Source: Chitinophagales bacterium (lineage in GTDB: Bacteria > Bacteroidota > Bacteroidia > Chitinophagales > Saprospiraceae). Taken from it: a stretch of 38,158 nt of DNA. The stretch is taken from positions 1 to 38,158 of the forward strand of contig JAAFJT010000045.1 of assembly GCA_013298955.1 (NCBI GenBank). Direction: 5' to 3'. The position numbers and the translations under genes were made by a program. The notes beneath the pieces were generated by a model that saw nothing but the letters and a program-made list of their open reading frames with translations, had not been told where the DNA came from and ran no database searches. This document shows, one piece after another, positions 1 through 38,158 of the stretch (the stretch's first letter is position 1; each line of letters begins with the position of its first letter).

Positions 1-153
1 ACCTAAAAACTTTTTTTGAGGTGTTTGTGAGCCTTTTAAAAGGTCATTTTAAATTTAACTACAATACGTAACCTTTTTTAAAATAACCTTTTATAATTCA
101 TTTTTTTTTTAATCCAGTAATATATTGAAACCCTCCAAACGGTATTTATTATA
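1..153. other. AT-rich flank with an orphan palindrome half
   Basis: No gene is visible here. Positions 128-143 hold one arm (AAACCCTCCAAACGGT) of the palindrome family seen complete at 5344-5377, but no matching left arm lies upstream in the window. It sits just after the stop codon of the minus-strand gene at 154, the usual place for these elements, so it may be a decayed or half-deleted copy. Confidence 0.5.
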
Positions 154-582
154 TTAATTGCCCGCAGGTGCAACAATCACTTTATCAATAAAATACTTCG
201 TTTCGCCGCGCCAAGCGAATTGTCTCAATTTCTCTTTGTAATACAACGAAACGCGTTTATGATTTGCCTCTGCGTCTTGCAATTGTTTAATCACTTCCGC
301 TTCATCTTCACAAACGGAGAAATACCAAATATTATTCGCGCCCATTGTTGCATAATTCGTCATATCTAACTCGCCTTCCCAAGTCTTGAAAACGTAGCCT
401 TTATGACTCAATTTGCGGACAATCCCAGCCCGACTGCCACTGCTGTAATTGTAATACATCAAAAAAAGCCCCCAAATCAGGAAGCAAAAGGCAGCAATAC
501 TTGCCAAAATGATGAATTTGCGCAACAAATGCCAAGAACTCACTTCTTCTTTGGCTTTTTCTGTATAATCTTGAATAGACAT
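154..582 (-). CDS. Small single-pass membrane protein
   Basis: A 142-aa protein with a charged N-terminus (about 1-22), one hydrophobic membrane segment (about 23-45) and a soluble domain of about 95 residues that begins SRAGIVRKLSHKGYVFKTWE. From memory, short proteins with this RAG...K.S.KG..FKT.EG layout are common in Bacteroidota and some carry an unsupported '6-phosphogluconate dehydrogenase' label. I see no dehydrogenase motif, so the function is unknown. The start at 582 is preceded by a TATATTTG -7-type box at 644-651. The gene is divergent from the amino-acid permease. Real gene: likely. Function: not assignable from sequence. Confidence 0.75.
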   Translation of the reverse strand: MSIQDYTEKAKEEVSSWHLLRKFIILASIAAFCFLIWGLFLMYYNYSSGSRAGIVRKLSHKGYVFKTWEGELDMTNYATMGANNIWYFSVCEDEAEVIKQLQDAEANHKRVSLYYKEKLRQFAWRGETKYFIDKVIVAPAGN

Positions 583-643
583 TTTGTTTTAATTGTTTCG
601 TTAAGAAAAAATTTTCCAATGATTTTGGATACCAAAAATCGCA

Positions 644-651
644 CAAATATA
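644..651 (-). promoter_or_regulatory. Putative -7 box of the small membrane protein gene
   Basis: The minus strand reads TATATTTG, matching the Bacteroidota -7 consensus TAnnTTTG, about 60 nt upstream of the start codon at 582. I find no TTG box at the usual 19-21 bp spacing, so this is supported by the -7 element only. Confidence 0.35.
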
Positions 652-667
652 AAAGTATCTTGCAAAA

Positions 668-701
668 TTGTAGCCCTAACAAAAAAAAAATGCTATTTTT
701 G
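668..701 (+). promoter_or_regulatory. Putative promoter of the amino-acid permease
   Basis: TATTTTTG at 694-701 matches TAnnTTTG, and a TTG at 668-670 lies 23 bp upstream, slightly further than the usual 19-21 bp. Transcription would start near 708. This permits any of the possible permease starts (733, 763, 802). Confidence 0.4.
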
Positions 702-801
702 AACCACAATACGCGTGTAAAAGTATTTTTTTATGTTCTTTTGTGGAAGCATTCGGGCTTTTATGGAGCCAATTAATAACGATTTAACCAAGTTTAACAA
801 A

Positions 802-2250
802 ATGTCTCAAACACCAGATTTTAAACGGTCACTCGGACTCATCGATGCTACAATGATTGTAGCGGGTTCGATGATTGGTTCGGGTATTTTCATTGTGAGC
901 GCGGATATAAGCCGTAGTGTTGGTTCGGCAGGTTGGCTGCTTTTTTTATGGGTTTTGACGGGGGTGATTACCGCTTTTGCCGCGCTGAGTTATGGCGAAT
1001 TGGCGGGTATGATGCCCAAAGCGGGCGGTCAATTTGTTTATATTCAACGCGCTTGGGGCGATTTTACAGCCTTTTTATACGGGTGGTCTGTGTTCACCGT
1101 TACTCAAACAGGGTTGATTGCTGCGGTTGCCGTCGCTTTTGCCAAATATTTAGCGGTGTTTTTCCCAAGTTGCAGTCCAGCTAATATTATTTTCACACTG
1201 GGTGCCTTGAAAATATCAGCAGCCCAAATCGTAGCGATTTTATGTGTCATCTTATTGACCTTCATCAATAGTCGAGGCATTCAAAATGGGAAATGGATCC
1301 AATTAGTATTCACTTCTGCCAAATTATTAGCATTATTTTTGTTAATTTTGATTGGTTTATTTGTCGGTTTACAATCAGGCATTTTAAAACAAAATATGCA
1401 AGATTTTTGGAAACCAATGGAAGCCGTTCAAGAAGGTGGCAAATTTACAGGATTGATGAAGCCATTAGGGACTTTTGGTTTGATTATTGCGCTCGGTACG
1501 ACGATTATTGGCCCTTTATTTTCATCCGATGCTTGGAATAATGTTACGTTTATTGCAGGTGAAATCAAAGACCCGAAGCGCAATATTCCGCGCAGCCTTT
1601 TACTGGGTACGACGATTGTGACGATACTGTACATTATGACTAATATATCGTATTTGTCCTTAATTCCGTTGAAAGGTTCACCGACAGGCACCGACGCATT
1701 ATCACAAGGCATTATGTTTGCAGCAAACGACCGTGTTGCAACAGGGGCAGCAGCGATGATTTTTGGCGATACTTCGGTGAAAATTATGGCAATTTTAATC
1801 ATCATTTCAACGTTTGGTTGCATCAGTGGTTTGGTTTTAGCGGGTGCGCGGGTGTATTACGCGATGGCAAAAGATGGTTTGTTTTTCAAACAAGCAGGCG
1901 AATTGAATGACGCAGGTGTACCGGGAAAAGCCCTTTGGTTACAATGTTTTTGGTCATCCATCTTGTGTTTATCTGGAAGTTATGGCGCATTATTAGATTA
2001 TTTAATATTTACAGCGTTGATTTTCTATATCATCACCATTGTCGGCATTTTTATTTTGAGAAAAACAGAACCCGATGCAGAACGCCCGTATAGAGTACTT
2101 GGTTATCCATTCATCCCGATTTTATATATCTTTTTTGCTTCTGCCATTTCATTAATTTTGTTATATTCCAAAACAATGAATGCAGGCATGGGTTTATTAA
2201 TCGTTTTGTTAGGGATTCCATTTTACTATTTGATGAAAAAACAAGCGTAG
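802..2250 (+). CDS. APC-family amino-acid permease
   Basis: An inner-membrane amino-acid transporter of the amino acid-polyamine-organocation (APC) superfamily, which takes up substrate by proton symport or exchange. The hallmark first-helix motif GSMIGSGIFIVS follows a short cytoplasmic N-terminus, and about 12 hydrophobic helices span the 482 residues, a normal length. The frame is open from 733, with possible starts at 733, 763 and 802. I chose 802 because the protein then begins MSQTPDFKRSLGLIDATM, a typical start for the family. The substrate cannot be told from sequence. The stop is followed within 35 nt by a perfect 32-bp palindrome. The gene appears monocistronic. Confidence 0.9.
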   Translation: MSQTPDFKRSLGLIDATMIVAGSMIGSGIFIVSADISRSVGSAGWLLFLWVLTGVITAFAALSYGELAGMMPKAGGQFVYIQRAWGDFTAFLYGWSVFTVTQTGLIAAVAVAFAKYLAVFFPSCSPANIIFTLGALKISAAQIVAILCVILLTFINSRGIQNGKWIQLVFTSAKLLALFLLILIGLFVGLQSGILKQNMQDFWKPMEAVQEGGKFTGLMKPLGTFGLIIALGTTIIGPLFSSDAWNNVTFIAGEIKDPKRNIPRSLLLGTTIVTILYIMTNISYLSLIPLKGSPTGTDALSQGIMFAANDRVATGAAAMIFGDTSVKIMAILIIISTFGCISGLVLAGARVYYAMAKDGLFFKQAGELNDAGVPGKALWLQCFWSSILCLSGSYGALLDYLIFTALIFYIITIVGIFILRKTEPDAERPYRVLGYPFIPILYIFFASAISLILLYSKTMNAGMGLLIVLLGIPFYYLMKKQA

Positions 2251-2260
2251 TAAGTAAGTC

Positions 2261-2371
2261 GTTCAATTGAAATAACCTATCCAAAAGGTCGGCGAGGTTG
2301 CAACCTCGCCGACCTTAATTCGATACGAATCAGTTGATTATCAACGATTTATATTTTGATAGTTTATTTTG
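2261..2371. repeat. Dispersed ~110-bp intergenic element, copy 1
   Basis: A stretch containing the perfect palindrome at 2285-2316 and AT-rich flanks. It recurs, with substitutions, downstream of the phosphatase gene at about 37618-37735. Shared landmarks in order are TTCAATTGAAA, ATCCAAAAGGTCGGCGAGGT, its inverse, then ...GATTATCAA..ATTTA.ATT.TGATAG.TTA.TT. The homology outside the palindrome shows that the whole block, not just a hairpin, was copied. Confidence 0.75.
2285..2316. terminator. Perfect 32-bp palindrome after the permease
   Basis: Two 16-bp arms (AAGGTCGGCGAGGTTG and its exact reverse complement) meet with no spacer, 34 nt after the permease stop. The GC-rich stem can serve as a terminator, though no long T-run follows. 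The same palindrome is present at 37643-37674. Confidence 0.7.
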
Positions 2372-2566
2372 CAGCAATTTCCGCTTTGAAAAAGTCGATA
2401 CAATTGGAACACGGATGACGCGGATTGGGCGAATTTTCACGGATTTTTTTCAATTAAATTGAAATTTTATTTTGAAATAAAATTTTGTATAAAACTAAAA
2501 AAAAATCCGTGAAAATCCGCCCAATCCGCGTCATCCGCGTTCCAATTGTAAAAGCGGAAATTGCTG
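2372..2566. repeat. Nested ~195-bp inverted repeat (CGGATT family)
   Basis: Three inverted repeats lie inside one another. The outer arms are CAGCAATTTCCGCTTT at 2372-2387 and its exact inverse at 2551-2566. The middle arms run from 2401 to about 2450 and from about 2499 to 2548, start CAATTGGAACACGGATGAC and are almost perfectly complementary over 50 bp. A small AT-rich inverted repeat fills the centre (about 2463-2487). The outer arms recur around a different core at 18726-18889, while the middle arms recur without these outer arms at 3546 and 8209. It lies between two plus-strand genes. Confidence 0.85.
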
Positions 2567-2623
2567 ACTTTACTTCTTTAAAATCATAATTTATTCATAA
2601 TCAATTAATTGTACAAACGTACC

Positions 2624-3523
2624 ATGAAAACCCTATTGACTACTGCCCTATTCGTTCAAGCCTTAACAATTGGTCTGGCGCAATTGCCGAATACCAATGT
2701 GTATCTTTTTTCCATGCAGAAAGCAGGTGATAATTTCACCTTTTACAACCCGCGTTTCCTAACGGGTTTCAACAAATATGGCTATAACAATCAACCTCAT
2801 TTTGTTACGAATAACGAAATTTATTTAACTGTTGGCTTCCCTGGTGAAAAAGGCAAAACGGATATTTACGCCTTATCGCTGTTGGATAATGTCAAAACGC
2901 AAATTACCGCAACAGGAGAATCCGAATATTCTCCTACGATTACGCCTGACCGCAATTTTGTATCTTGTGTTCGGGTCGATAAAGACAATGTGCAACGCGT
3001 GTGGAAATATCCATTAGATAGGTCAAGCAAAGGCGTACCCGTATTTCGTACGACCAAAGATGTGGGCTATCACTGTTGGTTAGATAATAAAAATTTGGCA
3101 CTTTTCATTTTAAAGGGAGAATCGAATTATTTAAAAATTGTTAATACAGACACAGAAGCATCCACTGATTTATCCACAGGGATTGGTCGCTCTTTGGTCA
3201 AATTACCGAATGAAAAATTAGGTTTCATCCATAAAGCGACGGATAAAGAGTGGTATGTAAAACAAATGGATGTACATTCATTTGGTTCTGAACGCATTGC
3301 GCAAACGCCGCCGAATAGTGAAGATTTTATTTGTCTTGGTGATGGAACGTTGATTATGGGACAGAGTGGCAAATTATACGCGTATAAACCTGGTAGTACA
3401 CAACAAGAATGGCGCGAAATTGCAGATTTACGTCCGTATGGGATTCAAAATATTAAAAGATTAGCGATAAGTAGAGAAGGCGATAAAATTGCATTGGTCA
3501 ATGATGTGACGGATGCTAAGTAA
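2624..3523 (+). CDS. Secreted TolB/WD40-like beta-propeller protein
   Basis: A 299-aa protein with a signal peptide (MKTLLTTALFVQALTIGLAQ) and blades resembling the PD40/TolB-type beta-propeller: repeated stretches such as DIYALSLLDNVKTQIT followed by SEYSPTITPDRNFVSCVRVD, where a residue list 'S.tpD.k.i.' alternates with W/Y-rich strands. It is probably periplasmic and may bind a protein or ligand; no catalytic residues are apparent. The frame opens at a TTG at 2609, but the ATG at 2624 gives a clean signal peptide, so I start there. It ends just before a 137-bp inverted repeat and faces the nupC-like gene. Confidence 0.8.
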   Translation: MKTLLTTALFVQALTIGLAQLPNTNVYLFSMQKAGDNFTFYNPRFLTGFNKYGYNNQPHFVTNNEIYLTVGFPGEKGKTDIYALSLLDNVKTQITATGESEYSPTITPDRNFVSCVRVDKDNVQRVWKYPLDRSSKGVPVFRTTKDVGYHCWLDNKNLALFILKGESNYLKIVNTDTEASTDLSTGIGRSLVKLPNEKLGFIHKATDKEWYVKQMDVHSFGSERIAQTPPNSEDFICLGDGTLIMGQSGKLYAYKPGSTQQEWREIADLRPYGIQNIKRLAISREGDKIALVNDVTDAK

Positions 3524-3545
3524 AGAGAAAAACATTTGATAAGCT

Positions 3546-3682
3546 ATACAATTGGAACACGGATGACACGGATTTTGCAGATTTACACGGATTTTTTTGA
3601 TTTTTACAGAAATTTAGAGCATATACTCTAAAAAAATCCGTGTAAATCTGCAAAATCTGCGTCATCCGCGTTCCAATTGTAT
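3546..3682. repeat. 137-bp inverted repeat, CGGATT family
   Basis: Arms of about 53 bp (3546-3598 and 3629-3682) begin ATACAATTGGAACACGGATG and end in T7/A7, with only a few mismatches and a loop of about 30 nt. The arms are themselves quasi-periodic: CGGAT or AGAT words recur every 8-11 bp. The element begins 22 nt after a stop codon and lies between convergent genes, so it can terminate transcription from both sides. Confidence 0.85.
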
Positions 3683-3714
3683 CCAAAATCACTCGCCGCA
3701 AAGTATAAATGCGT

Positions 3715-3747
3715 AACGTGCGTCAAGTTTGAAACTTGACGCACGTT
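3715..3747. terminator. Perfect 33-bp palindrome between convergent genes
   Basis: Two 16-bp arms (AACGTGCGTCAAGTTT and its inverse) flank a single G. It ends 21 nt before the stop codon of the minus-strand nucleoside transporter and is probably its terminator. The core AAGTTTGAAACTT resembles the AGGTT/AACCT and AGGGTTT/AAACCCT cores of other palindromes here, with different outer arm sequence. Confidence 0.7.
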
Positions 3748-3768
3748 CAGTTGCTGATTTTCAAATAT

Positions 3769-5043
3769 TTACATCAAAATACCTGCAATCGTTGCAGACA
3801 TATATGAAGCCAAAGTGCCTGCAATCAACGCTTTAAATGCCAATTTGGTTAAATCCGTTCTCCGACTTGGCTCTAAAGCACTAATCCCACCAATTTGAAT
3901 ACCCATAGAACCCAAATTTGCGAAACCACAAAGCGCAAAACTCACAATCGCAATGGTTTTTTGCGACATGGGATGTCCTGCAACCATCATTAACGCCTGT
4001 CCTGCTTCCGCTTTTACATATGGTGATAATTGACTATATGCAACAAATTCATTTGCAGCTAATTTCGTTCCCATCAAAGCTCCTGCGGTCACGATTTCGT
4101 CGCTTGGAACGCCCATACACCATGCAAAACCTGCAAAAAGATACCCCAAAACCAAGTCTAAACTCAGGTGAGGGAAACCTATCACACCGCCAATTTTACC
4201 CAATCCATAATTGAAAAAAGCGATTAATGCCAAAAAGCCAATCAGCATCGCTGCTACATTCAGCCCAATTTTCAATCCATCTGAGCAACCTGCTGAAATC
4301 GCATCTATCAAATTGGAGTGCATTTTGGCAACTTTTAATTTCACTTCGCCGCCCGTTTCCGATACTTCCGTTTCTGGAAACATGATTTTTGAAATCGCTA
4401 ACGCGCCCGGGGCTGCCATGATGCTTGCTGCCAATAAATATTTGGCAGGAACGCCAAAAGAGATATATGCCGCCATCACGCCGCCCGAGATACAGGCAAA
4501 ACTGCCTGCCATAGATGCCATTAATTCGCTTTGCGTCATGCCTTTCAAATAAGGCTTTATCATAATTTGAGCTTCGACCTGCCCGACAAACGCACTTGAA
4601 ATGTTGGATAATACTTCTGAGCCAGAGGCTTTCATTAAAAAATTCATACCGCGAGCGAGTTGCTGCACTATAAATTGAATAATCCCAAGATAATAGCCAA
4701 TATTCACTAAAACGGCAACAAATAAAATCGTCGGAATGATTTTAAAGAAAAAGATAAAACCACCCGCACCAAAGGCTTTGCCTACCGCAGGCACATTCAC
4801 TAAGGGACCAAATACAAAATCACCCCCAACTTGTGAAAAATCAATCACTTTATTGACAGCTCTGCCAATCCAATCAAAAATACTACTTCCAACCCTTGTT
4901 TTAAGAATGAAAATAGCAAAAATGAGTTGTAACAATAATCCTACACCAACCGTCCGATAGTTGATAGCACGGCGATTATTAGAAAGTAGGTACGCGACAC
5001 CTAAGATAAGGGCAATGCCCAAAAGTCCAGTAAATTGTTCCAT
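3769..5043 (-). CDS. nupC: NupC-type concentrative nucleoside transporter
   Basis: An inner-membrane nucleoside symporter of the CNT family, taking up nucleosides with H+ or Na+. The 424-aa product is of normal length, strongly hydrophobic, and carries the family signature GVPSDEIVTAGALMGTKLA.NEFVAY in the C-terminal half, followed by SFALCGFANLGSMGIQIGG. The frame is open from 5070, but the ATG at 5043 (MEQFTGLLGIALILG) fits the family, and a TACTTTTG -7-type box at 5068-5075 would put the transcript start downstream of 5070. The upstream region is exactly duplicated over 127 bp. The symbol denotes the family; the substrate range is not determined. Confidence 0.9.
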   Translation of the reverse strand: MEQFTGLLGIALILGVAYLLSNNRRAINYRTVGVGLLLQLIFAIFILKTRVGSSIFDWIGRAVNKVIDFSQVGGDFVFGPLVNVPAVGKAFGAGGFIFFFKIIPTILFVAVLVNIGYYLGIIQFIVQQLARGMNFLMKASGSEVLSNISSAFVGQVEAQIMIKPYLKGMTQSELMASMAGSFACISGGVMAAYISFGVPAKYLLAASIMAAPGALAISKIMFPETEVSETGGEVKLKVAKMHSNLIDAISAGCSDGLKIGLNVAAMLIGFLALIAFFNYGLGKIGGVIGFPHLSLDLVLGYLFAGFAWCMGVPSDEIVTAGALMGTKLAANEFVAYSQLSPYVKAEAGQALMMVAGHPMSQKTIAIVSFALCGFANLGSMGIQIGGISALEPSRRTDLTKLAFKALIAGTLASYMSATIAGILM

Positions 5044-5060
5044 GATGTTGAGTTTTAAAA

Positions 5061-5314
5061 AACAACTCAAAAGTAATAAAATTTATCTAAATGGTAGGGA
5101 TTCTTACAGGATAAGGGCATTTTGAGTATTTTTTATCCATAAACACAACGTATCCAACTTCGTATCCAACTTCGTATCCAACTTCGTAACAACTCAAAAG
5201 TAATAAAATTTATCTAAATGGTAGGGATTCTTACAGGATAAGGGCATTTTGAGTATTTTTTATCCATAAACACAACGTATCCAACTTCGTATCCAACTTC
5301 GTATCCAACTTCGT
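5061..5314. repeat. Exact 127-bp tandem duplication upstream of nupC
   Basis: Positions 5061-5187 and 5188-5314 are identical. The identity stops at the left edge and runs only one base past the right edge. Each copy carries the nupC -7 box and three 12-bp CGTATCCAACTT units. Two other exact duplications of period 127 lie at 11833 and 23617, so an assembly join artefact is the likeliest explanation. Confidence 0.9.
5068..5075 (-). promoter_or_regulatory. Putative -7 box of the nucleoside transporter
   Basis: The minus strand reads TACTTTTG, matching TAnnTTTG, about 25 nt upstream of the ATG at 5043. No convincing -33 TTG is seen. The same box recurs at 5195-5202 in the second 127-bp copy. 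Confidence 0.4.
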
Positions 5315-5347
5315 ATCCAACTTCGTATCCAACTTCGTATCCAACCG
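5149..5347. repeat. 12-bp tandem repeat CGTATCCAACTT
   Basis: Three units (5149-5184) in the first 127-bp copy, and five full units plus a variant sixth (5276-5347) in the second. The last unit runs directly into the palindrome at 5344. If the 127-bp duplication is an artefact, the real locus has a single array of about six or more units, and its true length is uncertain because the array is what the assembler stalled on. Confidence 0.85.
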
Positions 5348-5377
5348 TTTGGAGGGTTTTAAAACCCTCCAAACGGT
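5344..5377. repeat. Perfect 34-bp palindrome (AGGGTTTT family)
   Basis: Arms of 17 bp, ACCGTTTGGAGGGTTTT and its exact inverse, with no loop. Its right end seeds a 10-bp tandem repeat AAACGGTACG (5371-5400, three units). Relatives are at 29660, 32562, 34123 and 34687, and there is a half copy at 128. Confidence 0.8.
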
Positions 5378-5421
5378 ACGAAACGGTACGAAACGGTACG
5401 CTTCATGTCTGTATAAAATGC

Positions 5422-5453
5422 AAGTGGCTGCCCCTATTCAGAGACAGCCACTT
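5422..5453. terminator. Terminator of the nucleotidyltransferase gene
   Basis: A 9-bp stem AAGTGGCTG/CAGCCACTT with a 14-nt loop lies 23 nt beyond the minus-strand stop at 5476. On the minus strand it is followed by a short T-containing tract. Confidence 0.55.
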
Positions 5454-5475
5454 TGCAAAAAAAATCAAATGCTCA

Positions 5476-6405
5476 TTAGCGGTTACTTTCTACCTTTTCG
5501 CCTTGTGTAAGTTGATTAGGATATACGCCAATCGTCGTCAACGCCCAAAAAGCTTGTTGAACAACTTGTTTATCTTCTTGATACGTGATGCCATACCATT
5601 GGTCGCGGCTCGTCATCACGGTCAAATCCGCTTTGCCTGTTTGAATCATTTCATTGGCAATGCGTGGAATATAAAATTCTGCGGATGGATTGTGACCTTG
5701 CTCCGCAATGAATTGAACGAACATTTTGCGAGCAACTTCAAAGATTTTAGGTGAAAATCCCCAATAATTCATGGAAACAATCGTATCATCCGCCAAAGCG
5801 TGCTTTCCATGATGCTCATCGTAATAATAAATCTGCCCATTAGATTCCCGAATAATCTTAGTCCGTTCGGTCACAGATGTCAATAAATGATTGGAATCCG
5901 TTTCGCAAACGCCCCGACTCACAGAACCATTTTCAGATAAAGTGTTTTTCAACAAATAACCAACCATACCTAAATGTTTGGAATTACATTTTTTAGTTAA
6001 AAATTGCGCCATCTGACGGAAAGAATCATATCCGTAAAAATCATCTGCGTTGATAACCAAAAAAGGTTCATGAATCAAATCTCGCGCAACTAACATCGCA
6101 TGACCTGTACCCCAAGGTTTTTTACGTTCAGGAAATTTACTAATGCCTTCAATAGGGGTGTCAATTTCTTGAAATGCGTACTCAATTTTGATTTTTCCAT
6201 CAAATTTGCCCGCAAATTTTTCTTTAAAATCCGCTTCAATGCTTTTGCGGATGACAAAAACGACTTTGCCGAAACCTGCGCGAATGGCATCAAACACCGA
6301 ATACTCGATGATGGCTTCGCCGTTTGGACCAATGGAATCAGCTTGTTTCAAGCCGCCATAGCGACTGCCCATACCGGCAGCAAGGATTAAGAGGGTTGGC
6401 TTCAT
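5476..6405 (-). CDS. Sugar-phosphate nucleotidyltransferase-like protein
   Basis: A 309-aa cytoplasmic protein with the N-terminal nucleotide-binding signature of the NTP_transferase family: LILAAGMGSRYGGLKQADSI (residues about 5-24). The family joins an NTP to a sugar-1-phosphate, releasing pyrophosphate. VINADDFYGYDSF supplies the acidic metal/nucleotide-binding region, and GTGHAMLVARDLI resembles the usual G.A.A....... segment. The typical pairing with a phosphotransferase-type kinase for cell-surface sugar synthesis is not visible here: the neighbours are a nucleoside transporter and a sugar transporter. The specific sugar cannot be assigned. The start at 6405 gives a family-like N-terminus MKPTLLILAAG. 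Confidence 0.85.
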   Translation of the reverse strand: MKPTLLILAAGMGSRYGGLKQADSIGPNGEAIIEYSVFDAIRAGFGKVVFVIRKSIEADFKEKFAGKFDGKIKIEYAFQEIDTPIEGISKFPERKKPWGTGHAMLVARDLIHEPFLVINADDFYGYDSFRQMAQFLTKKCNSKHLGMVGYLLKNTLSENGSVSRGVCETDSNHLLTSVTERTKIIRESNGQIYYYDEHHGKHALADDTIVSMNYWGFSPKIFEVARKMFVQFIAEQGHNPSAEFYIPRIANEMIQTGKADLTVMTSRDQWYGITYQEDKQVVQQAFWALTTIGVYPNQLTQGEKVESNR

Positions 6406-6923
6406 AGAACCGTTATTTCAAGTGATAATCCTGCGTGTAAAATTCCATTTTTTGACACAGGCTATAATTGTTTGTTAAAAAGTATGGTTTTTTTGACACT
6501 TGAAAAAGTCAAGCGCGGCGCATTTTATCCGTAATGTTGACCAAGTATTCATGCATTTTCTAACTTAAAAGCGTTGAAAAAGCAGCTTAGATTTCTAAAA
6601 GCGCGTAACAGCGTTTAAGTGACTCTATTTATGCTGCAAATTACTTCAAAAAACGGTCACTTTGTTGAATCATTTTGCTGTTTTTGTAAAAACTGTGACA
6701 ACAATAATCGGCGACATAACAACATAAAATCATTTGTAAAAGTTCCTTCAAATGTAAAACATTAAAATAAAGTGGGCGCGAAATGTCGATTTTTCCTAAA
6801 AATTGGTTTAAAAGTTTCAGAATTAAAAAAAAAATTCGATTTTTGTCAAAATTAAGAACAATCCTTTTCATTCAACGGGATTTCAAATGGATGTGACCTC
6901 CTGAAATCTGAAAAATTCAACTT
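6406..6923. other. 518-bp divergent intergenic region
   Basis: It separates two divergently transcribed genes and must hold both promoters. It is AT-rich and holds no gene I would defend: the open frame at 6641-6871 (minus) has no plausible start context and low-complexity composition. I find no exact TTG-N19-TAnnTTTG promoter. It contains none of the long palindromes that occupy gene 3' ends. A weak inverted pair AAGTGAC/GTCACTT lies near 6617-6661. Confidence 0.5.
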
Positions 6924-8201
6924 ATGACAGCAACCAAATCGAATTACACGCAACAAATCACGATGATAGGGATTCTATTTTTCGTGTTTGGGTTGGTGAC
7001 ATGGCTCAATGGTATTTTAATTCCATTTTTAAAACTTTCTTGCCAACTGACAGACCAACAAGCGTTTTACGTCGCAACAGCGTTTTTTGCGGCGTATTTT
7101 TTCCTTGCGTTACCCGCTTCTGAGATTTTAAAACGTTTTGGGACGAAACAAGGGATGTCAATTGGTTTGGTGGTTATGGCAATTGGCTCTTTGATATTCA
7201 TTCCTGCGGCACAAAATCGCAGTTTTCCCTTGTTTTTGACGGGATTATTTGGACAAGGCATGGGGCTTGCGTTGTTACAAACGGCGGCAAATCCATATGT
7301 GAGCGTTATCGGTCCGATTGAATCGGCGGCGCGACGCATCAGTATTATGGGGATTTGCAATAAATTGGCGGGGATTTTAGGGAATCTTGTTTTTGGGGCG
7401 ATTTTATTAAAAAATGCAGACAAAATGGAGGCTCAAATCAATGCCGCCACAGATGTCATCGCTAAAAATCAATTATTAGACCAATTGGCGAGCCGTATTT
7501 TTTTGCCTTATGCAGGTTTAGCATTACTACTTTCGTTAATGGCAGTCTGGATTAATCGGTCTTCATTACCCAACATTACAGAACAAGTAAGTGAAAATGA
7601 CAATGCGTTAAGTGATGAAAAAAAGAGCCTTACGCAATATCCGCATGTATGGTTGGGCGCGTTAGCGATTTTCTTTTATGTAGGTGCAGAAGTCATGGCG
7701 GGCGATTTGATAACCGTTTATGGTAAAAACTTAGGTTTTACAGGCGACCAAAGCAAATATTTTACTTCTTTTGGTTTGATTGGTTTATTACTTGGTTACG
7801 TAGCGAGTATTTTTTTAATACCGCGTTATGTCAAACAAGAAATGTGGTTGTTAATTTCCACTCTTTTGGGCATGTTATTAACAGTTGCCTCTTATCTGAC
7901 AACGGGCGAAATGACGATTACCTGTTTAGCAGCATTGGGTTTTGCAAATGCAGTGATGTGGCCCGCGATTTTCCCATTGGGCATTCATGGTTTGGGCAAA
8001 TTAACGGATAGAGGTTCTGCGTTGCTCATCATGGGGATTGTGGGTGGTGCGCTGATTCCGCCTTTTTATGGCTGGCTCTATGGACAAGCAGGTTTGGGAC
8101 TTGATTTCCGTTCAGCATTTTTGGCGATTATGCTTGTTTGTTATGCGTATATTTTGTGGTTTGCCTTAGTGGGACACCGTATTGGAAAACAAAATAATTA
8201 A
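6924..8201 (+). CDS. MFS sugar transporter (FucP/GluP-like FHS family)
   Basis: A 425-aa inner-membrane major-facilitator protein with about 12 helices. The N-terminal helix FFVFGLVTWLNGILIPFLK and the segment GLALLQTAANPYVSVIGP are characteristic of the fucose/glucose-galactose:H+ symporter (FHS) family. The central loop (about 215-235) is charged and joins the two six-helix halves. Glucose, galactose or fucose are the likely substrates; sequence alone does not decide. It is preceded by a long intergenic region and followed by a 132-bp inverted repeat, so it is probably monocistronic. Confidence 0.9.
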   Translation: MTATKSNYTQQITMIGILFFVFGLVTWLNGILIPFLKLSCQLTDQQAFYVATAFFAAYFFLALPASEILKRFGTKQGMSIGLVVMAIGSLIFIPAAQNRSFPLFLTGLFGQGMGLALLQTAANPYVSVIGPIESAARRISIMGICNKLAGILGNLVFGAILLKNADKMEAQINAATDVIAKNQLLDQLASRIFLPYAGLALLLSLMAVWINRSSLPNITEQVSENDNALSDEKKSLTQYPHVWLGALAIFFYVGAEVMAGDLITVYGKNLGFTGDQSKYFTSFGLIGLLLGYVASIFLIPRYVKQEMWLLISTLLGMLLTVASYLTTGEMTITCLAALGFANAVMWPAIFPLGIHGLGKLTDRGSALLIMGIVGGALIPPFYGWLYGQAGLGLDFRSAFLAIMLVCYAYILWFALVGHRIGKQNN

Positions 8202-8208
8202 AAAACAA

Positions 8209-8340
8209 TACAATTGGAACACGGATGACACAGATTGGGCAGATTTACGCAGATTTTTTTATTTTATATGCAGTAATTTGAATGAAAATGAAAAATCCGC
8301 GAAAATCTGCCCAATCCGTGTCATCCGCGTTCCAATTGTA
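8209..8340. repeat. 132-bp inverted repeat, CGGATT family
   Basis: Third full member of the family at 2401 and 3546. It begins TACAATTGGAACACGGATGA, 8 nt after the transporter stop, and ends with the inverse 26 nt before coaD. The internal words (CAGATTGGGCAGATT) differ from the other copies while the outer 18 bp are constant. The two arms mostly pair, with some mismatches. It probably insulates coaD from upstream transcription. Confidence 0.85.
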
Positions 8341-8366
8341 CCCAATAAATATTATTAATTTTAAAT

Positions 8367-8834
8367 ATGACAAAAAAAATTTGTATATTTCCGGGTTCAT
8401 TCGACCCGATTACGACAGGGCATGTCGATTTAGTCAAGCGCGCTTTGCCCTTGTTTGATAAAATCATTGTTGCGGTTGGTATCAATACGCAAAAAAAATA
8501 CCTTTTCCCCATCGAACAGCGCATGGATTGGTTAAAAAAGGTATTTGCAGAAGACAAAAAAGTGCAAATTGACCAATATGAAGGATTAACAGCTCATTAT
8601 TGTCAGAAAGTAGGGGCGCATTATATTTTGCGGGGCTGTCGGCATGCGGCGGATTTTGATTACGAAAAAACCATTTCGCAATTAAATCACATTGTGGGCG
8701 GCGGTTTGGAGACGCTTGTGTTGATTGCGCAACCACAATATTCGCATATCAGTTCAACAATCGTGCGGGAAATTATTAAAGGAGGCGGCGATGCATCGCC
8801 TTTTATTCCAGCAATGGTTAAAATTAAACAATGA
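8367..8834 (+). CDS. coaD: Phosphopantetheine adenylyltransferase
   Basis: The 155-aa enzyme transfers AMP from ATP to 4'-phosphopantetheine to give dephospho-CoA, the penultimate step of coenzyme A synthesis in the cytoplasm. It shows the nucleotidyltransferase motif FPGSFDPITTGHVDLVKRA (the T/HxGH-type ATP site) near the N-terminus, LRGCRHAADFDYE for substrate binding and ISSTIVREI near the C-terminus. The length is normal for bacterial CoaD. Its stop overlaps the start of rlmH by 4 nt (ATGA), indicating translational coupling. The start follows the upstream inverted repeat by 26 nt. Confidence 0.97.
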   Translation: MTKKICIFPGSFDPITTGHVDLVKRALPLFDKIIVAVGINTQKKYLFPIEQRMDWLKKVFAEDKKVQIDQYEGLTAHYCQKVGAHYILRGCRHAADFDYEKTISQLNHIVGGGLETLVLIAQPQYSHISSTIVREIIKGGGDASPFIPAMVKIKQ

Positions 8835-9298
8835 AAATAGAATTTCGGGCTGTTGGCAAAACGAATGAGGCGTATTTGAAAGAGGGTATTGCCATCTATG
8901 AGAAAAGATTAAAACATTATATTGTTTTTGAATCCTTTATCATTCCAGATATTAAAAAAAAATTAGCTCCCGAACTGCTGAAACAAGCAGAAGGTGAAGC
9001 CATTCTCGCGCTTTTGGAACGCGAAGATTACCTTGTTTTATTGGATGAAAACGGTAAAAATGATACATCGGTCGAGTTTTCTGAATTTATTGCTCGACTC
9101 ATGAACAATGGTACGAAAAAAGTCGTTTTTCAAGTTGGTGGCGCATTCGGATTTTCCACGCCCGTCTATGAACGCGCTCAAGCAAAATTGGCTTTATCCA
9201 AAATGACTTTTTCACATCAAATGGTTCGATTATTTTTTGTGGAACAATTATATCGCGCATTCAGCATTTTACGCAATGAAAAGTATCATAATGAATAA
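8831..9298 (+). CDS. rlmH: 23S rRNA (pseudouridine-1915-N3)-methyltransferase
   Basis: A 155-aa SPOUT-class methyltransferase that uses S-adenosylmethionine to methylate pseudouridine 1915 in helix 69 of 23S rRNA. The diagnostic elements are present: LLDENGK, the knot segment VVFQVGGAFGF and the C-terminal HQMVRLFFVEQLYRAFSILR followed by NEKYHNE. The length matches the family. It starts inside the coaD stop (ATGA), so the two are co-translated. A perfect 56-bp palindrome follows the stop by 1 nt. Confidence 0.97.
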   Translation: MKIEFRAVGKTNEAYLKEGIAIYEKRLKHYIVFESFIIPDIKKKLAPELLKQAEGEAILALLEREDYLVLLDENGKNDTSVEFSEFIARLMNNGTKKVVFQVGGAFGFSTPVYERAQAKLALSKMTFSHQMVRLFFVEQLYRAFSILRNEKYHNE

Positions 9299-9299
9299 T

Positions 9300-9355
9300 T
9301 TTATCGATACAATACAGATAATTTATCGATAAATTATCTGTATTGTATCGATAAA
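9300..9355. repeat. Perfect 56-bp palindrome after rlmH
   Basis: Two 28-bp arms, exact reverse complements with no spacer. The word TATCGATA occurs at both ends and ATCGAT sits at the centre. I see no copy elsewhere in the window. It starts 1-2 nt after the rlmH stop codon. It is AT-rich, so the hairpin is long rather than GC-strong. Confidence 0.9.
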
Positions 9356-9394
9356 TAGCATTTAAAATAACAATCTATTCAAAAATAAAAAAAT

Positions 9395-10033
9395 ATGGAG
9401 TCACTGTCACTCACTGCCATTATCGTTATCGTCACTTGTTTGATTTCGTATCAAGCGTTTAATGACCCTGCATCTCAAGAAAAATTGTTGCATCATCCGT
9501 ATTCTGAAAAACGAAATAAGGAATATTACCGCATGATTACTTCTGGATTTATTCATTCCAATTTCATGCATTTATTTTTAAATATGTTTGTTTTATGGCA
9601 ATTTGGTGGAGCTATTGAGCAATTGTATATAGGTATTTTTGGAGACATTTTTGGAAGAATAGCTTATTTATTGTTATATCTAAGTACTTTATTAGTAACC
9701 GATTATCTCACCTATCGCAAATACAAAGATGATTATCAATACACAAGTTTGGGTGCATCGGCAGCAGTATCAGCAATGACTTTTATTTCCATTTTAATCA
9801 ATCCTTGGGGTTGGATAGTGGTCATGGTGATTCCAATGCCATTTATTGTAATGGGTGTATTGTATTTGGGTTACACGTATTATCAATCCAAACAAAATCC
9901 TTTGGGCGGCGGGATTGACCATCTTTCCCATTTAATTGGCTCTTTATATGGGATTGCGTTTACAGTTGCCTTGAAACCAGAGATTTTGATTCATTTTTTG
10001 GGTAAATTGATGGAAGGTCCTCATGCGTTTTAA
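9395..10033 (+). CDS. Rhomboid-family intramembrane serine protease
   Basis: A 212-aa inner-membrane protein of the rhomboid family, which cleaves transmembrane helices. HSNFMHLFLNMFVLWQFG gives the conserved L1-loop/TM2 region. The catalytic dyad appears as S122 in SLGASAAVSA (GxS motif) and H179 in DHLSHLIGSLYG. About six helices are present. The dyad is intact, so it is probably active; its substrates are unknown. It lies 34 nt upstream of the gene at 10068 with no palindrome between, so the two may be co-transcribed. Confidence 0.9.
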   Translation: MESLSLTAIIVIVTCLISYQAFNDPASQEKLLHHPYSEKRNKEYYRMITSGFIHSNFMHLFLNMFVLWQFGGAIEQLYIGIFGDIFGRIAYLLLYLSTLLVTDYLTYRKYKDDYQYTSLGASAAVSAMTFISILINPWGWIVVMVIPMPFIVMGVLYLGYTYYQSKQNPLGGGIDHLSHLIGSLYGIAFTVALKPEILIHFLGKLMEGPHAF

Positions 10034-10067
10034 ATAAGTATTTTTCTAATTTCTAATTGAAATTAAA

Positions 10068-10742
10068 ATGGCAAAAAAAATAAATCCAAATGCAGCAGTT
10101 CCTACAACAAAAGCATGGAGAGAAGGAGAATTAATACCAACTTTTCATTTGAAACGAGTTACAACACATCAAATACCATTAATGAAAGAATGGTTGAATG
10201 TGCAAATACCCAATTTAGATGTTGTGGAGCAAGCTATTTTTGATAAAATTTTATGGCGAGCATTGAGTCATATTGAAGGGTGGAATGAAGAAGAGTTAAA
10301 AATGAAATTTATCTCTCCAGTTTTAGATTTGGGGCAGATGATTGACGACCCTCAAGTCATTGGCTATTTTGATAAAACCATTTCTACCATTGTCGAAAAC
10401 ATAAAATTGACCGTCAAATCCGATTTTATGCTGGCAAAAGGCGTTTTAGATATTTTCGATACGCCCTATTTTCATTTTCAAGAATACAAACCGAATAAAA
10501 ATCCAACAGGCGATTCAATGGGACAACTGATTGAAGCGTTTTTAATCGCACAAGTGAAAAATAATAATGGAAAACCACTTTATGGTGTTGAAGTTGTCGG
10601 GAAACAATGGGTTTTTGTAGTGATGGAAGCCAAAACCTATTGTTTATCAAAACCCTATATTTGCACGGATAAAAATGATTTATTACATATTATTGCCATT
10701 TTACGCAAATTTAAGGAGATTTTATACGAAAGGTTATTTTAG
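10068..10742 (+). CDS. Unknown protein, possible PD-(D/E)xK nuclease-like fold
   Basis: A 224-aa soluble protein that I do not recognise with certainty. The C-terminal half has the order KSDFMLAKGVLDIF ... FHFQEYKPNK ... MGQLIEAFLIAQ ... WVFVVMEAKTYCLS. The acidic residue followed by a hydrophobic strand ending QEYK resembles the D...ExK core of PD-(D/E)xK nucleases, and related short proteins are frequent in Bacteroidota and cyanobacteria. This is an inference from motif layout only. No toxin-antitoxin partner or mobile element adjoins it. It lies 34 nt downstream of the rhomboid gene, perhaps in the same transcript, and two hairpins follow. Confidence 0.7.
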   Translation: MAKKINPNAAVPTTKAWREGELIPTFHLKRVTTHQIPLMKEWLNVQIPNLDVVEQAIFDKILWRALSHIEGWNEEELKMKFISPVLDLGQMIDDPQVIGYFDKTISTIVENIKLTVKSDFMLAKGVLDIFDTPYFHFQEYKPNKNPTGDSMGQLIEAFLIAQVKNNNGKPLYGVEVVGKQWVFVVMEAKTYCLSKPYICTDKNDLLHIIAILRKFKEILYERLF

Positions 10743-10774
10743 TTTTTAGGATACCTCTCTATTTACGCGAAAAA

Positions 10775-10800
10775 CCTCTTTGACTTGGAAGACAAAGAGG
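10775..10800. terminator. Hairpin after the gene at 10068
   Basis: An 8-bp stem CCTCTTTG/CAAAGAGG with a 10-nt loop, 32 nt after the stop. There is no T-run on the plus strand directly after it, so it is a weak terminator at best. Confidence 0.45.
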
Positions 10801-10850
10801 CATTTGAAAAAGATAAATGTATGTTCTATACTTAGAAACACCTTTTTGGG

Positions 10851-10875
10851 GAGCATTTTGAGATTCAAAATGCTC
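10851..10875. terminator. Bidirectional terminator between convergent genes
   Basis: An 11-bp perfect stem GAGCATTTTGA/TCAAAATGCTC with a 3-nt loop, followed by TTTCTT on the plus strand and by CCCCAAAAAGG on the minus strand. It lies 9 nt from the end of the minus-strand gene at 10884. Confidence 0.65.
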
Positions 10876-10883
10876 TTTCTTAT

Positions 10884-11957
10884 TTATTGAACGACTAATT
10901 TTTGCATTTTACCGTCCAATTTTACAAAGTACATGCCTTTTGCCAAATCCGATAAAATAACATGATCCGTTTCAAAACCATATTGAAGCAACTTCCCAGA
11001 TATATCAAAAATACCATACGACGCAACAGAACGCCCAAAAAATAACGTACCATTCGTTATTGGATTCGGATAAATCGGCGCAAATTGTGCTTTTTCAACC
11101 TCGCTCGCATCCGTACAAAGGTTGTATAAAATTGGATTATTCCTAAAATTGCCCCCAATTAACGCAGGGGAACCTGCCACTGGACGAAAATTCGGGGTCA
11201 CAGAACTTGCTAAGGGCTCCACTAAAACCGTTCCAGCCGTGAACGCAACAGGGTCAATATTGTTTGCCAAATCGCCTGTTTGACGCACCCAACTCGTTAT
11301 GGCAGTCAATTTATCATTACAACCTGCCGCCCGCGCAACTTCTGCCAATCCATTTGCGGTTGTATCGCCTGCGGTTGTGTAAGCCGCAGAAGTATTGAGA
11401 ATCAAGTTGTTAGCAAAAGAAACTTGTTTGGTTTGCAGGTCAACCGCACTATTTGGAGTCAATAACGCCAATGCTGCGGGATGATTCGTATTGCGCACCG
11501 AACTATCGCCGTCAATCATTACAAAATTGCGATAACCCATGAAAATACTGTTCACAATCCGCAAACTTGAATTCCGACGAATCCGCGCTCCCCGTCTGAA
11601 AGCCGCTTTGACCGTTGAACTGGCATTTGCATACGTCGAACCAACGGGAATCGCGCCAATCATCGTATAATTTGAAAAAATGGCACTCGTATAAGGTTTC
11701 ACTGACGCAGTACCTGTTGCTTCATTGTCACTTTCAAAACCTTCGGACGTAGATGCGCCCGATGCAGCATTATAGGTCAAATCGTAATAACTGGAATCCC
11801 GAACGCCAATACCAAATTGATTCAAACCATTGAAACCATTATCCGTATCAAAATCGTCATCAGTGGTTTTCCACGAAATTAAATGTGTCGAATTGACCGT
11901 TCCACCAAACCATTCAAAAGAATCATCGCCCGAAAAAGACACTTGAACATGATTCAA
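10884..11957 (-). CDS. Type IX secreted protein, C-terminal part
   Basis: This is the downstream portion of one gene whose upstream portion is at 11923-12828. The frame changes inside an exact 127-bp duplication. If one copy is removed, the reading frame runs uninterrupted from 12828 to 10884 and gives about 605 aa. This part holds parallel beta-helix-like repeats (DSFEWFGGTVN, DDDFDTDNG, RDSSYYDL) and ends with a type A sorting domain: YPNPITNGTLFF ... GIFDISGKLL ... GMYFVKLDGKMQKLVVQ, the signal for export through the outer-membrane T9SS and surface attachment. The apparent start at 11957 is internal, not a true start. Confidence 0.8.
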   Translation of the reverse strand: MNHVQVSFSGDDSFEWFGGTVNSTHLISWKTTDDDFDTDNGFNGLNQFGIGVRDSSYYDLTYNAASGASTSEGFESDNEATGTASVKPYTSAIFSNYTMIGAIPVGSTYANASSTVKAAFRRGARIRRNSSLRIVNSIFMGYRNFVMIDGDSSVRNTNHPAALALLTPNSAVDLQTKQVSFANNLILNTSAAYTTAGDTTANGLAEVARAAGCNDKLTAITSWVRQTGDLANNIDPVAFTAGTVLVEPLASSVTPNFRPVAGSPALIGGNFRNNPILYNLCTDASEVEKAQFAPIYPNPITNGTLFFGRSVASYGIFDISGKLLQYGFETDHVILSDLAKGMYFVKLDGKMQKLVVQ

Positions 11958-12086
11958 TTAAACCATTATCCGTATCAAAATCGTCATCAGTGGTTTTCCA
12001 CGAAATTAAATGTGTCGAATTGACCGTTCCACCAAACCATTCAAAAGAATCATCGCCCGAAAAAGACACTTGAACATGATTCAATT
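11833..12086. repeat. Exact 127-bp tandem duplication breaking a gene
   Basis: 11833-11959 and 11960-12086 are identical, with mismatches immediately outside both ends. 127 is not a multiple of three, so it shifts the frame of the type IX secreted protein and truncates the N-terminal part. Removing one copy restores a single 605-aa frame. The identical period at 5061 and 23617 points to an assembly artefact. Confidence 0.95.
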
Positions 12087-12828
12087 CGGTACCAACGCCT
12101 ACTGCACCCAATGTTAAACCATTAATTTCTTTATTGGGTTCAAAGGCTAAACCACCAAATTCAAGTCGTAAGTAACGAATTATTCCAGAATTATCATTGG
12201 GGTCGGTTCCACCAAAACGCGCTAAGGTTGCGTCAAAAGTTACATTATTGAAACCTTCCATTTGTACATTGTTGTTATCCGCACCGTTCAGCAAATTGTG
12301 TGGTGCTTTACCCGCAATCACCAAACCGCCCCAATCGCCCCTATCTCGCGTCGCAACCGATTTTGCAGAAGTGATGACAACAGGATTTGTAGCCGTACCT
12401 GTAATTTCAATCTTGCCACCGCGTTCCACAACAATACTTGCATAGTTTTTAGGCGTAACGGTCGCATCCGCAATTGCCCGAATCACCGTTCCCGCAGGAA
12501 TGACCAATTTCCCGCCCGAACGAACGATGACAAATCCTTTTAATAAATAGGTTTTGGTCGCATCTAAGGTCAATGTGCCTGAAATATCTTTTTCACCCAC
12601 GATTGGCAAATTGCTTAACATTCCATTCAAGGTTGTGGTATCATTTGGTTCCGCATAAGCGGTATTTTTGGGGTTAAAATTCGTCCAACCTGTTGTCCAA
12701 TCGTCCGCCGCCGTTGCTGATAATGCGCCTACATAACTCGTGGTTTTAAGCTTTGTAACACAATTTGTTTGAGCCGACATCGGTGCAATGAAAGAAAACG
12801 CACAAAAAAGGTGTAAAAAATTTTTCAT
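11923..12828 (-). CDS. Type IX secreted protein, N-terminal part
   Basis: The upstream portion of the gene continuing at 10884. MKNFLHLFCAFSFIAPMSAQ is a clear signal peptide, which sets the start at 12828 rather than the open frame's 12894. The mature region has the beta-helix-like pattern LTLDATKTYLLKGFVIVRSG, then AGTVIRA, ASIVVERGGKIEITGTATNP, then DWGGLVIAGKAP and GGTDPNDNSGIIRYLRLEF. I recognise this as a Bacteroidota surface protein of unknown function often encoded beside a TonB receptor. The last 14 residues (from LIESCSS) are out-of-frame translation caused by the duplication. It lies downstream of the receptor gene, separated by a hairpin. Confidence 0.8.
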   Translation of the reverse strand: MKNFLHLFCAFSFIAPMSAQTNCVTKLKTTSYVGALSATAADDWTTGWTNFNPKNTAYAEPNDTTTLNGMLSNLPIVGEKDISGTLTLDATKTYLLKGFVIVRSGGKLVIPAGTVIRAIADATVTPKNYASIVVERGGKIEITGTATNPVVITSAKSVATRDRGDWGGLVIAGKAPHNLLNGADNNNVQMEGFNNVTFDATLARFGGTDPNDNSGIIRYLRLEFGGLAFEPNKEINGLTLGAVGVGTELNHVQVSFSGDDSFEWFGGTVNSTHLISWKTTDDDFDTDNGLIESCSSVFFGR

Positions 12829-12886
12829 TTTAAAATTTATTGTTTGATAAATTAATTGAATGTAATTGGATGAATACTTTTTATTA

Positions 12887-12949
12887 TGGGACACGAATTT
12901 GACGAATTTTCACGAATCCGTATCACCATTCGTGAAAATTCGTGTCCCA
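12887..12949. repeat. 63-bp inverted repeat, CACGAATT type
   Basis: The arms begin TGGGACACGAA and pair across a small loop, with a 9-nt insertion (about 12898-12906) in the left arm that is itself a repeat of the ACGAATT word. The word periodicity resembles the CGGATT family, although the sequence differs. It lies just after the receptor stop at 12970 and about 60 nt upstream of the start at 12828. Confidence 0.75.
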
Positions 12950-12969
12950 AATCGTTGATAATCAGCGTT

Positions 12970-15699
12970 TTAAAAATTGTAAGTAAAATTTAATGCGCCG
13001 GTAAAACCATTGTTATATTTAAACATTAATCTATCGCTACTTACGTTATAGTTGCCATTCAAATCCGAATCTTGATAAAAAACCAAATCTTGATGTAACA
13101 AATCGCCTATCGTTAATTTCAAATTAAACTTTTTAAAATTCTTACCGACTTGGAAATCAATCACTGAACGCGGATTTTCATAAATGTCTTGACGCGTTGC
13201 GCCATATTTCGCATCAACTCCTACATACGCAATCCGACGACCCACGCGATTCATCACAAGGCTACCCGACCAACCATTTTCGGAATTATCATATTGCAAA
13301 CCAGCATTGATAATGTAAGGCGATTGACCTTGCAACGGGCGATTCAATTGCGCTTGTGTACCCGCATCGAAAGTCAAAACCGATTTCATCAAAGACAAAT
13401 TTGAAAAAATAGCAATATTTTTAAAACAATTGTTTGGATTAATAAAATCTAAACTTTTTCGCATTTCCAATTCGACACCATATATAGTAGCCGATTTTTC
13501 ATTGCGGAACGTGAAGGTCGTAAACGGTTGCGTCACATCAATACTCATTTCAATTGGGTTTTGAATCGTTTTGTAGAAACCGCCAACCGAAATAATTTGA
13601 TTTCCCGTTAAAAAATATTCCGCACGAGCGTCAAAATGATTCAATTCCGCGATTTGCAAACTATTATTGCCCCGAATTTCTGCATTTTTGTCGAAAACGA
13701 AGAATGCAAACGGTGCTAATTCCCGAAATTCAGGACGATTAACGGATTTGTAATACGCTGCCCGAAGGTTTATCTTTTCAGTCAAATAGTAAGTCGCATT
13801 CACAGAAGGCAACAATACACCTTTATTAATTGCCGCAATATTTTGAACGGTCGTCGGATTGCTCACGTTTAAATCCATTGTTTCGTAACGCAAACCGTAA
13901 ACTGCCCGCCATTTTTCACCATATTTTTGATCCGCCATCAAATAACCTGCATGCAACGTAGATTTGCCATCGTAATTATCCAAATCTTTGGAAGTCTTCT
14001 CAACCAAATATAATTTCGATGCACCGATATTATTGCTGCCCAAATCTTTTGCAGGGTCGTAAGTCAATTCGCCAATCACACCATTATAAACAAAACTCCG
14101 CGCCGCAAAATGCCGATTCCGAGATTGTAAGAAGTAACCCGCTTTAATATCAATTTTGGTCTTATCAAAATTTAAAGATTTGGTTCCTTCAACGTTGCCA
14201 CCCAAAATATTTTCGGTTAAATCAGACGTAAATCTGCCAGAACTTGATTTGAAAAAATCGCCCGCAGGTAACATATAGTATTCAAAATCAGGCGTTTTCG
14301 TATAACTAACAATTCTATAATCAGGCATTCTACGTCGGATGCTTGAGAAATTCAACGCGCCTATTACCGTAAAACCATTATCCAAAATCTGTTTTGCCGA
14401 AAGAATGCTATTGTATAAACGGTTGTATTGAATCATATTCGTCGTGCTTTGAACCGTCAACGCATCTGAAATATTACCAGTACCTGTTCGCTGAATCGTG
14501 CTATTATCGGTATTGATATTCAATAAGTTACGAAAATTCACTTGTGTTTTTCCCGCCATATAACTCACATTGAACAAGCCGCCACTACTAATATTTTGTT
14601 GGAAATGGTTATCTTGTAAAGCAGCCACTTGTCCAGAACCATCATACGTATTCAAACTATTTGTTCCAGCTTTGCGCGTATTTGCGTAGTTGAGCGCGAA
14701 CAAAACACCTAATTTTTGATTATCGGGCAGGCGAATCGGCAAACCTAATGAATAACCCAATCGCGTATTTGGCGTTGCATTCGAGGTCGTGCTCGACCAA
14801 TCATTGTTAAATTGTTGTGAAAGCGAAGCCAATTTATCTTTATTTCCAATCAATGCATCCGTTGGAATGTCCCGTTGCGCACTTACAAAGTTCAAATTTT
14901 CACCAGAATATATTTTAAATTGTGTAAACGGTTTAAAAGTCGTCAAAGAATGGTACTGAGTACCAATCGTTAATGATTGCGTTTTTTCTTCTGGAACGGC
15001 TTTAGTATTGATTTTGATGATACCGCCGCCAAAATCACCCACCAAATCAGGCGAACCCGACTTAATAATGGACAAATTATCAATCAAATTGGCAGGAACG
15101 ACATCAAATGCAAAGGCTTTTCTATCGGATTCCGTCGAAGGCAACAACGCGCCATCCAAATAACCCGCATTATAACGGTCGTTCATGCCGCGAATAATCG
15201 CAAATTTATTATCTTGAATTGAAGCACCCGTCACGCGCTTCAATACGTCGGAAGTCGTGCGGTCAGGTGTTTTTCTAATTTGGTCTGACGAAACACCATC
15301 GGATAATTGAGATGCTTTTCGGCGTTCAATCATCATCGCCACTGCCGTTGAACGCTCCACTTTTGCCGTAACGACGACTTCTGCAATCACATTTTTGGAT
15401 TCTGCTAAAACTTGATTCAAATAAGTCGTTTCATTTTCCTTAATCGTGACCTGAATTTTTGTAGTCTCATAAGAAATAAAACTAATAACAATTGTATAAG
15501 CTCCAGGTGCTAACGGAAGATTATAATTGCCATCCATATCTGTAATAGTGCCATTTGTCGTATTTTCAACGACGATTGCGGCTCCGAGTAATGCTTCTCC
15601 ATTTGCTTTATCAGTGATTTTTCCTGCGAGTTGACTTTGCGCAACGACGCTTAAAATCAATAAAAAACTAAAAATGGTTGTAAAAACGAACTGCTTCAT
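12970..15699 (-). CDS. TonB-dependent outer-membrane receptor
   Basis: A 909-aa energised outer-membrane transporter. In order: signal peptide (MKQFVFTTIFSFLLILSVVAQ), a carboxypeptidase-regulatory-like domain (about 23-105: LAGKITDKANGEALLGAAIV ... TDMDGNYNLPLAPGAYTI), a plug domain (about 125-235, with RVTGASIQDNKFAIIRGMNDRY and VGDFGGGIIKINTK), then the beta-barrel to the C-terminal aromatic strand GALNFTYNF. No SusD partner adjoins it, so it is not a classic polysaccharide locus. The type IX secreted protein downstream is likely its functional partner. The ligand is unknown. Confidence 0.95.
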   Translation of the reverse strand: MKQFVFTTIFSFLLILSVVAQSQLAGKITDKANGEALLGAAIVVENTTNGTITDMDGNYNLPLAPGAYTIVISFISYETTKIQVTIKENETTYLNQVLAESKNVIAEVVVTAKVERSTAVAMMIERRKASQLSDGVSSDQIRKTPDRTTSDVLKRVTGASIQDNKFAIIRGMNDRYNAGYLDGALLPSTESDRKAFAFDVVPANLIDNLSIIKSGSPDLVGDFGGGIIKINTKAVPEEKTQSLTIGTQYHSLTTFKPFTQFKIYSGENLNFVSAQRDIPTDALIGNKDKLASLSQQFNNDWSSTTSNATPNTRLGYSLGLPIRLPDNQKLGVLFALNYANTRKAGTNSLNTYDGSGQVAALQDNHFQQNISSGGLFNVSYMAGKTQVNFRNLLNINTDNSTIQRTGTGNISDALTVQSTTNMIQYNRLYNSILSAKQILDNGFTVIGALNFSSIRRRMPDYRIVSYTKTPDFEYYMLPAGDFFKSSSGRFTSDLTENILGGNVEGTKSLNFDKTKIDIKAGYFLQSRNRHFAARSFVYNGVIGELTYDPAKDLGSNNIGASKLYLVEKTSKDLDNYDGKSTLHAGYLMADQKYGEKWRAVYGLRYETMDLNVSNPTTVQNIAAINKGVLLPSVNATYYLTEKINLRAAYYKSVNRPEFRELAPFAFFVFDKNAEIRGNNSLQIAELNHFDARAEYFLTGNQIISVGGFYKTIQNPIEMSIDVTQPFTTFTFRNEKSATIYGVELEMRKSLDFINPNNCFKNIAIFSNLSLMKSVLTFDAGTQAQLNRPLQGQSPYIINAGLQYDNSENGWSGSLVMNRVGRRIAYVGVDAKYGATRQDIYENPRSVIDFQVGKNFKKFNLKLTIGDLLHQDLVFYQDSDLNGNYNVSSDRLMFKYNNGFTGALNFTYNF

Positions 15700-16029
15700 G
15701 CTGAATGAGTTTGATTAAATAATGGTGCAAAGTTCCGTTCCGAATGTTAACTGCACATTAAATCAGCATTAAGTAATTGTTAAGTTATGTTTAATCGTTT
15801 AAACCACGACTTTTCAAAAAAAATTAAGGAAGGCAAAGTATATAACCTAAGTTGCGCGGTAGGCGGCTTCGCTGCCCAGAAAGAGAGAGAGATAAGGGGC
15901 GTGTGTGTATTGTTTTTAAAATTTTGCTTCGCAAAATTTTAAAAACAATACACACACGCCCCTTAAAAAACTTTTTGCCGCCGTAGGCGGCTTCGCCGCG
16001 CAACTTGGGTTATTTTTAAAATAAGACGT
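15700..16029. other. Intergenic region: receptor promoter area and terminator
   Basis: The first 140 bp (15700-15841) should hold the receptor promoter. A GAACTTTG-like box on the minus strand near 15731-15738 differs from TAnnTTTG at its first base, so I do not call it. The remainder is the nested inverted repeat at 15842-16013. Confidence 0.5.
15842..16013. repeat. Nested ~172-bp inverted repeat with a perfect 34-bp-arm core
   Basis: The outer arms ATAACCTAAGTTGCGCGG (15842-15859) and their near-perfect inverse (15996-16013, one mismatch) enclose a core of two perfect 34-bp arms (15894-15927 and 15931-15964) around a TTC loop. Two smaller hairpins between them (around 15861-15875 and 15984-15998) also close on TTC (GGC-TTC-GCT, GGC-TTC-GCC). 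It lies between the receptor start and the ribonuclease Z remnant's stop at 16030, and is probably the terminator of that operon. Confidence 0.9.
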
Positions 16030-16404
16030 TTAACGTTTTAACAAAACCCCATACGTCTGTCCATCTATGCCTAAAACCGTATTAGGAAATACACTACGCG
16101 CTTCCTCTAATATTGGATTTAAATCAATATATCGACTCGAATAATGTCCTTCCGTTCTACCCGCCATCGCCATAGACGTTAACAGCCCTGCCAAACCAAA
16201 AATATGGTCTCCATGTAAGTGCGTGATAAAAATATTTCTTATTTTATTTTTGCGAATTTGAAACTCCTGCATGCGAAATTGAGTCCCTTCCCCGCAATCT
16301 ATCAAAAATAATTGTTCCTGAATGTTCAAAACTTGGGCTGATAACCAACGATTGTTCGCAGGTACAGCCGCATTAGAACCCAATATCGTTAATTCAAATT
16401 TCAT
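16030..16404 (-). pseudogene. rnz: Ribonuclease Z with large internal deletion
   Basis: Ribonuclease Z, a metallo-beta-lactamase-fold endonuclease, trims tRNA 3' ends and is usually about 300 aa. Here only 124 aa remain. Residues 1-84 match the normal N-terminus, including LGSNAAVPANNR, DCGEGTQFRMQ and the metal motif THLHGDHIFGLAGLL. Directly after GRTE the sequence continues with the normal C-terminal GHYSSRYIDLNPILEEARSV. About 180 central residues, with the remaining metal ligands and the flexible arm, are missing in frame. The product is almost certainly not an active nuclease. It is the last gene after the two membrane proteins, 18 nt downstream. A real deletion or a misassembly are both possible. 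Confidence 0.85.
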
Positions 16405-16422
16405 ATAAAATTATTTTAAATC

Positions 16423-17583
16423 CTAAAATTCACTACTCGCTCCTCCCCCACCCGTGTCGCCGCCACCGAATGTTACGCCTGTGTTTTCAGGGGTTTGTTG
16501 CGTTTTTAAAATTTGGCTTACGACCAATGTTTCTAATAAATTATTTTTATGGGCTATTGCTTCATCTGAAAACCCCCATTTGGGCGTTTTGAGTTGTCGA
16601 ATTAAAAAAATAGATAATCCTATTAATAACGCTCCACTTAGCGTTAAAGCAACTTCTGATGGCATCACAGAATAATAACACCTGTACGTAGCAATGGAAA
16701 ACAACATACATAATAACGATATTATCAAAAACTTACGTTCTCTCAAATGATGTGCAGCATATAAATACAAGATAGGTATGGTTATCGTAAAAAACCAAAA
16801 AAGAAAGGCAAACGGAATTTGAACCGATGGATATTGATTTTCTAAGTTCGCACTACATTCGCGCACCACCCAATAATTGCCCCCAGCATAAAAACCAACC
16901 AATGCAACCGTTTCCAATAAATCTGCGGCATCATGCCAATAAAAATAACCATTATTTTGTTTTAACTGCCTTGAAGCCAAACCAATAATCGCCCAATAAA
17001 GCATCGTTGCGAAAGGCAAAATGGCTTTCCCAAAAGGAAATTTTGCCAAAATCAAAAATAACAACGCATTCAACGAGCCTGCCAAAAAAACACTTAAAAA
17101 AACATCGCCATATCGCCATGCTGCTATACCTATAATCAAACTCGTTAGGCTCACATTTGCAATGGAGAAATCCGTAAAATGGAATAGCAGTACCAAACTG
17201 ATATTCAGAGAAAAACAAGCTGTATAAATTAAAGCGTTATCCGTTCCTGCCCTATATAATTTCTGATTACTGAAATTATCCAAATTTTCGATAAATAAAA
17301 ACAGTATCAACGATAGAATCAATTGAGCGAAGCCTATAACGCGCTCATCACCCTTAAAAAGTAATTCGCCAAACAGGAGTGCCAAAATGCCTTCAATGAA
17401 AAATATCACAAATGTCGTAAAAATAAATAGCCCAATTTTGACAAAAGGATTCGATTGATAAAAGTCAGATGGGAAGGCTTGTTTCGTATTTTTTAATTGC
17501 TCATCCGTCAACATGCCTTCTGTATGCAAATCAGACGCGCCTGCTTGAATTTGTTCGTTAAAAACAGATTGTTTGTTATACAT
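16423..17583 (-). CDS. DUF4401-like multispanning membrane protein
   Basis: A 386-aa inner-membrane protein with about ten hydrophobic helices from residue 45 to 340. The soluble N-terminus has the short LTDEQLKN helix seen in this group. The C-terminus ends GVTFGGGDTGGGGASSEF, a glycine-rich tail like those that end some TPM-domain membrane proteins. The pairing with a DUF2157-like protein immediately upstream (15-nt gap) is typical of these families, whose function is unknown. It is probably co-transcribed with the genes at 17599 and 16030. The family name is from general resemblance, not a search. Confidence 0.8.
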   Translation of the reverse strand: MYNKQSVFNEQIQAGASDLHTEGMLTDEQLKNTKQAFPSDFYQSNPFVKIGLFIFTTFVIFFIEGILALLFGELLFKGDERVIGFAQLILSLILFLFIENLDNFSNQKLYRAGTDNALIYTACFSLNISLVLLFHFTDFSIANVSLTSLIIGIAAWRYGDVFLSVFLAGSLNALLFLILAKFPFGKAILPFATMLYWAIIGLASRQLKQNNGYFYWHDAADLLETVALVGFYAGGNYWVVRECSANLENQYPSVQIPFAFLFWFFTITIPILYLYAAHHLRERKFLIISLLCMLFSIATYRCYYSVMPSEVALTLSGALLIGLSIFLIRQLKTPKWGFSDEAIAHKNNLLETLVVSQILKTQQTPENTGVTFGGGDTGGGGASSEF

Positions 17584-17598
17584 GATTTTAGGGTTGGT

Positions 17599-18549
17599 TT
17601 AAGAATGTACGTTGAGTATTTTTTTATAATTTGTAAAAAACAAAACAATCGCAAAACAAGATGCAAAACCATAATAAATGATCCCGCTGGCATTGTTCAA
17701 CGAGCTCAACAAAACATAAGTTGTCCCGATATAGCCATAAATAACACCCATCAGCAAGAATAAATGAGAGCCTGTTTTTCTTGCATACCAAACGAATGTC
17801 ATACATAAAGGCATCATTATCAACCAAAACCATTTGCTATGGGCAAAAGTAGCCGCCAAACTCGCTATTACCGCCAGATTGCCGCCCAGCATATAATACG
17901 AGTAACTAAAATGGGCTTTTATATTTTTTATTTCGGAAAATACTCCAATTGCAATTAAAAATAGCCCAATACCAATGGCTGACCAAACTAAATGAATGTT
18001 TGAAAAATCATTTTTCGTTATATCTAACGGGGCAATCGTCAAACCTGCCCAAGTTGCTAACGCCGTCATTGCCATCGTCAAAACGCCTTTATGGTCAAAA
18101 CGATAAGCCGCTAAAAAAAACAAAAGAGCTGGAATGAAGGTTGCCAACCCATATTTTGTTCCAAAAATTTGATATTGATATTGTAAATAACCTTCTAAAA
18201 TCAGAAAAGTCATGCAACTCAATAACAAGGCATAATCTGCAAAAGTGCTCGGATTTTGAATCGCGCCATCCGTATAAGGTTGTCGTTTAGAATACGCAAA
18301 CGCACCCGTTACAAGACTGACAAGCGCAATTAAAGCTATAATTGCTTGGTGTCCAATGGTATCAATATGTTTGTAAATCAACATACCAAGTCCACCACAA
18401 AAAAGGCTAATCCCCGAAAGCAGCATCAAACGCAATTCTGAATGCACCGAAAGGGGGCGGTTTTCTATATGCGTTTGCGCAGCATCTCGTTGAGGCACGT
18501 CGATAATCGCTTTTTCAAGCAAATGGTTTAAAATATTTTTAAGAGTCAT
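17599..18549 (-). CDS. DUF2157-like multispanning membrane protein
   Basis: A 316-aa inner-membrane protein with a short soluble N-terminal helix (LLEKAIIDVPQRDAAQTHIE) followed by about ten helices from residue 40 onward. The layout (N-terminal cytoplasmic helix, then paired hydrophobic helices) resembles DUF2157 proteins, which commonly adjoin DUF4401 proteins as here. There is no catalytic motif and the function is unknown. It is first in a three-gene minus-strand unit. A promoter candidate lies at 18587-18618, about 30 nt from the ATG. Confidence 0.8.
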   Translation of the reverse strand: MTLKNILNHLLEKAIIDVPQRDAAQTHIENRPLSVHSELRLMLLSGISLFCGGLGMLIYKHIDTIGHQAIIALIALVSLVTGAFAYSKRQPYTDGAIQNPSTFADYALLLSCMTFLILEGYLQYQYQIFGTKYGLATFIPALLFFLAAYRFDHKGVLTMAMTALATWAGLTIAPLDITKNDFSNIHLVWSAIGIGLFLIAIGVFSEIKNIKAHFSYSYYMLGGNLAVIASLAATFAHSKWFWLIMMPLCMTFVWYARKTGSHLFLLMGVIYGYIGTTYVLLSSLNNASGIIYYGFASCFAIVLFFTNYKKILNVHS

Positions 18550-18586
18550 CTTGGTTTTAAGTAAAAAATTGGAGTATGGAGTAAAT

Positions 18587-18618
18587 CAAGGTTAAAGATA
18601 ATCTTTTTGAAACACAAA
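18587..18618 (-). promoter_or_regulatory. Putative promoter of the DUF2157-DUF4401-rnz unit
   Basis: On the minus strand TTTG (18618-18615), a 20-bp spacer and TAACCTTG (18594-18587) match the Bacteroidota -33/-7 arrangement with one mismatch in the -7 box. The -33 box lies inside the left arm of the inverted repeat at 18611-18689. Confidence 0.5.
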
Positions 18619-18689
18619 AGGCACAATATTGATAAAATCAATACAAAATTTTGTTGTATTCATTTTACCAGTATCATGCCTTTTGTGTT
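18611..18689. repeat. 79-bp imperfect inverted repeat
   Basis: The arms AACACAAAAGGCA... (18611 onward) and their inverse (ending 18689) pair over about 36 bp with several mismatches. It lies between sucC's 3' end and the next minus-strand promoter. It is followed by GATTATCAAC and an AT-rich stretch homologous to 2333-2371. Confidence 0.75.
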
Positions 18690-18725
18690 GATTATCAACA
18701 CATTGCAAATATATGTTTTATTTTA

Positions 18726-18889
18726 CAGCAATTTCCGCTTTGGAAAATTCTTGAAATAGGATGCTGGTGATTTCAAGGATTTTAAGGATATTTTCAGATG
18801 AATATCGCAAATTTTAACTAAAAAGCTCCTTTTTATCCTTCAAATCATAAGCATCCTATTTCAAAAATTTCCAAAGCGGCAATTGCTGT
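18726..18889. repeat. 164-bp inverted repeat abutting the sucC stop
   Basis: The outer arms, from ACAGCAATTTCCGCTTTGGA (18726) and ending in the inverse at 18889, pair with small gaps for about 40 bp. The inner part (AAGGATTTTAAGGATATTTT against a TCC-rich inverse) pairs more loosely. The right end touches the sucC stop codon (18890-18892). The outer 16 bp are the same as those at 2372-2387, but the core is unrelated. Confidence 0.85.
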
Positions 18890-20080
18890 TTATTTTAAAA
18901 CGTCCGCTACTGCTTCCGCTGCCTCTTTCAATAAAATAGCAGAACGCACTTTTAAACCCGATTCATCAATCATTTTTTTAGCAATATCGGCATTCGTCCC
19001 CTGTAAACGCACAATAATCGGCACATGAATCGTACCCATATTTTTATAAGCGTCAATTACGCCTTGCGCCACACGGTCGCAACGCACGATACCCCCAAAA
19101 ATATTAATCAAAATCGCTTTTACATTCGGGTCGCTCAAAATAATTCGGAACGCTTTTTCAACCCTTTCCGCATTTGCCGTGCCGCCAACGTCCAAAAAAT
19201 TCGCAGGCTCACCACCTGACAATTTGATAACGTCCATCGTAGCCATCGCCAAACCCGCGCCATTCACCATGCAACCGACATTGCCATCCAATTTTACATA
19301 ATTCAAATCCGATTCTGCCGCCAACACTTCGGTCGGGTCTTCCTCTTCTTTGTCGCGCATTGCTTCCAAATCCGGATGCCGATACAACGCATTATCGTCA
19401 ATCGCCACTTTTGCATCCACTGCAATCACCGTATCTTGACTCGTTTTCAAACACGGATTGATTTCAAACAAACTCGCATCGCTCCCAATAAACGCCTTGT
19501 ACAAAGCCGTAATAAATTGAGACATTTCTTTAAAAGCCAAACCCGATAAACCCAAGTTAAAACAAATTTGACTAATTTGATACGATTGAAGCCCTACTAA
19601 CGGGTCCACAAAAGCCTTATGCACCAAATGCGGCGTTTCTTCTGCCACTTTTTCGATGTCCATACCGCCTTCTGTCGAATAAATAATCACATTCCGTTGC
19701 GTCGCACGGTCTGTTAAAATGCTGATATACAACTCTTTATGCGGTGACGGGCCAGGTGCATACACATCCTCCGCAACCAACACTTTGCGCACCAACTTAC
19801 CAGTGGGTGGCGTTTGAGGCGTAATCAATTGCATTCCAATAATCTTGGAAGCCACTTCTTGAGCCAATTCGGGGCTTTTTGCCAATTTCACGCCGCCGCC
19901 CTTGCCGCGTCCGCCAGCATGAATTTGAGCTTTGACCACACACCAGCCCGATTTACGCTCATCGCGCAAACGCACTGCTGCTGCATATGCTTCTTCGGGT
20001 GTCGTAGCCACAAATCCTTCTTGGATTTTCACGCCATAGCTTTTCAGCAATTCTTTACCTTGATATTCGTGCAAATTCAT
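18890..20080 (-). CDS. sucC: Succinate-CoA ligase, beta subunit
   Basis: The ATP-grasp beta subunit of succinyl-CoA synthetase, which interconverts succinyl-CoA + ADP + phosphate and succinate + CoA + ATP in the TCA cycle. The 396-aa length is normal. MNLHEYQGKELLKSYGV is the classic N-terminus and fixes the start at 20080, although the frame is open to 20107. KAQIHAGGRGKGGGVKLA forms the ATP-grasp nucleotide site, and NGAGLAMATMDVIKL...GGEPANFLDVGG plus FGGIVRCDRVAQGV form the CoA-ligase domain. The alpha subunit gene (sucD) is not in the window. A palindrome directly abuts the stop. Confidence 0.97.
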   Translation of the reverse strand: MNLHEYQGKELLKSYGVKIQEGFVATTPEEAYAAAVRLRDERKSGWCVVKAQIHAGGRGKGGGVKLAKSPELAQEVASKIIGMQLITPQTPPTGKLVRKVLVAEDVYAPGPSPHKELYISILTDRATQRNVIIYSTEGGMDIEKVAEETPHLVHKAFVDPLVGLQSYQISQICFNLGLSGLAFKEMSQFITALYKAFIGSDASLFEINPCLKTSQDTVIAVDAKVAIDDNALYRHPDLEAMRDKEEEDPTEVLAAESDLNYVKLDGNVGCMVNGAGLAMATMDVIKLSGGEPANFLDVGGTANAERVEKAFRIILSDPNVKAILINIFGGIVRCDRVAQGVIDAYKNMGTIHVPIIVRLQGTNADIAKKMIDESGLKVRSAILLKEAAEAVADVLK

Positions 20081-20300
20081 TGTCGCATAAGAGTTAATGT
20101 ATGACAAAAAATTATTGTATTATAATGATAATCAATGACTTATTTTGTAAAAAAACAACTTTTCATCATCACCAACGTTTAAAATTTTTTAACTTTTAGT
20201 TTTCAAATTTGCCAAACGCGCCCAAAGATACCGCTTTTTTTGAATTGCACAAGCAAAACACATCTGAAAATCTATATATTTTCTCAAACCCTTTTTTCCA

Positions 20301-20335
20301 TTGGAAAATTAACATAAAAACTTACTTAGATTTTG
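20301..20335 (+). promoter_or_regulatory. Weak promoter candidate of the CotH pair
   Basis: TTG at 20301-20303 and TAGATTTTG at 20327-20335, a TA-N3-TTTG variant of the -7 box, spaced by 23 bp. Both boxes deviate from the consensus, so support is limited. Confidence 0.3.
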
Positions 20336-20433
20336 CATTTAAACGTTAATATTGCGTTAAAATAAGAAATCTTACAATGTATTACAATATTCCTACAATT
20401 GAATATCATTTTTACATAATGAAATTTACAAAT

Positions 20434-22083
20434 ATGAGATACATAAAACCCATCCTTTTCATGGCTTGGTTGAGTCAGCTGCCGTATTTACTCACCGCGC
20501 AAAATGGCGCAAAAGATTTATATGATAATACATTTGTGCATCCGATAGAGATGCGTTTTGCCCAATCGAACTGGGCAGAACGGTTAGATTCGATGCGTTT
20601 GTATGGAGATGCGATGCTGCTTGCAACCATCAAAATAGATGGTGTTGAGTATCAAAATGTCGGCGTTAATTATCGCGGCGGAACCGTAAAAATGACCAAC
20701 CCAAAGCGTAATGCGTTTAAAATCAAGCTCAATCATATTGATAAAAATCAAAATCATCAAGGGCATACCCAAATTTATTTGTCCAATACGTTGCGCGACC
20801 CAAGCATGGTTCGAGAGGTTTTGACTTCGGAAATTTTGCGAAAGTATATGCCTGCACCGCGTGCAAGTTACAACAATTTGTTGGTCAATGGGGCGAATAC
20901 AGGTTTGTTTGTGCATCTTGAATCCGTGAATGAAGCCTTTTTGCAAACTCATTTTGGGGATTCGGAAGGGGCTTTTTTTAGGAGTCCGCAAGACATTCGA
21001 GATGAGGAGCGAGAACGGCAATTTGGGAGTGGAATGAATGGTTGCGAGGTAAAATTATTTGGTTCGTTGCGGTATTCGGAGCATCCGAACTGTTATACGC
21101 CCTATTTTGAATTGTTGAGCAAGTCAGGTTGGGACGATTTAATGACATTGACCAAGATTTTAAACGAAAAAACAGAATTGCTTGAACAAGTTTTGAATGT
21201 AGATAGGGTTTTATGGTTATTGGCGTTTAATAATGTGACGGCGAGTTTGAATAGTTATTCAGGTTCGTATAGTTCTAATTATTATTTGTACAAGGATAAA
21301 ACAGGTCGTTTTTCGATGTTGGCGGGCGATATGAATTTTGCATTTGGCTCTTTTAAAAATGCAGGCGAAGGTAAAGGCGATTTAGATTTGCAAGGTTTGA
21401 GCGAATTGCCACCCAATTTGCATCAAGAAAATTTAGCGAAACCATTGATTTTTAAACTCTTAAATATTCCAAGTTATAAAAAAGTTTATTTTTCGCATGT
21501 AAAACAAATTTTAACAGATTGTTTTGAAAATGATTGGTATGAAAAACGCGCTCAAACGTTACAATCCATGATTCAAACGAATTTCGTTAATGATCCAAAC
21601 AAATCATATCAATTGGCTGATTTTCAAAAAAGTTTAAATGCGACAGTTGGAGAAAGAAGTAAAATTCCGGGTATTGTAGAATTGATGTCGAAACGAATTA
21701 AATTTTTAAAAAGAACACCTGAATTAAATTTTATTCCGCCTGCGATTTCAGATATTCGCATCACGAATCGAGAAAAGTTTAGTAATAAAACGGTTACAGC
21801 CTTTCACATTAAAGCAAAAGTAGATAGATTCCCCAAAATAGTGCGTTTGTATTATAGAACGAATGTATCTGAATCTTTTAAATCTGTTGGGATGCAAGAT
21901 GATGGAAAAAGTCATGATGGCGAGCAAGGCGATAAAATTTTTGGAGCCGTCATAGAGCCGAATGGACAATTTGAAGCGATTGAATATTACGTTGTTGCCG
22001 AAAATGGAGTCGGCATTTCGTATGAACCTGCCAATTATATGTTTCAAACACTCAAAGCAAATTTGAAAGAACTTAATAAATAA
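20434..22083 (+). CDS. CotH-type protein kinase-like secreted protein, copy 1
   Basis: A 549-aa protein of the CotH family, whose spore-coat relatives are atypical protein kinases. The signal peptide MRYIKPILFMAWLSQLPYLLTAQ supports the start at 20434 (ATGs at 20377 and 20419 are also in frame). Conserved pieces: VGVNYRGGT, LRDPSMVREVLTSEILRKYMPAPRASY, LLVNGANTGLFVHLESVNEAF and GDMNFAFGSF, the D-x-N metal-site position. The C-terminal 100 residues (IRLYYRTN-like strand, DDGKSHDGEQGDKIFG, YYVVAENG) form a beta-rich domain. It is a tandem paralogue of the next gene, 34 nt away. Its phosphorylation substrate, if any, is unknown. Confidence 0.88.
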   Translation: MRYIKPILFMAWLSQLPYLLTAQNGAKDLYDNTFVHPIEMRFAQSNWAERLDSMRLYGDAMLLATIKIDGVEYQNVGVNYRGGTVKMTNPKRNAFKIKLNHIDKNQNHQGHTQIYLSNTLRDPSMVREVLTSEILRKYMPAPRASYNNLLVNGANTGLFVHLESVNEAFLQTHFGDSEGAFFRSPQDIRDEERERQFGSGMNGCEVKLFGSLRYSEHPNCYTPYFELLSKSGWDDLMTLTKILNEKTELLEQVLNVDRVLWLLAFNNVTASLNSYSGSYSSNYYLYKDKTGRFSMLAGDMNFAFGSFKNAGEGKGDLDLQGLSELPPNLHQENLAKPLIFKLLNIPSYKKVYFSHVKQILTDCFENDWYEKRAQTLQSMIQTNFVNDPNKSYQLADFQKSLNATVGERSKIPGIVELMSKRIKFLKRTPELNFIPPAISDIRITNREKFSNKTVTAFHIKAKVDRFPKIVRLYYRTNVSESFKSVGMQDDGKSHDGEQGDKIFGAVIEPNGQFEAIEYYVVAENGVGISYEPANYMFQTLKANLKELNK

Positions 22084-22117
22084 TTTTTTAATTCAAATAA
22101 AATTTAAAATAAAACTG

Positions 22118-23689
22118 ATGCGCTACTTTTGTTTTATATACTTGATTATCAATAGTTTAGGTTTAAAGGCTCAATCGCTTTATGATATTCAAACGGTTAA
22201 AGAAATTCGATTATCATTTGAACAAAAAGATTGGGATGCATTCATGGATTCGGTCAAAAAAAGCAATGGAGAGACGCGTTTGATAGGCGATTTAATGATA
22301 GATGGTCAAGCATTTCCCAAAGTGGGAGTCCGTTATAAAGGCAATAGTTCGTATTTTAATGTGCGACATGCCAATCTTTCTAAATTGCCCTTGAACATCA
22401 AAATCAACGAAACCGATAAGAAAGCATTGATTTTCAATAAGTATAATACATTGAAATTAAGCAATGTGTTTAGAGACCCAAGTTTCGTTCGAGAAGCATT
22501 GAGTTATGAGATCATCCGAAAATACATGCCTGCTCCAGAAGCTAATTTCGCAAAAGTATCTATTAACAATCAATTATTAGGCGTTTATAACAACATCGAA
22601 TCCTTAGATGGTAATTTTATTAAAAATCATTTTAATACCGATAAAGGTTGGTGGGTGAAATGCGACCCTGAATGGAATGCCAAAGAACCTGCCAATTGTC
22701 AAAAAGGAGATAAATCATCGCTGCTTTATTTGGGTGAAGACTCCACTTGTTATAAAAATTTCTATGAAATTGGAGACCATGGGAACTGGAAAGAATGGAT
22801 TGATTTCATCAAAATATTGAATCAAGAACCCGAAAAAATTGAAAAGTATTTGAATGTGGATCAAACGCTTTGGATGATGGCATTTAATAATGTGTTGGTC
22901 AATTTGGATTCGTATTTAGGACGCTTATCACATAATTTTTATATGTATCGCGGTGCAGATGGGCGTTTTACACCTGTGATTTGGGATTTGAACCTTTCCT
23001 TTGGCGGGTTTGCTTTGGATGGACAAAATCCCGCGCCTTTGACTTTGGAAGCCATGCAAACGATGAGCCCTTTTCTGCATCTCGAAAATAGTAAACGACC
23101 TTTATTTTCGCAATTGATGCAAAAAGAAACGTATCGAAAAATTTACATGCATCATTGCAAAACGATTTTAAAAGATTGGTTTTACAACGACGAATATTTG
23201 CACAAAGCGAATAAAATAATGCAAAACATTGATTATCATGTCAAATCAGATAAAAATAAATTATATAGTTATGAATTATTTCAACAAAATTTGAATCAAA
23301 CGGTCAGCATTGGAACCGTTCAAATTGTTGGAATTAAAGAGTTGATGCAAAAACGAATTGATTTTTTCAAGAATCATCCTGCTTTTAAAAAAGAAACACC
23401 GACTATTCAAACGCCTTTTACAGGGGTTGTGGAAGATAAAAAAAGTATTAAAGTGGGTGTAAAAGGTGCGAATCGAGTCTTTTTTTGTGTTCGGAATGAT
23501 GCGAATGCCGCTTATCGCTATTTGCCGATGTTTGATGATGGCAAACATGATGATGGTGCGGCAGGAGATGGCATTTTTGGTACGGTCTTTTTAGCCAAAA
23601 CGGGGATGCAATATTACATTTTAGCTGAAAATGATGATGCTGTTGGCTTATTGCCCGAAAGAGCAGGTTTTGAATTTCTCGAACTTTAA
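22118..23689 (+). CDS. CotH-type protein kinase-like secreted protein, copy 2
   Basis: A 523-aa paralogue of the preceding protein. Signal peptide MRYFCFIYLIINSLGLKAQ; then VGVRYKGNSSYF, KYNTLKLSNVFRDPSFVREA, YEIIRKYMPAPEANFAKV, LLGVYNNIESLDGNF and VIWDLNLSFGGF with the D-x-N pair, closer to the family consensus than copy 1. The C-terminal domain ends DDGKHDDGAAGDGIFGTVF ... YYILAENDDAV. The stop is at 23687-23689, but the last codons and the downstream sequence are repeated four times in the following spacer. It is co-directional with copy 1 and probably in the same transcript. Confidence 0.9.
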   Translation: MRYFCFIYLIINSLGLKAQSLYDIQTVKEIRLSFEQKDWDAFMDSVKKSNGETRLIGDLMIDGQAFPKVGVRYKGNSSYFNVRHANLSKLPLNIKINETDKKALIFNKYNTLKLSNVFRDPSFVREALSYEIIRKYMPAPEANFAKVSINNQLLGVYNNIESLDGNFIKNHFNTDKGWWVKCDPEWNAKEPANCQKGDKSSLLYLGEDSTCYKNFYEIGDHGNWKEWIDFIKILNQEPEKIEKYLNVDQTLWMMAFNNVLVNLDSYLGRLSHNFYMYRGADGRFTPVIWDLNLSFGGFALDGQNPAPLTLEAMQTMSPFLHLENSKRPLFSQLMQKETYRKIYMHHCKTILKDWFYNDEYLHKANKIMQNIDYHVKSDKNKLYSYELFQQNLNQTVSIGTVQIVGIKELMQKRIDFFKNHPAFKKETPTIQTPFTGVVEDKKSIKVGVKGANRVFFCVRNDANAAYRYLPMFDDGKHDDGAAGDGIFGTVFLAKTGMQYYILAENDDAVGLLPERAGFEFLEL

Positions 23690-23870
23690 AACACATAGGG
23701 CACATAGATTTCATAGGACACATAGACATAGAGCGTCTTTGCTCATTTTAGCTGAAAATGATGATGCTGTTGGCTTATTGCCCGAAAGAGCAGGTTTTGA
23801 ATTTCTCGAACTTTAAAACACATAGGGCACATAGATTTCATAGGACACATAGACATAGAGCGTCTTTGCT
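23617..23870. repeat. Exact 127-bp tandem duplication at the CotH 3' end
   Basis: 23617-23743 and 23744-23870 are identical, with mismatches immediately outside both ends. The unit covers the last 24 codons of the second CotH gene and 54 bp of spacer. The later copies in the same array have a 117-bp period, so this one step of 127 looks like a separate event or an assembly join. Confidence 0.9.
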
Positions 23871-24104
23871 GAAAATGATGATGCTGCTGGCTTATTGCCC
23901 GAAAGAGCAGGTTTTGAATTTCTCGAACTTTAAAACACATAGGGCACATAGATTTCATAGGACACATAGACATAGAGCGTCTTTGCTGAAAATGATGATG
24001 CTGTTGGCTTATTGCCCGAAAGAGCAGGTTTTGAATTTCTCGAACTTTAAAACACATAGGGCACATAGATTTCATAGGACACATAGACATAGAGCGTCTT
24101 TGCT
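23617..24104. repeat. Left-arm amplification: four tandem copies
   Basis: Copies start at 23617, 23744, 23871 and 23988 (the last two lack the first 10 bp of the unit). Each ends in ...CATAGACATAGAGCG.. and contains the words ACACATAGGGCACATAG and TTTCATAGGACACATAG. Copy 3 differs by one base (GCTGCTGG for GCTGTTGG), so the copies are not all recent. The 117-bp period is a multiple of three, so duplicated CotH tail codons stay open in this and the opposite frame, creating false ORFs. Confidence 0.9.
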
Positions 24105-24433
24105 TAGATTCGTTTATTTTTCAATGGATTGAACGAATCAAAACAAGCAGCATACCCTATGTGCCCTATGAAACCTATGTGCCCTATGTGTTGTAAAATC
24201 ATTAAGAAATCGTTGCATGAATACTACTACCGCTTATTTTTCAACGGATTGAACGAATCAAAACAAGCAGCAAAACTACCCTATGTGCCCTATGAAACCT
24301 ATGTGCCCTATGTGTTGTAAAAGTTGCATGAATACTACTACCGCTTATTTTTCAACGGATTGAACGAATCAAAACAAGCAGCAAAACTACCCTATGTGCC
24401 CTATGAAACCTATGTGCCCTATGTGTTGTAAAA
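24105..24433. repeat. Right-arm amplification: three tandem copies
   Basis: The repeated block includes TTATTTTTCAACGGATTGAA, CGAATCAAAACAAGCAGCA and CCCTATGTGCCCTATGAAAC, at 24114, 24234 and 24345 (periods 120 and 111; copies 2 and 3 exactly 111 bp apart at 24212-24433). The CTATGTGCCCTATG part is the reverse complement of the CATAGGGCACATAG part in the left-hand array, so the arms of one ancestral palindrome were amplified separately. Confidence 0.9.
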
Positions 24434-24455
24434 TCATTAAAAAAAGGTAGTTTTG
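24426..24455 (+). promoter_or_regulatory. Strong promoter of the GH31 gene
   Basis: TTG (24426-24428), a 19-bp spacer and TAGTTTTG (24448-24455) match the Bacteroidota TTG-N19-TAnnTTTG promoter exactly. Transcription would start near 24462, giving a leader of about 30 nt. The -33 box is the end of the last right-arm repeat (..GTGTTGTAAAA), while the -7 box lies in unique sequence. Confidence 0.7.
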
Positions 24456-24493
24456 CGGCAATTTTTTCACCAATTCGTTATTTCAAATAGAAG

Positions 24494-27052
24494 ATGGAAA
24501 ACAAAACCTTTGATAATCAAGGAATTACTCTTGATGAATCGATTCTAATGCCTAAACAAGCCGCACTGCCTGCCGAAATTAATATCAAAGATGCTGTCGG
24601 ACATGACCGTTTTGAAGATGTTTTTGAGGAATTTAGCCCTAATCAAGTGGTCAAAATCGTTCCTAAAAAGCAACAATGGAATTTTCATTGTCAAAATGCC
24701 ATCGTTTTGCGCATAGAAGTTTGGTCTGAACGCATCATTCGGTTTCGTTATACTTATACGCGCCATTTCCAACCCGATGTTTCTTATGGACTCGACCCCC
24801 ATTTTAAGAAAAGGGATGTGCCAACGATTATTGCAGAAACCCATGATTTTTGGCAATTAAAAACGCATTTTTTAAAAGTCATTGTTTCTAAAAAAGATTT
24901 GAAAATCAAGATATTAGATATTCAAGATAAAATTATTTGTGAAGATGCTGCTGGCTATTATGCCAAAACAACGATGATGCATGGTACCACCGATGTACGC
25001 ATTACCAAAAAATGCCAACCCAATGAACGCTATTTTGGATTGGGTGACAAAGGTTGTTCTTTAGATTTACGCGGCAAATCATTTGAAAATTGGTGTACGG
25101 ACGCTTTTGCTTTTGAACCTGATACAGACCCTTTGTATCGGGCGATTCCTTTTTTTTATGGATTTCATCAAAATACAAGTTATGGCATCTTCTTAGATAA
25201 TTCGTTTAAAACAAAATTTAATTTTGATACAGAAGGAAATAATACTTTTTATTTTGCATCAGAAGGCGGCGAAATCAATTATTATTTTATATATGGCGAA
25301 AATTTGACAGATGTAGCGCGACAATACCATCATTTGACAGGCAAACCCGATTTGCCCCCAATTTGGGCATTGGGTTTTCACCAATGTCGGTGGAGTTATT
25401 TCCCCGAAAAACGCGTCAAAGATGTGGCACAAACCTTCCGAAAATTAAAAATTCCTTGTGATGCGATTTATTTAGACATTGACTATATGGATGAATATCG
25501 TTGTTTTACATGGAATCACAAGCATTTTCCGAACCCCAATCAAATGATTTCAGATTTACAAAAGATTGGTTTTCAAACGATTGTAATGATTAATCCCGGC
25601 ATCAAACAAGATGAAGATTACGAAATTTATGCAGAAGGATTGGAAAATGATTATTTTTTAAAACGAGTGGATGGCGAAATTTTAGTAGCCCGAGTTTGGC
25701 CCAATGAAACCGTTTTTCCCGATTTTTTAAATCATCGGGTAAGGGAGTGGTTTGGTGATTTATATGAAAAATTATATGTCGAAAATGGAGTGGCGGGTTT
25801 TTGGAATGATATGAATGAACCTGCCAATTTTAAATTGAATATCAAAACAATTCCAAATAATATTCTGCATCACAGCGATAAAGAAGGCATTTTCAGCCAT
25901 GCCAAAGGACACAATATATATGGTGTGATGATGTCGCAATCCAGTGTGGAGGGTTTTAGAAAATTGCGCCCTGAGAAACGCCCTTTTTTGTTGGTTCGAG
26001 CTTCTTATGCAGGTGGACAAAGGCATGCCGCCGTTTGGACGGGCGATAATGTGGCAACTTGGGAGCAATTGCAAATGGCAAATCGCCAAATTCAACGATT
26101 GAGTTTATCAGGATTTTCGTTTTCTGGGTCGGATATTGGCGGTTTTAAGGATGTACCGACAGGTGAATTATTGGTTCGGTGGTTGCAATTGGGCATTTTT
26201 CACCCTTTTTATCGCATTCATTCGATGGGCAATAATGAAGTGGGCGATTCCCTATCCGACAGTTCCATCGTTACGGAGGCAGAAGCGCGGAATCGTTTAG
26301 ACCAAGAACCTTGGTCTTTCGGGGATGCGACGACCGATTTAGCCCGTCAAGCCATTGAATTTAGATACCAATTGTTGCCTTATTTATATACTGCTTTTTA
26401 CAAATTGACGACTGAGGGGCAACCCATGATGCTGTCACAAGGTTTTTACGATTCAACAGATGTTGAAAATTTCAAACAGGAACAACAATTTATAGCTGGA
26501 AAACAGTTGCTTGTCGCACCTGTAACCGAAGCAAATTTGAGTGAAATGCCTGTTTATTTTCCAAAAGGCATCTGGTATGACCTTCAAGATGGAACACAAT
26601 ATATTGGTAATCAATTGATTATGATAAAAACACCGATACATAAAATACCCATTTTTGCAAAAGCGGGCGCATGTATTCCGTTATATCCTGTGATGCAATT
26701 TACAGGAGAACGCCCTGTTGAAATATTGAAACTGAATGTTTTTTATACAAATGAGGTTGAAATCAGTGAACTTTATGAAGATGCGGGAGAAGGTTACGCT
26801 CATTTGAAACAACAATATGCCTTAACACGTTTTAAAACGGATGGTTCTAAAAACAATATTTTTAAAATCAGTAGGCAAATAAAAGGTCATTTTACATTGA
26901 CTTATCACAGTATTCAATTGATTATCAATGGATTCGATTTTGAACCGAATGTTTGTTTGATAGAACAAAAACCTATTATTTTCAATAAAATGAGTCATAA
27001 TCGTTACGAAGTTATCGTATCCGCCCATTTTAAAGAAGTCATTTTTAAATAA
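24494..27052 (+). CDS. Glycoside hydrolase family 31 alpha-glucosidase
   Basis: An 852-aa GH31 enzyme, hydrolysing alpha-linked glucosides with retention. Order: N-terminal beta-sandwich (about 60-270), catalytic (beta/alpha)8 barrel from WALGFHQCRWSYFP to about 650, then C-terminal beta domains. The catalytic nucleophile is D439 in WNDMNEP, and the likely acid/base is D518 in AVWTGDN. IYLDIDYMDEY and SGSDIGGF are further family landmarks. No signal peptide is seen, so it appears cytoplasmic, likely acting on imported maltodextrins. It starts 30 nt after its own promoter. The substrate preference (maltose, xylosides) is not determinable by eye. Confidence 0.95.
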   Translation: MENKTFDNQGITLDESILMPKQAALPAEINIKDAVGHDRFEDVFEEFSPNQVVKIVPKKQQWNFHCQNAIVLRIEVWSERIIRFRYTYTRHFQPDVSYGLDPHFKKRDVPTIIAETHDFWQLKTHFLKVIVSKKDLKIKILDIQDKIICEDAAGYYAKTTMMHGTTDVRITKKCQPNERYFGLGDKGCSLDLRGKSFENWCTDAFAFEPDTDPLYRAIPFFYGFHQNTSYGIFLDNSFKTKFNFDTEGNNTFYFASEGGEINYYFIYGENLTDVARQYHHLTGKPDLPPIWALGFHQCRWSYFPEKRVKDVAQTFRKLKIPCDAIYLDIDYMDEYRCFTWNHKHFPNPNQMISDLQKIGFQTIVMINPGIKQDEDYEIYAEGLENDYFLKRVDGEILVARVWPNETVFPDFLNHRVREWFGDLYEKLYVENGVAGFWNDMNEPANFKLNIKTIPNNILHHSDKEGIFSHAKGHNIYGVMMSQSSVEGFRKLRPEKRPFLLVRASYAGGQRHAAVWTGDNVATWEQLQMANRQIQRLSLSGFSFSGSDIGGFKDVPTGELLVRWLQLGIFHPFYRIHSMGNNEVGDSLSDSSIVTEAEARNRLDQEPWSFGDATTDLARQAIEFRYQLLPYLYTAFYKLTTEGQPMMLSQGFYDSTDVENFKQEQQFIAGKQLLVAPVTEANLSEMPVYFPKGIWYDLQDGTQYIGNQLIMIKTPIHKIPIFAKAGACIPLYPVMQFTGERPVEILKLNVFYTNEVEISELYEDAGEGYAHLKQQYALTRFKTDGSKNNIFKISRQIKGHFTLTYHSIQLIINGFDFEPNVCLIEQKPIIFNKMSHNRYEVIVSAHFKEVIFK

Positions 27053-27061
27053 TGGGTTGAG

Positions 27062-27096
27062 CAAGTTTCGGAAAATTTTCAATTTTCCGAAACTTG
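27062..27096. terminator. Perfect hairpin after the GH31 gene
   Basis: Two 16-bp arms CAAGTTTCGGAAAATT and the exact inverse around a TTC loop, 9 nt after the stop and followed by TTTATAA. It has the same TTC triloop as the hairpins at 15894-15964. Confidence 0.75.
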
Positions 27097-27248
27097 TTTA
27101 TAAAACATATTTTAAATTTCACTTTTCATTTACGCGATGATAATGTCAAAAATTCGCAATAAGCTGCGACATTCTCGTTCCAATTCAACAAAAATAGATA
27201 CTTTTTTTCAAAAAAGCATTCGAGTTCATAAAAAAGTAATATCTTAGC

Positions 27249-27267
27249 CACAAGTTTGATACTTGTG
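27249..27267. other. Short hairpin upstream of the glycosyltransferase
   Basis: A 7-bp stem CACAAGT/ACTTGTG with a 5-nt loop, about 50 nt before the start at 27318. It could be a leader hairpin or a palindromic operator. Evidence is limited to symmetry. Confidence 0.35.
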
Positions 27268-27317
27268 TTTTAATTTCAACACAAAATCAAAAAATCGTTT
27301 ATATCTTATATATCACA

Positions 27318-28016
27318 ATGAAAATCAGTGTCATCATCCCAACTTTGAATGAAGCCGCAAATATTGGTCGTTTAATCCGCTATTTGATGCAGCATTCTAA
27401 TCCTTTGCTTTCCGAAATCATTGTTTCCGACGGCGGTAGCACCGATGATACAGAAGGTTGCGCCCGCGCTTCGGGCTGTATTTTTACCCGCGCACCCAAA
27501 CGCGGACGCGCTGCGCAAATGAATCATGCAGTGCGCTTTGCCAAAGGCGACGTTTTATATTTCATACATGCAGACGCGCTACCACCCGAAAGTTATTTGA
27601 TAGATATTCAAATGGCTATTGAATCTGAACAATACTTGATGGGTTGTTATCGTTTTGAATTTGATTCTCCAAAAATTTTATTGAAAATCAATGCTTTCTG
27701 TACCCGGTTTCGCGCTTTATGGTGTCGCGGTGGTGACCAAACTTTATTCGTTACGAGGAGCATTTTTAATGCATTGAATGGCTATCGGGAAGATTTTGTC
27801 ATTATGGAAGAGTATGATTTTATTCAACGCGCTTATCATAAAAATTATTCATTTAAAATTATACCCAAAACGGTCTTGATTTCGGCTCGAAAATATGAAA
27901 CCAATTCCTATTGGCAAGTGCAGTGGGCGAATTTTACGGTTTTCAATATGTATTTACGCGGCGCGCCCCAACAAAGATTAGCAGACACCTATAAACAAAT
28001 GCTCAACTATCGGTGA
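27318..28016 (+). CDS. Family 2 glycosyltransferase (TIGR04283-like)
   Basis: A 232-aa GT-A fold glycosyltransferase. MKISVIIPTLNEAANIGRLI begins the nucleotide-sugar domain, followed by IIVSDGGSTDDTE, GRAAQMNHAVRFAKGDVLYF and the metal motif IHADALPP. EEYDF near residue 175 fits the catalytic-base region. The short length and the GRA.QMN...A.GD signature match the TIGR04283 subgroup, members of which are linked to arsenosugar or other secondary glycosylation, though no such genes lie nearby. It has no membrane anchor. It faces the TPR gene across a perfect palindrome. Confidence 0.9.
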   Translation: MKISVIIPTLNEAANIGRLIRYLMQHSNPLLSEIIVSDGGSTDDTEGCARASGCIFTRAPKRGRAAQMNHAVRFAKGDVLYFIHADALPPESYLIDIQMAIESEQYLMGCYRFEFDSPKILLKINAFCTRFRALWCRGGDQTLFVTRSIFNALNGYREDFVIMEEYDFIQRAYHKNYSFKIIPKTVLISARKYETNSYWQVQWANFTVFNMYLRGAPQQRLADTYKQMLNYR

Positions 28017-28029
28017 AATCTTGTTTAAA

Positions 28030-28096
28030 TTTGAATCAGGAATTAGGGAGGGGAATGAATGTTACATTCATTCCCCTCCCTAATTCCTGATTCAAA
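28030..28096. repeat. Perfect 67-bp palindrome between convergent genes
   Basis: Two exact 33-bp arms around one central T. It fills almost the whole 85-bp gap between the glycosyltransferase (stop 28016) and the TPR gene (stop at 28102), 13 nt and 5 nt from the two stops. The stem is GC-rich in the middle (GGGAGGGGAATG), so it can terminate transcription from both sides. I see no other copy in the window. Confidence 0.9.
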
Positions 28097-28101
28097 ATAC
28101 A

Positions 28102-29535
28102 CTATTTTTCAAAGTAAGATTTTGGGTTTTTACCGCCATCTTGTACCACTTGCAAACGCTTTTTAAATTCGCCTGACAATTTCAAATCGTTTTTACGCGC
28201 AAAAATTTCTTTTAACGCAATCAACGTATTTTGGTCATTCGCATTCACCGATTCTGCCCGTTGGAAATAAGGTAATGCTTTATCGAAAGCCACTAAAACT
28301 TCTTTTTCCTTATCATCATACTTTTTCATGCCTGCTTTACTCATATCACTGCCCAATTTTTGCAATTCTTTGGTCAATTCAGCCGCTTTATTGTAAAAAT
28401 TAGCTCCAATACTGTAAATCGCATCCACATTCTTAGCGTCCATCTCTAACGTTTTATTATAATACGTTATTGCTTCCTCTTCGTAAGATTTGCCTTTTGC
28501 CGCATCCCCTTCTGCTGCATATTTTTTAGAAAGTTGGTCATAAACATTGCCTAAGGTGAACACAATTGATGGATTATTCGGCTCTCTTTTGATACCTTCT
28601 TTCAATTTATCGGTCAAAACTTCCAATTTGCCCGCTTTCAAATAATGATTGATTTCTGTAAACAACAATTGAGTATCATTTGGATACTTTTTGCGCCCTG
28701 CTTCCAACATTTTCATCGCGTCAGTAGGGTCTGTTGCCAATTTCAAATCGTACAAAGCACTATATATAAAGCTCGTTGCCGAATCTTTATCCGTTTCCAT
28801 TGCAAGAATTTTCTCATAAATCGGAAGCGTCTCTTCTTTCGCCTGTTTGCCCGCATAACCCGCCAACTGAGCCACTAACAAATATTGTTTTTTGACACCA
28901 TCTTTCGCATCCAACATACTTTCTAACTTATTGGCTTTCAATAGCTCATGTATATCCAAATTTGATTTAAACGTTTTGTAAGCGTTCAAAACCGCATTTT
29001 CCTTATCTTTTTCGCGCAAATCATAATAATCCGAACCTGCTGAATTTAAGTATTTTTGCACTTGTTGCGCTCCTTTAAGGGCATCTGCTTTATCACCTTT
29101 TTTAACTGCCAACTTCACCGCTTTGGTAAAAGCCTCTACCGCAGGCAAAGCAGCCGACATTTGAGTCGGTTCAAAAGGCTTAATAGGAGCAGCCGTTGTT
29201 TTCCCACCCGTCATCTGCTTCAACGCTTCTGCCTTCATGACTTCATCTCTACCATCCGCATCTTGTTGTAATAAATCATTGTAAATCAAGCCTTTCAAGT
29301 ACCATGCCTCATAAAAATTTTGATTATCAGCACTTTTCAACACTTCATCAATGCCATTTTTAGCTTCGGTGAGCTTGTCTTTGTTAGACACATTGTACGA
29401 TTTCCAGCTTTTCCGAGCTTTTTTAATGGCTTCTGCAACAACAGGTGACGGCACAGGCGCGGCAGCTGGAGTTTGTGCATGCAAGGGAGCAAACGTCAGT
29501 TGCAAAGCAACAAGACTGAATAAGATTTTTTTCAT
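28102..29535 (-). CDS. Secreted TPR protein
   Basis: A 477-aa protein with a signal peptide (MKKILFSLVALQLTFAPLHA) and an alanine/proline-rich linker (TPAAAPVPSP). Helical TPR-like repeats span about 35-465, with clear pairs at 295-370 (EAGRKKYPNDTQLLFTEINH and PNNPSIVFTLGNVYDQLS) and 365-400 (YYNKTLEMDAKNVDAIYSIG). The protein is probably periplasmic or outer-membrane associated and acts as a protein-interaction scaffold. No catalytic motif. A -7 box at 29747-29754 suggests its own promoter about 205 nt upstream, just after the kinase gene's stop, with a palindrome inside the leader. Confidence 0.88.
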   Translation of the reverse strand: MKKILFSLVALQLTFAPLHAQTPAAAPVPSPVVAEAIKKARKSWKSYNVSNKDKLTEAKNGIDEVLKSADNQNFYEAWYLKGLIYNDLLQQDADGRDEVMKAEALKQMTGGKTTAAPIKPFEPTQMSAALPAVEAFTKAVKLAVKKGDKADALKGAQQVQKYLNSAGSDYYDLREKDKENAVLNAYKTFKSNLDIHELLKANKLESMLDAKDGVKKQYLLVAQLAGYAGKQAKEETLPIYEKILAMETDKDSATSFIYSALYDLKLATDPTDAMKMLEAGRKKYPNDTQLLFTEINHYLKAGKLEVLTDKLKEGIKREPNNPSIVFTLGNVYDQLSKKYAAEGDAAKGKSYEEEAITYYNKTLEMDAKNVDAIYSIGANFYNKAAELTKELQKLGSDMSKAGMKKYDDKEKEVLVAFDKALPYFQRAESVNANDQNTLIALKEIFARKNDLKLSGEFKKRLQVVQDGGKNPKSYFEK

Positions 29536-29659
29536 TGCTAAATTTAAGAAGTTTAAATTTCAAATAAGGTTATTTTGATAACCGTCATTAAGACGGGGAA
29601 TCACGCTTTTGGGTGAGTTATAAAAAAGTTAAAAATTATATAATTTTTACTTGATTACC

Positions 29660-29694
29660 AACCGTTTGGAGGGTTTTAGAACCTCCAAACGGTT
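29660..29694. repeat. 35-bp inverted repeat (AGGGTTTT family)
   Basis: 13-bp arms AACCGTTTGGAGG/CCTCCAAACGGTT around GTTTTAGAA. It is a less perfect member of the family at 5344. It lies about 70 bp downstream of the PfkB gene stop and within the possible leader of the TPR gene. Confidence 0.75.
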
Positions 29695-29746
29695 TTGTAT
29701 TTAATTTTATTCAATCACTTATTTAGAATCATAATCCATCCATGCG

Positions 29747-29754
29747 CAAAGGTA
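29747..29754 (-). promoter_or_regulatory. Putative -7 box of the TPR gene
   Basis: The minus strand reads TACCTTTG, a typical Bacteroidota -7 box in the context TACCTTTGCG, 7 nt beyond the kinase gene's stop (29762). No TTG is found at 19-21 bp. If used, transcripts would cross the palindrome at 29660-29694 before reaching the start codon at 29535. Confidence 0.45.
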
Positions 29755-29761
29755 ATACTTT

Positions 29762-30727
29762 TCATTTAATTCGAGTGGATGCTAAGTGCTGAAAATCTTC
29801 ATAAATTTTCAATCGCTCTATCGTTTTCGGTAATGGACCGAAATGTGCCAATTTTAATTCTGCCATGCGCCGCCCTGCGGTTGCCGCTTCCAACAACTCA
29901 TGCCCGTCCAAACGCGCTGTCAAGTAGCCCGACCAAAATGCATCACCCGCACCTGTCGTATCTTTCACCGCCACTTTTCGAGCAGGCAAAAAAGAACCAC
30001 CTGTCGCCGCAGCCACATAACAGCCATCTCCACCCAAAGTCACACACACTTCGGATGCCCCTAAATCCAAGAAATGCTCCGCCGCCGCTTTCGGATTCGT
30101 CAAAGGCGAACCATATAAACGTTCCCAATCCACTTCTGAGATTTTCACAAAAGCACCATTTGAAACATATTCTGCCACCATTTTACGCGCTTCTTTGCGA
30201 TTTTGCCAAATTTTTTGGGCATAATTCGCATCAATACTCAATTGACAACCCAATTCGGTTGCTTTTTTAGCCGCATTTAAAATATTGGTTTGCGCAGGTT
30301 TTTTGCTCAATGCAAAACAAGTTGTGTGAAATATTTTGGTTTGACTCAACATTTCATCCGACAATTGACTGGCTGAAATCTGACAATCCGCGCCTCTGTA
30401 CGCCTCAAAATCAGATACTTTTTGAGAACGTGTCACTAAAATCAAGGTTGTCGGTTGTGGAACGCGCAGAATCGAATCCGTGTCAAAGCCCAAAGATTGG
30501 ACATAATCCGACAGATAACCGCCCATTGCATCCTGACCGACACAGGCAACAAGCCTTACGCGATTGCCAAGCCGCATCATATTCATTCCAAGATTGGCAG
30601 GACTACCGCCCGGAATGCGTTTAAAATTTTCAACCCCCTCAAAAGTTTCGGCAAAATCGGTGCTGATAAGGTCTATCAACAATTCGCCGACGGATAAAAC
30701 ATCAATCGTTTTGTTTGAAAAATTCAT
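29762..30727 (-). CDS. PfkB-family sugar kinase (fructokinase-like)
   Basis: A 321-aa ribokinase-family kinase, phosphorylating a sugar (fructose or a relative) with ATP in the cytoplasm. VGELLIDLIS, the N-terminal GGSPANLGMNMMRLG (sugar and lid region) and the C-terminal DTTGAGDAFWSGYL anion-hole/catalytic motif with the likely base D262 are all present. The frame is open to 30820, but MNFSNKTIDVLSVGE at 30727 gives the family N-terminus, so I start there. A TACCTTTG -7 box at 30799-30806 lies about 75 nt upstream. Divergent from the glycerophosphodiesterase gene. Confidence 0.92.
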   Translation of the reverse strand: MNFSNKTIDVLSVGELLIDLISTDFAETFEGVENFKRIPGGSPANLGMNMMRLGNRVRLVACVGQDAMGGYLSDYVQSLGFDTDSILRVPQPTTLILVTRSQKVSDFEAYRGADCQISASQLSDEMLSQTKIFHTTCFALSKKPAQTNILNAAKKATELGCQLSIDANYAQKIWQNRKEARKMVAEYVSNGAFVKISEVDWERLYGSPLTNPKAAAEHFLDLGASEVCVTLGGDGCYVAAATGGSFLPARKVAVKDTTGAGDAFWSGYLTARLDGHELLEAATAGRRMAELKLAHFGPLPKTIERLKIYEDFQHLASTRIK

Positions 30728-30798
30728 TGGTTGCCTATTGTTTTTGGTAAAAGAACTCAAAATATTAATAATTTTGCTACATTCATGATTTTTACGCA

Positions 30799-30806
30799 CA
30801 AAGGTA
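30799..30806 (-). promoter_or_regulatory. Putative -7 box of the sugar kinase
   Basis: The minus strand reads TACCTTTG, matching TAnnTTTG, about 75 nt upstream of the start at 30727. No TTG is found at standard spacing. The similar box at 29747 has the same GCGCAAAGGTA/GCACAAAGGTA surroundings on the plus strand. Confidence 0.45.
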
Positions 30807-30874
30807 GCGCAAGTTTGCATTCATGGATTCATTCCAAACACATTTTTATTTTTAACAAATAAAATTTATCATAT

Positions 30875-31816
30875 ATGATTTTTTTAAAAAATCGTGATTT
30901 GAATGCTGGTTTTCAAATCAAAAAACATCGTTTATTATTCGTTTGCACCCTTCTATTGGGCTGTAAATCTCTTGTTTATCAACCATTTATGATTGATAAA
31001 AATTTTGATTGGCAAGGACATCGTGGTGCAAGAGGCTTAATGCCTGAAAACATCGTTTCGGGCTTCCTCCTCGCGCTTGACTTGGGCGTGAAGACCCTTG
31101 AAATGGACTTGTGCGTGAGCAAAGATAATATTTTAGTGGTTTCGCATGAACCGTACATGAGTGCAGAAATTTGCACAGATGCCAAAGAAAATTTGATTAC
31201 AGCAGCAGATGAACAACAAAAATTTGCTTTGTACCAAATGCCTATTACAGAAATCCAAGCCTGTGATTGTGGAAGTTTGAAGCATCCGCGTTTTCCATTC
31301 CAAAAAAAGCAGAAAGCGTATAAACCGACTTTGGTAGAAGTTGTAGCAACGGTTCGCGCCTATTGCGTACAAAAAAACATACCGATGCCCTATTTTAATC
31401 TTGAAATCAAAAGCAAGCCTGCTTGGGATGGTCTTTTAACGCCTTCTGTTGCCGACTTTGCAAAATTAGTTTTAGATGACGTGAATCGAATGGAAATCAA
31501 TGATTTAACTATTATTCAAAGTTTTGACCCGCGTGCTTTGGAAGCAATTAAAAAACTAGACAAAAATATCAAAACGGCATTATTGATTGAAAACATTGAA
31601 GAAGTAAAAGAAAATTTAAATAAATTAAGTTTTAAACCTGATATTTATAGTCCTTCTTTCAAATTAGTAAATCTTTCCACCGTTCAATATTGTCATCAAC
31701 GACAAATTCGGGTCATTCCTTGGACAGTGAATGATACAACCGATATGATTGCCTTAATTCGATTAGGCGTTGATGGAATTATTACTGATTATCCAAATAA
31801 AATTTTGCGAAAGTAG
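30875..31816 (+). CDS. Glycerophosphodiester phosphodiesterase lipoprotein
   Basis: A 313-aa enzyme hydrolysing glycerophosphodiesters to an alcohol and sn-glycerol-3-phosphate. The N-terminus is a lipoprotein signal (HRLLFVCTLLLGC, lipid-carrying Cys30), placing it in the cell envelope. The GDPD catalytic set is present: H49 in GHRGARG, E76 and D78 in LEMDL, and H91 in VVSHEP. The C-terminus has QSFDPRAL and IPWTVNDTTDM and ends VDGIITDYPNKI. There is an insertion of about 40 residues between the H91 region and LVEVVATV. The stop codon lies inside a perfect palindrome. Confidence 0.93.
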   Translation: MIFLKNRDLNAGFQIKKHRLLFVCTLLLGCKSLVYQPFMIDKNFDWQGHRGARGLMPENIVSGFLLALDLGVKTLEMDLCVSKDNILVVSHEPYMSAEICTDAKENLITAADEQQKFALYQMPITEIQACDCGSLKHPRFPFQKKQKAYKPTLVEVVATVRAYCVQKNIPMPYFNLEIKSKPAWDGLLTPSVADFAKLVLDDVNRMEINDLTIIQSFDPRALEAIKKLDKNIKTALLIENIEEVKENLNKLSFKPDIYSPSFKLVNLSTVQYCHQRQIRVIPWTVNDTTDMIALIRLGVDGIITDYPNKILRK

Positions 31817-31876
31817 TCGTAGTCGGAAAATTTATTTCCCGCCAATTGGCGGGAAATAAATTTTCCGACTACGACT
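31815..31876. repeat. Perfect 62-bp palindrome overlapping a stop codon
   Basis: Two exact 31-bp arms with no spacer, centred on CCAATTGG. It overlaps the last two bases of the glycerophosphodiesterase stop codon (31814-31816). I see no other copy in the window. Confidence 0.9.
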
Positions 31877-31942
31877 GCTTTTTATGAACTTTTTGGTTAA
31901 AATTGTATTACTACTTTTTTAAACTAGACCCATTCCGACAAC

Positions 31943-32485
31943 GTGATTACCATTATTTCCGCGACAGACCGCAAAGGTAGCAATTCAATGATTTTGGCAA
32001 ATGCTTACTTGAATTGTTTCAAAAATAAGACAAAGCAAAAGGTGCAATTGCTTTCTTTGGAAGATTTGCCTGATGATTTATTTACATACAAAATGTATGA
32101 TAAAGCGCAAATCAGCCCTGCTTTTGGGTTGATTGAGCAAGAATATTTGATTCCTGCCAACAAATTGTTTTTTGTGATACCTGAGTATAACGGCAGTTTT
32201 CCGGGTGTTTTAAAGCATTTTATTGATGCTTGTTCGATTAAAAGCAAAATGGCGATTTTCAAAGAGAAAAAAGCAGGTATGGCAGGGGTTGCAACAGGTC
32301 GCGCAGGCAATTTGCGCGGGTTGGAACATTTTACGAGCATTTTAAATTATATGAATGTTACCGTCATGCCGAATCGATTGCCTTATTCCTCTTTTAATAA
32401 GTTATTGGATGAGGAGAAAAATATTAAGGATGTGGAAACTTTAAAAGTATTAGAAGCACATGTGGACGAATTTTTAAAATTCTAA
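31943..32485 (+). CDS. NADPH-dependent FMN reductase-like flavoprotein
   Basis: A 180-aa flavodoxin-like protein of the NADPH-dependent FMN reductase family. The N-terminal phosphate-binding loop region is ITIISATDRKGSNSMILANA. The conserved flavin/substrate segment is FFVIPEYNGSFPGVLKHFID, followed by KAGMAGVATGRAG. The start codon is GTG at 31943, since no ATG gives a complete N-terminal beta strand. It reduces flavin or a quinone-like substrate using NAD(P)H; specificity is unknown. A 33-bp palindrome follows about 75 nt after the stop. Confidence 0.88.
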   Translation: MITIISATDRKGSNSMILANAYLNCFKNKTKQKVQLLSLEDLPDDLFTYKMYDKAQISPAFGLIEQEYLIPANKLFFVIPEYNGSFPGVLKHFIDACSIKSKMAIFKEKKAGMAGVATGRAGNLRGLEHFTSILNYMNVTVMPNRLPYSSFNKLLDEEKNIKDVETLKVLEAHVDEFLKF

Positions 32486-32561
32486 ACCCAATATAAGTAG
32501 TTGAAATGAAAGAATCTACAAAAAGTCATACCTACTAAAAGATTGGTTTTCAAGGTAGTAT

Positions 32562-32594
32562 AACGTTTGGAGGGTTTGAAACCCTCCAAACGTT
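32562..32594. repeat. Perfect 33-bp palindrome (AGGGTTTT family)
   Basis: Two 16-bp arms AACGTTTGGAGGGTTT and the exact inverse around a single G. Close to 5344-5377, but the two arm ends changed together (AACG/CGTT for ACCG/CGGT). Confidence 0.8.
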
Positions 32595-32644
32595 GTTGTC
32601 AGTTTTTTTTAAATTAAACTATTTAGCTATTGATTTTTCAATGC

Positions 32645-32676
32645 AAACGTCACAGGTTGAAAAATCTGCGACGTTT
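32645..32676. promoter_or_regulatory. Leader inverted repeat upstream of the Fic gene
   Basis: AAACGTCACAG (32645-32655) pairs with CTGCGACGTTT (32666-32676) with one mismatch and a 10-nt loop, ending 21 nt before the start codon at 32698. The position is right for an operator or a leader hairpin that controls translation. It is within an alternative N-terminal extension if translation began at 32641. Confidence 0.4.
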
Positions 32677-32697
32677 TTGATATTAATCAAAACAATC

Positions 32698-34074
32698 ATG
32701 AAAAACTGGGATTTATTAGCAGCAAAATTAAGTGAGTTACCAATTGTAGAGCAATTGACGCAAAAAAAACAAAAAGTGGATGCATTACGCCCATTATCTG
32801 CTGATTTGGAAGGGCGTGTGATGCAAAAATTGCGTTTAGATTGGAATTATCACTCCAATGCCATCGAAGGTAATCCAATGTCACATGGTGAAACGATTAC
32901 TTATTTGATGCACGGTTTGACTGCAAAAGGGAAAACCTTGAAAGACCATTTGGATATTCGGGGACATAATGAGGCAATTCATCTTTTAATGAGCATTGTC
33001 AAAGATGAAAGAGGTTTTTCCGAGTCTGATATTCGGGAATTACATCGAATTATCTTGGTTGAACCCTATCATTCCAAAGCAATTACGCCTGATGGGAATC
33101 CTACACAAAAATTAATTCAATTGGGTCAATATAAAACGCAGCCCAATTCGGTTAGAACGCCCACTGGGGAAATGCACTACTACGCTACACCCGAAGATGT
33201 GCCGATTCTGATGAAGGAATTGATAGAATGGTATCGCCATGTACCAAAATCAGTCGTTCATGCGGTGGTCATTGTGGCTATTTTTCATCATCGTTTTGTG
33301 GCGATTCATCCTTTTGATGATGGGAATGGGCGATTGGGGCGTATTTTGATGAATTTAATTTTAATGCAGCAAGGTTATCCACCTGCGATTATCAAGTTGA
33401 AAGATAGAAATGAATATATTACGGCGTTAGAATACGCCAATAGAGGCGATTATGAATTATTAGTAAATCATATTGGAGAATCCTTGAAAGACTCTTTGGA
33501 TATTTATTTGCGTGCTGCACACGGGGAACGCGTGGAAGAAATGGGTGATGTCGATAAAGAAATTGCGCTATTTGTGGGTGGTTTTGAACCCAAAAGACTT
33601 AAATTAATTCAAAAAAGTACAGAAGTAATTGATAATACTTTAAATAGACATATTTTTAATTTTTTAAATATGCTGTTTCGCAAATTAGATGCTATAATGC
33701 CACTTTTCTTAGATAGAACCATTAAATTTCGGCTTAATGATTTACATGAAACGCTATATCAGAATAATGACCTTATTTCAAGCCATATAAAGAAAGAAAA
33801 ACAAAGAAAAACAGATTTTCAAATCAACAATATTTACGTTTATTACAAGTATGAGGGTTTCAAAACAGACCAAAAATCATTTGACTATTCAATTGAGTTT
33901 AATTTTATTTTTGAAAAGGCTGGCTATCAAATTAAAAATTATCATCAACGGTATGGTTTTATTGATGAAACCTATCAGTACGCTCCTAAAATAGGTTATG
34001 CTGAAAATATGGAGCTTGTGGAAAAAATAGTTAAAAAAACAATGCAAGACATTAAGCAAAAATTTGAGTCTTAA
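32698..34074 (+). CDS. Fic family protein (AMP transferase-type)
   Basis: A 458-aa protein with an active-type Fic core. The catalytic motif HPFDDGNGRLGR starts at H204, and an inhibitory helix motif S53-NAI-E57-GN lies N-terminal to it, as in class II Fic proteins that self-restrain. Such enzymes usually transfer AMP from ATP to hydroxyl side chains. The C-terminal 200 residues (IALFVGGFEPKRL to the end) are lysine-rich and unassigned; they may recognise the target. The open frame begins at 32593 with a TTG inside the palindrome; MKNWDLLAAKLSELP at 32698 is the better start (ATG at 32641 possible). No antitoxin gene adjoins it. Confidence 0.92.
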   Translation: MKNWDLLAAKLSELPIVEQLTQKKQKVDALRPLSADLEGRVMQKLRLDWNYHSNAIEGNPMSHGETITYLMHGLTAKGKTLKDHLDIRGHNEAIHLLMSIVKDERGFSESDIRELHRIILVEPYHSKAITPDGNPTQKLIQLGQYKTQPNSVRTPTGEMHYYATPEDVPILMKELIEWYRHVPKSVVHAVVIVAIFHHRFVAIHPFDDGNGRLGRILMNLILMQQGYPPAIIKLKDRNEYITALEYANRGDYELLVNHIGESLKDSLDIYLRAAHGERVEEMGDVDKEIALFVGGFEPKRLKLIQKSTEVIDNTLNRHIFNFLNMLFRKLDAIMPLFLDRTIKFRLNDLHETLYQNNDLISSHIKKEKQRKTDFQINNIYVYYKYEGFKTDQKSFDYSIEFNFIFEKAGYQIKNYHQRYGFIDETYQYAPKIGYAENMELVEKIVKKTMQDIKQKFES

Positions 34075-34122
34075 AATGACAATAAAATTTTAAACAAATT
34101 GTGTTAAAAATATCAGAAGCGT

Positions 34123-34156
34123 ACCGAGTGGAGGGTTCTAAAACCCTCCACTCGGT
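34123..34156. repeat. 34-bp inverted repeat (AGGGTTTT family variant)
   Basis: 15-bp arms ACCGAGTGGAGGGTT/AACCCTCCACTCGGT around CTAA. Compared with 5344, TTTGG has become AGTGG on one arm and the exact complement on the other, a covarying change. About 50 nt after the Fic stop. Confidence 0.8.
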
Positions 34157-34374
34157 CAAGATACTATTTCGGTATTTTTCAAATTAAACACAAAAAAAAT
34201 TGGTCGAAATAACTCATGTGATTCGTCTCCCAATTGTTGTATTTTATCGAAACCATGCTTTTTTGTTGCAACTTTTAGATTTTAGGGTCGTCATTGGTAC
34301 AGTATTTTGTAGTAAGATACTGTATTCAAAAAATCATTACAAACAAACATTCGTTCACTAAAATCTTTACCACT

Positions 34375-34677
34375 ATGAAAAACATCGTAGTTGCGGCTGT
34401 ATTAGCTGCCTTCAGTTTCACCGCTTGTCAAAAAGAAAATGTCAATCTTTTAGAAGCACCCGTTGTACATCAAGTAGCAGTTCCTCAATCGCCCAATATT
34501 CCAGATGTGGCGGCAAAATGGTTAACTAACAATTATCCAGATTACACCATTGTTAAAACCTATTTGACTCACAGTCAAGAAGACCGTTTGTATAATGTTA
34601 CTATCAAAAATGACATTTTGGCAGAACAAAAAACGATTGTATTTGATTCAGATGGAGCGTTTTTGAACATTTTATAA
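34375..34677 (+). CDS. Small PepSY-like lipoprotein
   Basis: A 100-aa lipoprotein: MKNIVVAAVLAAFSFTAC gives a lipobox FTAC with the lipid-carrying Cys at about residue 18. The mature part WLTNNYPDYTIVKTYLTHSQ ... LYNVTIKNDI ... KTIVFDSDGAFLNIL resembles the PepSY-like (DUF2874) module found in small Bacteroidota envelope proteins, in which YPdY.i.k and FD.dG.fl are the recurrent ends. The start at 34375 is chosen for the signal sequence; the frame is open from 34294. It is probably monocistronic. Confidence 0.75.
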   Translation: MKNIVVAAVLAAFSFTACQKENVNLLEAPVVHQVAVPQSPNIPDVAAKWLTNNYPDYTIVKTYLTHSQEDRLYNVTIKNDILAEQKTIVFDSDGAFLNIL

Positions 34678-34686
34678 GTTTAAAAG

Positions 34687-34720
34687 AGCGTTTGTAGGGT
34701 TTTCAAACCCTACAAACGCT
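34687..34720. terminator. 34-bp hairpin (AGGGTTTT family variant)
   Basis: 16-bp perfect arms AGCGTTTGTAGGGTTT and the inverse around TC, with flanking AAAAG/CTTTT extending the stem and ending in TTTT. It lies 9 nt after the small lipoprotein stop. Compared with 5344 the arm bases GG have become GT and their partners changed to AC. Confidence 0.85.
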
Positions 34721-34847
34721 TTTCAAATTAATTTAAATACGATTTGATAATGGTATGCCAAATACTTAAAACAAGTCTTAAATCCGAATAAGTATTGTTG
34801 TCAATGTAAAATATGTTATTTTTAAATGATTTATAATTAATTTAAAT

Positions 34848-36143
34848 CTAAATTTTTACAGATTTATTTTTCTTTTCATACAAAGGAAATTGCTGCATAT
34901 ACTCATTGACTTCGCCGCGCACTTTCTGAATTACGGCTTCATTATCTGCATTCAAAATGACTTCATCTATCCACTCGACGACTTTCAAACAATCTTGCTC
35001 CTTAAATCCGCGTGAAGTAATCGCAGGAGAACCCACTCGAATCCCAGAAGTAATCATAGGAGTCTGTGTATCAAAGGGAACCATATTTTTATTAACTGTA
35101 ATATCTGCCCGAACCAACGCTTGTTCAGCCTGTTTGCCCGTTACGCCTTTTGGACGCAAATCTATCAACATCATATGATTATCCGTCCCGCCCGAAATGA
35201 TTTTATAGCCTTTGGAAACCAAAGCCTTTGCCATCACTTGGGCATTTTTGATGACTTGAATCCCATATTCTTTAAATTCTGGTTGTAATGCTTCGTGAAA
35301 AGCCACCGCTTTTGCCGCAATCACATGTTCCAACGGGCCACCTTGCATGCCCGGAAAAACACCCGAATCTAAAATCGTGGACATTTTAATCAAATTACCA
35401 TTTTTCAACTTGCGTCCCCATGGATTTTCAAAATTTTTACCCATCATGATAATACCGCCTCTTGGTCCGCGCAACGTTTTATGGGTTGTCGAAGTCACGA
35501 TATGGCAATGTTCCATCGGATTATTCAACAAACCTGCCGCAATCATGCCCGCAGGATGCGCAATATCCGCTAATAACAACGCATTTACTTTATCCGCAAT
35601 CGCTCTGAATCGTTTGTAATCCCAATCCCGCGAGTACGCACTGGCACCGCAGACAATCAATTTGGGTTTGCATTCAAGCGCAATCGCCTCTACTTTATCC
35701 ATATCAACCAAGCCTGTTGCTTCCTCCACCCCATAAAAATGCGGTTTATAGACTTTTCCAGAATAATTCGCAGGCGAACCATGCGATAAATGACCGCCAT
35801 GTGCCAAATTAAATCCTAAAACCGAATCACCCGGTTGTAAAACAGCTAAAAATACGGCGGCATTCGCTTGTGCGCCCGAGTGCGGTTGCACATTGGCATA
35901 TTCCGCGCCAAACAACTCCTTCAAACGGTCAATCGCTATTTGCTCGACCTCATCAACCACTTCGCAACCTCCATAATAGCGTTTGCCCGGATAGCCTTCT
36001 GCATATTTATTCGTCAAACAACTGCCCATTGCATCAATGACGGCTTGACTGGTGAAATTTTCAGAGGCAATCAATTCAATGCCATGCCGTTGGCGTTCCA
36101 ATTCTTTTTGGATTAATTGGGGGATAAGCGTATCTTTTTTCAT
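34848..36143 (-). CDS. glyA: Serine hydroxymethyltransferase
   Basis: The 431-aa PLP enzyme interconverts serine + tetrahydrofolate and glycine + 5,10-methylene-tetrahydrofolate, supplying one-carbon units. The family markers are [16 protein letters not shown] near the N-terminus, [15 protein letters not shown], the lysine that binds PLP (K222 in [13 protein letters not shown]) and [14 protein letters not shown]. Length is normal. Upstream lie a TAATTTTG -7 box at 36298-36305 and a 19-bp inverted repeat at 36258-36276, in the presumed leader. Convergent with the small lipoprotein gene. The C-terminus (KKNKSVKI) is slightly lysine-rich. Confidence 0.98.
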
Positions 36144-36257
36144 ATGAAAATTTTTAAAATAATTAATTGCAAATCAAATTTGTCGCATCACAACAATAGC
36201 AAAAATCAATTTTGTGACTTTGAATCGTTTTGCAGCGAAAATAAAAATCTAAAACCC

Positions 36258-36276
36258 AAACAATTGGCAATTGTTT
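36258..36276. promoter_or_regulatory. 19-bp inverted repeat in the glyA leader
   Basis: AAACAATTG-G-CAATTGTTT, perfect 9-bp arms around one G, located between the -7 box at 36298 and the glyA start at 36143, about 15-33 nt after the presumed transcript start. The size and position fit an operator for a dimeric regulator of glyA, though a leader hairpin is possible. Confidence 0.45.
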
Positions 36277-36297
36277 TGAATCGTTTTAATTTCGGTG

Positions 36298-36305
36298 CAA
36301 AATTA
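36298..36305 (-). promoter_or_regulatory. Putative -7 box of glyA
   Basis: The minus strand reads TAATTTTG, matching TAnnTTTG. A TTGTTTTG further upstream (36325-36318) is 17 bp away from the -7 box, slightly short of the 19-21 bp standard. The leader would be about 150 nt. Confidence 0.45.
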
Positions 36306-36391
36306 CGAAATGATTCTCAAAACAAGTGTTATTATCGCACCATCTTGTCGTCAAAAAGCATTTTAATTGAACAAACGTTGTCCATAATCAT

Positions 36392-37615
36392 ATGAAAGTT
36401 GTATTGAGCCTTGTGATTTTCCTTATCGGAAATGCCCCCAATTACGCCCTTACGGATAAATTTCGCTTAATTTGGAATGATAATCCTGCGTCTGCTGTCG
36501 TTTTAGCTTGGAATCAAGCCTCTGGCACCAGTCCAAGCGTGTATTACGTAGCAGTGGAAGAAGGCAAAGTACCACCACGTTACGACCAAAGAGCCAATCC
36601 TACGAAAAATATTGTTTTTCGAGGCATGAATAATTATTTTTGCCTTTTAAATAATTTAAAACCGAATACTCTATATTACGTGATTATCAAAGATTCGGAA
36701 GGTTTTAGTCGGAAAATGCGTTTTCGCACCGCGCCCAATCAAGCGGATACGCGCCTTTCGATTATTGCAGGGGGCGATTCGCGCAATAATCGGGCGGCTC
36801 GACGGTCTGCTAATCTCTTGGCGGGCAAATTGAAACCGCATTGTATTTTATTTAATGGCGATATGACGGATGGCGATACGGATTTGGAATGGCAAACTTG
36901 GTTGGAAGATTGGCAATTGACGATTGGGGTGGATGGGTTTTTAATTCCAATCATTCCTGCACGCGGGAATCATGAAACCGATAATAAAACGTTAAGCAAT
37001 TTGTTTGATATTACGCCTAATAATTGTTATGCTGTCCATTTGGGTGGTCATTTATTGCGCATTTACACGCTCAATTCTATGATGGCGGCAGGTGGAGACC
37101 AAAAAACTTGGTTTGAGAATGATTTGAATGCAAATAATAATCAACTTTGGAAATTCGTGCAATACCACTACCCGATTCGACCGCACACAAAAGGCAAAGA
37201 ATATCGGGATGAGCAGTATAAACAATGGACGAATTTATTTTTAAAACATAAAATAAAATTAGCAATTGAATCGGATGCGCATGTTGCCAAAACGACGTAT
37301 CCGATTCGCGCAAGCACAGATGCAGGTCATTTTGAAGGATTTATCCGAGACGATGCGAATGGAACGACTTATATCGGTGAAGGTTGTTGGGGCGCACCGT
37401 TACGAGCATTTAACAATGTGCGTACATGGACGCATAGCGGCGGCAGTTTCAATCATTTTAAATGGATTTGGGTCGAAAAAGATAAAGTTGAAATTAGAAC
37501 GGTCAAAACAGATAATGCCAATGAAGTCGAAACCGTGACTCAACCGTTTCAAATACCTGCTAATTTGGATATTTTTAAACCCAATACAGGTGAAGTTGTT
37601 ATCCTTAAAAAATAA
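36392..37615 (+). CDS. Purple-acid-phosphatase-like metallophosphoesterase
   Basis: A 407-aa secreted enzyme (hydrophobic N-terminus MKVVLSLVIFLIGNAPNYAL). Residues about 20-115 form a fibronectin-III-like domain (RLIWNDNPASAVVLAWNQ ... NTLYYVIIKDSEG), as in purple acid phosphatases. The metallophosphatase domain follows, with the metal-binding sequence set GGDSR, FNGDMTDGD, PARGNHETD, QYHYPI and ESDAHV. It hydrolyses phosphate esters in the periplasm or outside. It is divergent from glyA. A dispersed repeat element and a 93-bp palindrome follow the stop. Confidence 0.9.
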   Translation: MKVVLSLVIFLIGNAPNYALTDKFRLIWNDNPASAVVLAWNQASGTSPSVYYVAVEEGKVPPRYDQRANPTKNIVFRGMNNYFCLLNNLKPNTLYYVIIKDSEGFSRKMRFRTAPNQADTRLSIIAGGDSRNNRAARRSANLLAGKLKPHCILFNGDMTDGDTDLEWQTWLEDWQLTIGVDGFLIPIIPARGNHETDNKTLSNLFDITPNNCYAVHLGGHLLRIYTLNSMMAAGGDQKTWFENDLNANNNQLWKFVQYHYPIRPHTKGKEYRDEQYKQWTNLFLKHKIKLAIESDAHVAKTTYPIRASTDAGHFEGFIRDDANGTTYIGEGCWGAPLRAFNNVRTWTHSGGSFNHFKWIWVEKDKVEIRTVKTDNANEVETVTQPFQIPANLDIFKPNTGEVVILKK

Positions 37616-37617
37616 GT

Positions 37618-37735
37618 AGTTCAATTGAAAGAACCGATCCAAAAGGTCGGCGAGGTTGCAACCTCGCCGACCTTGATTTGATATTCATATATTGATTGTC
37701 AATTATTTACATTCTGATAGCTTAGTTCGACTCAA
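37618..37735. repeat. Dispersed ~110-bp intergenic element, copy 2
   Basis: Homologous to 2261-2371. It includes TTCAATTGAAAGAACCGATC, the identical 32-bp palindrome at 37643-37674, and the diverged tail ..TTGATTGTCAATTATTTACA.. It begins 3 nt after the phosphatase stop, just as copy 1 follows the permease stop. Confidence 0.75.
37643..37674. terminator. Perfect 32-bp palindrome after the phosphatase gene
   Basis: Identical to 2285-2316: two 16-bp arms AAGGTCGGCGAGGTTG and the inverse, without a loop. It lies 28 nt after the stop. Confidence 0.75.
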
Positions 37736-37754
37736 CTACTTAAAATGAATCAAT

Positions 37755-37847
37755 AATTAGGGAATTTCAGGAATTAAAGAATCATTTGCTTGATTTTTAT
37801 CAAAAAAATCAAGCAAATGATTCTTTAATTCCTGAAATTCCTTAATT
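37755..37847. repeat. 93-bp near-perfect palindrome
   Basis: Arms of about 44 bp (AATTAGGGAATTTCAGGAAT ... and its inverse) with one mismatch and a short AT-rich loop around 37799-37802. The outer sides continue imperfectly (AAAATGAAT/ATTCATTTT). It ends at the stop codon of the minus-strand gene at 37847 and lies between convergent genes. Confidence 0.88.
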
Positions 37848-38059
37848 CATTTTTCTTCTTGCCAATCCGTTGTGGAAAGTGCTGCAATGACAATCCCCGT
37901 CACAATCATCAATATTCGCAAAACGAACCCTAAAAGTCCGCCAAAAGCATCCATCCAAACCAATATCGTGAGTTGAACGCCTGTGATACTCAATATCAAG
38001 GAGGTAGAACCCAGCAAAAACAATAGAAAACCGATTGCGGTATAATAACTTTTTTTCAT
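37847..38059 (-). CDS. Small two-helix membrane protein
   Basis: A 70-aa protein with two hydrophobic helices (about 7-33 and 38-62) and a charged C-terminus (TTDWQEEK). The function is unknown. The frame, the start (MKKSYYTAIGFLLFLLGSTS) and a -7 box TATCTTTG at 38101-38108, about 40 nt upstream, support it as a real gene. The stop touches the right arm of the 93-bp palindrome. Confidence 0.7.
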   Translation of the reverse strand: MKKSYYTAIGFLLFLLGSTSLILSITGVQLTILVWMDAFGGLLGFVLRILMIVTGIVIAALSTTDWQEEK

Positions 38060-38100
38060 TTTAATATTTTCACCTTATATAATTAAGCTATTTTAAAGTG

Positions 38101-38108
38101 CAAAGATA
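38101..38108 (-). promoter_or_regulatory. Putative -7 box of the small membrane protein gene
   Basis: The minus strand reads TATCTTTG, matching TAnnTTTG, with a TTG at 24 bp (38135-38133), longer than the usual 19-21. Transcript start near 38095. Confidence 0.45.
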
Positions 38109-38158
38109 GCGAATTGAGAGCAAGTTTGTTAGCAATGCGTCATGTCAACAACAAAAAA

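Follow-up and report, generated by a model that had tools for sequence, protein, structure and literature searches.

The window analysed here, the whole stretch of 38,158 nucleotides that makes up positions 1 to 38,158 of contig JAAFJT010000045.1 (assembly GCA_013298955.1, Chitinophagales bacterium, Saprospiraceae), carries two palindromic elements bounded by the same outer arm and filled by different cores. They belong to a family for which a MITE-like nature, with transposition of either core between the same ends, is well supported and which is in this respect an ordinary kind of element. The unusual aspects are that two fully palindromic cores occur between identical ends and that there are hybrids with a second family. 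The initial annotation had proposed that one outer arm encloses two different cores, and both are present where it placed them, at 2372-2566 and 18726-18888. It had extended the second element to 18889; the arm and the AAGGAT core lie there as described, but base 18889 belongs to a flanking duplication and the element ends at 18888.

The outer arm, which we call TIR1, comprises about 22 bases (CAGCAATTTCCGCTTTGGAAAA) with ends CAG...CTG; TIR1 and TIR2, A, B, D, X, Y and loop types 1 and 2 are all labels coined in this analysis. The genome searched consists of 4,684,908 bases (4.68 Mb) in 204 contigs. Allowing up to one mismatch, a search for the 16-base outer arm CAGCAATTTCCGCTTT gave 73 places, of which a hand count puts 39 as exact matches; the pattern written backwards, used as a control, gave none. 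Chance is therefore excluded as the source of the likeness, and the proposed collection of all arm copies with their cores did not bring it down to chance level. All 73 places were inspected with their surroundings (53 regions and the window) and the elements were classified by reading. They correspond to 55 elements, about 33 with core A (AAGGAT), 19 with core B (CGGATT), one of which is a remnant (L035), and three that are core-less (L022, L033 and L045). A script tally gave 31 A, 19 B and five elements without a recognised core, and two of these five are a shortened A core (L025) and an element cut by a contig end after A-like sequence (L058). Among the core-less forms, L022 is a 27-base palindrome of outer arms alone and L033 and L045 are imperfect. 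These forms could be ancestral, or could have arisen by deletion between the GGAAA repeats present at both ends.

Mobility is indicated by a direct repeat of 9 bp lying flush with the ends: of 33 distinct complete elements 18 have it, in exact form in 13 (the second left arm of L046, at 1563, was not counted separately). When flanks of different elements were paired as a control, the mean was 0.37 exact and 0.66 near-exact repeats, with a maximum of 4, and among repeat lengths of 5 to 12 bp only 9 bp was enriched, lengths 5-8 and 10-12 showing no excess. The duplication accompanies both core classes, 11 of 23 for A and 7 of 10 for B, with classes set by reading each element and the core of L039 taken as A. 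For 26 B elements lacking both TIR1 and TIR2, the best count at any offset tried was a single such repeat, against a shuffled mean of 0.92. The outer arm is thus a terminal inverted repeat associated with target duplications, and the units are transposable elements, a point absent from the initial annotation. They are also short and multi-copy, with complete elements of 137-308 bp among the 55, and the duplication has a fixed length. In 15 of the 33 complete elements, including that at 2372 with its differing flanking 9-mers TTTATTTTG and ACTTTACTT, the duplication is missing. Age is one reason for this and recombination between copies is another; the prediction of the latter is not proved by the six pairings in which the left 9-mer of one element agrees with the right 9-mer of another at 8/9 or more, since four of these come from three elements that lie in a single hairpin type.

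Table 1. Features of the window; positions are those of the whole stretch.
Feature	Position	Strand	Basis or remark
TIR1/TIR1 element with core B (CGGATT)	2372-2566		both arms exact; no 9-bp duplication
Left TIR1, exact	2372-2387	+	arm sequence match
Right TIR1, exact	2551-2566	-	arm sequence match
Core B, 52-nt arms 96% complementary, loop type 1 inside	2399-2550		palindrome and loop reading
TIR1/TIR1 element with core A (AAGGAT)	18726-18888		arms and perfect duplication
Left TIR1, exact	18726-18741	+	arm sequence match
Right TIR1, one mismatch	18873-18888	-	arm sequence match
9-bp target duplication TTTATTTTA, left copy	18717-18725		perfect repeat flush with 18726-18888 element
9-bp target duplication TTTATTTTA, right copy	18889-18897		perfect repeat flush with 18726-18888 element
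Family D repeat adjoining the 2372 element, contains linker 2333-2371	2252-2369	+	match to D
Complete family D repeat, arms AAGTAGTTCAA...CAACTACTT, GGCGAGG hairpin, dyad; third linker	37614-37741	+	match to D
Dyad GTTGATTATCAAC, beyond it 15/27 like family D	18687-18699		comparison with D consensus
Core B with TIR2 arm at right side only (3685-3707)	3546-3707		arm search
Core B without TIR1 and without TIR2	8209-8340		arm search

Consensus ends of A and B elements are identical for 23 bases and then diverge. Core A is almost never seen apart from TIR1 or remnants of it; by reading, C128:65973 is an exception, with neither. Core B is abundant, an 18-base stretch of its arm being present at 563 places in the genome (at most two mismatches), and it constitutes a reusable module found within TIR1, within a second arm, TIR2 (TATACTTTGCGTCGGGTGGTTTTG), or without either. 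In a 762-kb sample, where 45 of 47 B elements were counted after exclusion of one short and one false row, TIR1 stood on both sides of four, TIR2 on both sides of six, one of each at two, an arm on one side only at seven, and neither at 26. The corresponding numbers for a wider set of 99 B elements, partly picked by the TIR1 and TIR2 searches, are 13, 29, 2, 14 and 41. The loops are linked to the arms: loop type 1 is carried by 12 of the 13 TIR1/TIR1 elements and by none of the 29 TIR2/TIR2 elements, and loop type 2 by 22 of the 29 and by none of the 13. When the B cores were placed on a quick tree, for which no shuffled control is given, the TIR1/TIR1 and TIR2/TIR2 rows need a single change, and 19 changes are needed once unarmed and one-armed rows are included. 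Linkage and tree together fit a model in which TIR1 ends captured B once and the product later spread, though two old lineages would give the same picture.

Exceptions to this linkage are informative. Three hybrids (L038, L049 and L059) carry one TIR1 and one TIR2 arm; L038 combines TIR1, loop 1 and a TIR2 variant, L049 combines TIR1, loop 2 and a TIR2 variant, and in L027 a TIR2 element with loop 1 is situated within a TIR1-A element. Read in this way, arms and loops have evidently recombined. The TIR2 elements gave no 9-bp duplication by eye in 20 pairs, and their ends, TATAC..GTATA, are compatible with a TA duplication, which is unproved. The earlier view that these elements are mosaics of interchangeable palindromic parts is borne out by the TIR1 arms shared around two cores, by B within at least two outer arms, by the three hybrids and by the three core-less forms.

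The initial annotation had further described a linker shared at 2333, 18690 and in the 37.6-kb element. This holds for two of the three sites: the bases after the dyad agree with the family D consensus at 24/27 for the stretch at 2334 and 22/27 for that at 37692, and the linkers at these sites are therefore homologous. At 18687 the likeness is weak beyond the common dyad, with only 15/27 further bases in common with D for the stretch at 18688, compared with 22-24 for six clear D copies. In the 762-kb sample 12 of 248 dyads reach 15/27, six of those 12 being D copies, which places the 18688 stretch at the tail of the background; it has a 38-base dyad-to-arm distance in common with the D-linked case and, as judged from these alignments, is probably not a D copy. 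The linker is not a part of the element. Its place is beyond the duplication, and where the homology is genuine (2333 and 37.69 kb) it is an arm of the palindromic family D. The linker at 2333-2371 is the right arm of a D repeat that is apparently interrupted by the 2372 element, so that the D arm is here the insertion target. Three TIR1 elements (window 2372, L014 and L040) occupy an identical position in the D arm, two bases beyond GATAG(T/C)TTATTT, and L040 has an exact duplication, CGAAATAAG. That the dyad might belong to a Bacteroidota promoter, with the consensus TAnnTTTG coming after it, found no support, there being 2 to 5 matches, at most one of them aimed at a gene start.

We consider it likely that the TIR1 elements are non-autonomous and MITE-like and that a putative transposase with a 9-base stagger moved either palindrome, B having been captured, the composite having spread and the hybrids having arisen by recombination or template switching. 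The enzyme would move whole TIR1-bounded units with any palindrome inside, inserting them mostly into intergenic DNA, with core A as the most common cargo. Core B, which is plentiful outside TIR1 and occurs in TIR2 too, would have been acquired by TIR1 ends, probably in a single event, either by insertion or by core exchange. After the capture the TIR1-B composite would spread, and recombination or template switching between palindromes with common B arms would later yield the TIR1-B-TIR2 hybrids. The transposase, the capture and its place in this order, and the route to the hybrids are what we infer; the ends, the duplications for both cores, the copy numbers, the hybrids and the loop-arm linkage are observed. 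Given the duplication lengths generally known for IS families, the 9-base stagger presumably points to a DDE transposase. The assembly yielded no match to the five families searched (PF01797, PF01609, PF00872, PF13358 and PF00665). Some contigs break off within or next to such repeats (L014, L036 and L058), so that a multi-copy parent could have dropped out of the assembly, and loss of repeat contigs is a possible cause of its absence.

Exchange between palindromes might also have done most of the work, with outer arm, CGGATT middle arm and loop as modules that recombine or switch template via common arms, helped by occasional insertion at axes, and transposases only spreading the combinations. 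This is a possibility that we hold tentatively. It draws on G125, a genome of another genus of the family, where the CGGATT middle arm occurs with other outer arms, and on family D, where hairpins are swapped between like arms: six GGAGGG, five GGCGAGG and one GTCAAG in 12 rows, of which two GGCGAGG rows overlap, with no duplication signal in the same rows. Mosaics here may thus not need the TIR1 transposase. Conversion between the two arms of a single copy was considered but not adopted as the main mechanism, the excess being small in core B and absent from core A and TIR1. A different emphasis makes nesting mainly a matter of insertion at the axes of other palindromes, the outer palindrome being an interrupted target and B having entered the middle of a small TIR1 palindrome such as the core-less, 27-bp L022. 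Rebuilt TIR1 targets do pair at 10/14 or better around the insertion point in 5 of 33 cases, against 2.6% of 20,000 random intergenic draws, and at 12/14 in 3 of 33 against 0.8%; 2 of 20 TIR2 elements also lie at such axes, and foreign palindromic DNA interrupts core A in three elements (L018, L027 and L057). Palindrome axes are therefore favoured, yet most insertions are elsewhere: 28 of the 33 targets are non-palindromic, three of the five palindromic ones (L031, L032 and L048) represent one hairpin type, GCGTCAAGTTT/AAACTTGACGC, the target hairpin of L039 being GGAGGGTTTT/AAAACCCTCC, B has no 9-bp duplication at its own ends, and core-less forms have the alternative origin by deletion given above. 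We regard this emphasis as unlikely to be correct.

It is very improbable that the elements are ordinary transcription terminators, or RNA hairpins under selection, whose likeness results from function and not mobility. Their location speaks for such a role, most TIR1 elements being intergenic with a median distance of 65 bp to a 3' end, and the two window elements are predicted to fold strongly, at -112 and -75 kcal/mol. However, 39 exact 16-mers and the 9-bp duplications need copying, and TIR1-A arms are no more similar within a copy than between copies (0.807 and 0.801). Only for the arms of core B, at 0.890 within and 0.844 between copies (permuted maximum 0.864), is there room for a pairing constraint or conversion, and single copies may have a secondary use as terminators. 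Rough ORF calls put 3 of 32 TIR1 arms inside ORFs; for placement between divergent genes two counts disagree (0 of 32 arms and 4 of 33 elements), and so no claim is made on divergent promoters. Around 18889 the right copy of TTTATTTTA overlaps the stop codon of the minus-strand ORF 18890-20107. Searches of the window gave no Rfam match and no tRNA gene. Least probable of all is that these are REPINs or BIME-like repeats mobilised by a Y1 transposase of the RAYT type. The mosaic structure, the intergenic position of the palindromes and their high copy number are in its favour, but PF01797 is absent from the assembly, although the same search was positive in 5 of 14 control genomes, and the TIR1 elements have 9-bp duplications; Y1 enzymes are not known to produce target duplications, nor are REP and REPIN sequences known to carry them.

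Comparison with relatives shows different distributions for the two modules. A TIR1 21-mer (at most two mismatches) matched 12 of 199 genomes of the family, at 90 places in this genome and one place in each of the other 11, and was absent from G001, the other genome of the genus compared; by this measure TIR1 is private to this genome among the 199. A 21-base B motif at the same threshold had a patchy distribution and matched 20 of the 199, with 553 places here, 115 in G125 and 44 in G019, and none in G001. The 18 loci read in G125 have different arms, X and Y, around the CGGATT core: X/X in three, X/Y or Y/X in seven, and X with an unrecognised or unresolved opposite side in eight. Viral contigs gave no exact match to the TIR1 21-mer or to a B-core 25-mer. 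A TIR1 18-mer matched 36 stretches in named genomes, one match each and scattered over unrelated phyla, and these were read as chance. In the open-licence literature, a scope that cannot show the elements to be unpublished, three CGGATT strings were absent from the text, and related repeats were found but not these elements, nor any account of nested palindromic Bacteroidetes MITEs with a transposase or of Saprospira intergenic palindromes.

Several known systems resemble the TIR1 elements in part. In PMC10969869, type II prokaryotic MITEs such as Chunjie of Geobacter show parent likeness confined to the ends and share with the TIR1 elements a length under 500 bp, terminal inverted repeats, an intergenic location, many truncated copies, and direct repeats in those copies that are younger. 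The TIR1 ends differ in holding two unrelated, fully palindromic cores and in forming hybrids with another family, and no parent has been found. In Porphyromonas gingivalis, BrickBuilt and further MITEs likewise place different interiors between terminal repeats that are identical or almost so, and nesting is mentioned (PMC4596501). Their ends correspond to IS5-family elements present in that genome and the interior is a tandem repeat, whereas TIR1 insides are palindromic and the duplications a constant 9 bp. The pneumococcal BOX, RUP and SPRITE are also modular composites with mutual insertion, some near gene ends, but the passages of PMC3049150 consulted do not include core exchange between common palindromic shells, and the sequences in those passages are unrelated. 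ISRm22 inserts at the axis of palindromy of REP, and its unmatched direct repeats are ascribed, in the part of PMC1525189 concerned, to recombination between copies. Such REP-targeting IS elements share both traits with the TIR1 elements, but few TIR1 targets are palindromic and TIR1 elements carry no gene.

The elements indicate that palindromic non-autonomous elements can swap their insides and keep their mobile ends, with hybrid intermediates still readable in one genome. Should exchange via common palindromic arms prove to be general, it would account for the resemblance of many long palindromes in such genomes to recombinations of a few parts.

The second outer arm, TIR2, which surrounds the CGGATT palindrome (core B), was located at 118 places across the genome when up to three mismatches were allowed, and nearly all of the TIR2 pairs inspected (n=20) enclosed core B. 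The elements end in TATAC..GTATA and, judged from these termini, a TA duplication would be allowed. In another Saprospiraceae genus (genome G125, loci L283, L289 and L291), the loops of some CGGATT elements carry an extra repeat sequence, CACAAATTGC.CAAATTT.CACAAATT, adjoined by CGCCTGCGGCG-like stretches.

Family D, a separate palindromic repeat family that includes the linker of the initial annotation at 2333-2371 and in the 37.6-kb element, carries at least three different hairpins between like arms (AAGTAGTTGAA...). A short hairpin of type CGTTTGGAGGGTTTTAAAACCCTCCAAACG occurs at five sites in the window and is also present within family D copies located elsewhere.

Repeat features and their locations
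Feature	Window positions	Elsewhere
TIR2, TATACTTTGCGTCGGGTGGTTTTG	3685-3707	
Family D	2252-2369; 37614-37741	contigs C1, C112, C128, C139, C161
Dyad TTGATTATCAA	2333-2345; 18687-18699	genome-wide
Short hairpin	5344; 29661; 32561; 34123; 34687	
Palindromes, perfect or near-perfect, arms 28-36 nt	9300-9355; 15893-15965; 28030-28096; 31810-31881	
Tandem duplications, period exactly 127 nt	5061-5314; 11828-12081; 23617-23870	

An additional palindrome family with GTTTGAATTAGGATTTTTAGGATT arms, found on contigs C1, C112, C128, C139, C150 and C161, differs from the AAGGAT (core A) and core B palindromes, yet is likewise GGATT-rich. The long-armed palindromes listed lie within, or at the edges of, intergenic stretches and show no clear relatives within the window. 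The tandem duplications occur at three mutually unrelated places, and we suspect that they are k-mer artefacts of the assembler.

The dyad, a short symmetrical motif at the start of the linker, is strongly over-represented, with 73 occurrences in a 762 kb sample of this genome versus 1 from first-order Markov sequence, and 32 of the 73 fall in intergenic DNA (about 118 kb). It is centred in a wider symmetrical motif, TAA...ATTGATTATCAAT...TTA, and may represent a binding site.
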